Assembly: GCA_018646605.1 (NCBI GenBank)
Contig: JABGUL010000042.1
Coordinates: 1-64,000, forward strand
Direction of reading: 5' to 3'
DNA: 64,000 nt
DNA from: Flavobacteriaceae bacterium
GTDB lineage: Bacteria; Bacteroidota; Bacteroidia; Flavobacteriales; Flavobacteriaceae
Below, one piece after another: positions 1 to 64,000 of the stretch (position 1 is its first letter; each line of letters begins with the position of its first letter). The notes under the pieces were generated by a model that worked only from the letters and a program-made list of their open reading frames with translations, had not been told where the DNA came from and did not search any database. The position numbers and the translations under genes were made by a program.

Positions 1-361
1 AGGTAGTTTCAGGATTTTTAAAAAAAGAAGTAGCCTCTTCCACCATAATGATAAAAAAGACACTTTTGTCACTTTTTATAAATTTAAAATGGATCAAATG
101 TTCCTCAAACGAAGAGTTGTTTTGTTCAATTGTTTTTTGAATTTCGTTTTTCAAATATTCCATGGTAAATTCCATTGGAATCCTAAAGCGATGTCTTCTA
201 AGGGCAGCAATAATTCTGAAATAATGGGTTTCCCAGAGCAGAACATTTCCTTTAGAACTACGCAGTTTTTCTTCTATTGAAAATCCATTAAATAAACCAT
301 TAATAACTGCCTCATCACCCTTTGAAAGACTTGAAACTAAGTTCCCATTACAGTTGATCAT
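1..361 (-). CDS. Aminotransferase class IV (BCAT/PabC-like), 3' end cut by window edge
   Basis: About 120 N-terminal residues are readable on the minus strand from an ATG at 359-361. The protein starts MINCNGNLV and carries the segment FNGFSIEEKLR followed by LLWETHYFRIIAALRRHRFRI. This is the N-terminal layout of fold-type IV PLP enzymes (branched-chain aminotransferase / aminodeoxychorismate lyase) in flavobacteria. The PLP lysine would lie beyond the window edge. The gene lies 9 bases downstream of the START-like gene in the same direction, an arrangement I recall from other flavobacterial genomes. The substrate cannot be told from this half. Confidence 0.75.
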   Translation of the reverse strand, partial: MINCNGNLVSSLSKGDEAVINGLFNGFSIEEKLRSSKGNVLLWETHYFRIIAALRRHRFRIPMEFTMEYLKNEIQKTIEQNNSSFEEHLIHFKFIKSDKSVFFIIMVEEATSFFKNPETT

Positions 362-370
362 AGGAGACGA

Positions 371-763
371 TTAACTGGCACCAAGGACCTGTTTTAAATC
401 GGAAACTAAATTATCCCAGAGCATTTTGGACTCTTCTATTTCATCTTCCTCTGCAAAATCTGTAATGATCAGAGAAACATCTTTGGTGATTTCATCTACT
501 TGAATTTTAAATTCAAAATAATATTGATCAAAATCTTCTTCATCATTTTGCCATTGAAAACGAACTCTGTCATTGTTCTTTTTTTGAATCAATTTGGCTT
601 GCTCTTCCGAGTCATCCCAAATAAAAATAAAAAGTTCTCCTCTAGAATTCACATTATCTGCGAACCACTCTGAGAGTCCAGAAGGGGTAGACAGATACTG
701 AAACAGTAACTGTGGTGAAGAGTGGAAATCATATTCTATAGAGTAGCTTTTTTTATCGCTCAT
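371..763 (-). CDS. START-like (AHSA1/SRPBCC-type) domain protein, 130 aa
   Basis: A small soluble protein beginning MSDKKSYSIEYDFHSSPQ. The pattern of an N-terminal beta strand, then PQLLFQYLSTPSGLSEWFAD and many acidic residues, matches the flavobacterial START-like family, a helix-grip fold that encloses a hydrophobic ligand. An in-frame ATG 48 bases further upstream (811) would add MLLALFSIYWELEKNN, which does not fit the family, so the start at 763 is preferred. It probably shares a transcript with the aminotransferase gene that follows. Ligand and role are unknown. Confidence 0.8.
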   Translation of the reverse strand: MSDKKSYSIEYDFHSSPQLLFQYLSTPSGLSEWFADNVNSRGELFIFIWDDSEEQAKLIQKKNNDRVRFQWQNDEEDFDQYYFEFKIQVDEITKDVSLIITDFAEEDEIEESKMLWDNLVSDLKQVLGAS

Positions 764-898
764 GTTGTTTTTTTCAAGTTCCCAATATATTGAAAAAAGT
801 GCAAGGAGCATATTTATTTTATGATATTTTAAAAAGGATTATTCAACATGTGATTTGTAATTATTTTTATAATGACCCTATTGCCTTGCGGTTCAACA

Positions 899-931
899 TT
901 GAGATTTGATAGCCTAAATACAATAGCTTTG
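899..931 (+). promoter_or_regulatory. Candidate promoter, TTG-N22-TAGCTTTG
   Basis: TTG at 899-901 and TAGCTTTG at 924-931 match the Bacteroidota promoter pattern (TTG, 17-23 bases, TAnnTTTG). It lies 57-75 bases before the frameshifted secreted-protein gene. The rest of 812-987 is AT-rich and shows nothing else I can name. Confidence 0.35.
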
Positions 932-987
932 ATTCATTGTTTAAAATATTTTTTATTATTTCAAAAATTCAATAAATCAATTCAATT

Positions 988-1427
988 TTGAAAAATTTAA
1001 TTTTTATGGGTGTTTTCTTAGTTACACTTTTTTCTTTTTGGTCAACAAGGGAAAAGTATCAATTTAGAAGGGGTTATAAATACTGCAAAAATAATTCCAG
1101 AAATTTACGTAGAAAATTCAGCCTGTTCCTTTAAAGATAGAAACCTGTTTTTAAGAAAGATGTTGAGATCAGAATTCTGGTGGTCCATTAAGAGTATTTA
1201 TAAATGATAATGAATTAAATTCAAGGGACCTATTCAAATCTTCAAGAAGTATAAGAGAACTAATCAGTACGATTGGCAAAGTTGCAATCAAAAAAGCAGG
1301 GGCGGATATGATTGTATACATAACTGCTCAACTGGATTCAGAGATTTTATATAATCACCTTTCCAAAAGAGCTAAAAGGTCTTTATTTGGTAAAAAATTT
1401 ATTGCCTTATTAGGGGAGAAAAGGTGA
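988..1427 (+). pseudogene. Frameshifted gene for a small secreted protein
   Basis: Three frames join into one plausible protein of about 145 residues. Frame 1 (988 or ATG 1006) gives the signal peptide LKNLIFMGVFLVTLFSF. After a run of five T at 1035-1039 the reading moves to a second frame starting GQQGKSINLEGV and running to KDRNLFLRK. Near 1160 it moves to a third frame, DQNSGGPLRVFINDNELNS, ending in SLFGKKFIALLGEKR and TGA at 1425-1427. The SFGQQ junction is a typical Bacteroidota signal cleavage site, which supports the first join. Each join corresponds to one extra base. I do not recognise the family. It is either a decaying gene or one with two sequencing or assembly errors. Confidence 0.6.
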
Positions 1428-1559
1428 AAAATAATGTTTTCATTATTTTTTCAATGGGTTGTATTCTAAAAACTACATAAAACAATTGAAGGTGCTATCT
1501 ACACGATAAATTCCTTCTAATGTTTCTTACCGTCAGTTTTTTCTATCAGTTTTATATCC

Positions 1560-1567
1560 TATATTTG
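1560..1567 (+). promoter_or_regulatory. -7 element TATATTTG of tRNA-Met
   Basis: TATATTTG fits the Bacteroidota TAnnTTTG -7 box and ends 10 bases before the mature tRNA 5' end. No clear TTG box is visible at the expected spacing. The rest of 1428-1559 shows no gene. Confidence 0.55.
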
Positions 1568-1577
1568 CACCCAAAAT

Positions 1578-1651
1578 GGCGAGGTAGCTCAGCTGGTTAG
1601 AGCGTCGGATTCATAACCCGGAGGTCGGGGGATCGTGCCCCCCTCTCGCTA
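1578..1651 (+). tRNA. tRNA-Met (CAT anticodon)
   Basis: A cloverleaf of 74 bases folds with acceptor stem GGCGAGG / TCTCGCT, D-stem GCTC / GAGC, anticodon loop TTCATAA and T-stem GGGGG / CCCCC; CCA is not encoded. The CAT anticodon gives Met; elongator type is likely because the 5' end pairs, though a lysidine-modified Ile tRNA cannot be excluded by eye. Two oddities: the T-loop reads ATCGTGC, so positions 54 and 58 are A and T instead of the near-universal T and A, and anticodon-stem position 31-39 is an A-C mismatch. The gene sits in a decayed stretch. Confidence 0.88.
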
Positions 1652-1773
1652 CAAAAACAAGTCATTGGTTTTCAACACTTTAAGTATGAAAATCAATGAT
1701 TTTTTTTTACGAACCAAGGCTACCGAATACGATTCACTAAAAATGAAGCAATATTCAAAACCCAAAATCTACC

Positions 1774-2145
1774 ATGGAGGATCAAACAGAATTATCCAAA
1801 AAAAGCACAATAGAAGAAATAAGAACACGTTTTTTACTAGCAATTGATGACACGAGGCTTAACGGTTCACAAATTGGACGTCGTATAAGGGAACTAGGTT
1901 CTCAAAAAATTTACAACCTAAAAAACGGCAGAAACGGAGTAACGTTGGAAAACCTCATATCGTTTTCAAAGGAGTTTCCCCAATACAATATTAAATGGAT
2001 TATGTACGGTGAGGAGGAAATGCTTGTAAAGGAAAAAAAAGAGGAGCCTAAAGGGCAATTTGAAAAAAGGGTAGACGTCTTGGAAAACATAATAAAAGGA
2101 TTAAGTGCTAGGATAGAATTACTTGAGATAAATTCAAAAAAATAA
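1774..2145 (+). CDS. Small HTH (XRE/phage-repressor-like) regulator with C-terminal coiled coil, 123 aa
   Basis: Residues about 15-75 look like a helix-turn-helix domain: RFLLAIDDTRLNGSQIGRRI, then the recognition-helix-like SQKIYNLKNGRNGVTLENL and a WIMYGEEE end typical of repressors related to phage CI. Residues about 85-123 (EKRVDVLENIIKGLSARIEL) form a heptad-like helix suited to dimerisation. Such genes often accompany integrated elements, and this one lies 122 bases after a tRNA gene, but no integrase or other phage gene is present. DNA target unknown. Confidence 0.65.
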   Translation: MEDQTELSKKSTIEEIRTRFLLAIDDTRLNGSQIGRRIRELGSQKIYNLKNGRNGVTLENLISFSKEFPQYNIKWIMYGEEEMLVKEKKEEPKGQFEKRVDVLENIIKGLSARIELLEINSKK

Positions 2146-2218
2146 GCGAATACAAAACCGAATAGGTTTATCATTTACATACGTTTAATATCAAAGGGTT
2201 TTAAAGTTTTAGAAACTC

Positions 2219-2392
2219 TTAACTCATATAATCTTGCCATATGACCAATACATATTTATCTTTTCCATTTTCGTCTTTTTTTAAAAACCCATATTCATAA
2301 ACAAATAGATAAACCTCCCCCTTTCTGTTTTTCCAATAATGCGTAAAGAATTTGGGGTCAAAACCCAATTCCTTTAAAACCTTTGTCCGTAT
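2219..2392 (-). pseudogene. Remnant (C-terminal 57 residues) of a conserved flavobacterial small protein
   Basis: The minus strand is open from a TAA at 2393-2395 to a TAA at 2219-2221 and reads VLKELGFDPKFFTHYWKN followed by GEVYLFVYEYGFLKKDENG and ending VLVIWQDYM. It has no start codon in frame, and the bases upstream do not continue the protein. I recall similar C-termini in short hypothetical proteins of flavobacteria, so this looks like the tail of a lost gene. The remaining bases of 2146-2447 hold nothing else recognisable. Confidence 0.5.
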
Positions 2393-2447
2393 TTATCTTG
2401 CTTAGTCGTTTTTTTTTACATTTCAAACATATCATTTTATAAATGTA

Positions 2448-2455
2448 TAAATTTG
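2448..2455 (+). promoter_or_regulatory. -7 element TAAATTTG
   Basis: TAAATTTG fits TAnnTTTG and lies 26 bases before the ATG at 2482. No TTG box is seen at the usual spacing. Confidence 0.45.
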
Positions 2456-2481
2456 ATTTATTAATCATAAATCATTTTAAA

Positions 2482-3291
2482 ATGAAGAATATTTTTATTG
2501 CACTTACACTTACTTTGTCCTTTTACGTTACAAGCGCACAAACGGATAGAGTTTATCATTCAGCAACTTACATAAACGATGTTGCTGCTTCTGAAGTACC
2601 ACGCTTTATTGAATTACACAAAAAATTCACAGATATGTCTCTAGGAGAAAACAGAAAACATACGGGTGATTGGCTTTTTAGGCATTGGTATGGTTCAGGA
2701 CACACATTTGTTATTTATGAGCAGTTTAATTCAATGGAAGATTTCCATGCTGATTCTGATCTTTTTTTAGAAAACATTAATAATAGTATTAATGCTATAA
2801 AAGATGAGGCAACAAAAGAAGCGACAAAAAAGGAATGGATAGAATACAGAGCTTTTTCTGATGGACACACAGATGAAGTGAGGGTTTCAAGTCCAACATC
2901 TGTTTTGTCTGCAGAGAATGTAAATTTTGACATTCCCTTTGTTATGGTAGTTGGAAAATATAATTCTTCTGGAAACTGGGTCAAAATGGGAAATGCCTTT
3001 TTTGATTGGAGAATCAAACCTGAAGTAGATTCAAATACTTCAATTTCAGGTGGCGTTTCATATCATTTTATGGGTTCTGGACATGAAGTTGAAGTATGGC
3101 AATGTTATAATTCATTGGTTGACTTTTCAACATCAGTTACCAACTCTGCTCCTCAGGATGACAGCTTAGCTGAATCTAGAAAAACATTCTGGAGTCTAGT
3201 TAGTGGATCACATGAAGACCAAATTTATTTGCATATTGGTCATGTTGATACAGAAAAAGGAACTTTTGATTTAGCAGGAAAAGACAATTAA
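2482..3291 (+). CDS. Secreted protein with two internal repeats, function unknown, 269 aa
   Basis: The chosen ATG gives a clean signal peptide (MKNIFIALTL...VTSAQ, residues 1-20); an ATG 39 bases upstream would only add a charged tail. The mature part consists of two related halves: residues 68-88 (HWYGSGHTF...NSMEDF) and 195-215 (HFMGSGHEV...NSLVDF) share GSGH, NS and DF at the same spacing, and each is followed by an acidic/His segment (AFSDGHTDEV and VSGSHEDQI). This resembles duplicated ferredoxin-like (dimeric alpha-beta barrel) proteins, but I cannot assign a family. Single-gene unit ending at a strong terminator. Confidence 0.75.
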   Translation: MKNIFIALTLTLSFYVTSAQTDRVYHSATYINDVAASEVPRFIELHKKFTDMSLGENRKHTGDWLFRHWYGSGHTFVIYEQFNSMEDFHADSDLFLENINNSINAIKDEATKEATKKEWIEYRAFSDGHTDEVRVSSPTSVLSAENVNFDIPFVMVVGKYNSSGNWVKMGNAFFDWRIKPEVDSNTSISGGVSYHFMGSGHEVEVWQCYNSLVDFSTSVTNSAPQDDSLAESRKTFWSLVSGSHEDQIYLHIGHVDTEKGTFDLAGKDN

Positions 3292-3313
3292 TATGAATAA
3301 TTTCATAATAAAT

Positions 3314-3340
3314 AAAACCCTCCCTATGGAGGGTTTTTTA
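3314..3340. terminator. Bidirectional intrinsic terminator
   Basis: AAAACCCTCC (3314-3323), loop CTAT and GGAGGGTTTT (3328-3337) form a perfect 10-bp hairpin with T-rich ends on both strands. It lies between the convergent genes ending at 3291 and 3350 and can serve both. Confidence 0.85.
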
Positions 3341-3349
3341 TTTAATATC

Positions 3350-4573
3350 TTACCCAAGTTGACCAGCAATAAAACCAGTTGACCAGGCTGCTTGAAAATT
3401 ATATCCTCCTGTTATGGCGTCTATATTGAGTACTTCACCAGCAAAATAAAGTCCCTTATGAGTTTTGCTTCCCATTGTTTTTAAATGAATAGAGTCTAGT
3501 GTAACCCCACCACAGGTTACAAACTCTTCTTTGAAAGTAGTTTTACCTGAAACGGTATATACATCATTAGCGAGAAGTTCAGCCAAGTGTCTTCCTTTCT
3601 TTTTACCCAAATCAATCCATTTTTTATCAGCTGATATTTCTGTTTTATCAATGATATAGTGCCATAACCGCTGAGGTAATGGAAATGCTTTTTGCTTACT
3701 GACTGATTTTTGGGGATGTTCCAGCGCACAGGCTAGTAATCGATTAAAAAGTAATTCTGTATTTCGTTCTCCTATCCAATTCACTTGAATTTCAAAATTA
3801 TATTGGCATCCTGCAAGTGCAGGAGCACCAAAAGCAGAGGCTTTTAGTATGGCTGGACCACTCATGCCCCAATGTGTTATTAATAGGGCTCCTTCAGTTT
3901 CAATGTTATGACCTTTGATTTTTATTTTGGCGTTCTCTACTGCGACCCCCATTAGTTCCGTTATGGTATTTTTTGGTATGTTGAACGTAAAAAGCGAGGG
4001 GAGTGGGGGAGCGATGGTATGCCCTAGATCTTTGAGCCATTGAAATCCTTGTAGTTTAGGACTTCCCCCAGTAGCGATAATAACAGCATCAAAAAGCTGT
4101 TCCTGAGGCTCTTTTGAGAAGTGTATTTTCCATGTTTCCCCTTCTTTTGTAAGGCTGCTTACTGCAGCTTGATAGATAATGTCTACGCCTAGTTTTTTTG
4201 CTTCACTTTCTAGGCAGTCGATAATGCTTTGCGATTGATTGGATACCGGAAACACCCTCCCGTCTGGTTCCGTTTTTAGAGGTACTCCTCGATTTTCAAA
4301 CCACGCTTGGGTATCGGTTGTGTTGAAGTGGTAAAAGATGTTTTTTAGCTGCTTTCCACCTCTGGGATAGGCATTGCATAGCGTGTTTATGTCATAAGTT
4401 GCGTTGGTCACATTACAGCGGCCACCACCAGAAATTTTTACTTTGCTGAGTACTTTAGATGTTTTTTCAAACAGACTAACGGATGCTCCTGGATGATGGT
4501 GTTTTGCAGAAAGAGCAGCAAAAAAACCGGCAGCCCCTCCACCAATAATAGCAACTTTTTTATTCTTCTCCAT
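3350..4573 (-). CDS. BaiN/HI0933-family FAD-dependent oxidoreductase, 407 aa
   Basis: A flavoprotein of the HI0933/YhiN family. The N-terminal Rossmann dinucleotide site is VAIIGGGAAGFFAA (7-20), followed by an acidic strand end at FEK and the family signature SGGGRCNVTN (48-57). A second flavin-contact segment, ATGGSPKLQG, lies near residue 170, and the C-terminus carries GEVLNIDAITGGYNFQAAW, the FAD-binding end typical of the family. Length is normal. It stands alone between a convergent secreted protein and the symporter operon. The substrate of this broad family is generally unknown; BaiN of clostridia acts on bile-acid intermediates, which need not apply here. Confidence 0.88.
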   Translation of the reverse strand: MEKNKKVAIIGGGAAGFFAALSAKHHHPGASVSLFEKTSKVLSKVKISGGGRCNVTNATYDINTLCNAYPRGGKQLKNIFYHFNTTDTQAWFENRGVPLKTEPDGRVFPVSNQSQSIIDCLESEAKKLGVDIIYQAAVSSLTKEGETWKIHFSKEPQEQLFDAVIIATGGSPKLQGFQWLKDLGHTIAPPLPSLFTFNIPKNTITELMGVAVENAKIKIKGHNIETEGALLITHWGMSGPAILKASAFGAPALAGCQYNFEIQVNWIGERNTELLFNRLLACALEHPQKSVSKQKAFPLPQRLWHYIIDKTEISADKKWIDLGKKKGRHLAELLANDVYTVSGKTTFKEEFVTCGGVTLDSIHLKTMGSKTHKGLYFAGEVLNIDAITGGYNFQAAWSTGFIAGQLG

Positions 4574-4658
4574 GAAGTGCTAAAGTAAGAAGATTCCTTT
4601 TACAAAGAGGTTTCTAACTTCTTAACGTCTTTACATTTTGTTTAATTAAAAGAACAAC

Positions 4659-6314
4659 TTATTTCTTCCCAATCACCACTTGTAGTATTAAAGCAAAAAG
4701 CACTGTCAGCACTGCTCCAATTACATTCAGCCAAAGAAAGCTTACCACATCATAAGTAAAGAGTGATAGTATAATGACTTCAGAAAGTAGAGCAGCCCAA
4801 AAAACCGCTTTACCCTCTACGTATTTAATAAAGATAGCAACTAAGAAAATCCCCAGAATAGTACCGTAAAAGACCGAGCCAATAATATTTACCAATTGAA
4901 TCAGGTTTTCAAATAAATTTCCTACACTAGCAAAAAGAATCGCTATGATTCCCCATATAAGGGTAAATGTTTTGGACGCCGTAACATAGTGAGCGGGTGT
5001 TTTTTCTTGAACATTCCGTTGGTATAAATCTACGGTAGTTGTTGCGGCCAAGGCATTCAACTCAGAGGCGGTAGAACTCATGGCAGCAGAAAATATTACT
5101 GCCAATAATAAACCAATCAATCCTGTAGGTAGATACCCTAAAATAAAAGAGATAAAGACATAATCTTTATCATTTGTTTCTTGTGTGGGATCAACTGAAG
5201 TAATTAACTCTTTTGCTTTTTGGCGCTGTATTTTTTCGGTTTGTGTAAGTTGCTCCAGTTGCTGTTGAAAATCAGCTTCATCTATGGCGTTGAGGAGTAA
5301 GGTTTTAATGTCATTTTGTGTGCTGCGATTTTCTGTTTCCAATTGACTAAACGCTGCTGCAGACTCAGAATTGTGCACGGCTGCAATGGCTTTGGGATTA
5401 AAGTTTAGTGGAGCAGGTTCAAATTGATAAAACACAAAAACCATGACACCCACTAAGAGAATGAAAAATTGCATGGGAATTTTTAAAATCCCATTCATGA
5501 TCAACCCCATTTGACTTTCTTTAAGAGATTTTCCAGAGAGGTACCGTTGTACTTGTGATTGATCCGTTCCAAAATAGGATAATGCCAAAAATAAACCACC
5601 CGTAAGGCCACTCCAAAAAGTATAACGACTGTTGAGGTCAATGCTAAAATCCAAAACGTTCAATTTCCCTGCTTTTCCTGCAAGGTGGAGGGCTTCGTTA
5701 AATCCAATTCCCTCAGGAAATCGGTATATGATAAATCCAAAAGCGATAAACATGCCCAAGAAGATGATAAACATCTGTTGCTTTTGGGTAACGTTTACGG
5801 CTTTTGTTCCTCCAATCATAGTGTAGGTAATTACCAAAGTCCCTACCATCAACACGACTATTTTTAAATCCCAACCCAATACTACACTCAAAATTATAGC
5901 AGGGGCATAGATGGTAATTCCCGCTGCCAGTCCGCGTTGAACTAAAAATAATAAGGCCGTTAGGGTACGCACTTGAAGGTTGAAACGTTTTTCTAAAAAC
6001 TCATAGGCAGTATAGACATTCAGACGGTGGTAAACGGGAATGAAAAAGAGGCAAATAATGAGCATAGCAAAAGGCAGTCCAAAATAAAACTGCACAAATC
6101 CCATTCCGTCATGAAACGCCTGCCCTGGTGTGGATAGGAAAGTGATAGCACTTGCTTGTGTGGCCATTACGGATAAACCTACGGTCCACCAGCGTGCTTC
6201 ATTTCCGCCTTTTAGGTATTCGTTTATATTTTTATGGCTGTTGTTTTTCCATACGCCATATAAAACGATAAAAGCCAGGGTGGCACCCAATATGATCCAG
6301 TCCAGTAGTTGCAT
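4659..6314 (-). CDS. Sodium:solute symporter (SSS family), 551 aa
   Basis: About 13 hydrophobic segments run through the protein in the SSS (LeuT-fold) layout: LDWIILGATLAFIVLYG at the N-terminus, the conserved VGLSVMATQASAITFLSTPG (45-64), RYTFWSGLTGG and FGTDQSQVQRYLSGKS (249-263). These proteins import sugars, amino acids or sialic acids with sodium. Residues about 300-384 form a long polar insertion in the loop before the NDKDYVFISF helix; it is Gln/Glu-rich and looks helical. The start codon overlaps by one base the stop of a 28-codon ORF, which in turn overlaps the PIG-L deacetylase gene. The context suggests uptake of a product related to deacetylated amino sugars, but the substrate is not visible. 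Confidence 0.88.
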   Translation of the reverse strand: MQLLDWIILGATLAFIVLYGVWKNNSHKNINEYLKGGNEARWWTVGLSVMATQASAITFLSTPGQAFHDGMGFVQFYFGLPFAMLIICLFFIPVYHRLNVYTAYEFLEKRFNLQVRTLTALLFLVQRGLAAGITIYAPAIILSVVLGWDLKIVVLMVGTLVITYTMIGGTKAVNVTQKQQMFIIFLGMFIAFGFIIYRFPEGIGFNEALHLAGKAGKLNVLDFSIDLNSRYTFWSGLTGGLFLALSYFGTDQSQVQRYLSGKSLKESQMGLIMNGILKIPMQFFILLVGVMVFVFYQFEPAPLNFNPKAIAAVHNSESAAAFSQLETENRSTQNDIKTLLLNAIDEADFQQQLEQLTQTEKIQRQKAKELITSVDPTQETNDKDYVFISFILGYLPTGLIGLLLAVIFSAAMSSTASELNALAATTTVDLYQRNVQEKTPAHYVTASKTFTLIWGIIAILFASVGNLFENLIQLVNIIGSVFYGTILGIFLVAIFIKYVEGKAVFWAALLSEVIILSLFTYDVVSFLWLNVIGAVLTVLFALILQVVIGKK

Positions 6315-6400
6315 TAGCTATAGGTAATCATAAATTGATAAAAACCGATCCAGTAGAGGAGGTTCAAAAAGATTAAAATGAAATAGGTAGATCGTTTCAT
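6314..6400 (-). CDS. 28-residue membrane micro-ORF between deacetylase and symporter
   Basis: On the minus strand an ATG at 6398-6400 opens a frame of 28 codons: MKRSTYFILIFLNLLYWIGF followed by YQFMITYS and TAA at 6314-6316. The start overlaps the PIG-L stop in an ATGA arrangement, and the stop overlaps the symporter start in a TAATG arrangement. The peptide has a basic N-terminus and one hydrophobic helix, so it would be a single-pass membrane peptide. Exact overlap at both ends implies translational coupling in one operon. No known family comes to mind; an accessory subunit of the symporter is an inference. Micro-ORFs this short can be chance, hence moderate confidence. Confidence 0.55.
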   Translation of the reverse strand: MKRSTYFILIFLNLLYWIGFYQFMITYS

Positions 6401-8853
6401 TGACCGTACGAAATTAAGTTGATAAATAAACGATAGGCCCCCGGAACGCCTGCTGGTAATTCTCTAAAAAAGCTAAGTCCTGTAAAAATGAATTTTCCTT
6501 TGCCATAATCTGCAACTAGTAAACTTCCTTGTTTTGGAGATTCTCCTTTGTCTTGCATGGATAAAAGCGGTTGATAGGCTGCATCCCAAGAACTTGAAAA
6601 ATATAATCCCCGTTCTTGTACCCACCCTTCAAAATCGGTAGCTGTAATTTTGTTTGGGGTGTTGAGTAGTGGATGCTTAGGTTGTAAAAAAGTGACTTCT
6701 GCGTTTTCATCTGTCACACGATCTCTTGAAAATTCAATAGGATAAGGACCTGCAATGTTTCCATCAAAGCCACGGCTGGTGTTGTATTGCACAATTACTG
6801 TTCCTCCCTGTTTTACATACTCCCAAAGGATTTTATTTTTAAAAGCTAAGTCTTTATGCACGTTAAAAGCTCGTATCCCAACTACTAGAGTAGAAAAACC
6901 AATTAGATTTTCTAAACGTAATTCTTCTGTGTCAAACTCGGTCACTTTAATTCCTATGTTTCGTATACTCTCAGCAACTTTATCCCCTGCTCCTTTTAAG
7001 TATGCAATATGATTAACATTTGTTTTTATATCAATTTTTACTGCCTTGGTTTCGTTGGGAGAAACTAAATATTGCTTCGAGATATGAGGATATTCAATCT
7101 CCTGTAATTGCATACCATAGTTTTGATTTTCTACAGTTGCAAGAGCGCTAAATATTCCTGTTGTAGTTCCTTTAGGAGGAGTGACTTCAAAGTTGAATTC
7201 TTGCGAAGCACCTGCCATCGAAATATCAAATGATTGAGATTCAGGACTTACTTTCCATTCCAAAGGTGTGTTCAGTTTTACAGTTCCCTTAGAATTAGCA
7301 GAATGAGTAGTAACTGATAAGCGTACTTTTTTACTGTTTTCATCATTAAAGAAAACTAGACTTTCATCCAGTTGAGTAGTTATTTTGGGAAGTAATTGAA
7401 AATTTTCAGCAACTTCACCTGCTACACGATCGGTGGTTCTATAGTATAGCGGAATCGCTATTTTTAGTGAAGTATCTTCTACTGTCAAATGAAAAATAGC
7501 TTGAATGGGATTAGGTGTTTCTGGGAGACCTTTTAATACTTTGTCATTAACTTTATAATTTCCAATATCTCCTTTTTCTAATAACCAATAAGGAGTTGTC
7601 TGAGTATCTGGCAAGTTAATTTTTTCTCTTTTCAACCACGTTTTATTGGGGGCTAAATTTTCATTAAGATTTAAGTTTACTGCCCCTTCAATTTTTGAAA
7701 TGGAAACTTTCAATGGACTTGGATTAATAGCTTTTAGGTTAATGGATAATTCTGTGTTGGCCACCCCAGTAGGTTGGGTGGTGTTAAATTGTAATCGTAA
7801 TCCCAAACAATCTTGGATTAAACTACTTACTTCTTCAAGTTTTATCTGACGCCAATGGGAATTTTCAAGACTTTTGATTTTATTGTATATCTGAAGGAGT
7901 TGTGGTACAATTGTGTAGGGCTTTTCTAAATCAAAATCTGCTTGTACTTTTTCTACCATCCCACCAATATTTCCTCCCTTTGTAACGCGGCTCCATTGGG
8001 TATCGATTCCAGCAAATGGATCATTTTTGTTTAGGGCAGCTCCATTGATGAGTTCTAAATATTCTTCTTGACTTCCAAATTCAGGACTACTGCCAAAACC
8101 TTGAGATTTATGCTGGCTTCGACTTTTTGCAGCTACCTCTGCATTTGTTCGACCCAACACCAGGTCCATTGGATTACTTTCTATCGTAATCATATTGGTT
8201 TTGTCAGCTTGTTCAAATTTCTCTCTACTCCCATAGGCCCACCATGAAGTGTTGTAAAATTGTCTTTTGGGTTGCCAAACGGAAACTGTTTTTAATTGTT
8301 CAGGGTATGCATTTGGGTTCCCTGCTAAATCAAAAGCAAGCTTACTCAAAATAGCTGAGCTACTGTGGTGTCCGTGCGTGCTTCCCGGAGTTCTGTGGTC
8401 AAAGCGATGAATAATTATGTCAGGTTGAAAGGAGCGAATGCGATACACAATTTGTGCTAAAATCTCGTCTTTGTTCCAAATAGCAAGTGTTTCATCGGGG
8501 TGTTTGGAATACCCGAAATCATTGGCTGTGGTGAAAAATTGTTGACCCCCATCTAATTTGCGAGCCTCCAAAAGTTCTTGGGTACGAATTAATCCTAAAC
8601 TTTCTCTTAATTCGGTGCCGATTAAATTTTGCCCGCCATCCCCACGAGTCATCGACAGGTATGCCGTTCTATAATTGTACTGATTTGAAAATAAAGAAAT
8701 TAGGCGAGTATTTTCATCATCTGGGTGTGCTGCAACATAAAGAACAGACCCAAGGGTATTTAACTTTTTTAATTTTTTATAAATTTCAGCACTGCTTTGT
8801 GCAGTAAGATTTTGAGCAAAAATCAGAAGAAATAAGAAGTATGTCTTTTTCAT
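6397..8853 (-). CDS. Secreted PIG-L family deacetylase, 818 aa
   Basis: A signal peptide (MKKTYFLFLLIFAQNLTAQS) precedes a PIG-L/LmbE N-acetylglucosaminyl deacetylase domain. Its zinc site is visible as AAHPDDE (41-47) and the distal HGHH segment with H160, H162 and H163; MTRGDGGQN (68-76) is the conserved loop. The domain covers about residues 35-290. The remaining 500 residues look like beta-rich modules (an NEW3/immunoglobulin-like stretch, about 360-620) and a C-terminal ThuA/GATase-like segment (SIRNIGIKVTEFDTEEL onward). The domain order is common in Bacteroidota. It probably removes N-acetyl groups from extracytoplasmic sugars. It lies 5 bases after a lipoprotein gene and overlaps the micro-ORF leading to a symporter. 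Confidence 0.87.
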   Translation of the reverse strand: MKKTYFLFLLIFAQNLTAQSSAEIYKKLKKLNTLGSVLYVAAHPDDENTRLISLFSNQYNYRTAYLSMTRGDGGQNLIGTELRESLGLIRTQELLEARKLDGGQQFFTTANDFGYSKHPDETLAIWNKDEILAQIVYRIRSFQPDIIIHRFDHRTPGSTHGHHSSSAILSKLAFDLAGNPNAYPEQLKTVSVWQPKRQFYNTSWWAYGSREKFEQADKTNMITIESNPMDLVLGRTNAEVAAKSRSQHKSQGFGSSPEFGSQEEYLELINGAALNKNDPFAGIDTQWSRVTKGGNIGGMVEKVQADFDLEKPYTIVPQLLQIYNKIKSLENSHWRQIKLEEVSSLIQDCLGLRLQFNTTQPTGVANTELSINLKAINPSPLKVSISKIEGAVNLNLNENLAPNKTWLKREKINLPDTQTTPYWLLEKGDIGNYKVNDKVLKGLPETPNPIQAIFHLTVEDTSLKIAIPLYYRTTDRVAGEVAENFQLLPKITTQLDESLVFFNDENSKKVRLSVTTHSANSKGTVKLNTPLEWKVSPESQSFDISMAGASQEFNFEVTPPKGTTTGIFSALATVENQNYGMQLQEIEYPHISKQYLVSPNETKAVKIDIKTNVNHIAYLKGAGDKVAESIRNIGIKVTEFDTEELRLENLIGFSTLVVGIRAFNVHKDLAFKNKILWEYVKQGGTVIVQYNTSRGFDGNIAGPYPIEFSRDRVTDENAEVTFLQPKHPLLNTPNKITATDFEGWVQERGLYFSSSWDAAYQPLLSMQDKGESPKQGSLLVADYGKGKFIFTGLSFFRELPAGVPGAYRLFINLISYGQ

Positions 8854-8858
8854 TTCAT

Positions 8859-9731
8859 TTATTTTAAACCTAAGGAATCTCTAAAACGTTCATCACCTAA
8901 ATTGTTTAAAGTCCAATAGGGTAATTTAAGTGTTTTAATTCTTTTGGCGGTAGTGATTTGATCAGGATTTTTTAGATTTTTTTCTTCCCAGCCCATAATC
9001 TCATGGGGAATTTCTTTAGAAAAAGAAATCGAAAGCTGTCGATTCAACTCGGGGTAGGTGAGGTGAAATGTATTGTGCTCATTTGTTTTTTCCAGACTTC
9101 CTTCTGCTTTATAGGGCTTAATAGGCTTATGTTTTAATCTAATGTACTCAAATGAGGGGAGAATCTCGAGAGTTCCCAAAGGCAATTGGTCGGGTTGCGT
9201 CCGAATCCAATTCCAGATTTCATCCTCGGTAAGTATTTCTTGCAGCGATAATTTCTCATCTGCTTCTCCTTCAAAATAAGAGTGACTGGCGATTTCCAAA
9301 TTTTCTTTTCGATTTAATTGGCTGTACGCTTGTCCACACCATTCTTGAACGGAAGTAGTAATTTTTGCCAATGGTTTAGTTTGTCCCAACCGCGTAAAAA
9401 GGCTTGTCATAATGGAGTAGGGGTAGATTCCTGTGTTAAATTTTTTTGTTTTGTTTAATTTTAAAACCAATTGAGAGGCTTCGGACTTCTTGTTGGCTTT
9501 TACCTGTTCTTTGGTGAGAAAATCTTCTGTGACATAAATCAAAACGGCTTGTCCAACGCGTGGAGAGCCATAACGAGATTGAGTCAGTTGATAGCTGCTT
9601 AGTTCTGCAGTTCCATCAAACCAATAGTTTTTAAAATCACTAGAAAGGGGGAAGTGTTCAACGGGTCCCTTTTTCTCCTTGGGTTGACATCCCAAAGCAA
9701 TAAATAAGATGATAAAAAGTGAATATTTCAT
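8859..9731 (-). CDS. Lipoprotein of unknown function, 290 aa
   Basis: The start MKYSLFIILFIALGCQPKEKK is a lipoprotein signal peptide with lipobox cysteine at residue 15. The mature protein is hydrophilic and mixed alpha/beta, with no motif that I can name; WFDGTAELSSYQLTQSRYG and YPYSIMTSLFTRL look like the conserved core. A protein of this kind next to maf is recurrent in flavobacteria, and the neighbour has sometimes lent it its name in databases, but it shares nothing with Maf. It lies between maf (31 bases away) and the PIG-L gene (5 bases away) in the same run. Confidence 0.75.
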   Translation of the reverse strand: MKYSLFIILFIALGCQPKEKKGPVEHFPLSSDFKNYWFDGTAELSSYQLTQSRYGSPRVGQAVLIYVTEDFLTKEQVKANKKSEASQLVLKLNKTKKFNTGIYPYSIMTSLFTRLGQTKPLAKITTSVQEWCGQAYSQLNRKENLEIASHSYFEGEADEKLSLQEILTEDEIWNWIRTQPDQLPLGTLEILPSFEYIRLKHKPIKPYKAEGSLEKTNEHNTFHLTYPELNRQLSISFSKEIPHEIMGWEEKNLKNPDQITTAKRIKTLKLPYWTLNNLGDERFRDSLGLK

Positions 9732-9762
9732 GGTTTGAAGGTATTTGGAATTTTTAAATGGC

Positions 9763-10347
9763 TTATTCTTCCTTGATAATTTCTTTTAATTTTTCTAATA
9801 CTTGCGCCACTGGCAACCCAATGATATTAGTATAGCTTCCTGAAATAGATAAAATATTTTGAACGCCAAAGGAATCTTGAATTCCATAGGCACCAGCTTT
9901 GTCCATTGGAGAGCCTGATTTAATATAGCTTTGAATTGCCTCATCTGAAAGGAAACCAAAAGTAACTTCGGAAATTTCATGTATGCATTCCCACTTGTTT
10001 TTTTGTAAAAATCCTACTGCAGTAATTACTTGGTGGGTATCGTTGGATAGGGATTGAAGTATTTGAGTTGCTTCTGCTCTATCTTTTGGTTTTCCTAGAC
10101 ACTTATTTTTATTCCAAACGATGGTGTCTGCTGTAATAACAATTTCATCCTTTTCGACCATGGCCTTGAAAGGTTCCGCCTTTTCTTTTACAATGTATTC
10201 CGCGATTTCAGCCCCTTTTAGATTATCAGGAAAATTTTCATCTATTGGAATTACTTTCTTGGAAAAAGGAATTTCCATTTCCTCGAAAAATTTTAGTCTT
10301 CTGGGAGAGCCTGAAGCAAGTATTATTTTATATCCTCCGGTATCCAT
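9763..10347 (-). CDS. maf: Maf-family nucleoside triphosphate pyrophosphatase, 194 aa
   Basis: Maf proteins hydrolyse non-canonical or excess nucleoside triphosphates (dTTP, UTP or modified bases) to the monophosphate. The signature ILASGSPRR lies at residues 9-17, the metal-binding VITADTIVW near 70 and LGKPKDRAEA near 84; DKAGAYGIQ gives the C-terminal conserved block. The ATG at 10345-10347 is chosen because it lies one base after the kdsC stop (TAATATG) and places the signature at the usual distance; an upstream ATG would overlap kdsC by 47 bases. It belongs to the DUF2520-kdsC-maf run. Confidence 0.92.
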   Translation of the reverse strand: MDTGGYKIILASGSPRRLKFFEEMEIPFSKKVIPIDENFPDNLKGAEIAEYIVKEKAEPFKAMVEKDEIVITADTIVWNKNKCLGKPKDRAEATQILQSLSNDTHQVITAVGFLQKNKWECIHEISEVTFGFLSDEAIQSYIKSGSPMDKAGAYGIQDSFGVQNILSISGSYTNIIGLPVAQVLEKLKEIIKEE

Positions 10348-10348
10348 A

Positions 10349-10879
10349 TTAATCTTTTCCAGCACCAATGTCCAAACGCCATTTTCCCTGGACACGTAAT
10401 ACTTGTTCTATAAGTTCTCTGACACAGCCTTCTCCACCATTTTTATGAGAAACATAGTCAACCATGGCTTTAACGTCAGATACAGCATCGGCTGGGCAGC
10501 AGCCCAATCCTACTTTCTCCATTACAGGAATATCAGGAACATCGTCACCTATATACAGTATGGTTTCCGGATCAAGATCGTAATTGTCCAACAAGTCTTG
10601 GAAGGCATCTAATTTATGATGGGCTCCCATATAAATATCATATACACCTAATTCTTTGAAGCGTTCTTCAACACCTTGATTTCTTCCTCCTGTAATAATG
10701 GCAATTTTGTATCCTTGAACCAAAGCACATTTCATGGCATACCCATCTTTTGTGTCAAAAGAACGAAGGAGTTCACCTTCATTGGTAATTAATATTTTAC
10801 CATCAGTAAGGACACCGTCAACATCAAAAATGAAAGTCTTGATATTGGGAAGTAACGTTTTATAATTTTTCATTTTCAT
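10349..10879 (-). CDS. kdsC: KdsC-like HAD phosphatase (KDO-8-phosphate phosphatase), 176 aa
   Basis: A cap-less HAD hydrolase of the KdsC type. It shows DVDGVLTDG (motif I with both catalytic aspartates, about residues 19-27), IITGGRN (motif II, about 60-66) and ILYIGDDVPDIPVMEK (motif IV, about 108-123). KdsC removes phosphate from KDO-8-phosphate in lipopolysaccharide core synthesis. Length fits. Its start overlaps the end of the DUF2520 gene by up to 20 bases (ATG at 10879, or a second at 10873), pointing to coupled translation. Other KDO genes are not in the window. Confidence 0.9.
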   Translation of the reverse strand: MKMKNYKTLLPNIKTFIFDVDGVLTDGKILITNEGELLRSFDTKDGYAMKCALVQGYKIAIITGGRNQGVEERFKELGVYDIYMGAHHKLDAFQDLLDNYDLDPETILYIGDDVPDIPVMEKVGLGCCPADAVSDVKAMVDYVSHKNGGEGCVRELIEQVLRVQGKWRLDIGAGKD

Positions 10880-11615
10880 AATGATTTTGAATAGCGCTCG
10901 TGAGGGTTATGTAAATCTTTTTTAATTCAGGATTTTCAATGAGTTTCAAATGGCGACTTAATGTTTTTTGGTCGTTTCTAAGCGCTGGACCTGTTTGTGA
11001 TTCGTGTGGTGTACTTTGTTCCGTTTTACGCACAGTTTCTATAAGTAGCGGACGTAATAGTTCAAACGGAAGGTTATGAGCTTCACAGAGTTTGGCTGCT
11101 TGTGTGAGTAAATGATTTGTGAAATTATTTACCAATACTGCAGCTAAATGAACGATCTCTCTTTGTTCAGAAGAAAGGATTTTCGGTTTACTACCGATGG
11201 TTTGAGCAAGCTCCATTAGCAAGGTTACATCCTTTTCCTCAGTAGCTTCAATCCCAATGGGAATAGTTGAAAAGTCGACTAGTTGATTATTACTAAAACT
11301 TTGGAGGGGATAAAAAACACCTTTTCTTTTTTGTGGGATTACATTCATTTGAACACTACCAGCAGTATGAACCACGAGGGCGGTAGAAGGTAATTTTTGG
11401 GCTACCTCCGCTACAGAATCATCAGAAATAGCAAGGAGGTATATGTCAGCTTGATAAATTTTGGACAGGGAAGAGGTAATAGGAATTCCATCGGAGCTCC
11501 TTTCTGTAAGAGTACCTCTCTGGTACCATTGGATAAGGTTGATTTTGGGATGGTTAACAAAAGCAGCATACAACTGTTTACCTAATTTACCAGCGCCAAG
11601 TAATATAATTTTCAT
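10860..11615 (-). CDS. DUF2520/Rossmann-like oxidoreductase-type protein, 251 aa
   Basis: The N-terminus MKIILLGAGKLGKQLYAAF is a Rossmann NADP-binding start (GxGxxG-like GAGKLG). The central DIYLLAISDDSVAEVAQ and VVHTAGSV resemble the F420-dependent NADP oxidoreductase/ketopantoate-reductase class. The all-helical C-terminus (EIVHLAAVLVNNFTNHLLTQ, FELLRPLLIETV) corresponds to DUF2520. Such proteins usually precede kdsC and maf in flavobacteria, as here; the reaction is unknown. The ATG at 11615 is preferred over one two codons upstream. It is the first gene of the minus-strand run that ends with the symporter. Confidence 0.85.
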   Translation of the reverse strand: MKIILLGAGKLGKQLYAAFVNHPKINLIQWYQRGTLTERSSDGIPITSSLSKIYQADIYLLAISDDSVAEVAQKLPSTALVVHTAGSVQMNVIPQKRKGVFYPLQSFSNNQLVDFSTIPIGIEATEEKDVTLLMELAQTIGSKPKILSSEQREIVHLAAVLVNNFTNHLLTQAAKLCEAHNLPFELLRPLLIETVRKTEQSTPHESQTGPALRNDQKTLSRHLKLIENPELKKIYITLTSAIQNHYENEKL

Positions 11616-11776
11616 AGTCAAGTTGTAAAAATACTAAACCTTAATGAGGTTGGAGAACGGAAGGTTGATTTTCTACTTTTTTTAAGTCTAATTTCAATTC
11701 GAGTATCCTAAAAAATTGTAGGAACACAATTATATTTTAATCAAAAAAAGGCACTGTTTTTTTAGATCACAAACAG

Positions 11777-11784
11777 TATCTTTG
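11777..11784 (+). promoter_or_regulatory. -7 element TATCTTTG of ccsBA
   Basis: TATCTTTG matches TAnnTTTG. With a start point about 4 bases downstream, the ATG at 11793 would have almost no leader, while the in-frame ATG at 11808 would have about 20 bases. This favours the later start or near-leaderless translation. Confidence 0.5.
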
Positions 11785-11792
11785 TACTAATA

Positions 11793-14700
11793 ATGAAGAT
11801 GATTTTGATGAAAGACAAACTGTTTAAAATTCTTTTTTCCACCCGCCTTACTGCTCTGCTTTTTATTTTATATCCAACGGCTATGGCCTTTGGTACCTTT
11901 ATTGAAAGCTGGTACAGCACTGATACTGCTAAAATTTGGATTTATAACGCCTGGTGGTTTGAACTGTTGATGGTTTTTATGGCAATCAATTTTGCAGGAA
12001 ACATATTTAAATACAGACTTTTAAGAAAAGAAAAATGGGCAGTATTAATGCTTCATCTTTCTTTTTTATTGATTCTCTTTGGAGCTTTTGTGACTCGATA
12101 TATTGGTTATGAAGGAATGATGCCAATAAGAGAAGGGGCTTCAGAAAATCAGTTTTTATCTGAAAAAACATATCTCACTATTTTTGTGGATGGTGAAATG
12201 GAAGGGGAGCCCAGGAGGAAAAAATTGGAAAGTGACTTGCTTCTATCTGAACATGTTGACAATACATTCCGTTGGGAAAATGATTTCAATGGTCAAGCCT
12301 TTAGTATTTCCTACATTGACTTTTTAGAAAATGCAACAGAAGGTTTGGTTTTGGACGAAACTGGGGAACGCTATTTGAAAATTGTTGAAGCAGGAGATGG
12401 AAATCGTCATGATCACTACTTGAAAGAAGGGGATATTGCCAATATTCATAATATATTATTTACGCTAAACAGACCTCAAGAAGGCGCAATAAACATTATT
12501 TTAGACAAGGGGGTTTACACGATCAACTCTCCTTTTTCGGGTCAATTCATGCGAATGGCAGATCAATTTCAAGGGACGCTTGATGCAGAGGTAGATACCC
12601 CGCTTCAATTACGTTCTTTATATACCCTGCCCAATTTTCAATTTGTTATTCCAGAGCCTGCTCTTCGCGGGAAGTTTGACATTATAAAGTCTGAGGAGCC
12701 GAGTGAGTCTATTCAAAATGCGCTTCGCCTTGAAGTTGCCTCTGAAGGTGAAACAGAAATAATTACTTTATTGGGAGGAAAAGGTTCAATCAATGATCCT
12801 AAAAAAATAAGTGTGGGAGGATTGGATTTTTATTTACAATTTGGCTCTTTGTCATTTGAACTCCCATTTGCTATAAAGTTAAATGACTTTATTGCTGAAA
12901 AATATCCTGGAACAGAAAAAAGTTACGCATCATTTATGAGTAAAGTTACGGTTGAGGACCAAAGCTCATTTGATTATGACATCTACATGAATCATGTTTT
13001 AGACCATCAAGGATATCGTTTTTTTCAAGCTTCATTTAATCCGGATGAAAAAGGGACTATTCTATCCGTAAATCATGACCGATGGGGAACATGGATTACC
13101 TATGCAGGATATATGCTGTTGTATTTGAGTATGATAGGGATTTTCTTTATTGGAAAAACACGTTTTAAAGATTTGTCAAATTCTTTGGAGAAAATAAATC
13201 TTAAAAAGAAAGTCCTTACAATAGGTCTCATTTTAATCGGTTTGTCAGGACTTTCTGTACATGCGCAAGAGCATGCTCACGACCAAAAAAGTGCCATTGA
13301 TTTTGATTCTATTATCCAGGCAGATGCATTTTCTATTGATCACGCAGAGAAATTTGGACAACTCATTATTCAAGATGCTGGAGGACGAATGAAACCCGCC
13401 AACACCTTTTCATCGGAATTACTCAGAAAGGTTAGTAAAAGTGACACTTACAATGGATTAAATTCTGATCAAGTGTTGTTGTCTATTATGAATAACCCAG
13501 CGGTATGGTATAATGTGCCAATGATATTTTTAAAACGTGGAAATGATAGTTTGCGAAAACTTACAGGCCAGGGGATAAAGGAAAAATATGCACCTTTGCT
13601 TTCTTTTTTTGATAGTCAGGGGAATTACAAGCTTGCACTACAATTGGAAGCAGCTTATCGTGCTTCTGTTCCCAATCAGTTTCAAAAAGATTTTATAGAA
13701 TTAGACCGAAGAGTAAATTTACTGTATTCTGCTTTGGAAGGAAAAATCATGCGAATATTTCCCTTACCTAATGATGAGAATAACAAATGGGTATCCTTTC
13801 CAGAACTTAATGAAGCCAATTTTACAGGGAAAGACTCTCTGTATGTTCGAAATATTTTACCTCTTTATTTTCAATCCTTACGATTGGCACAACAAGATAA
13901 GGACTACGATCAAGCAAACGACTTATTGGAAAGTATTTACGGATTTCAAAAGAAATTTGGAAGTGAGGTCTTGCCTTCTGAAGATCGAGTAAAAGCTGAA
14001 ATTACTTATAACAAGTACGATATATTCAAAAAACTGTACAGCTGGTATATCTATGCAGGAACTTTATTTTTTATCGTTTTACTAATACAGATTTTTAAAT
14101 CCAACAAAGTTATCTCTGTTTTGGTAGGCGGTTTTAAAGCAATAATGGTTTTGCTTTTTGTATTGCATACAGGAGGTTTAATAGCCCGTTGGTATATTTC
14201 AGGCCATGCTCCTTGGAGTGATGCCTATGAATCTATGATTTATGTGGCCTGGGCAACCCAATTTTTTGGATTAGCCTTTGGACGAAAATCGGCTTTAACC
14301 ATGGCTTCTACGGCTTTTGTTGCAGGAATGATTTTAATGATTGCACATTGGAATTGGATGGATCCTGCTATCGCTAATTTAGTGCCTGTTTTGGACAGTT
14401 ATTGGTTAATGATTCACGTAGCGGTTATTGTTGGAAGTTACGGTCCTTTTGCTTTAGGGATGATTATAGGTGGGGTTTCATTACTGCTAATGCTAGTTGC
14501 GAATAAGAATAACAAGCAAAAAATAAAACTTCAAATTAAAGAATTGACCATAATTAATGAACTTGCTCTAACAGTAGGTTTAATTATGCTTACCATAGGA
14601 AACTTTTTGGGCGGTATGTGGGCTAATGAAAGCTGGGGACGCTATTGGGGCTGGGATCCTAAAGAAACATGGGCATTAATTAGTATTATGGTGTATGCCT

Positions 14701-14948
14701 TTGTCATTCATATGCGTCTTGTTCCCGGTTTGCGTGGTGCTTGGATTTTTAATCTAATGAGTGTGGTTGCTTTTGCCAGTATTTTAATGACTTATTTTGG
14801 TGTGAATTTTTATCTTGTAGGCTTGCATTCTTATGCCAGTGGTGATAAAATTATTACCCCTAGTTTCATCTATTACGCAGCAGTAATAGTAGTTGTTTTA
14901 GGAATAGCATCTTATTTTAAATCGAAAGTGATTTATGATAAAAAGTAA
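11793..14948 (+). CDS. ccsBA: Cytochrome c maturation ResB-CcsA fusion (CcsBA), 1051 aa
   Basis: A system II cytochrome c biogenesis synthetase that carries haem across the membrane and attaches it to CxxCH motifs. The N-terminal third is ResB/Ccs1-like: transmembrane helices around residues 10-100 and a large periplasmic part. The middle part (about 480-750) is a periplasmic region with a helix at LILIGLSGLSVHA. The C-terminal CcsA/CcmC domain has about eight helices and the haem-binding tryptophan-rich motif WGRYWGWDPKETW (about 948-960), with conserved histidines in the flanking helices (IARWYISGHAPW, MIHVAVIVGSYG, FVIHMRL). The size is typical of Bacteroidota fusions. A seven-haem cytochrome at 50828-52033 is a likely client. 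Start may be the ATG at 11808. Confidence 0.92.
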   Translation: MKMILMKDKLFKILFSTRLTALLFILYPTAMAFGTFIESWYSTDTAKIWIYNAWWFELLMVFMAINFAGNIFKYRLLRKEKWAVLMLHLSFLLILFGAFVTRYIGYEGMMPIREGASENQFLSEKTYLTIFVDGEMEGEPRRKKLESDLLLSEHVDNTFRWENDFNGQAFSISYIDFLENATEGLVLDETGERYLKIVEAGDGNRHDHYLKEGDIANIHNILFTLNRPQEGAINIILDKGVYTINSPFSGQFMRMADQFQGTLDAEVDTPLQLRSLYTLPNFQFVIPEPALRGKFDIIKSEEPSESIQNALRLEVASEGETEIITLLGGKGSINDPKKISVGGLDFYLQFGSLSFELPFAIKLNDFIAEKYPGTEKSYASFMSKVTVEDQSSFDYDIYMNHVLDHQGYRFFQASFNPDEKGTILSVNHDRWGTWITYAGYMLLYLSMIGIFFIGKTRFKDLSNSLEKINLKKKVLTIGLILIGLSGLSVHAQEHAHDQKSAIDFDSIIQADAFSIDHAEKFGQLIIQDAGGRMKPANTFSSELLRKVSKSDTYNGLNSDQVLLSIMNNPAVWYNVPMIFLKRGNDSLRKLTGQGIKEKYAPLLSFFDSQGNYKLALQLEAAYRASVPNQFQKDFIELDRRVNLLYSALEGKIMRIFPLPNDENNKWVSFPELNEANFTGKDSLYVRNILPLYFQSLRLAQQDKDYDQANDLLESIYGFQKKFGSEVLPSEDRVKAEITYNKYDIFKKLYSWYIYAGTLFFIVLLIQIFKSNKVISVLVGGFKAIMVLLFVLHTGGLIARWYISGHAPWSDAYESMIYVAWATQFFGLAFGRKSALTMASTAFVAGMILMIAHWNWMDPAIANLVPVLDSYWLMIHVAVIVGSYGPFALGMIIGGVSLLLMLVANKNNKQKIKLQIKELTIINELALTVGLIMLTIGNFLGGMWANESWGRYWGWDPKETWALISIMVYAFVIHMRLVPGLRGAWIFNLMSVVAFASILMTYFGVNFYLVGLHSYASGDKIITPSFIYYAAVIVVVLGIASYFKSKVIYDKK

Positions 14949-14985
14949 GGCATAGTTCTTGTATTTCTTTTTTAAAATAAATTAT

Positions 14986-15429
14986 ATGAGACCCCTATTA
15001 TTAGTTATTTCAATCGTTTCCTCAATCTTACTTTCATGTACAAAAAACACTGAGGTCGTTCTTGAAGATAAAGTTTCAATACAAGAGCAAAAATGGAAAA
15101 AGCAAGGTATTACGGATTATGCTTTTACATTGCAAATTTCGTGTTATTGCATGTCAGAATATACCTTTCCTAAAGCTATAGTAGTAAAAAATAATCAAAT
15201 TCAATCTGTGGATGGGGTTGCTTATGCGGATTCAGAATTTGGAACTTTTATGACCATTGATGAATTTTTTGAATACATCAAAAATCAACGTCTTGAAAAT
15301 CCAATAGTAGAGAGTTTGGAATTTGATTCTATGTATGGTTTCCCTACTTATATTTACTTTGACATCAGTGAAATGATTGCTGATGAAGAAATTGGTTATA
15401 CACTTACCGATTTCATTCCAAATAGATAG
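14986..15429 (+). CDS. DUF6174-like lipoprotein, 147 aa
   Basis: The chosen ATG gives a lipoprotein signal, MRPLLLVISIVSSILLSCTK, with the lipobox cysteine at about residue 18. The mature part contains KKQGITDYAFTLQISCYCMS and AIVVKNNQIQSVDG, the pattern of DUF6174 proteins (a short beta-rich domain with a CxC pair). It begins 37 bases after ccsBA in the same direction and may be cotranscribed. Function unknown. Confidence 0.72.
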   Translation: MRPLLLVISIVSSILLSCTKNTEVVLEDKVSIQEQKWKKQGITDYAFTLQISCYCMSEYTFPKAIVVKNNQIQSVDGVAYADSEFGTFMTIDEFFEYIKNQRLENPIVESLEFDSMYGFPTYIYFDISEMIADEEIGYTLTDFIPNR

Positions 15430-15520
15430 AGACAATTTTTTTATAAATATTAATTTTGATGAATTTTGTTTAGGTGATTTATTTGATTCATCTAAATATT
15501 TAACTCAAAAGTTTACACAA

Positions 15521-15724
15521 ATGAAAAAACAGTGGTGGTTATATTCAGTTGGAGGGCTCTTGCTCCTTGGTTTTGGACTTTCCTTATTAGGAGAAGCGAT
15601 ACTCTACAAGTTTAAAAATGATTTTAATTGGTTTTATTGGGGTACAGCTGCACTAATTGTATTTAATAGTGGTATCGCCCTAGTGGGGGAAGCAATTGTT
15701 ATTAAAGGAAGAATGGTTAAGTAA
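15521..15724 (+). CDS. Small two-helix membrane protein, 67 aa
   Basis: MKKQWWLYSVGGLLLLGFGL opens the first membrane helix, a short polar loop KFKNDFN follows, then FYWGTAALIVFNSGIALVGE makes a second helix and IVIKGRMVK a basic tail. The two helices share the motif G(I)ALVGEA / GLSLLGEA. An upstream in-frame ATG would overlap the preceding lipoprotein gene and add a polar stretch, so the ATG at 15521 is preferred. No function known. Confidence 0.7.
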   Translation: MKKQWWLYSVGGLLLLGFGLSLLGEAILYKFKNDFNWFYWGTAALIVFNSGIALVGEAIVIKGRMVK

Positions 15725-15728
15725 AGAA

Positions 15729-16148
15729 TTAAAGGAACGAAGCTATAAAGTCCTCTTCATCACTTCCTTTGTTGATTTCTGAAATTGATTTTTCAATAAT
15801 TTCATTTGCTTTATCAGAAGGAAATCCCAGACCAATAATAAGTCGGTGCATGAGTTTTTTTTCAGCATCATCAGCAATATGATCTGCAACAACCATCCTC
15901 GTTAAATCATATAGGCGTTCAAGTCTACGTTGTTCTGAAGCGGGAGGGTTGATTGGGTAATCGTTAATGTTTGCCTTAATTTCTGCCACTTCGTTTTCAT
16001 CAATTTCAAGATTAATAGCAGTTCTGTTGATGAAGGCTTCCTCTTCTGAAGAAATAATTCCGTCTGCAAGGGCGACACGAACGATTGCAGCAAAATGATC
16101 TCGATTACGAGTTTTAAATCCGGAGGTGTATAAATCAGAAAAAGGCAT
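15729..16148 (-). CDS. TerB-like (tellurite-resistance-type) protein, 139 aa
   Basis: An all-helical protein with the TerB metal-binding-like pattern VRVALADGIISSEEEAFINR (about 24-43) and the second half MVVADHIADDAEKKLMHRLI. TerB domains bind divalent metal through acidic residues and take part in stress and envelope-related complexes; free-standing flavobacterial copies have no settled role. A TATATTTG box precedes it. It converges with the 67-aa membrane protein gene 4 bases away. Confidence 0.82.
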   Translation of the reverse strand: MPFSDLYTSGFKTRNRDHFAAIVRVALADGIISSEEEAFINRTAINLEIDENEVAEIKANINDYPINPPASEQRRLERLYDLTRMVVADHIADDAEKKLMHRLIIGLGFPSDKANEIIEKSISEINKGSDEEDFIASFL

Positions 16149-16164
16149 AAAAAATTATTTTTGC

Positions 16165-16172
16165 CAAATATA
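16165..16172 (-). promoter_or_regulatory. -7 element TATATTTG of terB-like gene
   Basis: On the minus strand TATATTTG lies 16 bases before the ATG at 16148. A TTG occurs 14 bases further upstream, slightly closer than the usual 17-23. Confidence 0.5.
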
Positions 16173-16232
16173 AAAAATGGAATCGGCAATAAGTTTAAAT
16201 TTGAATGTATTTTTAAATCATATCCACTTTTT

Positions 16233-17171
16233 ATGAACGCGATTAGAATCCTTAAAAACAGATCAGATATTGGTGCAGGTACTCGTGGATCGGATATGGG
16301 AATTGATGCTCTAGAGATTGCTGCAATAAACTCTGGACATGATTTTTTTAATCGTCATCCATTTATCGACATTCCTACTCACAATGAAACCGTTTATGAC
16401 AAAGTAAAAAATACAACGGCAAAACGAATTAATTTTGTGGCAGCACAGTGTGAGCGCCTAAAACTGGCAACGAAGCAAGCACTAAAGGAAGGTTTTTTTC
16501 CGCTGATTTTGTCAGGAGACCATTCTTCGGCTTTAGGTTCATTAGCAGGAATTAAAAGTGCTTTTCCAGAAAAAACGTTAGGTGTAGTCTGGATTGATGC
16601 CCATGCTGATTTACATACACCTTTTAGTTCTCCCTCAGGAAATGTACATGGAATGCCTCTTGCTGCAGCTTTAGGTCATGATAATGCAGATCAAAAAATC
16701 AACAATGTTAGTCATGAAACAATAGCCGACTGGCAGCAAATGAAAAATATGGGTTCTGTTTCACCTATTTTAAAGCCAGAACATTTGATTTATTTTGGTG
16801 TTCGAGATACTGAGGCGCAAGAAGATGCCATTATAGAACGTTGTGGGATTAGAAACTATGGGGTACATGAAATGCGACACCGTAGTTTTGAGATTTGTAT
16901 TGCTGAAGCTTTAGAACAGTTATCGGAGGTCGATATGATTTATATCACCTTTGATGTAGATGCTTTAGACTGCGACTTAATCTCTCATGGAACCGGGACT
17001 CCGGTTTCCAAGGGATTTGACGTGGATGAGGTTGTAAGAATAATCAAAGGAATTCAAACAACTGAAAAAGTTGTCGCCCTTGAGGTGTGTGAAATTAATC
17101 CTTTATTAGATCATAAAGGCAACCGGATGGCAGAGGCTGCCTTTGAAGTGCTTGAGACTTTATTTCTTTAA
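16233..17171 (+). CDS. Arginase/agmatinase/formimidoylglutamase family enzyme, 312 aa
   Basis: A ureohydrolase with the binuclear Mn site: GDHSSALGS (first His), WIDAHADLHTP (Asp-His-Asp) and TFDVDALDCDL (two Asp). The loop SGNVHGMPLAAALG, with the Asn-His pair that contacts the substrate, is characteristic of arginases. The start MNAIRILKNRSDIGAGTRGS is chosen because residues upstream do not fit the family; length is then normal. It would hydrolyse arginine to ornithine and urea. Family members acting on other guanidino compounds remain possible. Confidence 0.85.
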   Translation: MNAIRILKNRSDIGAGTRGSDMGIDALEIAAINSGHDFFNRHPFIDIPTHNETVYDKVKNTTAKRINFVAAQCERLKLATKQALKEGFFPLILSGDHSSALGSLAGIKSAFPEKTLGVVWIDAHADLHTPFSSPSGNVHGMPLAAALGHDNADQKINNVSHETIADWQQMKNMGSVSPILKPEHLIYFGVRDTEAQEDAIIERCGIRNYGVHEMRHRSFEICIAEALEQLSEVDMIYITFDVDALDCDLISHGTGTPVSKGFDVDEVVRIIKGIQTTEKVVALEVCEINPLLDHKGNRMAEAAFEVLETLFL

Positions 17172-17180
17172 AGAAATAAA
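17159..17180. repeat. AT-rich perfect inverted repeat between convergent genes
   Basis: TTTATTTCTTT (17159-17169) is followed directly by its complement AAAGAAATAAA (17170-17180). It covers the stop codon of the arginase gene and ends 10 bases before the end of the convergent metalloprotease gene. It could act as a weak bidirectional terminator, but has no GC-rich stem. Confidence 0.35.
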
Positions 17181-17189
17181 ATAATGATT

Positions 17190-19532
17190 TTATTCAGATG
17201 TCAATTTGGTTAAGTAGGTGTAGTGTATTTTCTCCACCTTTGTGCCTGCTTTACTTCTCTTCTTAGCAATACTATAAATCTCTTTTTTAAAGGCTTCAAG
17301 ACTTGTCTTGATTCTGGGGTTTAGTTCTTCTTCTTTTGAAAGTTCTTGAATTCTCTCCGCAAATCGTATTTGAAGTGTTTTAAAGGAATCATCCAAAGTA
17401 TTCGTTTGAACTATCAAATGAATAAAAAAGTGATCTAAAATTTCATCAGGATGCAATCCTTGTCCAACTAGTGTGTTGTGTGATGATAAAATTCTGTTTA
17501 AATTATTGACACTTAGAATCCTAAATAAAGCACTCATTTGAAGGTTTTGAATCAGTTTTAAACTCCCTTCATCTTTAATCTTTGAAACGAGAGATTTTTG
17601 TATTAACCAATTTTGCGTATCCCATAAATTTACATGTAAGAAATCCAAAGCTTGTCTTTGTAATGCTTGGTCTAGGTTTTTATATGGAGTGTTATCTTGA
17701 CCTTTACGCATAAGAGTTTCGTTTACACCTCCCACCATCTTGATGACATGGTAGATGTATCTTCGATAAACACCAATCATTTCATTGTAAAGTTCATTTA
17801 AATCATCATAGGACTGACCTTCGGTTGTGGTCCATTTGTCTAGATTTTTAGCGACGATTTTCAAATTCTTTAATCCATATTCACTTGCCTTAATAGGATC
17901 ATCTCCAATGTTTTCAGTTTGAGTATCGGGGTCATTTCCTCCAGAGCCAAACATATACACGGGGTCCATGCTTTTTTTATCGACCATTTCATTCAATAAT
18001 ACTTTCTCACTTTCTGGAGTTTGATCCGAAAAATAGCGATATCCCCAATCGATAGCATAATCATCATAGGGTCCTAATTGCCTAACAAAACGTATATTTT
18101 CATCTCCTGGCTGTGCGATATAATTAAATCTTGCATAATCCATGATAGTGGTAGCGATTCCCATTTTTTGTGTAAAATTTCCCGAGCGAAGAGAATCTAC
18201 TGGGTAGGCTGAACTGGCTTTCATGTTATGAGGTAAACCAAGTGCATGTCCAATTTCGTGTGATATCACTCGACGCATCATTTCACCGATTTCCTCTTCT
18301 GGTGTATCCAAACTTCTTGCTTTTGGGTTTGCAGCACCGGTTTCTAATAAATAGCGATTTCTGTAAGAACGCAAGTGGTTATGATACCATATAATGTCAC
18401 TTTCAATAATTTCACCACTTCTAGGATCCGAAACACTTGGACCAGTTGCGTTACGTGTCGTAGTTGCTACATATCTAACGGTTGAATAGCGTATGTCTTC
18501 AGGGCTAAAGTTAGGATCTTCTTCCTTTGTTGGAGGATCTTTGGCAATAATTGCATTTTTAAAACCAGCTTTCTCAAATACTTTTGCCCAATCTTCAATT
18601 CCTTGTTTGAAATAAGGTCTCCATTTCATTGGTGTAGCATGATCAAGATAGTAAATTATAGGTTTGATAGGATCGACTAATTCCCCTCGATTGTAGGCTT
18701 CAAGGTTGGTGGGTTCTAATCGCCATCTACGTATAATTCTGATATTATCAGATTTTAAAGCATCTGAGCTATAATTGTATTTATTTAAACTAAACCAGCC
18801 TACTCTTTGATCAGAATAACGAATAGACATGGGAGTTTCTGGTAAAGCAATAATAGAATGATTTACCTGAAAACTCATTGTGTTCGCAGTATTACCTCTG
18901 GGTGGCTTACCTAAGTTATAGGTAAGTGTATGTCGGATTTCAATATTTTCAGGGAATGATTTTACGGAATCTATAAAACTTCTCTTGCTATCATTACTTC
19001 CAATACTATATTCTTTTTTCAAACTTTTTCTGATAATGTTAAATCCTGGAGAATCATTATTGAAATAGGAGCTCACATCGATTAAATACCTATTTTCTTC
19101 ACTGTTTTTGATAGGAAAAGCGGCTAAAATGGGAGGAAAGTTGTTTAACTTCACACTCTGTGAAATTGGATCTTCCTCGTTAGCAAAATTCACAAAACTT
19201 TCTTGAGTCAATAAAATTTGTTTCCCTTTTTTCTTGAAATGGATAAGTTGTTGACTTGTTTTTGACCCGGCATTTATATAGGCTTGATAATTAGCTGGAA
19301 GTTGAACAAAGCGAGTTACCATAAGTAAATCCTTTTCCAAAAGTGAATCTGAGAGTTCTAAAAACACATTGTCATCTTCTTGATATGTAGTGATTAGCCC
19401 AGAATGTTTCGTCATTTTTTTAGTCAGAGAATCAATGGGTTTTAGCTTATTTTCATTTTTAGATTTTTGAGCAGAAATTAAGAATCCCGTATGAAGAAAA
19501 GACACAAAAAGTAAGATGTTGATGTATTTCAT
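17190..19532 (-). CDS. Secreted zinc-dependent metalloprotease (DUF5117/DUF5118 type), 780 aa
   Basis: A signal peptide (MKYINILLFVSFLHTGFLIS) precedes DUF5118- and DUF5117-like regions and a metzincin-like catalytic domain with HEIGHALGLPHN, the extended HExxHxxGxxH zinc site, near residue 425. The segment DYAINWGYRYF-like region (DDYAIDWGYRYF) and IIWYHNHLRSYRNRYLLETG are typical of this Bacteroidota family. Length fits. These proteases are secreted or periplasmic and probably degrade proteins for nutrition, but targets are unknown. It is divergent from the VPS10/BNR protein gene at 19648, with a 115-base AT-rich spacer. Confidence 0.87.
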   Translation of the reverse strand: MKYINILLFVSFLHTGFLISAQKSKNENKLKPIDSLTKKMTKHSGLITTYQEDDNVFLELSDSLLEKDLLMVTRFVQLPANYQAYINAGSKTSQQLIHFKKKGKQILLTQESFVNFANEEDPISQSVKLNNFPPILAAFPIKNSEENRYLIDVSSYFNNDSPGFNIIRKSLKKEYSIGSNDSKRSFIDSVKSFPENIEIRHTLTYNLGKPPRGNTANTMSFQVNHSIIALPETPMSIRYSDQRVGWFSLNKYNYSSDALKSDNIRIIRRWRLEPTNLEAYNRGELVDPIKPIIYYLDHATPMKWRPYFKQGIEDWAKVFEKAGFKNAIIAKDPPTKEEDPNFSPEDIRYSTVRYVATTTRNATGPSVSDPRSGEIIESDIIWYHNHLRSYRNRYLLETGAANPKARSLDTPEEEIGEMMRRVISHEIGHALGLPHNMKASSAYPVDSLRSGNFTQKMGIATTIMDYARFNYIAQPGDENIRFVRQLGPYDDYAIDWGYRYFSDQTPESEKVLLNEMVDKKSMDPVYMFGSGGNDPDTQTENIGDDPIKASEYGLKNLKIVAKNLDKWTTTEGQSYDDLNELYNEMIGVYRRYIYHVIKMVGGVNETLMRKGQDNTPYKNLDQALQRQALDFLHVNLWDTQNWLIQKSLVSKIKDEGSLKLIQNLQMSALFRILSVNNLNRILSSHNTLVGQGLHPDEILDHFFIHLIVQTNTLDDSFKTLQIRFAERIQELSKEEELNPRIKTSLEAFKKEIYSIAKKRSKAGTKVEKIHYTYLTKLTSE

Positions 19533-19647
19533 TTTTTTTGATAGTTAAAAGATAAAAGAACAAGATCTTAAAAAAAGTTAGAAAAGTTTAAAAGATCAAA
19601 ATAAATAAAAGTGTAAATTGTTTTTTTTTAACTTAAATATTTAAAAA

Positions 19648-22600
19648 ATGAAGTCATTACTGATGTCAATTTTATGTGTGTCTTTTTTATTTCCATTTCA
19701 AGGAATCGAAGCACAACGTAAGCAGAAAAATCAAAAAACAGAAGCCAAAAAGGTTTCTTTAGATGCATTTAAATTTAGAAATGTAGGACCGGCTTTTTTA
19801 TCTGGCCGAATTGCTGATATTGTCACGCATCCAGAAAATTCAAATGTTTGGTATGTGGCGGTAGGTTCAGGAGGAGTATGGAAAACAGAAAATGCGGGTA
19901 CGACTTGGTCCCCTATTTTTGACGACCAATCAACCTATTCTACGGGCTGTATAACTCTTGACCCGAGTAATCCCTCAACAGTGTGGGTAGGTTCCGGAGA
20001 GAATGTAGGAGGACGACATGTTGCTTATGGAGACGGTATTTATAAAAGTACTGACGACGGAAAAACATGGAAAAACATGGGCTTAAAAAATTCTGAACAT
20101 ATTTCAGAAATTATTGTACATCCAGATAATTCTGATGTTGTTTGGGTTGCTGTCCAAGGTCCGTTATGGAGTAAAGGTGGTGAAAGAGGTTTGTACAAGA
20201 CCACTGATGGTGGAGCCAACTGGAAGCAAGTTTTAGGCAACAATGAGTGGACAGGGGTGACTGATATCATGGTTGATCCTAGAAATCCTCAAATAATATA
20301 TGCAGCCACTTGGGATAGACATAGAACGGTTGCTGCTTTGATGGGTGGTGGTCCTGGCTCTGGTATTCATCGCTCAGATGATGGCGGAAACACATGGAGA
20401 AAATTAACCAATGGTTTGCCTTCATCTAATATGGGGAAGATAGGGATTACAATTTCTCCTCAACAACCCGATGTTGTTTATGCTGCAATTGAATTGGATC
20501 GGACAAAAGGGGGTGTATATCGCTCTGCTAACCGTGGAGAATCATGGACTAAAATGTCAAATACTGTTTCGGGCGGAACAGGTCCACATTATTATCAAGA
20601 GTTATATGCAAGTCCACATGAATTTGATCGTTTGTATTTAATGAATGTTCGTGTTTTAACTTCAGGAGATGGGGGAAAAACCTTTTCTCAACTACCAGAG
20701 CGTAACAAGCACTCTGACAATCATGCAATCGTCTTTAAAAAAGAGGATCCTAATTATATTATGTTAGGAACTGATGCAGGAATTTATGAGAGTTTTGATT
20801 CTGCAAAAACATGGAGGTATATTAAAAACCTTCCTTTGACACAGTTTTATAAAGTAGCTGTAAACAATGCAGAGCCTTTTTATCATATGTTTGGAGGTAC
20901 TCAAGATAATGGATCTGCTGGGGGACCTTCTGCAACTGATGAGCGAGAAGGAATCGCTAATAAACATTGGTATAAAACCTTATTTGCAGATGGACATCAG
21001 TCGGCAACAGATCCAGTTTATAATGATATTATTTATGCTGAAACCCAGCAAGGTGGTTTACATCGCGTAGATTTAACGACAGGGGAACAAGTTTCTGTTC
21101 AGCCTCAAGCGAGAGCAGGGGAGCCTCATGAGCGTTTTAATTGGGATGCACCTATATTGGTAAGTCCTCACAATCCTGCTCGTTTGTATTTTGCATCCTA
21201 CAGGGTTTGGAAATCAGAAAGTAGAGGTGATGATTGGGAACCTATTTCTGGTGATTTGACTAGAAACGAAGAGAGAATTACACTTCCTATTATGGGGCGT
21301 CAACAAAGTTGGGATAATGCTTGGGATGTGGGAGCCATGTCTAATTATAACACCATAACTTCATTATCAGAATCTCCTATTCAAGAAGGCTTATTATATG
21401 CTGGAACAGATGATGGATGTATCCAAGTTTCTGAAAATGGGGGTGATTCATGGCGTGCTATTCCTGTGACTAATTTAGGTCTCCCTGCACGTTCTTTTGT
21501 CAATGATATTAAAGCAGATTTATATGATGTGAACACAGTTTATGTTGCGCTTGACAATCACAAAGAAGGTGATTTTAATCCCTATCTGTATAAAAGTACG
21601 GACAAAGGATTGACTTGGAAGTCAATTTCAAACAACATACCTAAGCGAACTTTAGTTTGGAGAATGGTTCAGGATAACGTAAAAAAGAATCTTCTTTTTG
21701 CTGCAACGGAGTATGGAGTATATACATCCTTAAACGGAGGGGATTCTTGGCAAAAACTTCCCGGCACGCCTACAATTTCATTCCGAGATGTAACAATACA
21801 AAAACGTGAAAATGATTTAGTAGCGGCTTCTTTCGGAAGGGGATTTTTCGTGTTGGATGATTATTCTGCACTACGAGAATTTACGGAGAGTAATTTAAAT
21901 CAAAAAGGAAAATTATTTTCTCCACGACCAGCCAAATGGTTTGTGCCTAGAAGTAATACAGGTAATACAGGAGCCGATTATTATTTTGCCAAAAACCCTG
22001 AATTTGGAGCAGTTTTCACCTATCACTTAGCGGATGACTATAAGACTCAAAAACAAATTAGAGTTAGTAAAGAGAAGAAAATAAAAAATTCTAATATCCC
22101 TTTTCCTGGATGGGATGCTCTTGATGCAGAAGGAAGAGAGTCAACAGCTAAAGTGATTTTGACAATTCATGATGGAGCAGGAAATATTATAAATAAAGTG
22201 TCTCAAAAGGCATCAAAAGGAAGCCATCGTATTGCTTGGGATTTAACTCATTTTAATCCTTTTGCAATTTCAAGTGATGGCTCTTCGCGGAGACGTTATG
22301 GTGGAGGAGGAGCAATGGTAATTCCGGGTAATTATTCAGCTTCTTTACACCTAGAAAAAGAGGGCTCAGTTACGCCTCTAGATGGACCTATTTCCTTTGA
22401 AGTTAAACCCATTAGAGAAGGAGTCTTGAAGGGAGCTAGTTACGAAGATTATGATTCCTTCCGTGTAGCCCTTACAGAATTAATGAAGGAAATGAATGCG
22501 GTTCAGGATGTTTTTTCAGAAAGTATCAAAAAGCATAAAGCTCTGAAAGTAGCTTTGTCTAGAAGTAATATTGCTCCCGGTCCAATTGAGGGACAACTCG

Positions 22601-22893
22601 CTTCTTTAGATAATGAAATCAATGCTATAAATAAGCTTTCTGGTAGTCCTTCTAGAAGCGAAATAGGGGAGCGAAATCCAGCAACAATGCAGAGTTATTT
22701 ATACAATGCAATGAATGGTATGGAAAATAGTTATGGTCCAACTGGCATAAATAAGAAGAGTTTTGAAATTGCTAAAAAGATGCTAACAACAATTAAGGCG
22801 AAAGTAGAAGCCCTTGATTCTTCTATTACTCCAATTGAGAAAGCTCTTAAAGCTGCAGGAGCTCCCTATATTAATGGACAAGGAATAAACTAA
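19648..22893 (+). CDS. Secreted VPS10/sortilin-like BNR-repeat propeller protein, 1081 aa
   Basis: The signal peptide (MKSLLMSILCVSFLFPFQGIEAQ) is followed by a ten-bladed-type beta-propeller with many Asp-box motifs: STDDGKTW, TTDGGANW, SDDGGNTW, SENGGDSW, STDKGLTW and SLNGGDSW. The C-terminal 300 residues contain a beta-sandwich (VILTIHDGAGNI, HRIAWDLTHFNP) and a helical tail. Annotated relatives are called glycosyl hydrolase or sortilin-like, but no catalytic residues can be assigned and the role is unknown. The gene ends in a strong terminator and lies divergent to a secreted metalloprotease gene; a link between the two is possible. Confidence 0.85.
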   Translation: MKSLLMSILCVSFLFPFQGIEAQRKQKNQKTEAKKVSLDAFKFRNVGPAFLSGRIADIVTHPENSNVWYVAVGSGGVWKTENAGTTWSPIFDDQSTYSTGCITLDPSNPSTVWVGSGENVGGRHVAYGDGIYKSTDDGKTWKNMGLKNSEHISEIIVHPDNSDVVWVAVQGPLWSKGGERGLYKTTDGGANWKQVLGNNEWTGVTDIMVDPRNPQIIYAATWDRHRTVAALMGGGPGSGIHRSDDGGNTWRKLTNGLPSSNMGKIGITISPQQPDVVYAAIELDRTKGGVYRSANRGESWTKMSNTVSGGTGPHYYQELYASPHEFDRLYLMNVRVLTSGDGGKTFSQLPERNKHSDNHAIVFKKEDPNYIMLGTDAGIYESFDSAKTWRYIKNLPLTQFYKVAVNNAEPFYHMFGGTQDNGSAGGPSATDEREGIANKHWYKTLFADGHQSATDPVYNDIIYAETQQGGLHRVDLTTGEQVSVQPQARAGEPHERFNWDAPILVSPHNPARLYFASYRVWKSESRGDDWEPISGDLTRNEERITLPIMGRQQSWDNAWDVGAMSNYNTITSLSESPIQEGLLYAGTDDGCIQVSENGGDSWRAIPVTNLGLPARSFVNDIKADLYDVNTVYVALDNHKEGDFNPYLYKSTDKGLTWKSISNNIPKRTLVWRMVQDNVKKNLLFAATEYGVYTSLNGGDSWQKLPGTPTISFRDVTIQKRENDLVAASFGRGFFVLDDYSALREFTESNLNQKGKLFSPRPAKWFVPRSNTGNTGADYYFAKNPEFGAVFTYHLADDYKTQKQIRVSKEKKIKNSNIPFPGWDALDAEGRESTAKVILTIHDGAGNIINKVSQKASKGSHRIAWDLTHFNPFAISSDGSSRRRYGGGGAMVIPGNYSASLHLEKEGSVTPLDGPISFEVKPIREGVLKGASYEDYDSFRVALTELMKEMNAVQDVFSESIKKHKALKVALSRSNIAPGPIEGQLASLDNEINAINKLSGSPSRSEIGERNPATMQSYLYNAMNGMENSYGPTGINKKSFEIAKKMLTTIKAKVEALDSSITPIEKALKAAGAPYINGQGIN

Positions 22894-22912
22894 TGACAAG
22901 TATTTACTTTAT

Positions 22913-22944
22913 AAAAAAGGCTGTTTTTAAAACAGCCTTTTTTT
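22913..22944. terminator. Bidirectional intrinsic terminator
   Basis: AAAAAAGGCTGTTT (22913-22926) pairs with AAACAGCCTTTTTT (22930-22943) around a 3-base loop, giving a GC core with A and T tracts on the two sides. It lies between the convergent ends of the propeller gene and the MscS gene. Confidence 0.88.
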
Positions 22945-22952
22945 ATGAAGCA

Positions 22953-24197
22953 TTAGGATTTTAGATTATCATATAAAGACAATTCAAAACATTCTAAATT
23001 GAAATACTTCGTTGCGGCCAATAAATGATCAAAAATATCTGCTGCAATATATTCGTAATTTTTCCAATCCTTATCGACACAAAACACATATATCTCCAAA
23101 GGTATTCCCTGTGCTGTTGGTGATAGCTGGCGACACATAACTGTCATGTTTGAGTTTATCATTGGGTGCTCCTCTAAATATGCTTCTGCATAGTTTCGAA
23201 ATAGTCCTAAATTGGTAAAATTTCTACCGTTGATTAACAGATTTTTATCATTTTTACCGTTTTCATTTGAGGCTTCTATTTCTGCTTTTCTTTTTTGAAG
23301 AAAAGGTTTAATGCGCTCTATTTTTTCAATTTCATCAAGCTCTTTGGTTTCTAAAAACCGAACACTACTAATCTTTATTAAAAGAGATCTTTTGATCCTT
23401 CTACCTTCAGAATCACTCATGCCTCGCCAATTGATGAAAGCGTCTGAAAGTAATTTATAGGTTGGAATTGAGGTAATGGTTTTATCAAAATTTTGAATTT
23501 GAATAGCTGACAAGCTGATAGAAATTACATCTCCATCAGCATTATTCCCCGGCATGGTGATCCAATCACCAATTCGTACGGTATCATTTACCGTAATTTG
23601 AACGCTGGCGACAAAACCTAGGATGGTATCTTTAAAAACAAAAAGTAAAACAGCGGATAATGCTCCAAGTGTAGTCAGAAAGGTACCAACATCTTTACCT
23701 GTCAAAACAGATAAAATCAGGATTCCTCCTACAAACCAAAGAAAAATCATAACCACTTGAATATAACTGTCTATGGGTTTATCTTTGAATGATGGAAAGG
23801 TTTTAATATAATCTTTGACTGTATTAAGTAAAGCTCTGATTAAATTGATAATAATTACAATAGCAAGGGCTTCAAGTATGTTTTTCAATAACGCATAAAC
23901 GCTTTCTATGTTAAAAAATGTTTCTGGTAAAAGCTGATACAAAAAAAACGCTGGGAATAAATATGAGATCCTATCTATCGCTTTGTTTTTTATTAAAAGA
24001 TCATCGAAATCTGATTTTGTTTTTTTTGCGATTTTCGTAAATATGTTAACGATTACTTTTTTTGAAATCCAATAAATCAGAAAGCTAAAAATAAATAAAA
24101 GTATGGAGATTGAAGCTCTACTGACAAGCTCTGCCCAAAAAGATGTAAATCCGTGCTCAATAAAAAACGAAACAAAAAACTCGATAATTCTAATCAT
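22953..24197 (-). CDS. MscS-family mechanosensitive ion channel (YbdG/MscM-like), 414 aa
   Basis: Five or six hydrophobic helices occupy the first 190 residues, ending in the pore-lining TM3 with GTFLTTLGALSAVLLFVFKD (about 171-190) and the beta-domain entry LGFVASVQITVNDTVRIGDW. The cytoplasmic part has the YbdG-like long insertion (SDSEGRRIKRSLLIKI... FLQKRKAEIEAS). Such channels open under membrane tension and release solutes on hypo-osmotic shock. It is a single gene with its own promoter (TTG-N20-TACTTTTG) just upstream. Confidence 0.9.
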   Translation of the reverse strand: MIRIIEFFVSFFIEHGFTSFWAELVSRASISILLFIFSFLIYWISKKVIVNIFTKIAKKTKSDFDDLLIKNKAIDRISYLFPAFFLYQLLPETFFNIESVYALLKNILEALAIVIIINLIRALLNTVKDYIKTFPSFKDKPIDSYIQVVMIFLWFVGGILILSVLTGKDVGTFLTTLGALSAVLLFVFKDTILGFVASVQITVNDTVRIGDWITMPGNNADGDVISISLSAIQIQNFDKTITSIPTYKLLSDAFINWRGMSDSEGRRIKRSLLIKISSVRFLETKELDEIEKIERIKPFLQKRKAEIEASNENGKNDKNLLINGRNFTNLGLFRNYAEAYLEEHPMINSNMTVMCRQLSPTAQGIPLEIYVFCVDKDWKNYEYIAADIFDHLLAATKYFNLECFELSLYDNLKS

Positions 24198-24219
24198 AGT
24201 ATAAATAAGTATTGTGTTT

Positions 24220-24250
24220 CAAAAGTAGTCATTTAAAAGCCCTTCCTCAA
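24220..24250 (-). promoter_or_regulatory. Promoter TTG-N20-TACTTTTG of the MscS gene
   Basis: On the minus strand TTG (24248-24250) is followed after 20 bases by TACTTTTG (24220-24227), which fits the Bacteroidota consensus at both boxes and the spacing. The ATG is 22 bases downstream. Confidence 0.65.
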
Positions 24251-24270
24251 CATTTTATGCCTTACCAATT

Positions 24271-25740
24271 TTATTTTTGCGTATCCTTTATGATTTTATC
24301 AGCAATCTCTTTGATTTTATCTACCAGGGCTTTGTACTCTTTTTTTTGTGATAAAGGATTCATTAAAACTGTTCTTAAATATCTTTTTCCTTGAACTTCA
24401 CAAGAGGTAATGTAGAAATCTCCTGTTTCTATAAGTTTGTAGCGTAATTCTAATTGCTGCTTGTTAGAGAGTATATCTGGTCGGAATTGAAAACAAAGAA
24501 TATTTGATTCTGGAACATAGGGACAGTAGAAGTCAGGATGTTCGTTTAGATATTTGTAAAGGTTTCTAGCTTGCTGAAAACTTTTTTCTACAAAAACAGA
24601 AATTGATTTTTCACCCTCGAGAGCAAAGCTCCAATAAAGCTTTGTGCCTAAAGCAGATTTGGTACATTCAACGGTAAACGGCATTGAATCCATGCCTATT
24701 ACATCTCCTTCATGAAAAACATAACTCCCTTTTTGTTGGAAAGTATTAATTTGAGAATTGTATTTTTTATAAAGTACAGCGGTACATAAAGCAGGAACAC
24801 GCATCATTTTGTGTGCATCCCAAATTAAAGAATCTGCCCGTTCAATTCCTTTAACCCTTTCCTTATCTTTTTCAGATAAAAGAGCAACAGCCCCATGAGC
24901 ACCATCTACATGGTACCAAAGTTTATATTTTTCACAAAAGTCTGCTACAGCGTTTAAGTCGTCAAATAAGCCTGTTGAGGTTGCACATGCATTAGCCACT
25001 ACGGCCATTACTCTTTTTCCTTGCTTGAGTTGTTCTTTATAGACTTCTTCTAATGCTGAGGGTATCAAAACCTCGTTTTTGTCAACAGGAACGGGGATAA
25101 AAGCATTTTTTCCCATACCCATAATTGAGATTGCACGTGCTATAGAATAATGAGCAGTGCTAGGCCCCATAACAACTAAATCTTTTGGGGAACCTTCAGT
25201 CCATGCTTCTGGTGAAATTGCTGCACGGGCGGCAGATAATGCTGTGAGATTTGCTATGGAACCCCCATGAGTTAAGATTCCACTTCCACTATTATTATAC
25301 AGTTTGAAGTCATATAAATTATCCCCTTTAAACCACCCTAATTGGGTTAGCATCCAGTTAATCATAAATGCTTCAAGGGTTGCCCCTGCTGGTCCCATTT
25401 CGTATAGTGAACTCGGATTGTTAACCGTTCCATGGATCCAGTCTGGAATTCCGGATAGGTCTTGTGGAACTGCAACTTGATGTCCCATATATCTGGGGTT
25501 GTTCAGATGATTGGTGTTTTCAAGATAATTAACAATAAAATTTTTTATGTTTTTTATTGATTTAAAGCCATTTTTGAAATTTGATTCTATCTGTAGTTTT
25601 TCTGCTATAGACTCAGGACTTTGTTGTTTTAACACCTGAGTTTTCCCCTCTTTACTTTCAGTTAAGTATTGATTTAGAAGTTGACTGATTTCTTGACTTA
25701 CCTCCTGAAATTGAAATGATCTTTGATCGAAGTTTTGCAT
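24271..25740 (-). CDS. PLP-dependent group II decarboxylase, 489 aa
   Basis: A fold-type I PLP enzyme of the glutamate/aromatic-amino-acid decarboxylase group. Visible marks are HGGSIANLTALSAARAA (cofactor phosphate region), WYHVDGAHGAVALL with the Asp that contacts the pyridine nitrogen, and the Schiff-base lysine in WDAHKMMRVP (about residue 305). HINxR-type substrate residues are not decisive, so glutamate, aspartate, diaminobutyrate or aromatic amino acids are all possible. The DUF983 gene ends 19 bases upstream in the same direction and probably shares the transcript. Confidence 0.85.
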   Translation of the reverse strand: MQNFDQRSFQFQEVSQEISQLLNQYLTESKEGKTQVLKQQSPESIAEKLQIESNFKNGFKSIKNIKNFIVNYLENTNHLNNPRYMGHQVAVPQDLSGIPDWIHGTVNNPSSLYEMGPAGATLEAFMINWMLTQLGWFKGDNLYDFKLYNNSGSGILTHGGSIANLTALSAARAAISPEAWTEGSPKDLVVMGPSTAHYSIARAISIMGMGKNAFIPVPVDKNEVLIPSALEEVYKEQLKQGKRVMAVVANACATSTGLFDDLNAVADFCEKYKLWYHVDGAHGAVALLSEKDKERVKGIERADSLIWDAHKMMRVPALCTAVLYKKYNSQINTFQQKGSYVFHEGDVIGMDSMPFTVECTKSALGTKLYWSFALEGEKSISVFVEKSFQQARNLYKYLNEHPDFYCPYVPESNILCFQFRPDILSNKQQLELRYKLIETGDFYITSCEVQGKRYLRTVLMNPLSQKKEYKALVDKIKEIADKIIKDTQK

Positions 25741-25759
25741 TTTATTTTAAAATTCAAAA

Positions 25760-26161
25760 TTAATAATTTTTACTTCTATTAGTTTTAAAATTGGGGTCAT
25801 ATCGAAAAAAGAAATTTGCCCAAATCACTTTAGAAAGGGCATTTATATAGGGTGTCAAGAAAGCTAAAATAGTGGTGATCAAAAAGAAAATTTGAATCAT
25901 TCCGAGTGCTAACCCTAAAAAAAGTTGTAATAAGTAAATCACAATACTGATGCCAACTCCTAAACCATAAGAAACATACATGGATCCGTAGAAAAAACTT
26001 GGCTCAATTTTAAATTTTAATTGACAATGCGAACAGTACTCGTTTACCTTATTGAATTTTGAGATATTGTAAGGATGTGACACCAGCATTTTACCCAATC
26101 TACATCTTGGGCATTTTAAAAAAAGGATGCTGTATATTTTAGACGTTTTGATATTTTTTTT
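25760..26161 (-). CDS. DUF983 family membrane protein, start unresolved
   Basis: The protein has two CxxC pairs (CPRC and CSHC, a zinc-ribbon arrangement) then FFYGSMYVSYGLGVGISIVI and a second hydrophobic helix, which is the DUF983 pattern. A start at the TTG codon 26096-26098 (MGKML...) would remove the first CxxC pair. The same frame continues upstream through SKIYSILFLKCPRCRLGK, conserved in the family, to a TGA at 26162-26164 with no ATG or GTG. A run of nine A bases lies just inside this frame; with eight, a TTG at 26163-26165 would give MKKNIKTSKIYSILFLKC. So either initiation is at a rare codon or the run carries an indel. Confidence 0.7.
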   Translation of the reverse strand, partial: KKNIKTSKIYSILFLKCPRCRLGKMLVSHPYNISKFNKVNEYCSHCQLKFKIEPSFFYGSMYVSYGLGVGISIVIYLLQLFLGLALGMIQIFFLITTILAFLTPYINALSKVIWANFFFRYDPNFKTNRSKNY

Positions 26162-26257
26162 TCAAAGGTATTAAAACTGTATTCTTTAAGAAGTAATAAT
26201 GGTTACGGAATCTAATGATCACATATTTTTATTTAAAAACGGTTTTAGAAAAAGGTG

Positions 26258-27886
26258 TTACAAAGAGACGCCTCTTTTCCATGGAATAAAATCATGTTGC
26301 TTCAATTCCGTAGCTTTTGTTAACTCAGTTCCACTGGCAATTTTAATTATTTGTTCTAGGAGCAAATCTCCCAATGTTTCTATGTCGTGGTTTTCAGTAA
26401 TCATTGAGCCACAATTAAAATCTATAATATCAGGCATTTTTTCTGCTAAGCTTGTATTACTAGAAACTTTAATTACAGGAGTAATTGGATTTCCTGTAGG
26501 TGTTCCTAATCCTGTAGTAAATAAAATTATATTAGCACCAGAACCTGCCATCGCAGTTGTACTTTCTACATCATTTCCGGGGGTGCATAGCAATGAAACA
26601 CCATCTTCTTTTACATATTCAGTATAATCTAAGATGTCATTAATTGTTGAGTTTCCTGATTTTTTTGCTGCTCCAGCAGACTTTATAGCATCTGTTATTA
26701 GCCCATCTTTAATATTGCCAGGTGAGGGATTCATGTCAAATCCAGAACCTACAGATTTAGCTGTTCCTTCATAGCGATTCATTAGAGATAAAAACTTGTT
26801 TGCCAGTGCGTCTGTTTTGCATCGATTCGCGATTTCTTGTTCTACTCCACATAGTTCTGGAAATTCGGATAATATAGTTTTCCCTCCCAGAGCAGCCATT
26901 AGGTCACTAACTCTTCCTAAAGTTGGATTTGCAGTAATTCCCGAAAAACCGTCAGATCCACCACACTCTAAACCGATGGTAAGTTTAGATAATGGGGCAG
27001 GTTGACGTATTATGGAGTTTGCATTTTTAATAGCTTTATACGAGTCAGAGATAATTTTTCCAATAAACTTTTCGGTAGTTCCAGAATTTTGTTGATCAAA
27101 CATTAGTATGGGCTTTTCAAACCCTGAATTTATTTCCCCTAAGGCTTCATTAAACATCTTGACTTCTAGATGCTGACACCCTAGGCTCAAAACGGTTGCT
27201 CCTGCAACATTTGGATTGTTTACATACCCTGCTAAAAGCCGAGCTAATGCTTTAGCATCTTGGCGCGTTCCTCCACAGCCTCCCTGATGTGTAATGAATC
27301 TTACCTTGATATTGTCTAATGGTGTTTTTGTTTTTACATCATCATTATTTGATTGACTTGAATGTTGTTCTTTCCCATTTATTAAGTCACTCAAAAGTTG
27401 TTGGTTTGGGTCTTTCTTTGGTGGATCAAATTCTTTTTCAAAAATAGTTTTTAGTGTTTGAATATTTCTGTTTTCACAAAAAACTAAGGGAAAAAATAGC
27501 CAAATATTATCCGTTCCCACTTGTCCATCTTTACGATGATATCCCATAAAAGTTTTCTCTTTCCATTTTGTAATATCGGGAGCCTTCCAGGGTGAGTCAC
27601 CTTTTTTTTCAATAACCTTTTCAGTCAAATGAATTACATTTTCGGTAGTTAGTAATCCCCCCTTTTGTATAGGCTGGGTGGCTTTTCCAACGAGCACTCC
27701 ATACATGTAAATAGGCATGTCTTTTTTGAAGTCAATTAAGGCTATTTTATGTTTGATAGGAATGTCTTCCCTTGAAATAATTTTATCTGAATCAATAGTG
27801 ATTTTAATATTTTTAGCAATACTACAAAGGGCAACAGCTACATTATCATTGGAATTGATTCTTAAAGCGTTTTTTGATACGTTCAT
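26258..27886 (-). CDS. uxaA: Altronate dehydratase (UxaA), 542 aa
   Basis: UxaA dehydrates D-altronate to 2-keto-3-deoxygluconate (KDG), the last specific step of galacturonate breakdown. The N-terminal 90 residues form the SAF domain; the large domain shows THQGGCGGTRQDAKALARLL (about 195-214), GLECGGSDGFSG and CTPGNDVESTTAMAGSGAN, which are family blocks with the iron-ligand cysteines. Length is close to the usual 490-550. It is the last gene of the minus-strand uronate run. A tagaturonate reductase (UxaB) that would supply altronate is not in the window. Confidence 0.9.
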   Translation of the reverse strand: MNVSKNALRINSNDNVAVALCSIAKNIKITIDSDKIISREDIPIKHKIALIDFKKDMPIYMYGVLVGKATQPIQKGGLLTTENVIHLTEKVIEKKGDSPWKAPDITKWKEKTFMGYHRKDGQVGTDNIWLFFPLVFCENRNIQTLKTIFEKEFDPPKKDPNQQLLSDLINGKEQHSSQSNNDDVKTKTPLDNIKVRFITHQGGCGGTRQDAKALARLLAGYVNNPNVAGATVLSLGCQHLEVKMFNEALGEINSGFEKPILMFDQQNSGTTEKFIGKIISDSYKAIKNANSIIRQPAPLSKLTIGLECGGSDGFSGITANPTLGRVSDLMAALGGKTILSEFPELCGVEQEIANRCKTDALANKFLSLMNRYEGTAKSVGSGFDMNPSPGNIKDGLITDAIKSAGAAKKSGNSTINDILDYTEYVKEDGVSLLCTPGNDVESTTAMAGSGANIILFTTGLGTPTGNPITPVIKVSSNTSLAEKMPDIIDFNCGSMITENHDIETLGDLLLEQIIKIASGTELTKATELKQHDFIPWKRGVSL

Positions 27887-27942
27887 TTCAGTGCTATGTT
27901 TATCTTTTGTTACAGACTTGTTTTTTATACGTACGATTTTAA

Positions 27943-29247
27943 TTAAAGTGTTACATAATCAAACATTTGTGGAAGCCATAAGGTGATTTGGGGAATAAAT
28001 GTTATTAAAATTAAGGCCAGAATCATAGCTAAAAATAAGGGTAGTAGAGGACGAATTACTTTTTCTATACTTGTTTTAGCGATACCAATTCCTACAAATA
28101 ATACTGATCCTACCGGAGGTGTACATAGTCCAATACATAGATTTAGCACCATAATAATTCCAAATTGTATAGGATCAATTCCTAATGTTTTGACTACCGG
28201 TAAAAAGATGGGAGTAAAAATTAAAACCGCAGGAGTCATATCCATAAAAACACCAACAAAAAGGAGTAGCAGGTTTATGATGAGTAAAATGATGATTTTG
28301 TTATCGCTTATGTTTAATAAAAAATCACCCAACGTTTGTGGAATATTTTCATATGACATAATCCATGACATACTCATTGAAGCAGCAATAAGTAACATTA
28401 CTACAGCGCTTGTTTTTGCAGACTCGAGTAAAATTTTTGGAATATTATTCACATTAATTTCCTTATAAATGAATCCTAATACGAGTGTATAAATAACAGC
28501 AATTGCAGAAGCTTCGGTAGCTGTAAAAAAACCACCCACAATTCCGCCAATAACAATAAACAGTAATAGCAAACTAGGGAAGGCAATGATAAAAGTTTTT
28601 AAAACTTCACGAAAAGAACTTCTTGGGAAGGTTTTATAATTGTGTTTCTTTGCCCATATTCCAGCTACAATCATAAGTAAAAGACCCGTTAATATACCTG
28701 GAATATAGCCTGCTAAGAACAATGCTGCTACAGAGACCCCACCACTGGCTAGGGAATATACAATCAATACGTTACTTGGGGGTATAATCAGACCTATGGT
28801 TGCTGAGGTAATGTTTACCGCTGCCCCATACTCTTTTGCATACCCTTCTTTTTCCATTTCTGGACCAAGAATACTTCCCATGGCAGATGCGGAGGCCATC
28901 GCCGATCCCGCAATGGAACCCATAAGCATTGCTGCGATTATATTAATTAATGCCAAACCTCCTGGAAAAGCTCCCACAATAGTTTTAGCAAATCCTATCA
29001 GTCGATGTGCAATACCTCCATGTGTCATTAATTGTCCTGAAAGAACAAAAAATGGAATGGCTAACAGTGCAAAACTATCTAGTCCAGTTGCCATTCTCTG
29101 TGCAATTGTAGTAACAGAAGGTAATAGGGGTATGGAGACTATTATGGTTAGTAAAGATGAAATAGCAATACTCCAAGCAACAGGTGTTCCAATGCTAATG
29201 AAAAAAATAAAACTTAAAACGAGTATAATAACAGGTATTATTTCCAT
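27943..29247 (-). CDS. dctM: TRAP transporter large permease (DctM), 434 aa
   Basis: The ion-coupled membrane subunit of a TRAP transporter, with about 12 hydrophobic helices: IPVIILVLSFIFFISIGTPV at the start, then VLSGQLMTHGGIAHRLIGFA, AGSAMASASAMGSILGPEM and GLIIPPSNVLIVYSLASGG. These are conserved DctM blocks. It follows the small permease by 3 bases and precedes uxaA by 56 bases. In this operon the imported substrate is most likely a hexuronate such as glucuronate or galacturonate. Confidence 0.92.
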   Translation of the reverse strand: MEIIPVIILVLSFIFFISIGTPVAWSIAISSLLTIIVSIPLLPSVTTIAQRMATGLDSFALLAIPFFVLSGQLMTHGGIAHRLIGFAKTIVGAFPGGLALINIIAAMLMGSIAGSAMASASAMGSILGPEMEKEGYAKEYGAAVNITSATIGLIIPPSNVLIVYSLASGGVSVAALFLAGYIPGILTGLLLMIVAGIWAKKHNYKTFPRSSFREVLKTFIIAFPSLLLLFIVIGGIVGGFFTATEASAIAVIYTLVLGFIYKEINVNNIPKILLESAKTSAVVMLLIAASMSMSWIMSYENIPQTLGDFLLNISDNKIIILLIINLLLLFVGVFMDMTPAVLIFTPIFLPVVKTLGIDPIQFGIIMVLNLCIGLCTPPVGSVLFVGIGIAKTSIEKVIRPLLPLFLAMILALILITFIPQITLWLPQMFDYVTL

Positions 29248-29250
29248 AGT

Positions 29251-29709
29251 CTATTCTTTACTTTGGGTGATTTTATAAAAAACAATCAATACGCCACTTA
29301 ATGGAACAATAGAATATACCAAAGCAAGTGGAATATGGAGTGAAGGCGAATATTGTTGTAATTTCATTGTGATATAAACCAAGCGTCCACCCCCAACAAC
29401 AAAACCAAAAAAGGCAAAAGCCGAAATACTAAAAGTGATAAAACGTTTAAGCCATTTTTGAACTTTTGGGCTACTTTTTTTTGCAAAAAAGTCAATGGCA
29501 ACGTGTTCATTTCTACCGCCTACATAGGCAGCTCCCAGAATACCTAACCATATCATTAAATATCGAGCCAATTCATCAGTAAATGAACTAGGGCTATCTG
29601 TGAAGTATCTACTAAATACTTGCCATAAAACATTAATAACCATAACGCCCAAAATAAGAACTAGTAATTTCCCTACAAAGGCGTCTACTTGGGTTCTAAT
29701 TTTTTTCAT
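29251..29709 (-). CDS. dctQ: TRAP transporter small permease (DctQ), 152 aa
   Basis: Four hydrophobic helices and the family block VLWQVFSRYFTDSPSSFTDELARYLMIW (given here in part: SSFTDELARYLMIW), then GRNEHVAIDFF, mark the DctQ subunit. Its start overlaps the end of the dctP gene by 14 bases, consistent with translational coupling, and dctM follows directly. Normal length. Confidence 0.9.
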   Translation of the reverse strand: MKKIRTQVDAFVGKLLVLILGVMVINVLWQVFSRYFTDSPSSFTDELARYLMIWLGILGAAYVGGRNEHVAIDFFAKKSSPKVQKWLKRFITFSISAFAFFGFVVGGGRLVYITMKLQQYSPSLHIPLALVYSIVPLSGVLIVFYKITQSKE

Positions 29710-30670
29710 TTTGAATCTGATTGATTAAAAGTGCTATTGAAGGATCTTTTTTAAAGTCATGATACATTTTCTTGGTAGCTTCTTTAAAGGGTCCTTTGTC
29801 TGGATAGGTAACTTCTACCCCTGCATCAATTACAGCTTGAAGTGATTCATTTTCTGAAATAGTCCATAATTTTCTTTGATCCAGTATTGATTTATCTATT
29901 GCTTGTTGAAGCCAATCTTGCTCTTGTTGACTTAAACGATTCCAGAGGTGTGTGCTCACAAGAAGGATGTCGGGAATCATGGTATGTTCATCTATTATGT
30001 AGTACTTACACACCTCATAATGTCTGGAGAGATAAAAACTAGGAGGATTATTTTCAGCAGCATCTACTACACCTTGTTGAATGGATGTATAAAGTTCACC
30101 CCAAGATATGGGGGTGGGAGAGCCTCCCAATTGTTTCACCATTTCAAAGGCAGAGGCGCTTTCTTGAACTCGTATTTTTAAACCTTCAAGGTCTTTAGGG
30201 TTAGAAATTGGGCGTTCTCTAGTGTAAAAACTTCGACTTCCAGAATCGTAATACCCAAGGCCCTTGAGCCAATAATCTTCACCTTCTTTTAATAGGGACT
30301 TCCCAATGGAACCATCCAAAACTCGAAATAAATGTTCTTTATTTTCAAAAAGAAAAGGCAAACCAAAAATCCGCATGTTAGGAGCAAAATTTTCCATTAC
30401 AGCACCAGAGACCTTTGTCATATCTAAACTTCCAATTTGTAATAATTCTAAACATTCTCGTTCACTTCCTAATTGTTGATTAGGATAGATTTGAATTTTC
30501 ATTTTACCATTTGAAATTTCGCTAAGGTATTGATCTGCTTTTAGCATTGCTTGATGTACAGAGTGTGTTACATCTAGGCCATGGCCCAAACGAATTATTC
30601 TTGTTTTAGAATCACTAGTACATGAATTAAATAGAAAAATTAGCCCTAGTAAATAAAGTTTTTTCATCAA
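29696..30670 (-). CDS. dctP: TRAP transporter substrate-binding lipoprotein (DctP), 324 aa
   Basis: The extracytoplasmic receptor of the TRAP system. The signal peptide ends in a lipobox (LIFLFNSC, Cys about residue 17), so the protein is probably membrane-anchored. The mature sequence shows the DctP blocks IRLGHGLDVTHSVHQAM, IQIYPNQQLGSERECLELLQ, GLKIRVQES (with the substrate-carboxylate arginine) and GVVDAAENNP. These receptors bind organic acids; the operon points to a uronate. It lies 2 bases after the eda gene. Confidence 0.9.
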   Translation of the reverse strand: MMKKLYLLGLIFLFNSCTSDSKTRIIRLGHGLDVTHSVHQAMLKADQYLSEISNGKMKIQIYPNQQLGSERECLELLQIGSLDMTKVSGAVMENFAPNMRIFGLPFLFENKEHLFRVLDGSIGKSLLKEGEDYWLKGLGYYDSGSRSFYTRERPISNPKDLEGLKIRVQESASAFEMVKQLGGSPTPISWGELYTSIQQGVVDAAENNPPSFYLSRHYEVCKYYIIDEHTMIPDILLVSTHLWNRLSQQEQDWLQQAIDKSILDQRKLWTISENESLQAVIDAGVEVTYPDKGPFKEATKKMYHDFKKDPSIALLINQIQNEKN

Positions 30671-30672
30671 AA

Positions 30673-31338
30673 CTATTTTAGGGCCTGAATGGTATTGATT
30701 ACCTCCGATACAGTAGCTTTTAATCCCTTAAAATCTTTTTGTTCGATAACCGTTTTTGAAATTAACTGTGATCCCATACCAACACAGGTTACGCCAGCAT
30801 CAAACCAAGATTTTAAATTTTCTTTTGATGTATTTACTCCTCCTGTAGGCATTATACTTGTCCATGGCTGTGGTCCTTTAATGGCTTTAACAAATTCTGG
30901 TCCATAAACACTTCCTGGGAAGAGTTTCACAATTTCCGCACCTCGTTCTTCAGCCATGGCAATTTCGGTTAAGGTTCCACAACCTGGTGACCACAACACT
31001 TTTCTACGGTTACATATAATGGCAATATCCTCCCTGAAAACTGGGGATACCACAAAGTTAGCCCCGATTTTCATGTAGTCACTAGCAGCTGCAGCATCGG
31101 TTACAGAGCCAACACCCAATATCATTTCTGGAAGCGTTTCCTGAGCAAAAAGGACAAGTTCTCTGAATACCTCATGAGCAAAATCCCCCCGATGTGTAAA
31201 TTCAAGTAGTCTAGCACCTCCTTCATAGCACGCTTGAAGAACTTGTTTTGCGACAGTTACATCAGCATGATAAAAAAGTGGAACTAGGCCTGTTTTTTGC
31301 ATCTGACTAATCACTTGTAATCTTGTAAATCTTGCCAT
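30673..31338 (-). CDS. eda: KDPG/KHG aldolase (Eda), 221 aa
   Basis: A class I aldolase splitting 2-keto-3-deoxy-6-phosphogluconate into pyruvate and glyceraldehyde-3-phosphate. The Schiff-base lysine is K138 in IVKLFPGS; the general acid/base Glu is E46 in LLEFTHRG, with phosphate-site residues in LGVGSVTDA, SPGCGTLTE and PTGGVNTS. The TIM-barrel length fits. It completes the lower part of the uronate route and lies 12 bases after kdgK. Confidence 0.93.
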   Translation of the reverse strand: MARFTRLQVISQMQKTGLVPLFYHADVTVAKQVLQACYEGGARLLEFTHRGDFAHEVFRELVLFAQETLPEMILGVGSVTDAAAASDYMKIGANFVVSPVFREDIAIICNRRKVLWSPGCGTLTEIAMAEERGAEIVKLFPGSVYGPEFVKAIKGPQPWTSIMPTGGVNTSKENLKSWFDAGVTCVGMGSQLISKTVIEQKDFKGLKATVSEVINTIQALK

Positions 31339-31350
31339 ATTATTTATTTT

Positions 31351-32391
31351 TTATCGAGCAACTCTGCCTGAGGCATCTCCACCCATTAATTTTTCTACTT
31401 CTTCTATACTTACTAGATTAGCATCTCCTGTTATTGTATGTTTTAAACTTGAGGCAGCAACAGCAAAGTTTAATGCTTTTTGATCCGCATTTGGGTAGGT
31501 AAGTAATCCGTATATCAATCCCCCCATAAAGGAATCACCACCGCCAACACGGTCTACTATGTGTGTGATTTGATACTGTGGACTTTCAAGCAAAGTATTG
31601 CCATCATAAAGGATGCCTGCCCAGGTATTGTGGGAAGCGGAAATAGAACCTCTTAAAGTGGTAATTACTTTTTTTGCTTTTGGAAATTTTTTCATCATCT
31701 GTTGACAGACAGACAGAAAAGCATCCGCTTTTATCTGGTCTCCTTGTGTGGTAACATCCAAGCCCTCTGGTTTGATTCCAAAATGCATTTCTGCATCTTC
31801 TTCATTTCCTAAAATAATATCACAATAGGAGGTGAGTTCTGACATGATAGCTTCGCGATCTCCTCCATACTTCCATAGTTTAGAACGATAATTCAAATCT
31901 GTAGAAATCGTAATTCCTAACGAGCTTGCAATTTTAACTGCTTCAAGGCAAGTGTCTGCAGCACTTTGAGATATAGCAGGAGTGATACCGGTCCAATGAA
32001 ACCAGCGTACTCCATTAAATACTTTTTTCCAGTCTACCATATTGGGCTTGATTTCTGATACAGAAGAATTTGCCCGATCATACACCACTTTACTTCCGCG
32101 GTTTACGGCTCCAGTTTCTAAAAAGTATATCCCCAATCGATCTCCTCCTCGGATTATATTGTGTGTATTTATTCCTTGTTTACGAAGTTCTCTGAGCGCA
32201 CAATCCCCGAGGTCGTTTTGTGGTAATCGGGTGACAAAATCTACATCAATTCCATAGTTTGCTAGGGAAACAGCTACGTTTGATTCTCCTCCTCCATATA
32301 CAACATCGAAAGAGTTTGCTTGTGAAAATCGTAAAAAGCCAGGGGGAGATAAACGCAACATAATCTCTCCAAAAGTCACAACTTTATTCAT
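31351..32391 (-). CDS. kdgK: 2-keto-3-deoxygluconate kinase (KdgK, PfkB family), 346 aa
   Basis: A ribokinase/PfkB-fold sugar kinase. The N-terminus VVTFGEIMLRLSPPGF and VYGGGESNVAVSLANYG (substrate site) are those of KDG kinases; GITPAISQSAAD and TDLNYRSKLW follow; the anion-hole and catalytic base are in VGGGDSF (Asp about residue 286). It phosphorylates KDG for Eda. The position between uxaC and eda supports the specific assignment. Confidence 0.92.
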   Translation of the reverse strand: MNKVVTFGEIMLRLSPPGFLRFSQANSFDVVYGGGESNVAVSLANYGIDVDFVTRLPQNDLGDCALRELRKQGINTHNIIRGGDRLGIYFLETGAVNRGSKVVYDRANSSVSEIKPNMVDWKKVFNGVRWFHWTGITPAISQSAADTCLEAVKIASSLGITISTDLNYRSKLWKYGGDREAIMSELTSYCDIILGNEEDAEMHFGIKPEGLDVTTQGDQIKADAFLSVCQQMMKKFPKAKKVITTLRGSISASHNTWAGILYDGNTLLESPQYQITHIVDRVGGGDSFMGGLIYGLLTYPNADQKALNFAVAASSLKHTITGDANLVSIEEVEKLMGGDASGRVAR

Positions 32392-32426
32392 TTTAAAATT
32401 TCAATTGTTTTTGGTTAAAGTATAAA

Positions 32427-33842
32427 TTAATATTCAAAATACTCTCTTGCATTGTGATAACAGATATCAGAAATAATTTTTCCAACCCATTTAGGGTCGT
32501 TTGGAAGTAATCCCTTTTTGATTTCTTGACCGAAAATAGAACAGAGTAAACGTCTGAAATATTCGTGGCGAGGGAATGAGAGAAAACTTCTTGAATCGGT
32601 TAGCATTCCAATAAAACAGCTAATTAGTCCCATATTGGACAAGGTATTTATTTGATTAGTCATGCCGTCTAATTGATCTAAAAACCACCATCCTGATCCC
32701 CATTGGATTTTTCCTTTAGAGCTCCCGTCGTTAAAATTCCCAATCATGGTTGCCATAATTTCATTATCAGCAGGATTGAGATTATACAAGATTGTTTTTG
32801 TAAGTTGATTGGTGCTGTCCAGCATGTCTAAATAACGTGAAAGACCGAATGCTATGGAATAATCGCCGATAGAGTCCCAGCCAGAATCTGGACCTATTTT
32901 ATTGAGCATTCGTGTGTTGTTATTTCGCATAGCTCCTAGGTGGAATTGTTGAACCCAGCCCAGTTTTGAATATGCTTTTCCTAGAAATAGGAGAAGAGCT
33001 GTCTGAAACTGTTCAGTCTCTTGGGGACTGACTTCTCCACCAGACCTTCTTGTCCTAAATATTCTGTCAATTTCTTTTTCCTTGCACATCTTGAAAGGAA
33101 TGTATTCAAGACCGTGATCCGATAGTCTACACCCTTTGCTGTGGAAAAAATCCATTCTATTTTGCAAAGCAATACATAAATCTTCATAAGTAGCAATCGA
33201 ACAATTGGATACTTTTTCTAATTCATCTATATAGGAATTGTATGTTACTCCATTAATGAATAAAGACTTGTCGGGTCTGAAGGCGGTGCTAACTTTTGTG
33301 TTAAAATCTGATTTTGTTAGAGTAGTATGATGCTGCAGACTATCTATAGGATCTTCTGTTGTACAAAGCATTTCTACATTCATTTTTTGGAGTAGAGCTT
33401 GCGTTGAAAACTCTTTTGTTTGAACTAAAGAAGAAGTTTTTTCGTAAACAGCTTCAGCATTTTTAGAAGATAGTTGTGAGTCGATTCCAAAATAGCGACT
33501 GAGCTCAAGATGTGTCCAATGGTATAAGGGATTTCGAAGCATGTAAGGCATTGCCTCAGCAAATTTTAGGAACTTGTCTTTGTCTGTTGCCTCCCCGGTA
33601 ATAAATTTTTCATCTATGCCTAATACACGCATAGCTCTCCATTTGTAGTGATCACCCGCAAGCCAAAGCTCGGAAATGTTGTTGTATGAGGTGTTATTTG
33701 CAATGGCCTCGGGCGAGAGGTGATTGTGGTAATCTATTATAGGAAGCGACGCGGCATAATTATGATAGAGCTCCTTTGCTTCTTTACTATCTAGTAGAAA
33801 GTCAGCATGGATAAAATGTTGTTGTGATTGAGATTTGTCCAC
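32427..33842 (-). CDS. uxaC: Glucuronate isomerase (UxaC), 471 aa
   Basis: UxaC isomerises D-glucuronate to D-fructuronate and D-galacturonate to D-tagaturonate. The family blocks are LPIIDYHNHLSPEAIA (metal-binding HNH), WLAGDHYKWRAMR, TEDPIDSL, QFHLGAMRNNN and DSRSFLSFPRHEYFRR near the C-terminus. Length equals that of the enterobacterial enzyme. It belongs to the amidohydrolase fold. Placed 20 bases after the Tat-exported oxidoreductase gene and 35 before kdgK. Confidence 0.94.
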   Translation of the reverse strand: MDKSQSQQHFIHADFLLDSKEAKELYHNYAASLPIIDYHNHLSPEAIANNTSYNNISELWLAGDHYKWRAMRVLGIDEKFITGEATDKDKFLKFAEAMPYMLRNPLYHWTHLELSRYFGIDSQLSSKNAEAVYEKTSSLVQTKEFSTQALLQKMNVEMLCTTEDPIDSLQHHTTLTKSDFNTKVSTAFRPDKSLFINGVTYNSYIDELEKVSNCSIATYEDLCIALQNRMDFFHSKGCRLSDHGLEYIPFKMCKEKEIDRIFRTRRSGGEVSPQETEQFQTALLLFLGKAYSKLGWVQQFHLGAMRNNNTRMLNKIGPDSGWDSIGDYSIAFGLSRYLDMLDSTNQLTKTILYNLNPADNEIMATMIGNFNDGSSKGKIQWGSGWWFLDQLDGMTNQINTLSNMGLISCFIGMLTDSRSFLSFPRHEYFRRLLCSIFGQEIKKGLLPNDPKWVGKIISDICYHNAREYFEY

Positions 33843-33862
33843 TATAATAATTTAATTATAAT

Positions 33863-35194
33863 TTAAACCTTGGGTTCCCAGCCCTGAGCATATTCACGAT
33901 TCCAATTTTTCATTATCATAGTATTATTTAATACTTTTCCTGATTTACGGTCAATTTGAAGGGTTTCACCTGCATCCTGAGCCATATTTGCAAGATGACA
34001 CATCATGGTTGAAATACTGGCATCTTTAATTTCGGCATTTAGAGATTTTTCTTCTCGTATGGCATTAAAAAGATTTTCAACATGATTTACATCCAGCTGA
34101 CCTTGGCCTCGAGTATCTGTGGTTTGACTCACAGCATCTTCAAAAATAGAGTCGATTAGATTTCCTCCTAGGTCATAGCGTTTATAGAAATTTCTACTAA
34201 GTTGAATTGTTCCCTTACTACCATAAATTGTTACACCTCTCCCGGGACGTTTGGGTTGGATTAACCCTCTACTATGCCCTGTCCAGGTAATAAATTTATT
34301 TTTAGGATATTTAAAAGTAACCTGCTGATTATCTACAAATTCCCAGTCATCTTGAAAAGTGTATTTTCCGCCAACTGAGGAAACGCTTTCTGGTAAACCC
34401 TCATCTAAAGCCCATCGACATATGTCAATTTCATGAGTTCCATTATTATGAACTTCTCCTGTTCCCCAATTTCTGAACCAATGCCAATTATAGGGATGGA
34501 TATTGTCTTTATACGCCTTTCTTGGAGCAGGACCTTGCCATAACTCCCAATCTAAAGTCTTGGGGACAGAAATTTCTTTACCAATTCCTATAGACCCTCT
34601 ATTGTTGGAATAATAGGCTTCTCCTTTATACACCTCGCCGATGATTCCATTTCTAATGTCTGTTATCGCTTGCATTGATGTCACTGCCGAGCGTTGTTGA
34701 TTTCCCATTTGAACTTTAAGGCCATATTTTTTTTGGGCAGCTACTAATAATTCGTTTTCATGAGGATTGTGACTACATGGTTTTTCAAGGTAGACATGCT
34801 TGCCCGCTTGCATTGCCATGATGGCCATAGGAGCATGCCAATGTTCAGGTGAGGCGATAAATACAGCATCTATGTCTTTGTTTTCAACGAGCTTTCTAAA
34901 ATCTTTTTCAACTTTAGGGACATAACCTATATTTTTTTTACTCCAGATATTATGCTCTTCTATGATTTTATCATCAACATCACAACTGAAGATTACATTA
35001 GCATTTTTTTGAAGATGGATGGCGGCAGCATGGGCTTTTCCTCTACTTCTTACTCCAGCAATAGCACAATTAATTCGATCATTTGCCCCAAGAATGTTTC
35101 TTCCAATCATGAAATTAGGACTTAAAGCACCCATAACTACAGAAGCTGTACCAATTGATGTTTTCTTAATAAAATTTCTTCTTGTATTCTTCAT
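33863..35194 (-). CDS. Tat-exported Gfo/Idh/MocA oxidoreductase, 443 aa
   Basis: The N-terminus MKNTRRNFIKKTSIGTASVV is a twin-arginine signal, so the protein is probably exported folded with its NAD(P) cofactor. The Rossmann domain has INCAIAGVRSRGKAHAAA and the Lys-containing motif EKPCSHNPHE; the C-terminal domain shows WHWFRNWGTGEVHNNGTHEID, characteristic of the GH109-like/secreted oxidoreductase subgroup in Bacteroidota. Members oxidise sugars or perform NAD-dependent glycoside cleavage. It lies 3 bases from the DUF1080 gene, a frequent pairing, which suggests that they act on the same glycoside. Confidence 0.88.
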   Translation of the reverse strand: MKNTRRNFIKKTSIGTASVVMGALSPNFMIGRNILGANDRINCAIAGVRSRGKAHAAAIHLQKNANVIFSCDVDDKIIEEHNIWSKKNIGYVPKVEKDFRKLVENKDIDAVFIASPEHWHAPMAIMAMQAGKHVYLEKPCSHNPHENELLVAAQKKYGLKVQMGNQQRSAVTSMQAITDIRNGIIGEVYKGEAYYSNNRGSIGIGKEISVPKTLDWELWQGPAPRKAYKDNIHPYNWHWFRNWGTGEVHNNGTHEIDICRWALDEGLPESVSSVGGKYTFQDDWEFVDNQQVTFKYPKNKFITWTGHSRGLIQPKRPGRGVTIYGSKGTIQLSRNFYKRYDLGGNLIDSIFEDAVSQTTDTRGQGQLDVNHVENLFNAIREEKSLNAEIKDASISTMMCHLANMAQDAGETLQIDRKSGKVLNNTMIMKNWNREYAQGWEPKV

Positions 35195-35197
35195 AAT

Positions 35198-36592
35198 TTA
35201 GAATTCTCTGATTTTAATATTTTTAAAAGAAACTTTATCACCGTGATCCTGGAGAAGAACTACTCCCTCAGGCCAACGTCCAAATTGTTCCCATTTTTCG
35301 TATTTACTTTTTTCTATAAGTGCTTCAAAAACTTGACTGAAACGATCAAATTCAACGACTTTTACATGATTAAGCCAGTGTTCAACATGCCCTCCTTTTA
35401 CAACAATTCGTGCATTGTTCCATGTATTGACTCCTTTAAAATTTTTTCCTCTACCTCCTGTGGTTCTATTTTCTGCACGAATTAGATCATAAAGGGAGCC
35501 TACTGTTCGGTTTCCGTTCTTACCCTGTTTGGCATCAGGATGCTTTTCATCATCCAAAAGTTGAAATTCTAATCCAATTGCAGAACCAGGTCCTTTATTA
35601 AGTGTGGGTTTTACAAAATATTTAATACCGCTGTTAGCACCCTCTGTTAAAAGGAAATCAACGCTTAATTCAAAATTTGAAAAAGTACTTGTTGAAACAA
35701 TATCACCTCCATTTTCTGATTCTGAACCTGTGGCAGCTTCCACAATAAGATTGCCTTTTTCAATTGACCATCCTTTTTCTGGAAAAGCATTTTTAGTAGC
35801 ACTTTTCCAACCCTGAGTTGTTTTTCCATCCCATAATAATCGATAGCCTTTTCTGATCTCATTTTGAGTTAGCGTATTATTTAAATTACTTATTTCAACA
35901 GCATAAGTTGTGGGAGGATTCATGAATTGTTCTAAAGATTGCGTCAATATTTTTATATTTCGCCAGCGTACTTTTTTACCATTATCTTCTTTTTTATTAA
36001 TGCTATGTACTTGGAACGCGATAAAGCCCTCAGAAGTTAAGTCATCAATTAAATTGGCACATTGAATACCGTTAATGAAAGTTCGAATTTGGTTTCCAAT
36101 TGCTTCGATACGGTAATGATTCCATTCTCCATTTCTAAAAGCTTCTTGTCCCGTTGGATTTCTTGTTAGTGGATACAGCCAGCCACGACGTGCCTCGTCA
36201 AAAACACCACCAGCCCATTTACGATCACTAGTTTCAATTTCACATTGGTATCCGTGAACACGGCCATTTTTATATTCAGAATAGCTGTTACTTCGGAATT
36301 GAACTCCTGAGTTTAAGCCGTTGTCAACCATTACTTCAAATTCGAGTATAAAGTCGGAGTACGTCTTTTTAGTTGCTAAAAAACTATTTGCGGTATTTAG
36401 TTTAGAAACACCAACCAAGGTCCCGTTTTCAATTATAAAGGATGCATCCCCATTAAGTTGTTTAAAGGAATTTAGATCGCTTCCATTGAATATCATTTCC
36501 CATTTAGGAACCTCCTGAGCATTCAAATTGGGCAATGGAAGTAAGCCAAAAGACAATAATAGTATTGCTAATTTACTTGAAAATATTTTCAT
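35198..36592 (-). CDS. Secreted double-domain DUF1080 (3-keto-glycoside hydrolase-like) protein, 464 aa
   Basis: A signal peptide (MKIFSSKLAILLLSFGLLPL... NAQE) leads into two concanavalin-like jelly-roll domains. Domain 1, about 28-215, has MIFNGSDLNSFKQLNG, SGVQFRS and HYRIEAIG; domain 2, about 245-464, has LLWDGKTTQGWKSATKNAF, SGIKYFV, RNADN-like GSLYDLI and VVLLQDHGDKVSFKNIKI. Both match DUF1080 (PF06439), now named 3-keto-disaccharide hydrolase in Pfam. It is the first gene of the uronate run. Its likely role is periplasmic cleavage of an oxidised glycoside; the substrate is not visible. Confidence 0.85.
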   Translation of the reverse strand: MKIFSSKLAILLLSFGLLPLPNLNAQEVPKWEMIFNGSDLNSFKQLNGDASFIIENGTLVGVSKLNTANSFLATKKTYSDFILEFEVMVDNGLNSGVQFRSNSYSEYKNGRVHGYQCEIETSDRKWAGGVFDEARRGWLYPLTRNPTGQEAFRNGEWNHYRIEAIGNQIRTFINGIQCANLIDDLTSEGFIAFQVHSINKKEDNGKKVRWRNIKILTQSLEQFMNPPTTYAVEISNLNNTLTQNEIRKGYRLLWDGKTTQGWKSATKNAFPEKGWSIEKGNLIVEAATGSESENGGDIVSTSTFSNFELSVDFLLTEGANSGIKYFVKPTLNKGPGSAIGLEFQLLDDEKHPDAKQGKNGNRTVGSLYDLIRAENRTTGGRGKNFKGVNTWNNARIVVKGGHVEHWLNHVKVVEFDRFSQVFEALIEKSKYEKWEQFGRWPEGVVLLQDHGDKVSFKNIKIREF

Positions 36593-36674
36593 TGATTTGG
36601 ATGGATTAAGTTTGAAGTTAAATTATGAATTATTTTTCATTTTACTAATAAACTCATTTTTAACGAATATAAAC

Positions 36675-36691
36675 CTTTTAAAGCTTCAAAG
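36675..36691. promoter_or_regulatory. Candidate operator in divergent intergenic region
   Basis: CTTTTAA-AGC-TTCAAAG is an imperfect dyad (6 of 7 arm positions) near the middle of the 147-base gap between the two divergent uronate runs. It could bind a dimeric regulator of both; no regulator gene lies nearby. Confidence 0.25.
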
Positions 36692-36739
36692 AATCCAAGA
36701 TTTCTAATACTTTTATGGGAAACAAAATAGTTATTGAAT

Positions 36740-37933
36740 ATGAAGAAACATCGGAGAAAGTTTTTAGGTACAGCAGCTACTATCCTAACCGCATCTTTAG
36801 CTTATCCCAATAGTGGCTTTTCAATTCTTGATTTAAAAAACAGCCATACCGTAAGAATAGGAGTTATTGGAGTAGGAGACCGAGGTAATGGCTTACTACG
36901 AATTTTTTCAAAAATGGAGGGTGTTGTTATCGTTGGTTTATGTGATACTTTACCTTTCCGATTGAAAGAGGCCTCTAGAATTACTCCCAAAGCCAAAACC
37001 TATAACAGTCATTTAGACCTGATGGAAAATAAAGATTTAGATGCTGTGATCATTACCACACCTTTAAATACACATGCAGAAATTGCTTCCGATGCTGTTG
37101 ATGCTAACCTTCATATTTACTGTGAAAAAACAATGGTTAAAGGAGCTAAAGAGACAATTGATTTAGTAAAAAAAGTTTTGAGTAAGCACAAAAAAGTATT
37201 TCAAACCGGTCATCAGTATCACAGTTCAAGATTGTATTCCCATGCAGTAGATTTAATTCAAGGAGGAAAAATAGGGAAGGTAACCAGTATAAGAGCGCAA
37301 TGGAATAGAAATGGTAACTGGCGAAGACCGGTTCCAGATCCGAAGCTTGAACGCCAAATCAATTGGAGAATGTACAGAGAATATTCATTTGGGTTGCTGG
37401 CCGAGCTGAGCTCCCATCAAATTGACTTTGCGAATTGGTTATTAAACTCTCATCCTGAAAAAGTAACAGGTTTCGGCGGAATTGATTATTGGAAAGATGG
37501 AAGAGAAACTTATGACAACACCCACGTAATTTTTGCTTATCCAAATGGTGTAAAAGCAAGTTATACTTGTTTGACTGGAAATGCAAAAGATGATTATAAA
37601 ATTCACGTTTTTGGGGATAAAGGAACCATGGTACTTGATTATGCTAAAGCATGGTTTTATCCTGAAGGTTCTTATGTCAAAGAATATGGAGATGTAGATG
37701 GTGTTTCAGGTGCCACAACAAACTGGGAGGCAGGAAAGGGAATTCCTTTAAACTATTCTCACACCGATCCTACACAGCAAGCCCTGGAAGACTTTAGAGA
37801 TTCTATTCTAAATGATGTAGCCCCATTATCTAATGTTATTTCTGGATCAAAAGCAGCTTTTGCAATTGATATGGGAATTAGAGCGATGGATCAAAATAAA
37901 ACAATATACTGGGACAAGTCCTATAATTTTTAG
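36740..37933 (+). CDS. Gfo/Idh/MocA oxidoreductase with Tat-like signal, 397 aa
   Basis: The start MKKHRRKFLGTAATILTASL has the RRKFL twin-arginine motif followed by a hydrophobic stretch. The Rossmann fold begins VRIGVIGVGDRGNGLLRIF. The conserved EKP motif of the family is changed to CEKTMVKGA, keeping the lysine but not the proline. The C-terminal domain shows QTGHQYHSSRLYSHA and GLLAELSSHQIDFANWLL, with the His in the usual catalytic position. Substrate unknown; inositol- or sugar-dehydrogenase activities are typical. It is the first gene of the divergent plus-strand run and sits 13 bases before the SDR gene. Confidence 0.87.
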   Translation: MKKHRRKFLGTAATILTASLAYPNSGFSILDLKNSHTVRIGVIGVGDRGNGLLRIFSKMEGVVIVGLCDTLPFRLKEASRITPKAKTYNSHLDLMENKDLDAVIITTPLNTHAEIASDAVDANLHIYCEKTMVKGAKETIDLVKKVLSKHKKVFQTGHQYHSSRLYSHAVDLIQGGKIGKVTSIRAQWNRNGNWRRPVPDPKLERQINWRMYREYSFGLLAELSSHQIDFANWLLNSHPEKVTGFGGIDYWKDGRETYDNTHVIFAYPNGVKASYTCLTGNAKDDYKIHVFGDKGTMVLDYAKAWFYPEGSYVKEYGDVDGVSGATTNWEAGKGIPLNYSHTDPTQQALEDFRDSILNDVAPLSNVISGSKAAFAIDMGIRAMDQNKTIYWDKSYNF

Positions 37934-37946
37934 AACGATATATTCT

Positions 37947-38750
37947 ATGTTTTCACTTCAAAATAAAGTTATTATCCTTACCGGAGCTACCGGAACTCTT
38001 GGGAGTAGTTTGGCTATAAGTTTAGCCAATGCAAAAGCTAAGATTGTTATTTTGGGAAGAACCCAATCTCTTTTAAATTCTCTTTTAGAAACGTTGTCTT
38101 CTAAGACTGAAACTGCAGCTCATGTGGTTGATGTTATGGATAGAGAGGCATTAGAACAGGTAAAAACGAAAGTTATCAATCAATTTGGTCATATAGATAT
38201 TTTGATCAATGCGGTAGGGGGGAACCTTCCCGGGGCTGTAATTTCCGATGATCAAACTATCTTTGATATGTCTGTACCTGATTTTGATGAAGTTGTAAAC
38301 TTGAATCTTAAGGGTACTGTTTTGCCTTCTATTGTATTTGGTAAATCGATGAGTGAGAGAGGAAAAGGTTCCATCGTTAATTATTCCTCTATGACTGTTA
38401 ATCAAGCCCTCACCCGTGTGGTGGGATATTCTGCTGCTAAGGCAGCAATGGAAAATTTTACTCGATGGATGGCAGTCGAGATGGCACTTAAATTTGGAGA
38501 TGGAATTCGTATAAATGCGATTTCTCCAGGTTTTTTTATCGGAAAACAAAATCAAAAATTACTTTTAAATGATGATGGAAGCCTAACAGAACGAGGTGAA
38601 AAAATCATCCGAAACACTCCTATGAAACGTTTTGGGAAAGCAGAAGAGTTGAATGGAGCGATTCATTTTTTATGTAGTGATAGTTCTAGCTTTGTGACGG
38701 GTATTGTTTTGCCTATTGATGGGGGTTTTAGCGCCTTCTCAGGTGTTTAA
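37947..38750 (+). CDS. SDR oxidoreductase, probable D-mannonate oxidoreductase (fructuronate reductase), 267 aa
   Basis: A short-chain dehydrogenase/reductase: cofactor motif TGATGTLGSSLA (about 12-23), VNAVGG-like INAVGGNLPG, catalytic Ser in YSSMT and the YxxxK pair in YSAAKAAMENF. Closest in pattern to the YjmF/UxuB-type SDRs that reduce D-fructuronate to D-mannonate with NAD(P)H. Its place directly before uxuA (9 bases) and the lack of a canonical long-chain UxuB fit this job. The ATG at 37947 is chosen since it begins the Rossmann fold; a longer version would overlap the upstream gene by 100 bases. Confidence 0.85.
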   Translation: MFSLQNKVIILTGATGTLGSSLAISLANAKAKIVILGRTQSLLNSLLETLSSKTETAAHVVDVMDREALEQVKTKVINQFGHIDILINAVGGNLPGAVISDDQTIFDMSVPDFDEVVNLNLKGTVLPSIVFGKSMSERGKGSIVNYSSMTVNQALTRVVGYSAAKAAMENFTRWMAVEMALKFGDGIRINAISPGFFIGKQNQKLLLNDDGSLTERGEKIIRNTPMKRFGKAEELNGAIHFLCSDSSSFVTGIVLPIDGGFSAFSGV

Positions 38751-38759
38751 TTTGTAGCT

Positions 38760-39938
38760 ATGAAAGAATCTTTTAGATGGTATGGTCCGAATGATGTGGT
38801 AACATTAGCTACCATTCGTCAAGCAGGCGCAAAAACAGTTGTTTCAGCTCTTCATAACATACCTAACGGTGAGGTGTGGGGAGTTAAAGAAATTAAAGCA
38901 CATCAAACGATCATTGAAAAAGCAGGTTTAGAATGGGGGGTTGTCGAGTCGGTTCCGATTCATGAGGACATTAAACAACGTATCGGAGATTTTGAGGTCT
39001 ACATAGAAAATTACAAAAAGACTCTAGAAAATTTATCTCGCTGTGGAATCCATACTGTGTGTTATAATTTTATGCCTGTTTTAGATTGGACAAGAACGCA
39101 TTTGTATAAAACTTTAGAAGACGGCTCAACAGCACTTTCCTATGAGATTAATGCGTTGCGAGCGTTTGATCTTTATATTGTTAAAAGAGTACATGCCCAG
39201 CAGGATTATTCTGCTCAAGAAATATATGTGGCAAAACGGTACTATGAAAGTCTTGATGACCTTCAGATCAAATCCTTGACCAAAAGCATTATTGCAGGTT
39301 TACCTGGAGCAGAGGAAGGCTACACAATGGAGCAATTCAATAAACAAATTGGAGGCTATTCAAACATCGATACAGAAACTTTACGTAGCCATTTAATTGA
39401 GTTTTTAAAGGCTTTGATGCCTACTGCTGAAGCTTGTAAAATAAATATGTGCATCCATCCCGATGACCCCCCTTATTCTCTTTTTGGAATTCCGAGGGTG
39501 GTTAGTAGCGCAGCAGATATTGATTTATTATTTGACGCTGTTCCTTCCTTGAATAATGGGTTGACATTTTGTACTGGTTCTTTTGGAGTTAGAGCAGATA
39601 ATAATCTTTTAGAAATGTTCACTAAGCATGCGGAACGTATTCATTTTTTACATTTTAGGAGTACACAAAGAGATGAGGAAGGCAACTTCCATGAAGCGAA
39701 TCATCTTGAAGGAGATGTTGATATGTATGCAATGGTCAAGGCTGCCTTAACAGAGGAGAGGAAACGCAAAAATTTAGGGCGAAAGGATTGTGAAATACCA
39801 ATGCGACCTGATCACGGACATCAAATGTTAGATGATTTAAATAAAACTACGAATCCCGGATACTCTGCTATTGGAAGACTAAAGGGATTAGCTGAATTGA
39901 GGGGTTTAGCAATGGGGATTATGAGAAGTGGTTTTTAA
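38760..39938 (+). CDS. uxuA: Mannonate dehydratase (UxuA), 392 aa
   Basis: UxuA removes water from D-mannonate to give KDG. It shows SFRWYGPNDVVTLATIRQAG at the N-terminus, YNFMPVLDWTRTHL (about 103-116), MCIHPDDPPYSLFGIPRV with metal-binding His and Asp, and MRPDHGHQMLDD near the C-terminus. Length matches the Escherichia coli enzyme. It ends the plus-strand run; its stop overlaps the convergent VOC gene by four bases. Confidence 0.94.
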   Translation: MKESFRWYGPNDVVTLATIRQAGAKTVVSALHNIPNGEVWGVKEIKAHQTIIEKAGLEWGVVESVPIHEDIKQRIGDFEVYIENYKKTLENLSRCGIHTVCYNFMPVLDWTRTHLYKTLEDGSTALSYEINALRAFDLYIVKRVHAQQDYSAQEIYVAKRYYESLDDLQIKSLTKSIIAGLPGAEEGYTMEQFNKQIGGYSNIDTETLRSHLIEFLKALMPTAEACKINMCIHPDDPPYSLFGIPRVVSSAADIDLLFDAVPSLNNGLTFCTGSFGVRADNNLLEMFTKHAERIHFLHFRSTQRDEEGNFHEANHLEGDVDMYAMVKAALTEERKRKNLGRKDCEIPMRPDHGHQMLDDLNKTTNPGYSAIGRLKGLAELRGLAMGIMRSGF

Positions 39939-40375
39939 TTTGCTTCGTTTATTTCTACCCAATGTCCCTCTGGGTCTTGAATTTTAACTTGACGCACGCC
40001 GTCTTTCCGAATTCTAACTTCGTTTTTCTTGCCTTCATCAGTCCAGTAGTCAACCTTATTTTTGCGTAAATGTGCAACTACTTCATCAAGATTAAGAGTA
40101 GAAAAAGCCATATGATTTATTATTGTATTTGGAACTCCATCTTCGCTTGTAATTAAATGTAGTTGCTTTCCTTCATGATTGTGAAGCCATCTTTTTGGAA
40201 TCGTCTGATCTGCAGTAACCTTCATTTCTTCAAAACCTAAAATTTGTACATAAAAATCACCTGTTTCTTGAAGTTTTTTAACCGGTAGTGCTTGATGATT
40301 AAATGTCAGTTTGAAGTTTTCTTGTTGCGAAAAAACAAAAAAAGGTAGTAATAAAAGAAGGTAAAATGCTCTCAT
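39935..40375 (-). CDS. Secreted VOC-superfamily (glyoxalase-like) protein, 146 aa
   Basis: A signal peptide (MRAFYLLLLLPFFVFSQQ) precedes one VOC unit with paired beta-alpha-beta-beta-beta modules: FNHQALPVKKLQETGDFYV and LGFEEM, then NHMAFSTLNLDEVVAHLR and IQDPEGHWVEINE. His and Glu metal ligands at NHMAF and WVEI are present. VOC proteins act as isomerases, epimerases, dioxygenases or lyases. Export and its position between uxuA and a NIPSNAP gene suggest action on an extracytoplasmic carbohydrate product, but this is inference. Confidence 0.82.
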   Translation of the reverse strand: MRAFYLLLLLPFFVFSQQENFKLTFNHQALPVKKLQETGDFYVQILGFEEMKVTADQTIPKRWLHNHEGKQLHLITSEDGVPNTIINHMAFSTLNLDEVVAHLRKNKVDYWTDEGKKNEVRIRKDGVRQVKIQDPEGHWVEINEAN

Positions 40376-40426
40376 GATAAATCTATTATATATCTTTAAA
40401 TTTAACTTTAATTAACGATATAGACG

Positions 40427-41170
40427 ATGTTTAAAAATTATTTTTTACTATCATTTTTGATGCTTTCAATTTTTGCGTTTGGGCAAAAGGATTATTATGA
40501 ATTGAGAACGTATACGATCCCCTTTAACGGTTCCGAGTCGGAGTTACATGATTATTTATCTACAGCTCTACTTCCTGCTCTAAACAGAACTGGTGTTGAG
40601 AATATTGGGGTTTTTGAGGCATTAGGCGAGCCTACTCCCAAGCAACTAGTGGTTTTAATTCCTTTTAAGGGTATTGCTCATTATGGGGCGGTTTTAAGTG
40701 CTTTAGAAATTGATAAAACGTATCAAGAAGATAAGAAGGATTATGATGCAGTTCCAGTTACTAATCGTGTATACACAAGATACAGCAGTTCTTTTTATTT
40801 TGCATTCAAAGGGTTACCTCAAATTGTAAAACCTGCAAAAGGGTCACAATTATTTGAATTGAGAACCTATGAAGGGTATAGCGAAAATGCTGTAGACAGA
40901 AAGACGGATATGTTTAATGATGGTGAGCTGACTATTTTTGAAGAAACAGGCTTACACTCAGTATTTTTTGGCAGTCAAGTTTCAGGACCTTTGATGCCAG
41001 CGTTAACCTATATGCTATCATTCAAAAATATGGAAGAACGGAATTCAAACTGGGCAAAGTTTTCTGCTCATCCAGAATGGAAACGTATTTCTAAACTTCC
41101 CATGTATGCTAATTCAGTTTCAGATATCAAGAGAACTTTCTTAAAGCCATTAGCGTATTCGCAACTTTAA
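40427..41170 (+). CDS. Secreted NIPSNAP family protein, 247 aa
   Basis: A signal peptide (MFKNYFLLSFLMLSIFAFGQ) and two NIPSNAP (dimeric alpha-beta barrel) domains. The first starts YYELRTYTIPFNGSESELHD (about 23-42), the second QLFELRTYEGYSENAVDRK (about 140-158); both have the ELRTY signature. Secreted NIPSNAP proteins recur in Bacteroidota sugar-utilisation loci beside Gfo/Idh/MocA proteins; no reaction is established. Convergent with the inositol oxygenase gene, 16 bases apart. Confidence 0.85.
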   Translation: MFKNYFLLSFLMLSIFAFGQKDYYELRTYTIPFNGSESELHDYLSTALLPALNRTGVENIGVFEALGEPTPKQLVVLIPFKGIAHYGAVLSALEIDKTYQEDKKDYDAVPVTNRVYTRYSSSFYFAFKGLPQIVKPAKGSQLFELRTYEGYSENAVDRKTDMFNDGELTIFEETGLHSVFFGSQVSGPLMPALTYMLSFKNMEERNSNWAKFSAHPEWKRISKLPMYANSVSDIKRTFLKPLAYSQL

Positions 41171-41186
41171 AACAAATCTATATTGA

Positions 41187-42047
41187 TTAAAAACGAAGAG
41201 TTTTAGGCAAGTATTTAGAGACTAATTTTTCGTAATAAGGGCGCAATGCCTTGCTGTCTGGTGGAGTAGGAGCTTTAGAGTATAAATCATAAGCGTTAAA
41301 TTTTCTTACCCATTTAAAAAGCTCGAGGTCTTCTTGTGACATCAAATGATTGTATGCTTCTTCTCTATGTTGAGCATAAAATGAGTGATATCGTATCATA
41401 TAAAGTGCTGGCTTAGGAAGGTGATCTTTTAAAATTTGGTAAAGATATTCATCATGACCCCAACTCATTTTAACGTTATCCAGCCCACAATTTTCTGAGT
41501 ATATCCCTAATGGGGTATTGTATTTTGGATTTTTAGAATCTGGATTTAATTCAAAAAATTCTGGGTGTACTATTTTTTTAGAAAATTCACAACCTACAGG
41601 GAAAGTATCTCCTACTACTGCCCATTGAGGCTCTCCAAAAAGACAGAGTACTTTTCCTAAATCATGTAAAAAGCCAGTTAAAACAAACCAATCTTCATGG
41701 CCATCAGCTCTTATTGCTTCTGAAGTTTGAAGAAGGTGTTGAAATTGATCAAGGTCAATGTCTGGGTCACTATCATCTACTAAAGTGTTCAAAAAGTCAA
41801 CTGCATCCCAGAGTGACATTTCTTTTTTATTAAAGGATAAAAACTCTTTTTCTTTTTGACACACAAAATCATAGGTCTGGAACTCATGATTTAACTTGTA
41901 AAAAGCTCTTACGCCCTCAGCTCGATCAGAAGTATCATAATCTCGATATTCCTCTTTTGTTTTTAGATCTTTTTCAGGATAACGCTCTAATAAATCATCT
42001 TCCCAATGATCAAGCGACTGAAGTGGATTATTAAATTTACTCTCCAT
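41187..42047 (-). CDS. myo-Inositol oxygenase (MIOX family), 286 aa
   Basis: MIOX is a mixed-valence diiron HD-domain oxygenase that converts myo-inositol to D-glucuronate with O2. All iron ligands known from the mammalian enzyme align by context: H117 (DGHEDW), H128 and D129 (LTGFLHDLGKVL), H198 (MSWGHDEYLYQ), H221 (MIRYHSFY) and D254 (FNAYDLYSK). Substrate-loop segments FGEPQWAVVGDTFPVGC and CGLDNVKMSWG are nearly the same as I recall for the animal protein, and the C-terminus (LRPYYEKLVSKYLP) also matches. Length is the eukaryotic one. It follows GH95 by 37 bases. Its product is the substrate of UxaC, encoded in the same region. Confidence 0.95.
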   Translation of the reverse strand: MESKFNNPLQSLDHWEDDLLERYPEKDLKTKEEYRDYDTSDRAEGVRAFYKLNHEFQTYDFVCQKEKEFLSFNKKEMSLWDAVDFLNTLVDDSDPDIDLDQFQHLLQTSEAIRADGHEDWFVLTGFLHDLGKVLCLFGEPQWAVVGDTFPVGCEFSKKIVHPEFFELNPDSKNPKYNTPLGIYSENCGLDNVKMSWGHDEYLYQILKDHLPKPALYMIRYHSFYAQHREEAYNHLMSQEDLELFKWVRKFNAYDLYSKAPTPPDSKALRPYYEKLVSKYLPKTLRF

Positions 42048-42084
42048 TACTTAATAATTAATAATATCAAATATATAAAAACTT

Positions 42085-44463
42085 TTAATCCATAATTTTA
42101 AATATATAGGGTTGTTTTTGTATTAATTTGACGATAGAAAATTTATTTTGATAGATGAGGTTAATTTCTGTATCCTTTTGAGCGATCAATTCTGCTTGGA
42201 TAAGCTTTCCCTCGTTCCACTGCATTGAAACAAGTATATTGTTTCTAGCTTTTAAACCGTTTACATTTCCTTTTTTCCAAAGAGGTGGAAGTGCAGGCAG
42301 TAATCGTAGGGTGTTTTCTTCATAAGACTGTAATAAAAGTTCAGCAACTCCAGCAGTATATCCAAAATTTCCATCTATTTGAAAAGGTGGATGTGCATCA
42401 AAGAGGTTTGAAAAGATTGATTTTTCAAACATTAGTTGAATGTGTTCTTGAGCCATGTCACCATCCAAAAGTCTTGCAGCGCAGTTGATCAGCCATGCTC
42501 TACTCCAGCCAGTTCCAGCACCTCCATTGGCCAATCGAAAGTCAAGTGTTTTTCTTACCGCATCAAATAATTTAGGTGTGGTTAGAGAGCTGATTTGATT
42601 TCCTGGATGAAAACCATACAGATGGGACATATGACGGTGACCGGGTTCTAATTCTTTATACTCACGATCCCACTCTAAAATTCTTCCGTCACTGCCCAGG
42701 ACGAACCCAGGACGCAATTGCTTTAGTTGCTTTTCTATTTTTTGAATCCATTCATTATCAATATTCAACAGTCTTACTGCCTTGAGATAATTCGTAAAAA
42801 CCTCCTTTATAACCTGTTGATCCATGGCACTACCCAAGCAGCTTGAGACTGCCACTCCTTGATCGTTAATATATCGATTTTCTGGAGAAGTAGAAGGGGC
42901 AGAAATTAATGAGCCATCACGTGGATCTTCAATCAACCAATCGCTATAAAATTTTGCTACTTCTTCTATCGCAGGAAAAGCTCTGTTTCTCAAAAAATTA
43001 TAATCTTGAGTATATTCAAAATGATTCCAATAATGTTGAACCATCCATCCGCCAGCACCAAATGATGCACCCCAATATGCCGTTGGAGCTCTCAGCCATG
43101 TAGGTGCCCAAATGTCAGTTGCATGAGGAAGGAATGAACCTCTAGCTCCAAAGTTTTCTTGGGCTGTTTTTTTTCCATTTATCAATAAACGATCAACATA
43201 ATCAAATAGTGGATTATTTAATTCATCCAGTTGGGTTACGTTTGCCAACCAGTAGTTCATTTGAAGATTAATGTTGAGATGATAGTCAGCGTTCCATGGT
43301 GCACTAATATGTTGGTTCCATAACCCTTGAAGATTTGCAGGTAAAGTTCCCTCTCTAGAAGAGGCTATTAGAAGATATCTCCCAAAGTGAAAGAGTAGTT
43401 CCTGTAATTCTAAATCTACATTTCCTTTTTTAACAGCTTCAATTCTTTTGTCGGTTGGAATTAGTTGGGAAATGTTTTTCGTTTCAATATTAAAATCTAT
43501 ACGTTCATAATAGTTTTGATGATCTCTTATGTGTTGTTCTTCAATATCAGAAAGTGAAGTTTTTTCAATTACGGCAAAGTTTTTTTGATTTTGAGAGGTG
43601 TAATTTTCATGATAAAAGGAAGAGTTAGACACTATATAAAGAACAGCTTTACGAACACCTTTTAATTCTAATTTGTTTTCATTTGATGCTATACTTCCTC
43701 CTTCATGGGAGGTTTTCAGAATTGTTTCAAAGGAAACACCTTCCAAGATAGGTAACGTTTTAGAATCAAATTTACCACCCCGTTGGGTCACTTCCCCGGT
43801 CATAATTATTTCTGAGTTGTTTCTAGATAGTACAGATACGGTAGGAAATCCCTCATCCATAGGTCTACTTAGTTGTATTGATCCATTAATTCCTTTGGGA
43901 TGTTCAGATTCTATTATAACAACTATTGCTTGATGGGGGTGGGAAACAAAAACACTTTCTTTAACTGGATAGCCTTCCGTTTTGTAATTAACATACGCTG
44001 TAGCTTTATTTAAATTAAGGCTTCTTTTATAGTCTGAAATTGAATCATGATCTAAGCGAATATGAAGATCACCAAGTGTTTGATGTGAGCGGACAACGGT
44101 TTTTCTAGAAAACTTTTCAATTAAAAGATGATCTGTTTTTTCAATGTCACCATCAATTAATAAATTTCTAATTTGTTTTAGGTCTTCAAAGGTACCTTCT
44201 GGGTTCCCCCATTCTAAGTCCTTTGGCCAAAGGGAATCATCATTGAGTTGAATATGTTCTTTAGTTGGATTTCCAAAGACCATCACACCTAATCTACCAT
44301 TACCGAGTGGAAGTGCCTCCTCCCATTCTGAAGCTGCCTGTTCATACCATAAAAGGTGATCACTTTTAGGGGATTTTTCCATAGTTATTTCACAGGAAAA
44401 TAAGAGAAATGCAATGACTAAAATGATGGGTTTCTGAAAATATTTTATGGAGGATCGAATCAT
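42085..44463 (-). CDS. Glycoside hydrolase family 95 lipoprotein, 792 aa
   Basis: GH95 enzymes are inverting alpha-L-fucosidases or alpha-L-galactosidases. The N-terminus has a lipoprotein signal (IILVIAFLLFSCEIT). The substrate-binding N-terminal beta domain includes LLWYEQAASEWEEALPLGNG, LGVMVFGNPTKEHIQLND and HQTLGDLHIRL; the (alpha/alpha)6 domain has LPANLQGLWNQHISAPWNAD, YHLNINLQMNYWLANV, PGHRHMSHLYGFHPG and GWSRAWLINCAARL. All are GH95 blocks. Length is usual. It leads the two-gene minus-strand unit with the inositol oxygenase, which suggests that the sugar released, or its aglycone, feeds the same pathway. Confidence 0.9.
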   Translation of the reverse strand: MIRSSIKYFQKPIILVIAFLLFSCEITMEKSPKSDHLLWYEQAASEWEEALPLGNGRLGVMVFGNPTKEHIQLNDDSLWPKDLEWGNPEGTFEDLKQIRNLLIDGDIEKTDHLLIEKFSRKTVVRSHQTLGDLHIRLDHDSISDYKRSLNLNKATAYVNYKTEGYPVKESVFVSHPHQAIVVIIESEHPKGINGSIQLSRPMDEGFPTVSVLSRNNSEIIMTGEVTQRGGKFDSKTLPILEGVSFETILKTSHEGGSIASNENKLELKGVRKAVLYIVSNSSFYHENYTSQNQKNFAVIEKTSLSDIEEQHIRDHQNYYERIDFNIETKNISQLIPTDKRIEAVKKGNVDLELQELLFHFGRYLLIASSREGTLPANLQGLWNQHISAPWNADYHLNINLQMNYWLANVTQLDELNNPLFDYVDRLLINGKKTAQENFGARGSFLPHATDIWAPTWLRAPTAYWGASFGAGGWMVQHYWNHFEYTQDYNFLRNRAFPAIEEVAKFYSDWLIEDPRDGSLISAPSTSPENRYINDQGVAVSSCLGSAMDQQVIKEVFTNYLKAVRLLNIDNEWIQKIEKQLKQLRPGFVLGSDGRILEWDREYKELEPGHRHMSHLYGFHPGNQISSLTTPKLFDAVRKTLDFRLANGGAGTGWSRAWLINCAARLLDGDMAQEHIQLMFEKSIFSNLFDAHPPFQIDGNFGYTAGVAELLLQSYEENTLRLLPALPPLWKKGNVNGLKARNNILVSMQWNEGKLIQAELIAQKDTEINLIYQNKFSIVKLIQKQPYIFKIMD

Positions 44464-44469
44464 AGTTAA

Positions 44470-44500
44470 AAATAAATGAATTTATTTCACATAAATGAAT
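44470..44500. repeat. Palindrome and 10-bp direct repeat upstream of GH95
   Basis: AAATAAAT-GA-ATTTATTT (44470-44487) is a perfect dyad. ATAAATGAAT occurs at 44472-44481 and again at 44491-44500. Both lie in the 81-base divergent gap between GH95 and the DUF4249 gene. Regulator binding is possible, but AT-rich repeats arise easily here. Confidence 0.3.
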
Positions 44501-44544
44501 AGAGAAATTAAATATTTGTTTTTATTAGCTTAAATTATATACTA

Positions 44545-45705
44545 TTGAAAAATAAATCTAGTGAAAAAAGAGTGGCTTTTCATAATAAAATAACTTTTAT
44601 TCGATTGCTACTATTGGGGGTCTTGATGCACTCTTGTATAGACCCTGTCCCCCCTGAATTTGATTATGAAGATGGATTGGTTATTATTGATGCAATTGCC
44701 TCTACGGTTCCAGGAACTACTTATGCTACTGTGAAGAAAACAGTTTTGGAGTTTGGTATTTACAAAACTGAATTTATGGAAGGGTGTAAGGTGAGCTTAA
44801 AGAATTCAGTCACAAATGAAGAAATAAGTTTAATTGAAGGTAAAGAGAGTTACTTGGTTTCAGCAGACTTTAGGGTTGATGAGGGAACCGAATGGGAGTT
44901 GAAGGTAACGACACCCGCTGGAAAGACTTATAAATCAATTACAGAAGTTGTTCCTAAAGTAGTTTCTATTGATGCAATTTCTGATGCTTATAACAAAGAA
45001 ATGTCCTTTGATGAATCTATAGGAAAATTTATTCCTGGTCATGAAATACGAATTGATTTTCAGGAACCAGTAGAAGAAACAAACTTTTATTATTTTCAGT
45101 ATAGAGCCTATGAAAAAGAAATTTATTGTGCTGTATGTAATAATGGTGTTTTACGATTCGGTGAATGTGTTTCACAAATAGACAATCCCTTAGCAAAGGA
45201 ATATTATACTTATTTGTGTGATCAAACGTGCTGGAAAATTTCCTTTAATCAGGAGATTACGCTCTTTGATGATGCTTTTACTAATGGTAAAAATATTTCT
45301 AACTTATTGGTTGGAAAAATACCTCTTTACACAAAACAAGATGTATTGGTTGAGATCCTACAACTGAATATTACAGAAGAAGCGCACAAATATTATAAAA
45401 CTATAAAAGATATTGTAGATAATAACAGTGGATTTAACGCTCCTCTTCCCTCTGCTTTAATTGGTAATTTTTATAATCCTGAAGATTCGGAAGATCCTGT
45501 TTTAGGTCGCTTTACTGCTGCTGCTGGAAGTAGTAAATCAATTTTTGTAAAAAGAGGAGACATTCCTCAAATGACTGTTGGTGCCTTCCGAGTTCCACAA
45601 CCAGAACTTTTGGGAGACCCTCTTCCAAATCCAATTACTTATGAAACTCCTTGTCTAGAAGGGCGAAATCAAACTAAAATAAAACCACTAACATGGGAGG
45701 AATAA
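44545..45705 (+). CDS. DUF4249 family lipoprotein, 386 aa
   Basis: A surface-type lipoprotein: IRLLLLGVLMHSCIDPVPPE gives the lipobox (Cys near residue 31), followed by the DUF4249 features FDYEDGLVIIDAIASTVPG, YATVKKT, WELKVTTPAGKTYKS and VPKVVSIDAI. DUF4249 proteins nearly always pair with a TonB-dependent receptor, as here, where the receptor gene overlaps by 13 bases, so it is probably the accessory ligand-binding lipoprotein. The start is uncertain: TTG at 44545, or the GTG about 27 bases later; there is no ATG before the signal peptide. Six cysteines in the central part (CAVC, CVS, CDQTC) are notable. Confidence 0.82.
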   Translation: MKNKSSEKRVAFHNKITFIRLLLLGVLMHSCIDPVPPEFDYEDGLVIIDAIASTVPGTTYATVKKTVLEFGIYKTEFMEGCKVSLKNSVTNEEISLIEGKESYLVSADFRVDEGTEWELKVTTPAGKTYKSITEVVPKVVSIDAISDAYNKEMSFDESIGKFIPGHEIRIDFQEPVEETNFYYFQYRAYEKEIYCAVCNNGVLRFGECVSQIDNPLAKEYYTYLCDQTCWKISFNQEITLFDDAFTNGKNISNLLVGKIPLYTKQDVLVEILQLNITEEAHKYYKTIKDIVDNNSGFNAPLPSALIGNFYNPEDSEDPVLGRFTAAAGSSKSIFVKRGDIPQMTVGAFRVPQPELLGDPLPNPITYETPCLEGRNQTKIKPLTWEE

Positions 45706-48116
45706 AATTTAAATTATTTAGGTCGATTCAGTATAGTTTTTTTGCTGTATTGTTTTCTTTTAGTGTTGTAGGTCAGGAATATGTTCTAACACTTTCTATC
45801 TCTGATTTAGACACTAAGGATCCTTTGAGTAGTGTAACTGTTCTTTTGGATCCATGTAGTTGTGGTGGAATCACCAATCCTAGTGGAATTTTTTCTAAAC
45901 GATTAAAAGCGGACACCTATACTTTGAGTATAGAATATTTAGGATACAGAAAAGAAATCCGCACTGTTGTTTTGGATAAGAACACCAATCTTTCCATAAC
46001 AATGGAAACAGAAGAAGAGCAGCTTTCAGAAATAATAGTCCTTGCTCAAAAGCGAAATCAGAATGTCGAAAGTACCCAAATGGGAGTATTTGAACTTAAT
46101 GCTAGAGACTTGATAAAAATTCCAACAGCATTAGGAGAGTTTGATGTTTTGAGAAGTATTACTCTTTTGGCGGGTGTAAACAATACTGGTGACATAAGTA
46201 ATGGCGTCTCAATTAGAGGAGGTTCTTTGGACCAAAATTTAATGCTTTATGAGTCTGCCCCAGTTTTTAACCCTACACATCTTTTTGGCTTATTTTCAGT
46301 TTTTACTCCCGATGTGATTTCCGGGGTAAATATTTATCAAGCCAATATTCCTGCAAAATACGGTGGTCGTATTGCTTCGGTAGTCGATATTAAAGTTAAG
46401 AGTCCGTACACAGACAAATTTAAATTGGAGGGTGGAGTTGGTGTTATATCAAGCAGGTTGTCTTTGTCAACCCCAATAATTAAAGATAAATTAATGCTCT
46501 TGGCTGGCGGTAGAATTGGATTTACAGACTTTTTATTTCCCTTATTAATCCCAAGATTAAAAAATACAAAAGCTAATTTTAAGGATAGTACAGTAAAGTT
46601 GCTTTATCTACCAAACGAGAATAATCAGCTGACATACACTCATTTTTTCTCACAAGATTTTTATCAATTAGACCTAATTTCTTCTATTGAAAATATTGTT
46701 TCGTCATCCAATCAATATGATTTTGGAACATCTAACCATACCTTAAGATGGTTGCATAGTTTCGATAATGAAACTAATTTAGTTGGAACTTTTGTTCACA
46801 GTAATTACTTGCCTCAAAATTTATTTCCAGAGATTGAATCGACTAATGTAATACGTTTTGAATCCCAAATTCAGTATACAAGTGCACAATTTGAATATAA
46901 AGATGACCGTAATGAAGACTTAAATTATTATGCTGGTCTTCAGTTAAATCAGTACGGTATCAATCCTGGTAGTTTAAATCCAGGTTCAGGGAATTCAATA
47001 ATACCAGTTGATTTAGAAGATGAAAAAAGTAGAGAATTATCATTTTATGCCAATTTAAATTGGAATCCCAGTGAACGACTTTCCATTTCTTCAGGATTAC
47101 GATTTACTAACTTTTCATTGTTAGGACCTTTTCGTCAGGGACAGTATACAGAAAATGGAATTTTTGAAGGCGTAAAAGATTTTTTAAAAAACGAAACAGT
47201 AGTCAATTATTCAAGGCCAGAGCCCCGTATAGGAATTAATTATAAGTTAGGTGAGGATAGTGCTCTAAAGGCAAGTTATGCTCGAATTTATCAATACATT
47301 CAAAACATCTATAATACATCAACCCCTTTACCCACATCACGCTGGAAGATGTCTGATACTTTTATTCAACCTCAAAAAAATGATACCTACGGATTGGGAT
47401 TATATAAAAACTTTCCAAATCTAGGTTTAGAAATTTCATCTGAGGGATACTACAGAATAACAGAGAATAATTTAACGTATAAGCCAGGGGCAGATTTTTT
47501 TCTTTCAGAGTTTTTGGAGCAAGAGGTAACTCAGGCTGAGGGGAATTCATATGGTGTTGAAATGAGTTTAAGGAAAAATAAAGGTAAAGTGAATGGATTC
47601 ATTAACTATACTTGGTCTCGAAGTTTGCTTAAAACCAATGAGCTCGCATTAAAAAACAGAATCAATAATAACAACTGGTATCCATCAGATTTTGATCGAC
47701 CTCATACTGTTAATGCTACTGTAAATTTTGAAGGGGATGCATACAATGCCTTTAGCTTTAATTTTACTGGACAGACGGGACGACCTTACACTGTTGCCAA
47801 TGGAGTTTACAATCAAGAAAACGTAACGATTCCAATTTTTCTCTCACGGAACAACGGACGCCTTCCTGTATATCATCGTTTGGATTTTTCATGGAAAATT
47901 GCTTATAGAAAAGACCCTAATAAACGTTTTCAAGGGGATTGGACCTTAACTGTTTATAATTTGTATGGCAGACGTAATCCATTCAATGTTTATTATACCC
48001 AACGAAATGGAGCTCAAGATGGAGATGTTTTTGGGGGGAGTCCACTAGGTGCATATGAACTTTCTGTGCTTAGAGGTTCTTTGGTTTCAATTGCTTATAA
48101 TTTTAAATTTCTTTAA
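45693..48116 (+). CDS. TonB-dependent outer-membrane receptor, 807 aa
   Basis: After a signal peptide (YSFFAVLFSFSVVGQ) comes a carboxypeptidase-regulatory-like domain (LTLSISDLDTKDPLSSVTVL... TLSIEYLGYRKEI, about 28-115), a plug with VLRSITLLAGVNNTGDISNG and SIRGGSLDQNLML (about 150-235) and a 22-strand-type barrel to the C-terminus. It imports a ligand with energy from TonB. Its partner is the DUF4249 lipoprotein, not a SusD, so it is not a classical polysaccharide-utilisation pair. The ligand is unknown; the surrounding sugar genes make a sugar or inositol derivative one option. Confidence 0.9.
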   Translation: MGGIKFKLFRSIQYSFFAVLFSFSVVGQEYVLTLSISDLDTKDPLSSVTVLLDPCSCGGITNPSGIFSKRLKADTYTLSIEYLGYRKEIRTVVLDKNTNLSITMETEEEQLSEIIVLAQKRNQNVESTQMGVFELNARDLIKIPTALGEFDVLRSITLLAGVNNTGDISNGVSIRGGSLDQNLMLYESAPVFNPTHLFGLFSVFTPDVISGVNIYQANIPAKYGGRIASVVDIKVKSPYTDKFKLEGGVGVISSRLSLSTPIIKDKLMLLAGGRIGFTDFLFPLLIPRLKNTKANFKDSTVKLLYLPNENNQLTYTHFFSQDFYQLDLISSIENIVSSSNQYDFGTSNHTLRWLHSFDNETNLVGTFVHSNYLPQNLFPEIESTNVIRFESQIQYTSAQFEYKDDRNEDLNYYAGLQLNQYGINPGSLNPGSGNSIIPVDLEDEKSRELSFYANLNWNPSERLSISSGLRFTNFSLLGPFRQGQYTENGIFEGVKDFLKNETVVNYSRPEPRIGINYKLGEDSALKASYARIYQYIQNIYNTSTPLPTSRWKMSDTFIQPQKNDTYGLGLYKNFPNLGLEISSEGYYRITENNLTYKPGADFFLSEFLEQEVTQAEGNSYGVEMSLRKNKGKVNGFINYTWSRSLLKTNELALKNRINNNNWYPSDFDRPHTVNATVNFEGDAYNAFSFNFTGQTGRPYTVANGVYNQENVTIPIFLSRNNGRLPVYHRLDFSWKIAYRKDPNKRFQGDWTLTVYNLYGRRNPFNVYYTQRNGAQDGDVFGGSPLGAYELSVLRGSLVSIAYNFKFL

Positions 48117-48126
48117 GGTTAATTTT

Positions 48127-49014
48127 ATGTCCAACAAATCAATTATATGTTTTGGTGAAATTCTTTGGGATTTATTTCCAAGTGGAAAAATGTTGGGTGG
48201 GGCCCCTTTCAATGTTGCTAGCTCAATAAATGGATTGGGTGGGGTAGTAGAATTTATAAGTCGTGTTGGTAAAGATGAATTAGGTGATGCAATTCTTTCG
48301 CAAGTGAAAAGTCAAGGACTTTCTACTCATTTTATTCAAACCGATTCTAAACACAAAACGGGGAAAGTTAATGTAACCTTAAATAAAGAAGGGTCAGCTC
48401 AATACGAAATTGCTCAAGATGCTGCCTGGGACTTTATTGAAATTTCAGAAGAAACGTTATATGCTGCTCGTCATGCTGAAGCATTTATATTTGGAAGTCT
48501 GGTCGCTAGAGGAAGTTCCAAAGCCACACTGATGTCTTTTTTAAATGTTTCGAAATTTAGTGTGTTTGATTTAAACCTAAGACCACCTTTTTATGACACC
48601 GCCACACTAATTGAATTAATGCAAGTTGCTCACATGTTAAAGTTTAATGATGATGAATTGTATGAAATAGCATCCGAAATGGGATCGCCCCATGATTCTT
48701 TAAATCAGCATGTAGTATTTTTAGCCGAAAAAACAAATACCCAAACTATTTGTGTAACAAAAGGCATGCATGGTGCAGTTTTATTTCATCAGGGTTCATG
48801 GTACCACAACAGTGGGTATAAAATAAAAGTAATTGATACTGTAGGAGCAGGAGATTCTTTTTTAGCAACCCTAGTTTTGGGTTTAGTAGAGGGGGATGAA
48901 ATACAATCAGTCCTCAATAATGCTTGTGGAATGGGAGCACTAGTGGCTGGAAGTAAAGGTGCAAATCCTCCAATTTCAAAAGCAGATTTAAAGGCTTTTG
49001 TGTTCTCAGTTTAA
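48127..49014 (+). CDS. PfkB-family sugar kinase (fructokinase-like), 295 aa
   Basis: A ribokinase-fold kinase: IICFGEILWDLFPSGKMLGG (fructokinase-like start, residues 6-25), APFNVASSINGLG, FDLNLRPPFYDT and the catalytic DTVGAGDSFLATL near residue 240. Such ScrK-type enzymes usually phosphorylate fructose, but inositol-pathway 5-dehydro-2-deoxygluconate kinase also belongs to this superfamily. The start codon lies 11 bases after the receptor gene; an earlier start would overlap the receptor by 68 bases and adds no family sequence. Confidence 0.88.
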   Translation: MSNKSIICFGEILWDLFPSGKMLGGAPFNVASSINGLGGVVEFISRVGKDELGDAILSQVKSQGLSTHFIQTDSKHKTGKVNVTLNKEGSAQYEIAQDAAWDFIEISEETLYAARHAEAFIFGSLVARGSSKATLMSFLNVSKFSVFDLNLRPPFYDTATLIELMQVAHMLKFNDDELYEIASEMGSPHDSLNQHVVFLAEKTNTQTICVTKGMHGAVLFHQGSWYHNSGYKIKVIDTVGAGDSFLATLVLGLVEGDEIQSVLNNACGMGALVAGSKGANPPISKADLKAFVFSV

Positions 49015-49020
49015 AAAAGA

Positions 49021-49761
49021 ATGAAATATATAACTTACTTTAATACTTTAGTTCTGAAAAAAGCCGTCTATTTAGTTGCCTTTATTTTGTCTTTTTCAAC
49101 ACTCCAAGGTCAAGATTTTACAGCTAACGAATTATTAAATCGTTCAATTACATATCATGATCCAGACGGGTTGTGGAAAAACTTTAATGGAAGTTTTAAT
49201 GTAAGTATGGAAAGTCCAAACCGCCCTTTCCGTAAAAGTAAAATTGAATTGAATTTTAAGGATTCATTTTTTAGGCTAACGGTAGACTCAGATGTAAATA
49301 CTTCAGTTTCTCAATTGGAAGATAAGGAGTGTTTACTGTCTTATAATGGAGCCAGTGATTTTTCAGATGAAATTGCAGACAAGAATCGCCTTTCCTGTGA
49401 AAGCGCAAAGATGTATAGGGATTATTACACCTATCTATATGGTCTTCCTATGAAACTTAAAGATTCAGGAACCATTCTAAATCCTTTAGTAGAAGAAAAG
49501 GTTGTTGATAATGTTTCTTACTGGAAATTAAAGGTTACTTATGAGCCTGAGACAGTTGGAGATACTTGGTATTTTTACTTTGATAAAAACAGCTTTCAAC
49601 TAAAAAGATATCAATTTTTTCATGATGAATCTAAAAATGATGGCGAATATATTGTTTTGAAAAATGAACTAAATGTAAATGGAATATTCATGCCTAAAGA
49701 TCGATCGTGGTATTACAACAAGGATGATAAATATTTAGGTACAGACTATTTAAGTTTGTAG
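49021..49761 (+). CDS. DUF6503 family secreted protein, 246 aa
   Basis: A signal peptide (VYLVAFILSFSTLQGQ) is followed by ELLNRSITYHDPDGLWKNFN and a beta-rich region with LSYNGASDFSDEIADKNRL, KVTYEPETVGDTWYFYFDK and KRYQFFHDESKNDGEY. This is the DUF6503 pattern, a relative of LolA-like outer-membrane proteins. Function unknown. It lies 6 bases after the kinase gene, so these genes probably share the receptor transcript. Confidence 0.8.
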   Translation: MKYITYFNTLVLKKAVYLVAFILSFSTLQGQDFTANELLNRSITYHDPDGLWKNFNGSFNVSMESPNRPFRKSKIELNFKDSFFRLTVDSDVNTSVSQLEDKECLLSYNGASDFSDEIADKNRLSCESAKMYRDYYTYLYGLPMKLKDSGTILNPLVEEKVVDNVSYWKLKVTYEPETVGDTWYFYFDKNSFQLKRYQFFHDESKNDGEYIVLKNELNVNGIFMPKDRSWYYNKDDKYLGTDYLSL

Positions 49762-49817
49762 TTTTAGTATTAATAATTAGTAACTTTTAAATAAATCAAA
49801 AAACATAAAAAAAACGC

Positions 49818-50759
49818 ATGCATAAAATTATTAAACACATCGGTCACTCATTAATCTTGCTAATTTTTTGTACAGTTTCAATTAGTGCTCAGGAAAGAGA
49901 AAGCATTATCGGAAAATGGGATTTAAATGTCCAAATGAAAAATAAAATTGCCCCTTCTTGGTTGGAAGTTAAGTTGTCTGGAACAAACACATTAGTAGGG
50001 TATTTTGTAGAGTATAATGGAAGTGCAAGACCAATTTCTGAGGTGTATTTTCAAAATGGAATTATTGATTTTTCCATTCCTCCTCAATGGAATGGCAATA
50101 CAGATCTTCACTTTACAGGTAAATTGACAAACGGAAAGTTAGTTGGAACAATTCTAGGAAGTAATGCAATTGCTTATCCTTTTGATGGTTCTAGGGCTCC
50201 TAAGCTAATCAGAAAAGAAGCCATTAAATTCGGTAAAGAAAAACCGCTTTTCAATGGTGAAAGCCTAAATGGATGGCATCAAGCAAATGAGAATAAAAAA
50301 AATCAATGGATAGCAGAAAAGGGAGTTCTGAAGAATCCTTATTCTGGGAATAATCTAGTTACCGATGAATCCTTTGAAGATTTTCAGTTGCATTTAGAAG
50401 TGCGATATCCACAAGAAAGTAATTCTGGAATTTATCTCCGTGGACGTTATGAAGTACAAGTAGAAGATAGTTTTGGAAAAGATCCTAATTCTATACTTTT
50501 TGGTGCTGTTTACGGGTTTTTAACGCCAAATCAAATGGCTGCAAAGCCAGCAGGAGAGTGGCAGGTTTTTGATATTACCCTAATTGGACGAAGAGTCACG
50601 ATTATTGCTAACGATAAAATAATTATTAATGATCAAATTATACCTGGTATTACTGGTGGTGCATTAGATAGCAATGAGGGAGCTCCAGGGCCAATTATGC
50701 TTCAAGGGGACCATGGTAAAGTAGAGTATAGAAATATAACCATACGCTTACCAGAATAA
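49818..50759 (+). CDS. Secreted DUF1080 (3-keto-glycoside hydrolase-like) protein, 313 aa
   Basis: The signal peptide (GHSLILLIFCTVSISAQ) precedes an N-terminal beta domain of about 110 residues (IIGKWDLNVQMKNKIAPSW) and a DUF1080 jelly-roll: PLFNGESLNGWHQANE, FQLHLEVRYPQESNSGIYLR, EWQVFDITLIG and PIMLQGDHGKVEYRNITIRL. The single domain contrasts with the double-domain copy at 35198-36592. It probably acts outside the inner membrane on an oxidised or unmodified glycoside. Confidence 0.85.
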   Translation: MHKIIKHIGHSLILLIFCTVSISAQERESIIGKWDLNVQMKNKIAPSWLEVKLSGTNTLVGYFVEYNGSARPISEVYFQNGIIDFSIPPQWNGNTDLHFTGKLTNGKLVGTILGSNAIAYPFDGSRAPKLIRKEAIKFGKEKPLFNGESLNGWHQANENKKNQWIAEKGVLKNPYSGNNLVTDESFEDFQLHLEVRYPQESNSGIYLRGRYEVQVEDSFGKDPNSILFGAVYGFLTPNQMAAKPAGEWQVFDITLIGRRVTIIANDKIIINDQIIPGITGGALDSNEGAPGPIMLQGDHGKVEYRNITIRLPE

Positions 50760-50827
50760 ATCCGTTCAAAAAAAGGTTTTCTAAACACTTATTTTGCAGC
50801 CATTTAATTTGGATATAAATTTATTCT

Positions 50828-52033
50828 CTATTCTGAGGTTAAATTAGGGTTAATCCCAATTAAATGGCTTCTAACTTTAACAGGCTGTAAATTTTCTTTT
50901 TCTAATTCAAGTTTCATTGTTTTACTATTTTCAAGTGGCATATGACATGAAATACAATCCGAAAGATTAGGCGTTTTTAGTGTTGTATTTTGATTGTGTT
51001 TGATTCCTTGATGACACGAAATACAGATATTATTAAATTTAACCTCCATTCCTCTTTCAGTTTTATGTGGATCATGGCATGTCATGCAGTCCATTTTTTT
51101 AGATTTCTGAAAGCACATGCTAGCCATTAAAAGACCAACTTGATTTGCATGTACATCTAATTTATTTGAGGAGGGTGTTTTATAATTGGTCGAAATAAAT
51201 TCTGTGAGTTCATCACCAGCTTGAAAAGAAAAGCTTTTAATACTGCTCTCCTGTCCAGTACCAGAATGGCAAAGAGCGCACATACTAATTCTTTGATCTT
51301 GAGAAAAATTAGCATATCGAGTAATGTATTTTCCTACAGTATCCAATCTGTTTTTCCTTTGATAGTTTACATGTTTTACTACTTCGCCGTGACACCTTTG
51401 ACAATCGATTCCATATATTATTTGATTTTTTACATAGCGATTGTTTTGTGTAGCACTTGAGGGATTCTCAGGCCTTGCATAGGTGGTATGACATTCAAGG
51501 CATCTAGGAAAAATGGGTCGCATAGGAGATAAAGCGGATGTATAACCAGGGCTATTAATCCATTGGTTTAGCGGAGAAAAGTGCGATCCTTGAAGTTGGA
51601 ATAGTGACGTGTCTTCCCAGTTTAAAAAAGAGCGACCTATTTTATTTCCAGAACCAATAATTAGATCCATGCTTTTTTTAAAAACAGGATTTTCGGACTG
51701 ATTCAAATATCCTTCCTGGAAAGCTGCTCTTTCTTTTTGAGTGAATTTTATGAGGTCTCCATTTCCAAAAGATAAAAGGTTATTGTTTGGAATGAATGCC
51801 TCTTCTATCAATTCAAAGCGAAATGGTTTTGAGGTATTGTAATGTGAGGTTTGAAGGTGGGATGCAACAATTTGTGGATGACACTCTATGCATGAGTTCA
51901 TACCAACATATTCAAGACCATTAGTGTGTTTGGCTATAACTGATAGGGGAATAAATTCGCTGCTATGGTTGACACATGAAAAAGTAAGTGTTCCGATAAG
52001 AATCAGAAATAGAAAGCGCATGACTTTAATCAT
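50828..52033 (-). CDS. Seven-haem c-type cytochrome lipoprotein, 401 aa
   Basis: Seven CxxCH motifs are visible: CIECH, CLECH, CQRCH, CALCH, CMTCH, CISCH and a second CISCH, spread from residue 48 to about 365. The N-terminus MRFLFLILIGTLTFSC (from residue 5; ATG at 52021) is a lipoprotein signal. So the protein is an extracytoplasmic electron carrier tethered to a membrane. The spacing resembles the cytochrome c554/c' and doubled-CXXCH families. Haem attachment would depend on CcsBA (11793-14948). A reductase partner is not seen nearby; the function is unassigned. Confidence 0.87.
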   Translation of the reverse strand: MIKVMRFLFLILIGTLTFSCVNHSSEFIPLSVIAKHTNGLEYVGMNSCIECHPQIVASHLQTSHYNTSKPFRFELIEEAFIPNNNLLSFGNGDLIKFTQKERAAFQEGYLNQSENPVFKKSMDLIIGSGNKIGRSFLNWEDTSLFQLQGSHFSPLNQWINSPGYTSALSPMRPIFPRCLECHTTYARPENPSSATQNNRYVKNQIIYGIDCQRCHGEVVKHVNYQRKNRLDTVGKYITRYANFSQDQRISMCALCHSGTGQESSIKSFSFQAGDELTEFISTNYKTPSSNKLDVHANQVGLLMASMCFQKSKKMDCMTCHDPHKTERGMEVKFNNICISCHQGIKHNQNTTLKTPNLSDCISCHMPLENSKTMKLELEKENLQPVKVRSHLIGINPNLTSE

Positions 52034-52100
52034 AGAAAATTTTCTATTTATAAAAGTAACATATTTATGTTAAAGGTTTTTTGGTTTACATTGACTTGTA

Positions 52101-52141
52101 AATAAAAATAGTCCCAAAAACAAATAATCTTCGGGACTATT
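52101..52141 (-). terminator. Terminator of ssrA
   Basis: On the minus strand AATAGTCCC (52133-52141) pairs with GGGACTATT (52107-52115) around a 17-base loop, followed by a T-rich stretch. It lies just after the tmRNA 3' end. Confidence 0.7.
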
Positions 52142-52144
52142 AAG

Positions 52145-52540
52145 TGGAGTCGGCGGGAGTCGAACCCGCGTCCAAACAAGCGATCAAAAAGCTTTCTACA
52201 AGTTTAGGTTTCGATTAATTTTCGAATTAGCCCTGACCGAAACCTGCCCAAACCAACCTTATCATCTTTATTGAAAAACACAACCGATGCTTTTGTGTTT
52301 CGATGTTGACTTTTATGGTGCCTCAATATAAATCGCCGTCAACAAGGGCTATTCAGAGACATCCAGCTTCCTGACCTAGTCAGGACTTGGCATTAACGTA
52401 CTATAATTCTGTTAATTATGCAGCTAGAGCGTAGTTATTCTCGCCATTTAAAAGTGTGAACAATGAGATTTACGAGCTGTAATTCAGCGCTCGACTTGCT
52501 TACCTTTTCATGCGTCCTGCTGTCAAAACCAGACGACCCC
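52145..52540 (-). ncRNA. ssrA: tmRNA (ssrA)
   Basis: The 5' end GGGGTCGTCTGGTTTTGACA and 3' end GGTTCGACTCCCGCCGACTC form the alanyl-tRNA-like domain, with acceptor pairs GGGGTCG / CGACTCC; CCA is not encoded. The tag reading frame (52416-52445) codes GENNYALAA and stop, preceded by the resume alanine supplied by the charged tmRNA. Length about 396 bases is normal. tmRNA with SmpB rescues stalled ribosomes and tags the nascent chain for proteolysis. Confidence 0.96.
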
Positions 52541-52568
52541 ATGAATTTTCAAAGAACTAATTAAGGTG

Positions 52569-52597
52569 CAAATTTACAAAGATTGCGCCAAACCCAA
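52569..52597 (-). promoter_or_regulatory. Promoter TTG-N18-TAAATTTG of ssrA
   Basis: On the minus strand TTG (52595-52597), 18 bases, then TAAATTTG (52569-52576). Both boxes and the spacing fit the Bacteroidota consensus. About 25 transcribed bases would precede the mature 5' end. Confidence 0.65.
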
Positions 52598-52654
52598 TGT
52601 GATTATTATTTTATTAATCTTTTATCCTAATTACTTGATTAATAATCGTTAGGT

Positions 52655-52688
52655 TTTCTCGCTCTAGTGAGAATTAATAATATATTTG
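52655..52688 (+). promoter_or_regulatory. typA promoter region with inverted repeat and TATATTTG
   Basis: TATATTTG (52681-52688) is a -7 box 19 bases before the ATG. Just upstream, TTCTCGCTCTAGTGAGAA (52655-52672) is a near-palindrome placed over the expected -33 region, so it may be an operator. Confidence 0.45.
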
Positions 52689-52707
52689 CACACGCTTAAA
52701 AAACGCT

Positions 52708-54504
52708 ATGACAGCTATCAAAAATATCGCGATTATCGCGCATGTTGACCACGGAAAAACAACTTTAGTAGATAAAATTCTTCATCACTGTAACCTCTTC
52801 CGTAGCAATGAAAACACGGGAGACCTTATTTTAGATAATAATGATTTGGAACGAGAAAGAGGAATTACTATTCTTTCTAAAAACGTTTCTGTAGTATATA
52901 AAGATGTCAAAATTAATATCATTGACACACCCGGCCACGCAGATTTTGGAGGTGAAGTTGAACGTGTTTTGAATATGGCTGATGGTGTTTTACTTTTAGT
53001 TGATGCGTTTGAGGGACCGATGCCGCAAACACGTTTTGTACTAAAAAAAGCAATTGATCTTAAGTTAAAGCCCATTGTTGTTATCAATAAAGTGGATAAA
53101 GAAAACTGTACTCCAGAATTAGTACATGAATCTGTATTTGATTTGATGTTTGAGTTAGAGGCTGAGGAGTGGCAACTTGATTTTCCTACAGTATATGGTT
53201 CTGCAAAAAACAATTGGATGAGCACGGATTGGAATAACCAAACAGACTCTGTTGAGCCTTTATTGGATATGGTTTTAGAGCATGTTCCTAGTCCCGAAAT
53301 AAAAGACGGAAATACCCAGATGCTCATAACCTCTCTTGATTTTTCATCTTTTACTGGTAGAATTGCGATTGGACGTTTACAACGCGGAAATTTAGACAGT
53401 GGAATGCGTGTGAATTTAATCAAGCGAGATGGTCAAAAAATACCATCTAAAATTAAGGAACTTCATCTTTTTGATGGTTTGGGACGTAAAAAGGTAGACC
53501 GAGTTGAGCCAGGAGATTTATGCGCTGTAATTGGACTGGAAGGATTTGACATAGGGGATACTATTGCTGATATTGAGGCACCAGAGGCACTACCTACAAT
53601 TGCTATTGATGAGCCTACCATGAGTATGCTTTTCACTATTAATGATTCTCCATTTTTTGGACAAGAGGGTAAGTTTGTTACCTCTAGACATATTCGCGAT
53701 CGTCTTGAAAAAGAGCTAGAGAAAAACTTAGCTATGCGTTTAGAGACGACAGATAGCTCAGATAAATTTATTGTATTTGGTCGAGGTGTTCTACACTTGT
53801 CTGTACTAATCGAAACCATGCGTCGTGAGGGTTATGAGTTGCAGATAGGACAGCCGCAAGTAATTATAAAAGAAATTGATGGGCAAAAAATGGAACCCAT
53901 GGAAGAATTGACAATTGATTTGCCTGAAGATGTTTCAGGAAAAGCAATTGAGATGGTTTCCCTTAGAAAAGGAGAAATGGTCAGTATGAATCCAAAAGGT
54001 TCTAGAATGATTTGTGAGTTTTTAATTCCTTCTCGAGGAATCATAGGGTTACGAAATCAATTACTTACAGCAACAGCTGGCGAGGCAATTATGAACCACC
54101 GCTTTGTTGAGTTTAGTCCTTACAAGGGTGCTATAGCTGGACGTATAAATGGGTCATTGATATCCATGGAAAAAGGCTCTGCGATTCCATATTCATTAGA
54201 TAAATTACAAGAAAGAGGAAAGTTCTTTGTTGCACCTAATGAAGCTATCTATGCGGGTCAAGTAATAGGTGAAAACAGTCGACAAGATGATTTGGTGGTA
54301 AACGTAACAAAAACTAAAAAGCTATCTAACGTAAGAGCCTCAGGGTCTGATGATAAAGTTAAATTAGCTCCTCCTATTAAATTTTCTCTTGAAGAAGCTT
54401 TAGAATACATACAAAAAGATGAGTATGTGGAAGTAACTCCTAATTCAATCCGTTTACGGAAGGTATTTTTAGATGAAAATGAACGTAAGCGTCAAAAAGT
54501 ATAA
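52708..54504 (+). CDS. typA: Translational GTPase TypA/BipA, 598 aa
   Basis: A ribosome-associated GTPase involved in 50S assembly and stress adaptation. The G motifs are AHVDHGKTT (11-19), DTPGHADFGGEV (about 76-87) and NKVDK (about 129-133). EF-G-like domains III and V follow, then the BipA-specific C-terminal domain (GRINGSLISMEKGSAIPYSL, EYVEVTPNSIRLRK). Length is typical. It converges with ftsE two bases away. Confidence 0.95.
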   Translation: MTAIKNIAIIAHVDHGKTTLVDKILHHCNLFRSNENTGDLILDNNDLERERGITILSKNVSVVYKDVKINIIDTPGHADFGGEVERVLNMADGVLLLVDAFEGPMPQTRFVLKKAIDLKLKPIVVINKVDKENCTPELVHESVFDLMFELEAEEWQLDFPTVYGSAKNNWMSTDWNNQTDSVEPLLDMVLEHVPSPEIKDGNTQMLITSLDFSSFTGRIAIGRLQRGNLDSGMRVNLIKRDGQKIPSKIKELHLFDGLGRKKVDRVEPGDLCAVIGLEGFDIGDTIADIEAPEALPTIAIDEPTMSMLFTINDSPFFGQEGKFVTSRHIRDRLEKELEKNLAMRLETTDSSDKFIVFGRGVLHLSVLIETMRREGYELQIGQPQVIIKEIDGQKMEPMEELTIDLPEDVSGKAIEMVSLRKGEMVSMNPKGSRMICEFLIPSRGIIGLRNQLLTATAGEAIMNHRFVEFSPYKGAIAGRINGSLISMEKGSAIPYSLDKLQERGKFFVAPNEAIYAGQVIGENSRQDDLVVNVTKTKKLSNVRASGSDDKVKLAPPIKFSLEEALEYIQKDEYVEVTPNSIRLRKVFLDENERKRQKV

Positions 54505-54506
54505 TA

Positions 54507-55187
54507 TTATTTTTTCGCAATCACCTCGTTAAGATTGCCTTTGTCGCACTGAAATATCTTTCCTGGAAATTTCATGATCATATTATAGTCATGTGTAGCC
54601 ATGATAACACTCATTCCCTCTGCGTGAAGTTTTCTGAAAAGCTGCATAATCTCTTGGCTAGTTTCTGGATCAAGATTTCCTGTTGGTTCATCAGCAATTA
54701 TGAGTTCAGGATGGTTGAGTAAAGCTCTGGCAATTGCAACACGTTGTTGTTCCCCTCCCGATAATTCAAAGGGAAATTTATTTGTATCAGCAGGTACGTT
54801 TACAAGATGTAAAACCTCACTTACACGAGTTTTTATTTGCTCCTTATTCTTCCAGCCGGTGGCTTTTAGTACAAAAACTAAATTATCAAAAATAGTGCGA
54901 TCGGGGAGTAGTTTAAAATCTTGAAAGACAACCCCTATTTTTCTTCTAAGTAAGGGGATCTGATTTTCCTTGATTTCTGTTAGGTTATATCCAACAATAG
55001 CACCTTGTCCAGCTGAAAGCTGAAGGTCTCCATAAAGTACTTTTAAAAGACTGCTTTTCCCACTTCCTGTTTTACCAATTAAAAAAACAAACTCACCTGC
55101 CCCCACACTAAAGTTTATGTCAGAGAAAATGACATTCTTTTCATTTATAATAGTCGCTTTATCTAGCGTGACAATTGCATTTTGCAT
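54507..55187 (-). CDS. ftsE: FtsE-like ABC transporter ATP-binding protein, 226 aa
   Basis: An ABC ATPase with Walker A GKTGSGKSS (38-46), Q-loop VVFQDFKLLPDRT, signature LSGGEQQRVAIARAL and Walker B LIIADEPTGNLDP, then the H-loop in MATHDYNM. The DFKLLPDRTIFDNL sequence is characteristic of FtsE, which with FtsX regulates peptidoglycan hydrolases in division. No ftsX lies beside it, which is common in flavobacteria. Confidence 0.9.
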   Translation of the reverse strand: MQNAIVTLDKATIINEKNVIFSDINFSVGAGEFVFLIGKTGSGKSSLLKVLYGDLQLSAGQGAIVGYNLTEIKENQIPLLRRKIGVVFQDFKLLPDRTIFDNLVFVLKATGWKNKEQIKTRVSEVLHLVNVPADTNKFPFELSGGEQQRVAIARALLNHPELIIADEPTGNLDPETSQEIMQLFRKLHAEGMSVIMATHDYNMIMKFPGKIFQCDKGNLNEVIAKK

Positions 55188-55300
55188 AGAGAAGGTACTT
55201 TTGTGTTAAAGGTATGTTTTTTGAGTTATTCTTAAATATTTTGTTGATAAAATATACTTTTTCAATTGTTATTGACGTTAGTAGGGTAACATAAATCAGC

Positions 55301-55308
55301 TACCTTTG
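55301..55308 (+). promoter_or_regulatory. -7 element TACCTTTG before the TPR gene
   Basis: TACCTTTG fits TAnnTTTG and ends only 5 bases before the ATG at 55314, predicting an almost leaderless mRNA. A TTG at 55272-55274 is 26 bases upstream, beyond the usual spacing. Confidence 0.45.
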
Positions 55309-55313
55309 TTTTG

Positions 55314-58300
55314 ATGCTTTACCATTTGAAAATCTTAAGAATTAAATGGACTATTGTCTTTCTATTCCCCGCTTTTTTGATGGGGCAATTGTATGATTCA
55401 CAAATGGTTCCAGAAAATGCCGTTCATTATTTTGGATTAGGTTATTTTCCATCTTCATGGCAGACCAATTTATTTTTAAATGATGCGTATGCTTCAAACG
55501 AACTAAAACAAAGAATTGAGTTTAGTACTTTGTCCAATGCGCTCCGACTCAATTATGTTGGGACAGAAAAGATGTTGAGTCAGTTTAAAGCAGATTATCC
55601 GAACTCCCCAGAAACCTCTACCATTGATTTTGATGTTGCAAATTATTATTTTAATAATGAAAAATACCGCTACGCCCTAAAGTGGTTTATGCGTGTTTCG
55701 GAAAATCAAGTTCCCAAAGTGAACCTTCCTGAGTATAATTTCAATAAAGGATATACTTTGTTTTCTGCAAAACGATACAAACAAGCGAAACCCTATCTTG
55801 AAAAAGTAAAAAATAATAAAGTTTTTGAGTCAGATGCGCATTATTATTTAGGTCATATAGCGTATCAGCTTGAAGATTTTGACGAAGCTGAAACACAGTT
55901 TAGTAATATTTCTGATCCTAATCAAAAAGCGAATCTGTCATACTTCCAAGCCGATATGAATTTTAGGCTGGGGCGTTTTAATAAAGCAATCGAACTTGGA
56001 AAACCTTTTCTAGAGAAAGCTACTGAAGATGAGCTTTCAGAAATTTCAAAAATTATTGGGGAAAGTTTTTTTAATCTAGAATCCTATATTGAAGCAGTTC
56101 CTTATCTAGAAGCTTACAGGGGAAAAAAAGGAACCTGGGAAAATATAGACTTCTATCAACTAGGGTATGCTTATTACATGCAGGGAAATTATGAAAAGGC
56201 CGTAGGACAGTTTAATAAAATTATTGGAAAGAAAAATTCCTTAGCTCAAAACGCTTATTATTATTTAGCTGATTGCTATTTGAAAACGAACCAGAAAGCG
56301 GCTGCTCAAAATGCTTTTAAAAGTGCTTCAAGGATGAATTTTGACCCTATAATTAAGGAAGATGCTTTTTTGAATTATGCAAAATTGAGTTATGAAGTGG
56401 GTAACCCCTACGAAGAGCCACCTAACGTTTTATTAGATTTTTTAGAAGCCTATTCTAAAAATGAGCAAGCTGAACTTATTGGTGAACTGCTTATTAACTC
56501 CTACACCAAATCAGGAAATTACGCTGCCGCTATTGATATTTTGGAGGGCAAAAACGGGTATAAAAACAATGAAACTCTTCAGCGTGTTTTAGTGTTAAAG
56601 GCTATTGAAGATTTTAAAATAGGGCTTTTTTCCCAAAGTAGTGAAATGTTTGAAAAGGCACTAAAAATAAATGAAGACAAGTCTCTTGAAGCTTACAGTT
56701 TATATTGGCTTGGGCGTTCGGAATATGAAAGAAATCAATTTGATAATGCTTTAGATATTTTTAAAAAGTTTCAAAAACATTCTGAACGAAATAGTGTTTT
56801 GTCTAATACAAGATTAAGCTATGATATTGCCTACATTTATTTCAAACTTGGCGAATATGCTTTCGCACTGAAATTTTTTAAAGAATTTAATGCTGTAAAC
56901 AGTAGTTTTAATCAGTCGTATCAACGAGATACTTTTTTGAGAATGGGCGATTGTGAATTTGCTTTAAAACAGTATTGGTCTGCGATGGAGTTTTATAACA
57001 CTGCGATCGCTTTAAATTCTGAACAGGGTGCTTATGCTATGTATCAGAAAGGGATAAGTTATGGTTTTGTAGATCGTAATCTTAAAAAGATCGAAACTTT
57101 ACTTCAGCTTACCCAGACGTATTTGAAAGATCCTTTGCTAGATGACGCATTATTTGAATTGGCTTCTTCGTACAGTCGTGAATCTAATACAATTAAGGCA
57201 ATAGAAACGTATGATCTATTACTGTCAAATTATAAAAACAGTCCATACACACCAAGAGCTGGCTTGAATAAAGGATTGATTTTGTATAATAAGGAGCGGT
57301 ATATTGAGGCTAAAACTATATTGGAAGATATCGCCATAAAGTACAGACGCGATCCTGTAGCTCAACAAGCGGTTAGAACATTAAGAGAAATTGCTGTTGA
57401 TCAAGCTGAGGTTTCTGCTTTTGCCCAATGGGTAAAAACCCAAAACTTAAACACATTCTCAGATATAGAGCTAGAAAAAACAGCTTTTACTTCTGCAGAA
57501 AAGCAATTTTTAGACGGGAATACTAATACAGCTGAAAAGTTATTAAAAGAATATATTGAGACTTATCCCCAAGGTGTTTTTGGAAACCCTGCAGGGTTTT
57601 ATTTGGCAGAAATTTATTTTGAAAAAGAACTTTCTATTGAGGCTTTGCCATTTTATCAAGCCATAGTAAACCAACAGGTTTCAAGTTATACTGAAAAGTC
57701 CCTTGTTCGAATTATAACCTTGTTAAAAAAGGAGGGGCGCCAGGCTGAGTCAATCACTTATTTAGAAAAACTAGATCAAATTGCATCTTTTGACGAAAAT
57801 AGACGCTTTGCAAAATTGAATTTAATGCAGGCCTATTATGCTTCAAATGAATTTGAAAAAACACTCGAGACAGCAAATTTTGTTTTAGAAATTCAAAGTT
57901 TAGATTCAACATTGCAATGGGATGCCTTGATACTGAAGGCTCGTTCTGCCCTGATGTTAAGCGATAGTTTGGTTGCGGCTACTGCTTATGAAAAACTCGA
58001 AAGGGTTTCAAGAAAAGATTATGCTTCGGAAGCTCTGTTTTTTAGAGCAGAGCGCTTGTTTTTAACAAAAGACTTTAAAACGTCTATTTCTGTGATCGAA
58101 AAAATAGCAGGAGGAAATGGGCAGTCAAACCTTTGGAATGCAAAAGCCTTGCTGCTTTTGGCTAAAAATTATTACGCTCTTGATGATTCGTTTCAGGCAA
58201 TTTTTGTCTTAGAATCAATTATAGAAAATTTTATAATCTATCCTGAAATTACAGAAGAAGCCAAAAATTTACTTGTGACATATAGAAATTCTGCAGCAGA

Positions 58301-58340
58301 AGAAAATAGATCAATTACACAAAAAGATAATGAGAACTAA
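55314..58340 (+). CDS. Large exported tetratricopeptide repeat protein, 1008 aa
   Basis: A signal peptide (WTIVFLFPAFLMGQ) is followed by about 20 TPR-like helical hairpins along the whole chain, for example FDVANYYFNNEKYRYALKWF, DAHYYLGHIAYQLEDFDEAE, FYQLGYAYYMQGNYEKAVGQ and YSLYWLGRSEYERNQFDNAL. It would be a periplasmic or outer-membrane-associated superhelical scaffold. Its stop overlaps the start of the barrel gene by 11 bases, so the two proteins probably work together. The ATG at 55314 is preferred to the TTG just before it. Function unknown. Confidence 0.85.
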   Translation: MLYHLKILRIKWTIVFLFPAFLMGQLYDSQMVPENAVHYFGLGYFPSSWQTNLFLNDAYASNELKQRIEFSTLSNALRLNYVGTEKMLSQFKADYPNSPETSTIDFDVANYYFNNEKYRYALKWFMRVSENQVPKVNLPEYNFNKGYTLFSAKRYKQAKPYLEKVKNNKVFESDAHYYLGHIAYQLEDFDEAETQFSNISDPNQKANLSYFQADMNFRLGRFNKAIELGKPFLEKATEDELSEISKIIGESFFNLESYIEAVPYLEAYRGKKGTWENIDFYQLGYAYYMQGNYEKAVGQFNKIIGKKNSLAQNAYYYLADCYLKTNQKAAAQNAFKSASRMNFDPIIKEDAFLNYAKLSYEVGNPYEEPPNVLLDFLEAYSKNEQAELIGELLINSYTKSGNYAAAIDILEGKNGYKNNETLQRVLVLKAIEDFKIGLFSQSSEMFEKALKINEDKSLEAYSLYWLGRSEYERNQFDNALDIFKKFQKHSERNSVLSNTRLSYDIAYIYFKLGEYAFALKFFKEFNAVNSSFNQSYQRDTFLRMGDCEFALKQYWSAMEFYNTAIALNSEQGAYAMYQKGISYGFVDRNLKKIETLLQLTQTYLKDPLLDDALFELASSYSRESNTIKAIETYDLLLSNYKNSPYTPRAGLNKGLILYNKERYIEAKTILEDIAIKYRRDPVAQQAVRTLREIAVDQAEVSAFAQWVKTQNLNTFSDIELEKTAFTSAEKQFLDGNTNTAEKLLKEYIETYPQGVFGNPAGFYLAEIYFEKELSIEALPFYQAIVNQQVSSYTEKSLVRIITLLKKEGRQAESITYLEKLDQIASFDENRRFAKLNLMQAYYASNEFEKTLETANFVLEIQSLDSTLQWDALILKARSALMLSDSLVAATAYEKLERVSRKDYASEALFFRAERLFLTKDFKTSISVIEKIAGGNGQSNLWNAKALLLLAKNYYALDDSFQAIFVLESIIENFIIYPEITEEAKNLLVTYRNSAAEENRSITQKDNEN

Positions 58341-60072
58341 GGCCCTTTTTTACAGATTTGTTATGTTCTGCTTGGTATATGTTGCTGTTCAGGGTCAGGA
58401 AAGTGAGTCTATAGGAACACAAGAGGTGTTGGTTGTTAAATCTTATACACCTAGCTTGTCCGATGCTTTTAAAATAAATTCAAGTCCTGTTTCACCCGAT
58501 AGTTTATTGACTAAAGATAAAGTGCTTGAATTTAAAATTAAATCTGTTCCTGTTGTTTCAACCTTTGTTCCTAACAAAGCAACTCCTTTGAAGTTACAAA
58601 GACGCTCTTCTAGAACACCATATAACACCCTTTTTAGTGGAGGTTTTGGAATTAAAAGCCAGCTCTTTTTAGATGTCTCAAGTGTTATTGAATTAGATCG
58701 TACGCAACGTTTTGGTTTAAAGATATACCGTGATGGTTTTGGTGGAGATCTGCCGAATACGATTTTAAAAAGTAACCAGCAGTTTAGTCGTTTTGGTGTT
58801 CATCACAATCTTAGGAGTAATGATTACAATGCAAATACCCTTTTACAATTTGCTACGACCAAAAACAATTATTTTGGTTTGTACGATCGTGATTGGGATA
58901 ATTTATTAATCCTTGGTGTAGATCCAGCGATAAAACGAAGCGTATTCAAAATTAGAACCCATTGGAATTGGTATGACTTCGTAGTAAGGGCAATTGAGTT
59001 TCAGGCTAATTTAACGACTGATAATTTTGATACTTCTGAGCAACAATTGAGTTTAAAAGCTGATTTTGAGATTGAATTAGGGGATGGAAAGATCACGGCT
59101 ACAACCGAAGTAAAGGGATTAAGCACACTTTTTAGGGAGTCTTTTTTTGGAAGAGAACTTCAAGAGGAACAAATTGGAGTTGGATCTTTAGGGGTACATT
59201 GGCAAAATACTTCTTCGGATTTCAAATTAAAGCTTGGTGCAGGAATGGCTTATTCTTCCAAAATGGATGGTTTTTCAAGTGAGTTACTTTATTATCCAGA
59301 AATTGATCTTTCATATCAGAAAAAAGGAAGGGTTATGGTTCCTTATCTAAAAGCAATGGGAGGAGTGAAAATGAATAGTTATCAATCCCTTTATTCTGTC
59401 AATCCATACCTAGCGCCTACGACTACATTAAACCCAACGTTTAGCAAGTATAATGCTTCTTTAGGAGTGCGATCCTCCTTGTCATCTATATTGAATTTCA
59501 ATTTCGGTGTTGTTTATGATCAGATTGAAAACTTTATGCTCTTTGAGCGCCTACCCTTTGATGGGTCAAACAATAATGATTCTTATCGCCTTTCAAATTC
59601 TTATGAAAATAAGTATACCAATCTTGATCTGTATGGCTTTAAAGCAACTATTCGAATAGATCTAGCTAAAAATAATTTTGTTCGTTTTGGTACTAAGTAT
59701 AGTTATTTTAATACTAATAGTACTCAGCAACTTTGGAATGTTCCATCTCTAGAAATGAATTGGGAAGGACAATTTAATTGGAAAGATAATTTAACATTTA
59801 CTTTTCAAGGAAGTCTTTTGGGTGACCGTATTGCAGCTTATTGTCCCATTTTTTTAAATCAACAAGTTGATAACGTGCAGTTTCAGGAAGAAAATGTTCC
59901 ATTGTTTGTGAGTACAACATCTCATGTAGCATACAAGCTTTCAGATCAGTTTGATGTTTTTGTTAAGCTTAAATTAAATTCCGTGGGTCCACATGGACGT
60001 TGGCTTTATTATAACGAACCCTCCTTTCTCTTATTGGCTGGGGTGACATACAAATTTGATTTTCAGTATTAA
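58330..60072 (+). CDS. Outer-membrane beta-barrel protein without plug (TonB-receptor-like), 580 aa
   Basis: The N-terminus FYRFVMFCLVYVAVQGQESE is a signal peptide. About 80 residues of linker (TQEVLVVKSYTPSLSDAFK... KLQRRS) lead to alternating amphipathic strands up to the C-terminal aromatic YKFDFQY, an outer-membrane assembly signal. No plug-domain signature such as IRG...PLYVVDG is present. It resembles proteins labelled TonB-dependent receptor in flavobacteria, but could as well be a porin or export channel. The 11-base overlap with the TPR gene indicates coupled synthesis. Confidence 0.8.
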   Translation: MRTKALFYRFVMFCLVYVAVQGQESESIGTQEVLVVKSYTPSLSDAFKINSSPVSPDSLLTKDKVLEFKIKSVPVVSTFVPNKATPLKLQRRSSRTPYNTLFSGGFGIKSQLFLDVSSVIELDRTQRFGLKIYRDGFGGDLPNTILKSNQQFSRFGVHHNLRSNDYNANTLLQFATTKNNYFGLYDRDWDNLLILGVDPAIKRSVFKIRTHWNWYDFVVRAIEFQANLTTDNFDTSEQQLSLKADFEIELGDGKITATTEVKGLSTLFRESFFGRELQEEQIGVGSLGVHWQNTSSDFKLKLGAGMAYSSKMDGFSSELLYYPEIDLSYQKKGRVMVPYLKAMGGVKMNSYQSLYSVNPYLAPTTTLNPTFSKYNASLGVRSSLSSILNFNFGVVYDQIENFMLFERLPFDGSNNNDSYRLSNSYENKYTNLDLYGFKATIRIDLAKNNFVRFGTKYSYFNTNSTQQLWNVPSLEMNWEGQFNWKDNLTFTFQGSLLGDRIAAYCPIFLNQQVDNVQFQEENVPLFVSTTSHVAYKLSDQFDVFVKLKLNSVGPHGRWLYYNEPSFLLLAGVTYKFDFQY

Positions 60073-60126
60073 CCGGTTTTTTTTTTTTGATTTAAAATTT
60101 AGTTAGTTTCAATACTTGATTTTCAT

Positions 60127-60134
60127 TACATTTG
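60127..60134 (+). promoter_or_regulatory. -7 element TACATTTG
   Basis: TACATTTG fits TAnnTTTG, 54 bases before the amidohydrolase ATG. No TTG box at the right spacing. Confidence 0.45.
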
Positions 60135-60188
60135 CACGAATATTTTATCTTTTTAAAATATTATTTTTAACACATCTATGTTCCAAAA

Positions 60189-61826
60189 ATGAATATAAAA
60201 TCATCCTTACTGTTTTCAATCATTGCTTCAGTTTTACTGAGTTCTTGTCAAGATAAAGTCGATTTATTAGTACATAACGGATTGGTTTACACAATGAATA
60301 ATAATGGCACAGTCGTTTCTTCTTTTGTTGTTGATGATGGAAAGTTCATTGCAATTGGGGGTGAAGAATTACTGAAAAAATACAAAGCTAAAAGAGTTTT
60401 AAATCTACAAAACTTACCTGTTTACCCGGGGTTAATTGATTCTCATTGTCATTTTTTAAAATTAGGTCTCAGTTTACAGCAAATTGACTTAAAGGGAACA
60501 AATAGCTTTGAAGAAGTTGTCACTCTTTTGAAAGATGCTTCTGAAGGAAAACAATCGAATTCAATCGTTGGGAGCGGTTGGGATCAGAATGATTGGGAGG
60601 ATAAAAGCTTACCTAACAAAGATCGTTTAGATGAATTATTTCCAGATACACCGGTTGCATTGCGACGTATTGATGGACATGCATTGTTGGTAAATCAAAA
60701 AGCTTTAGACCTTGCTGGAATTACAGTTGACACCAAGGTTAAAGGAGGAACAATCATCAAAGAAGATGGAAAGCTTACCGGGGTTCTTGTTGATGCACCC
60801 ATGCAATTAGTTCAAAATATACTTCCCAAGCCAACAGTAGAACAAAAGATTAAGGCACTTCAAGATGCCGCAGAAATAGGATTTGCTAATGGACTTACTT
60901 CGGTGTCTGTTGCAGGTTTGGATAAGGAGGATGTGTTTTTGATTGATAGCTTGCAAAAGAAGGGTTTGTTGGACATGCGTGTTTATGCTATGGTTTCAAA
61001 CACAAAAGAGAACATGGATTATTTTTTAGAGGCAGGTCCAATAAAAACAAACAAGTTAACAGTGCGATCATTTAAGGTTTATGCAGATGGTGCACTCGGT
61101 TCTCGTGGTGCAGCTTTAAAATCTCCATACACAGATTTAGATTCGCATAGTGGCGAGTTCATTACTTCAAGAGATTCGATTGAGAAATTAGCGTATAAAT
61201 TAGCTACAACCCCTTTTCAGATGAATACACATGCTATTGGTGATGATGCAAACAATGCTGTTCTTCAGGCTTATAAGAAAGCACTTGTTTTTTCTGATGA
61301 TCCCAGATGGCGTATTGAACATGCTCAAATAATTGATACAGCTGACATTAAACTATTTAACAGAAAAGTTATTCCTTCTGTTCAGCCAACACACGCTACT
61401 AGTGATATGTACTGGGCTGAAGAGCGCTTGGGTTCAGACAGATTGCTGGGTGCTTATGCGAATAAAGCTTTGCTAGAGCAATCTGGTAGAATTGCTTTAG
61501 GAACAGATTTTCCTGTGGAAGAAGTAAGTCCTATAATGACTTTTTATGCTGCTATTACTAGGAAAGACGCTGAGCAATATCCTGAGGAGGGTTATCTCTC
61601 TCAGAACAAACTTTCCCGAGACGAAGCTTTAAGGGGTATGACAATTTGGGGTGCTTACGCTAATTTTGAAGAAAATGAGAAAGGATCTATTGAAGTTGGA
61701 AAAAATGCTGACTTCATTATGTTAGACAGAGATATTATGAAAGTCAGTGATAAACGAATTTTAAAAGCTAGAATTGTAGCAACTATCCTGGATGGAAATG
61801 TGGTCTACAGTAATCGTATACGTTAA
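60189..61826 (+). CDS. YtcJ-like amidohydrolase lipoprotein, 545 aa
   Basis: MNIKSSLLFSIIASVLLSSC is a lipoprotein signal. The metal-dependent hydrolase core has IDSHCHFLKLG (HxH on the first strand), DGALGSRGAAL, MNTHAIGDDA (His), WRIEHAQII (His) and LGTDFPVEEV (catalytic Asp), in the order of the YtcJ/amidohydrolase 3 family. The small beta-sandwich is formed by the ends (VDLLVHNGLVYTM and ADFIMLDRDIM). It hydrolyses an amide or imide outside the cytoplasm; the substrate is unknown. Confidence 0.88.
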   Translation: MNIKSSLLFSIIASVLLSSCQDKVDLLVHNGLVYTMNNNGTVVSSFVVDDGKFIAIGGEELLKKYKAKRVLNLQNLPVYPGLIDSHCHFLKLGLSLQQIDLKGTNSFEEVVTLLKDASEGKQSNSIVGSGWDQNDWEDKSLPNKDRLDELFPDTPVALRRIDGHALLVNQKALDLAGITVDTKVKGGTIIKEDGKLTGVLVDAPMQLVQNILPKPTVEQKIKALQDAAEIGFANGLTSVSVAGLDKEDVFLIDSLQKKGLLDMRVYAMVSNTKENMDYFLEAGPIKTNKLTVRSFKVYADGALGSRGAALKSPYTDLDSHSGEFITSRDSIEKLAYKLATTPFQMNTHAIGDDANNAVLQAYKKALVFSDDPRWRIEHAQIIDTADIKLFNRKVIPSVQPTHATSDMYWAEERLGSDRLLGAYANKALLEQSGRIALGTDFPVEEVSPIMTFYAAITRKDAEQYPEEGYLSQNKLSRDEALRGMTIWGAYANFEENEKGSIEVGKNADFIMLDRDIMKVSDKRILKARIVATILDGNVVYSNRIR

Positions 61827-61867
61827 GTTAATTAACGTTTTCCATAAAACACATAACAATACACCTA

Positions 61868-61901
61868 AGGGCTAAATATTTTATATCATTTAGCCTTTTT
61901 T
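61868..61901 (+). terminator. Terminator after amidohydrolase gene
   Basis: GGCTAAAT (61870-61877) pairs with ATTTAGCC (61888-61895) across a 10-base loop and is followed by six T. Confidence 0.7.
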
Positions 61902-61956
61902 GGTTAATAAAGTATACTGTATTCAGTTTATACATAAATTTTTTAATCCTTATCAT

Positions 61957-61964
61957 TAAATTTG
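61957..61964 (+). promoter_or_regulatory. -7 element TAAATTTG of asnB
   Basis: TAAATTTG fits TAnnTTTG and ends 16 bases before the asnB ATG. Confidence 0.5.
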
Positions 61965-61980
61965 ACAAAAATTTATAATC

Positions 61981-63651
61981 ATGTGTGGTATTGTATGTGC
62001 TTTTGATTTAAAGCAATCAGTTGATGAGGTACGTCCTCAAATTTTAGAAATGTCTAAACGCCTTCGTCACCGAGGACCAGACTGGAGCGGAATTTTTAAC
62101 TGTGATAAAGCTATTTTGGCGCATGAGCGTCTTGCTATTGTGGATCCAACTTCTGGAAAACAACCTATAATAAGTCCTTCTGGAAAATTAATTCTTGCAG
62201 CCAATGGTGAGATATATAATCACCGTGAGTTAAGAGCACCTTACGAGTCGAGTTATGCTTTTAAAACCCAATCGGATTGTGAAGTTATTTTAGCATTGTA
62301 TGAAAAAGAAGGTAAGGATTTTGTAAACAAGTTAAATGGAATTTTTGCTTTTGCTATTTACGACGAATCAAAAGATGAATATTTTATTGCTCGAGATCAT
62401 ATGGGGATCATTCCATTGTATATGGGATGGGATGCAAATGGTACTTTTTACGTTGCCTCTGAATTAAAAGCATTGGAAGGTGTTTGTACTAAAATAGAAT
62501 TGTTTCCACCCGGACATTATTTTCATAGTAATGATGAAGTTCCTACCAAATGGTATACTCCGGAGTGGACTTCCTATGATGATGTAAAGGATAATCCAAC
62601 CTCTATTGAAGATTTACATGATGCACTTTCAGATGCGGTACACAGACAATTAATGAGTGATGTTCCTTATGGTGTTTTACTTTCAGGAGGATTGGATTCC
62701 TCAATCACTTCAGCATTGGCTAAAAAGTTTGCTGCAAAACGAGTTGAGTCTGATGACACACAGTCTGCATGGTGGCCACAATTGCATTCATTTTCGGTTG
62801 GTCTTGAGGGCTCTCCGGATTTAGCTGCTGCTCAAAAAGTAGCTGAGCATATTGGTACCGTTCATCATGAGATTAAATTTACAATCCAGGAAGGTTTGGA
62901 TGCAATACGAGAAGTTATTTATCATTTAGAGACCTATGATATCACTACTGTAAGAGCATCAACCCCTATGTTCTTGATGGCCCGAGCTATTAAAGCATTA
63001 GGCATAAAAATGGTATTGTCTGGGGAAGGTGCTGATGAATTATTTGGTGGGTATTTATACTTTCATAAAGCACCAAATGCAAAAGAATTCCATGAAGAGA
63101 CCGTTAGAAAGCTTGAAAAGTTACACCAATATGATTGCTTGAGAGCCAATAAGTCTCTTGCTGCATGGGGTATTGAGGGACGAGTTCCTTTTTTAGATAA
63201 AGAGTTTATTGAAGTCGCTATGCGCTTGAATCCTAAAGATAAGATGATCACTGAGGAACGCATGGAAAAATGGGTATTGCGTAAAGCTTTTGAGGACTAT
63301 TTACCCCCTAGCGTTGCATGGAGACAAAAGGAGCAGTTTTCTGATGGTGTGGGTTATAGTTGGATTGATACTTTGAAAGAAGTAGTGGCCCAAGAAGTGA
63401 CTGATGAACAGATGGCAAATGCACAATATCGTTTTCCTGTTCAAACACCACAAAACAAAGAGGAATTTCATTATCGCACAATATTTGAATCTCACTTCCC
63501 TAGTGATGCTGCCGCTTTAAGCGTGCCATCAGTACCTTCTGTAGCTTGTAGTACACCTGTTGCATTAGCTTGGGATGAAGCATTTCAAAATCAAAATGAT
63601 CCAAGTGGGAGAGCGGTTGCAAAGGTGCATGAAAAAAGCTACAACCAATAG
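61981..63651 (+). CDS. asnB: Glutamine-hydrolysing asparagine synthetase B, 556 aa
   Basis: AsnB makes asparagine from aspartate, ATP and glutamine. The processed N-terminus starts MCGIVCAFD with the nucleophile Cys2; RLRHRGPDWSG and AANGEIYNHRELR complete the glutaminase domain. The synthetase domain has the PP-loop LLSGGLDSSITSALA (about 233-247) and MVLSGEGADELFGGYLYFHK. The C-terminus (VPSVACSTPVALAWDEAFQN) is typical of AsnB. Length matches the E. coli enzyme. Confidence 0.95.
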   Translation: MCGIVCAFDLKQSVDEVRPQILEMSKRLRHRGPDWSGIFNCDKAILAHERLAIVDPTSGKQPIISPSGKLILAANGEIYNHRELRAPYESSYAFKTQSDCEVILALYEKEGKDFVNKLNGIFAFAIYDESKDEYFIARDHMGIIPLYMGWDANGTFYVASELKALEGVCTKIELFPPGHYFHSNDEVPTKWYTPEWTSYDDVKDNPTSIEDLHDALSDAVHRQLMSDVPYGVLLSGGLDSSITSALAKKFAAKRVESDDTQSAWWPQLHSFSVGLEGSPDLAAAQKVAEHIGTVHHEIKFTIQEGLDAIREVIYHLETYDITTVRASTPMFLMARAIKALGIKMVLSGEGADELFGGYLYFHKAPNAKEFHEETVRKLEKLHQYDCLRANKSLAAWGIEGRVPFLDKEFIEVAMRLNPKDKMITEERMEKWVLRKAFEDYLPPSVAWRQKEQFSDGVGYSWIDTLKEVVAQEVTDEQMANAQYRFPVQTPQNKEEFHYRTIFESHFPSDAAALSVPSVPSVACSTPVALAWDEAFQNQNDPSGRAVAKVHEKSYNQ

Positions 63652-63670
63652 CTACTAAATTCTCTTTTTT

Positions 63671-63693
63671 AAGTCACTGAATACGACTTTTTT
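63671..63693 (+). terminator. Weak candidate terminator after asnB
   Basis: AAGTC and GACTT can form a 5-bp stem around a 9-base loop, followed by a run of T. The stem is short, so confidence is low. Confidence 0.3.
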
Positions 63694-63764
63694 TTCACAC
63701 TTTAATGTTGATAACTTCATCACTATTGACAAGGGTTTAGGTACGTTTTGAGCTGCTGAATGGC

Positions 63765-63772
63765 TATATTTG
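63765..63772 (+). promoter_or_regulatory. -7 element TATATTTG of gyrB
   Basis: TATATTTG fits TAnnTTTG and ends 35 bases before the gyrB ATG. A TTTTG at 63746-63750 is 14 bases upstream, closer than usual. Confidence 0.5.
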
Positions 63773-63807
63773 TTAGTCGGCTAAAATAGGCCTTAAAATG
63801 TACTGTT

Positions 63808-64000
63808 ATGAGTGAAGAAAATCAAAATAAACAATATTCGGAGGATAGCATTCAAGCCCTAGAAGGAATGGAGCATGTTCGCATGCGACCTTCAATGTAT
63901 ATAGGGGATATTGGCATCAGAGGATTACACCATTTAGTTTATGAAGTTGTAGATAATTCAATTGATGAAGCCCTTGGAGGATATTGTGATGAAATCTCTG
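63808..64000 (+). CDS. gyrB: DNA gyrase subunit B, 5' part (cut by window edge)
   Basis: The first 64 residues are present: [20 protein letters not shown], then [15 protein letters not shown] and [20 protein letters not shown]. The last two are the start of the GHKL ATPase domain of GyrB, with the ATP-magnesium Asn in [10 protein letters not shown]. The residues fit GyrB better than ParE, though the two are close over this span. The gene runs off the window. Confidence 0.92.

What the first reader, a model, noticed from the sequence alone, without database searches (positions are those of the whole stretch)
26258..42047. Complete myo-inositol/glucuronate to pyruvate route built around a eukaryote-like MIOX
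The window encodes MIOX (inositol to glucuronate), UxaC, an SDR fitting fructuronate reductase, UxuA, KdgK and Eda, plus a TRAP importer. Seen directly: all six MIOX iron ligands and each enzyme's signature. Known: MIOX is the animal and plant route to glucuronate, while bacteria usually degrade inositol through the Iol pathway. No iol-type genes occur here. Inference: the locus lets the cell use inositol, or inositol glycosides, through glucuronate. Linking MIOX with GH95 and exported oxidoreductases in one region would make a little-described utilisation system.
Basis: partly seen in the sequence, partly recalled or inferred. Interest (0 to 1): 0.8.

Follow-up and report, generated by a model that had tools for sequence, protein, structure and literature searches.

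The report
Marine bacterium's animal-type inositol route
A small marine flavobacterium carries an animal-type enzyme that should turn inositol into glucuronate, placed inside its glucuronate-burning gene cluster; genome comparisons suggest that this is a fairly common, little-noticed way for Bacteroidota to eat inositol.

Summary
Window 26258-42047 encodes UxaA, a TRAP importer, Eda, KdgK, UxaC, two Gfo/Idh/MocA proteins with export signals, DUF1080, a fructuronate-reductase-type SDR, UxuA and MIOX. MIOX is 52% identical to mouse MIOX, with every iron ligand and pocket residue checked. The inositol-to-glucuronate-to-pyruvate reading is well supported: all 29 genomes with full MIOX among 199 of the window's family carry UxaC, against 45 of the other 170; across the phylum 23 of 23 against 82 of 273. 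The host shows no Ino1, IolB or above-cut-off IolD.

Corrections. The TRAP importer belongs to the uronate operon, also present without MIOX. The likely inositol importer is an SGLT-like Na+ symporter, within 2.5 kb of MIOX in 57 of 80 relatives; here it lies on another contig with two inositol-dehydrogenase-like genes. MIOX with UxuA, SDR and Gfo2 recurs in one clade (12 of 12 relatives), GH95 in 7 of 12; KdgK and Eda in none of the stretches held.

Not wholly new: a uxa/uxu/MIOX operon was proposed in Francisella in 2012, and Flavobacterium johnsoniae MIOX works in yeast. New here: breadth, symporter, and MIOX inside a 3-keto-glycoside locus.

The parts
26258..27886 (-). UxaA/GarD-family dehydratase (altronate dehydratase type)
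   Evidence: Pfam GD_AH_C/GD_AH_second/SAF; fails galactarate dehydratase cut-off
27943..29247 (-). TRAP importer large subunit DctM
   Evidence: Pfam DctM
29251..29709 (-). TRAP importer small subunit DctQ
   Evidence: Pfam DctQ
29696..30670 (-). TRAP solute-binding protein DctP, probably uronate-binding
   Evidence: Pfam DctP; best PDB sequences 4n8y, 4x8r, 4ovr, 4n91 (uronate-bound by recall only); near UxaC in MIOX-negative genomes
30673..31338 (-). KDPG aldolase Eda
   Evidence: Pfam Aldolase; NCBIfam NF005499 361.4 vs 275
31351..32391 (-). KDG kinase KdgK (PfkB family)
   Evidence: Pfam PfkB; NCBIfam kinase models below their cut-offs; near UxaC in 17 of 40 MIOX-negative genomes examined
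32427..33842 (-). Glucuronate isomerase UxaC
   Evidence: Pfam 670 bits; NCBIfam 600.8 vs 387
33863..35194 (-). Gfo/Idh/MocA oxidoreductase (Gfo1) with a Tat-type signal, glycoside-3-dehydrogenase-like
   Evidence: Pfam; TAT signal model 19.6 vs 16.7; BT_2158 glycoside 3-dehydrogenase family 160.9 vs cut-off 750, so not a member by that model; best PDB 8tdf, 8tdh 'dehydrogenase'
35198..36592 (-). DUF1080 3-keto-glycoside hydrolase, signal-like N-terminus (by eye)
   Evidence: Pfam 3keto-disac_hyd, two stretches; near full-length match to 4jqt 'putative glycosyl hydrolase', E 4e-162
36740..37933 (+). Gfo/Idh/MocA oxidoreductase (Gfo2), Tat-like N-terminus by eye
   Evidence: Pfam; start ATG 36740
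37947..38750 (+). SDR-type fructuronate reductase / D-mannonate oxidoreductase (UxuB function)
   Evidence: NCBIfam PRK08277 350.7 vs 281; start inferred
38760..39938 (+). Mannonate dehydratase UxuA
   Evidence: TIGR00695 540.8 vs 199.6
39935..40375 (-). Glyoxalase-fold protein, signal-like N-terminus by eye, unassigned
   Evidence: Pfam Glyoxalase; no NCBIfam cut-off met
40427..41170 (+). NIPSNAP protein, signal-like N-terminus by eye, unassigned
   Evidence: Pfam NIPSNAP; near MIOX in 11 of the 12 relatives with this arrangement
41187..42047 (-). Myo-inositol oxygenase MIOX
   Evidence: Pfam 365.9 bits; 15 of 15 checked ligand/pocket positions; fold
42085..44463 (-). GH95 protein (alpha-L-fucosidase/galactosidase family), 37 bp upstream of MIOX, same strand
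   Evidence: Pfam GH95; best PDB 2rdy, 8zbv, 7kmq, 4ufc; in 7 of the 12 relatives
44545..45705 (+). DUF4249 protein
   Evidence: Pfam; in 11 of the 12 relatives
45693..48116 (+). TonB-dependent receptor
   Evidence: Pfam; in 11 of the 12 relatives
48127..49014 (+). PfkB sugar kinase (start inferred)
   Evidence: Pfam PfkB; fructokinase model 117.9 vs cut-off 450; start
49021..49761 (+). DUF6503 protein
   Evidence: Pfam
49818..50759 (+). Second DUF1080 3-keto-glycoside hydrolase
   Evidence: Pfam

Best explanation
The locus is the downstream half of an inositol-and-uronide catabolic system. Inferred: inositol enters by an SGLT-like Na+ symporter encoded elsewhere in the genome. MIOX uses O2 to open myo-inositol to D-glucuronate (activity inferred from conserved ligands, pocket and fold). 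UxaC, the SDR reductase, UxuA, KdgK and Eda take glucuronate to pyruvate plus glyceraldehyde 3-phosphate. The TRAP importer brings uronates into the same pathway, and UxaA adds an altronate/galacturonate branch. Two inositol-dehydrogenase-like proteins encoded beside the symporter probably convert other inositols (scyllo, perhaps chiro) to myo-inositol for MIOX, not feed an Iol pathway. In the window's clade MIOX probably moved once from a MIOX-IolG-symporter operon into a locus of 3-keto-glycoside and uronate genes (direction inferred; the tree is rooted by midpoint). That locus probably releases uronate, and possibly inositol, from algal glycosides. Shown: gene content, residues, predicted fold, co-occurrence, synteny, tree shape. 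Inferred: every reaction, transport step, regulation and the glycoside substrate.
For: MIOX identity. Pathway enzymes. MIOX with UxaC: 29 of 29 vs 45 of 170 in the family set (p 5e-15) and 23 of 23 vs 82 of 273 in the phylum set (p 8e-12). Symporter within 2.5 kb of MIOX in 57 of 80 loci (56 same strand) and 26 of 28 family genomes. The window's genome has a copy on contig C9 (67% identical to the query), and 11 of 12 related genomes with the window's arrangement have one 79-96% identical to that copy. In 199 genomes, IolG over its cut-off without above-cut-off IolD occurs only with MIOX (4 of 11 IolG-positive genomes; the other 7 have IolD). A same-genus genome has MIOX-IolG-symporter in a row. 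No Ino1, IolB/KduI or above-cut-off IolD in the host. The captured MIOX rows lie on one side of a branch, next to the MIOX-IolG-symporter clade. F. johnsoniae MIOX supports glucaric acid production in yeast (review PMC12076931, passage).
Against: No expression, growth or enzyme data. Only 27 of 80 MIOX loci have a uronate gene within 10 kb, and KdgK and Eda are in none of the 12 nearest-arrangement stretches. Fisher tests ignore shared ancestry and genome size; the two genome sets overlap. MIOX-positive means E < 1e-90 (family) or E <= 1e-40 (phylum): 85 family genomes match at E <= 0.001 and 32 pass the Pfam cut-off, the extra ones by short HD-domain-like stretches; counting all 32 would give 29 of 32 with UxaC. 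G369's UxaC is a diverged 260-bit type. KdgK and the second IolG (345.1 vs 355) miss curated cut-offs. The symporter's substrate rests on gene neighbourhood; its PDB matches are sugar and other Na+ transporters. No IolG was seen within about 1.5 kb of the symporter in 7 of 11 relatives. The captured clade's support is modest (89/84). MIOX and IolD are not significantly exclusive (p = 1). The genome is a 98%-complete draft; IolE was not searched.
Confidence: 0.82

Rival explanations
1. The cluster is a glucuronide/galacturonide utilisation locus (TonB receptor, GH95, 3-keto-glycoside enzymes, TRAP, uronate operon) and MIOX is a passenger whose product merely shares the pathway; no inositol glycoside is involved. 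This denies only the glycoside-to-inositol part of the best explanation.
For: The uronate operon with TRAP occurs without MIOX: DctP near UxaC in 27 of 40 MIOX-negative genomes examined. DctP is nearest to TRAP binding proteins that I recall as uronate-bound. Gfo1 matches 8tdf/8tdh, recalled as glycoside-3-dehydrogenases, and weakly 8tdi 'Glucuronide-3-dehydrogenase'. A single origin of the captured MIOX fits.
Against: MIOX keeps all checked pocket residues and lies beside UxuA, SDR and Gfo2 in 12 of 12 relatives with this arrangement; MIOX lies near core uronate genes in several lineages (9 changes).
Confidence: 0.5
2. MIOX works on a cyclitol other than myo-inositol (D-chiro- or another inositol).
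For: An inositol dehydrogenase pair that could handle isomers sits with the symporter; animal MIOX is recorded as oxidising D-chiro-inositol too (title of a cited paper seen).
Against: All checked myo-inositol pocket residues match mouse MIOX.
Confidence: 0.12
3. MIOX is anabolic: it supplies glucuronate for cell-surface sugars, not for growth.
For: Plants and animals use MIOX glucuronate in synthesis (general knowledge).
Against: No Ino1 match in the genome, so inositol would have to be imported; UxaC, the first catabolic step, is in every MIOX genome counted.
Confidence: 0.04

Closest known systems
Francisella uronate operon F7308_1388-1396, strains TX07-7308 and ATCC 25015 (PMC3479022, passages)
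   Same: MIOX with uxuB, uxuA, kdgK, kdgA, uxaC and a symporter; the authors proposed inositol to glucuronate to Entner-Doudoroff for some strains
   Different: D-xylose-proton symporter homolog, rhamnogalacturonide transporter and alpha-glucosidase; no TRAP, GH95 or 3-keto module among the nine ORFs; their MIOX is 37% identical to mouse, here 52%; they reported no bacterial homologs outside Francisella at that time
Flavobacterium johnsoniae MIOX (FjMiox; Marques 2020, seen only through a passage and reference in PMC12076931)
   Same: A Bacteroidota MIOX, active when expressed in yeast
   Different: A biocatalyst screen as the review describes it; native gene context not mentioned in the passage
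Animal MIOX (2huo, 2ibn)
   Same: About 52% identity to mouse, fold, iron ligands, substrate pocket
   Different: Downstream fate here is UxaC-UxuA-Eda, not the animal or plant routes (general knowledge)
Bacterial Iol pathway (IolG-E-D-B-C-J)
   Same: Inositol use; IolG-type dehydrogenases present in the genome
   Different: No IolB and no above-cut-off IolD in the host; needs O2 instead
3-keto-glycoside pathway (Caulobacter DUF1080, PMC9007349 passages; PDB 8tdf/8tdh/8tdi)
   Same: Gfo/Idh/MocA with export signals plus DUF1080
   Different: Linked here to uronate genes and MIOX; substrate unknown

Membership tests
Myo-inositol oxygenase (MIOX) | Pfam PF05153 over cut-off across the full domain | tested here: met
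   365.9 bits vs 25, profile 2-249 of 249
Myo-inositol oxygenase (MIOX) | Six di-iron ligands (mouse H98, H123, D124, H194, H220, D253) | tested here: met
   All identical (numbering recalled, chain offset 4)
Myo-inositol oxygenase (MIOX) | Substrate pocket (D85, K127, G141, D142, S221, K257, R29; role recalled) | tested here: met
   All identical in the window, in the 92 class A rows (save one X at D85) and in 17 of 17 class B rows
Myo-inositol oxygenase (MIOX) | O2-dependent conversion of myo-inositol to glucuronate | not testable with these tools
   Needs assay; a Bacteroidota homolog is reported active
Isomerase-type hexuronate pathway (UxaC, fructuronate reductase, UxuA, KdgK, Eda) | UxaC, reductase, UxuA and Eda over curated cut-offs | tested here: met
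   the reductase is the SDR type; the PF01232 type was not searched
Isomerase-type hexuronate pathway (UxaC, fructuronate reductase, UxuA, KdgK, Eda) | KDG kinase over a curated cut-off | tested here: inconclusive
   Best equivalog 222 vs 440; kinase half of the aldolase-kinase fusion model 489 vs 700; operon position fits
Iol pathway | IolG | tested here: met
   G000 contig C9, 395.9 vs 355, outside the window
Iol pathway | IolD hydrolase | tested here: not met
   Only a sub-cut-off match in the host, E 1.4e-69; none at E <= 1e-150
Iol pathway | IolB isomerase | tested here: not met
   No PF04962 match in the host
Iol pathway | IolE dehydratase | not tested
Canonical polysaccharide utilisation locus | SusC/SusD pair | tested here: not met
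   TonB receptor with DUF4249; no SusD among 48 of 55 window ORFs scanned with Pfam
3-keto-glycoside system | Exported Gfo/Idh/MocA plus DUF1080 | tested here: met
   TAT model over cut-off for Gfo1 only; both Gfo proteins fall far below the glycoside 3-dehydrogenase equivalog cut-off
3-keto-glycoside system | Oxidation and cleavage of a defined glycoside | not testable with these tools
   Needs assay

The most novel reading that the evidence does not exclude
The captured-MIOX clade has a dedicated system for glycosides that contain both a uronic acid and inositol (for example glucuronosyl-inositol head groups of algal sphingolipids). A TonB receptor with DUF4249 takes them in and, where present, GH95 trims fucose-type sugars. 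Gfo1/Gfo2 and DUF1080 split the glycoside by the 3-keto route. The TRAP importer takes the uronate and the symporter the inositol. MIOX then makes both halves converge on one glucuronate pool, with the IolG pair feeding in other inositol isomers.
Probability: 0.12. Interest if true: 0.8.

Novelty: new variant of a known kind. Interest (0 to 1): 0.55.

Why it matters
A 2022 survey of 24,812 bacterial species counted inositol use by Iol clusters and found it in 3% of 2,227 Bacteroidetes and 2% of 810 Flavobacteriaceae species; its single mention of inositol oxygenase concerns a yeast (PMC9430895, passages). Here full MIOX matches are in 29 of 199 family genomes against 9 with above-cut-off IolD, and in 23 of 296 phylum genomes against 11. 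If MIOX works as its residues say, such surveys undercount inositol users in a major group of marine polymer degraders, and inositol use there depends on oxygen. It also names a candidate bacterial Na+/inositol symporter and predicts a use for inositol dehydrogenases without the rest of the Iol pathway. All of these can be tested in cultured relatives.

Tried and rejected
TRAP as the inositol importer: rejected as the leading reading, because TRAP accompanies UxaC with or without MIOX. 'Iol-type genes absent': true of the window only. MIOX and the Iol pathway as mutually exclusive: not supported statistically (overlap 1 of 29 and 0 of 23). MIOX as a PhnZ/TmpB-type phosphonate oxygenase: rejected (NCBIfam Phn-HD 19.9 vs 214.6; fold matches to TmpB/PhnZ weak). 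DctP structure prediction: too poor to use (pLDDT 52.5). Paper searches for glucuronosyl inositol in marine bacteria and for 3-keto glucuronide cleavage: no hits; a search on alternative glycoside cleavage gave nothing usable in the 10 of 251 listed. No transcription regulator among the 48 of 55 window ORFs scanned with Pfam; the other 7 overlap scanned genes.

Full report
What is there. The window is G000:C18:1-64000, from a 1.98 Mb draft genome, 98% complete. On the minus strand from 36592 down to 26258 runs DUF1080 - Gfo1 - UxaC - KdgK - Eda - DctP - DctQ - DctM - UxaA. On the plus strand from 36740 runs Gfo2 - SDR - UxuA. Then follow a glyoxalase-fold gene (-), NIPSNAP (+), MIOX (-) and GH95 (-), and after them DUF4249 - TonB receptor - PfkB kinase - DUF6503 - second DUF1080 (+). 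MIOX lies 37 bp behind GH95 on the same strand, so they may be cotranscribed (inference from the sequence). Curated NCBIfam cut-offs are met by UxaC, the SDR (D-mannonate oxidoreductase type), UxuA and Eda; not by KdgK, and UxaA is not a galactarate dehydratase by that model.

MIOX. The protein matches PF05153 over 248 of 249 positions at 365.9 bits and mouse MIOX at 52% over 257 columns (133 of 258). The iron ligands and pocket residues (positions recalled from the mouse structure) are identical in the window, in all class A rows save one X at one position, and in all 17 class B rows. The AlphaFold model (mean pLDDT 85.3) is closest to 2huo, 'mouse myo-inositol oxygenase in complex with substrate' (TM 0.84/0.93).

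Genome-wide dependence. In one set of 199 genomes of the family (198 genera), 29 have MIOX at E < 1e-90 and 74 have UxaC. All 29 have UxaC, against 45 of the other 170 (Fisher p 5e-15). I left out weaker MIOX matches: 85 genomes match at E <= 0.001 and 32 pass the Pfam cut-off, the extra ones by short stretches; none of the three extra above-cut-off genomes (G059, G095, G026) has UxaC. In 296 genomes of the phylum, 23 (16 genera) have MIOX at E <= 1e-40 and 105 UxaC. All 23 have UxaC, 22 of them at over 600 bits and one (G369) only a diverged 260-bit type; 82 of the other 273 have it (p 8e-12). This set shares genomes with the first, so it is not independent. Above-cut-off IolD is in 9 of 199 (one of these, G006, also has MIOX, with two in-frame stops) and in 11 of 296 (none with MIOX). 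The two routes are not significantly exclusive. The tests ignore ancestry and genome size. The host has no match for Ino1 or IolB/KduI and no IolD over cut-off.

The importer. Eighty MIOX loci (the best 80 of 261 confirmed) came from a scan of named genomes; all are Bacteroidota by title. In 57 of them an SGLT-like symporter (at least 45% identical to the L060 copy) lies within 2.5 kb of MIOX, 56 on the same strand. The same holds for 26 of 28 MIOX loci of the family set, including all 17 of a second, diverged MIOX class. Its best PDB sequence matches are vSGLT and SGLT1/2. In the window's genome the closest copy (67%) is on contig C9. Of the 12 related genomes with the window's arrangement, 11 have a copy 79-96% identical to it, while none has one within the flanks of MIOX that I hold (4 to 10 kb a side). 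In contrast, the TRAP importer lies near UxaC in 27 of 40 MIOX-negative genomes examined, so it is best read as a uronate importer.

Inositol dehydrogenases without above-cut-off IolD. Beside the C9 symporter are two Gfo/Idh/MocA genes without an evident signal sequence. One passes the IolG equivalog cut-off (395.9 vs 355), the other just misses it (345.1). The first is nearest to 3ezy 'Dehydrogenase' and 4hkt 'Inositol 2-dehydrogenase'. The second is nearest to 4mkx/4n54 'Inositol dehydrogenase', which I recall as a Lactobacillus scyllo-inositol dehydrogenase. In the same-genus genome G137 the order is MIOX - IolG - symporter, with uxaA-dctMQP-eda-kdgK-uxaC on another contig. IolG stands within 3 kb of MIOX in 13 of 80 loci. 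Of 11 IolG-positive genomes in the family set, 7 have IolD and the other 4 have MIOX. My inference is an isomer step (scyllo to myo via the 2-ketone) that feeds MIOX. It is not universal: beside the symporter of 11 clade genomes, within about 1.5 kb, I saw an IolG in 3 (L123, L127, L132) and a fragment in one (L122).

How the window's arrangement arose. A tree of 110 MIOX rows puts the 13 captured MIOX (window, L002-L012, L016; no symporter nearby, uronate genes nearby) on one side of a branch (support 89/84, so not strong; 92% of bootstrap trees). Beside it (90/92) is a 14-row clade of MIOX-symporter loci (13 with IolG, plus G137). MIOX within 10 kb of core uronate genes needs 9 changes on the tree (25 of 109 rows), so the linkage formed, or was lost, several times. 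Among the 12 captured relatives, many cut short by contig ends, the held stretches show UxuA, SDR and Gfo2 in 12, TonB receptor, DUF4249 and NIPSNAP in 11, DUF1080 in 8, UxaC, DctP, Gfo1 and GH95 in 7 each, and KdgK, Eda and UxaA in none. Where UxaC and DctP are both seen, DctP follows UxaC directly; the window's KdgK and Eda between them match G137 instead. Another arrangement, in Flagellimonas/Allomuricauda (L026, L064, L066), holds SDR - UxuA - MIOX - symporter - UxaC - TRAP - DUF1080 - Gfo, with KdgK and Eda in L066. ThuA follows MIOX in L004 and L009. GH95 was near UxaC in 0 of 40 MIOX-negative loci, Gfo1 in 3 and DUF1080 in 5. With no SusD this is not a canonical PUL.

Known and new. A MIOX-uxaC-uxuA-kdgK-kdgA operon was described in Francisella in 2012 with the same proposed route (PMC3479022, passages). 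F. johnsoniae MIOX is reported active in yeast (PMC12076931, passage; the original paper not read). The large 2022 survey counted Iol clusters, and its one mention of inositol oxygenase concerns a yeast (PMC9430895, passages). DUF1080 as a 3-keto-glycoside hydrolase is from PMC9007349 (passages). In the listings of searches (30 of 45 shown), 31, 32, 58 and 68 I saw no paper on a MIOX route in Bacteroidota; the library lacks most subscription journals. I therefore rate it a new variant of a known kind: confirmed anatomy, a well-supported pathway, and an unproven but testable glycoside front end.

Noticed in passing
Family set, L102-L118: A second, diverged MIOX class (17 of 199 genomes; median 48% identical to the window's, all checked pocket residues kept) sits beside the same symporter family in 17 of 17.
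   Followed up: partly
L117 (G006:C3): One genome has both IolD and IolG and, about 22 kb away, a MIOX copy with two in-frame stop codons, perhaps a replacement of one route by the other.
   Followed up: no
L004, L009, L003, L005: ThuA directly behind MIOX (L004, L009) and a xylose-isomerase-like TIM-barrel gene nearby (L003, L004, L005, L009): further genes of 3-keto-glycoside type (recalled link) in the captured clade.
   Followed up: partly
L019-L022, L028, L029, L033: In Flavobacterium a NagB/PIG-L fusion lies between the MIOX-symporter pair and the SDR reductase.
   Followed up: no
window 4659-8853: A second Na+ symporter next to a large PIG-L/NEW3-domain protein with weak similarity to mycothiol conjugate amidase.
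   Followed up: no
window 39935-41170: A glyoxalase-fold and a NIPSNAP protein, both with signal-like N-termini by eye, recur in 5 and 11 of the 12 captured relatives and in none of the other 68 loci; role unknown.
   Followed up: partly
L034, L041, L043, L050, L059, L061: In Emticicia-type genomes MIOX lies beside gldM/gldN gliding genes and lacks both the symporter and uronate genes within the held flanks.
   Followed up: no
window 50828-52033: Protein with CXXCH multihaem cytochrome-like matches next to the second DUF1080 gene.
   Followed up: no
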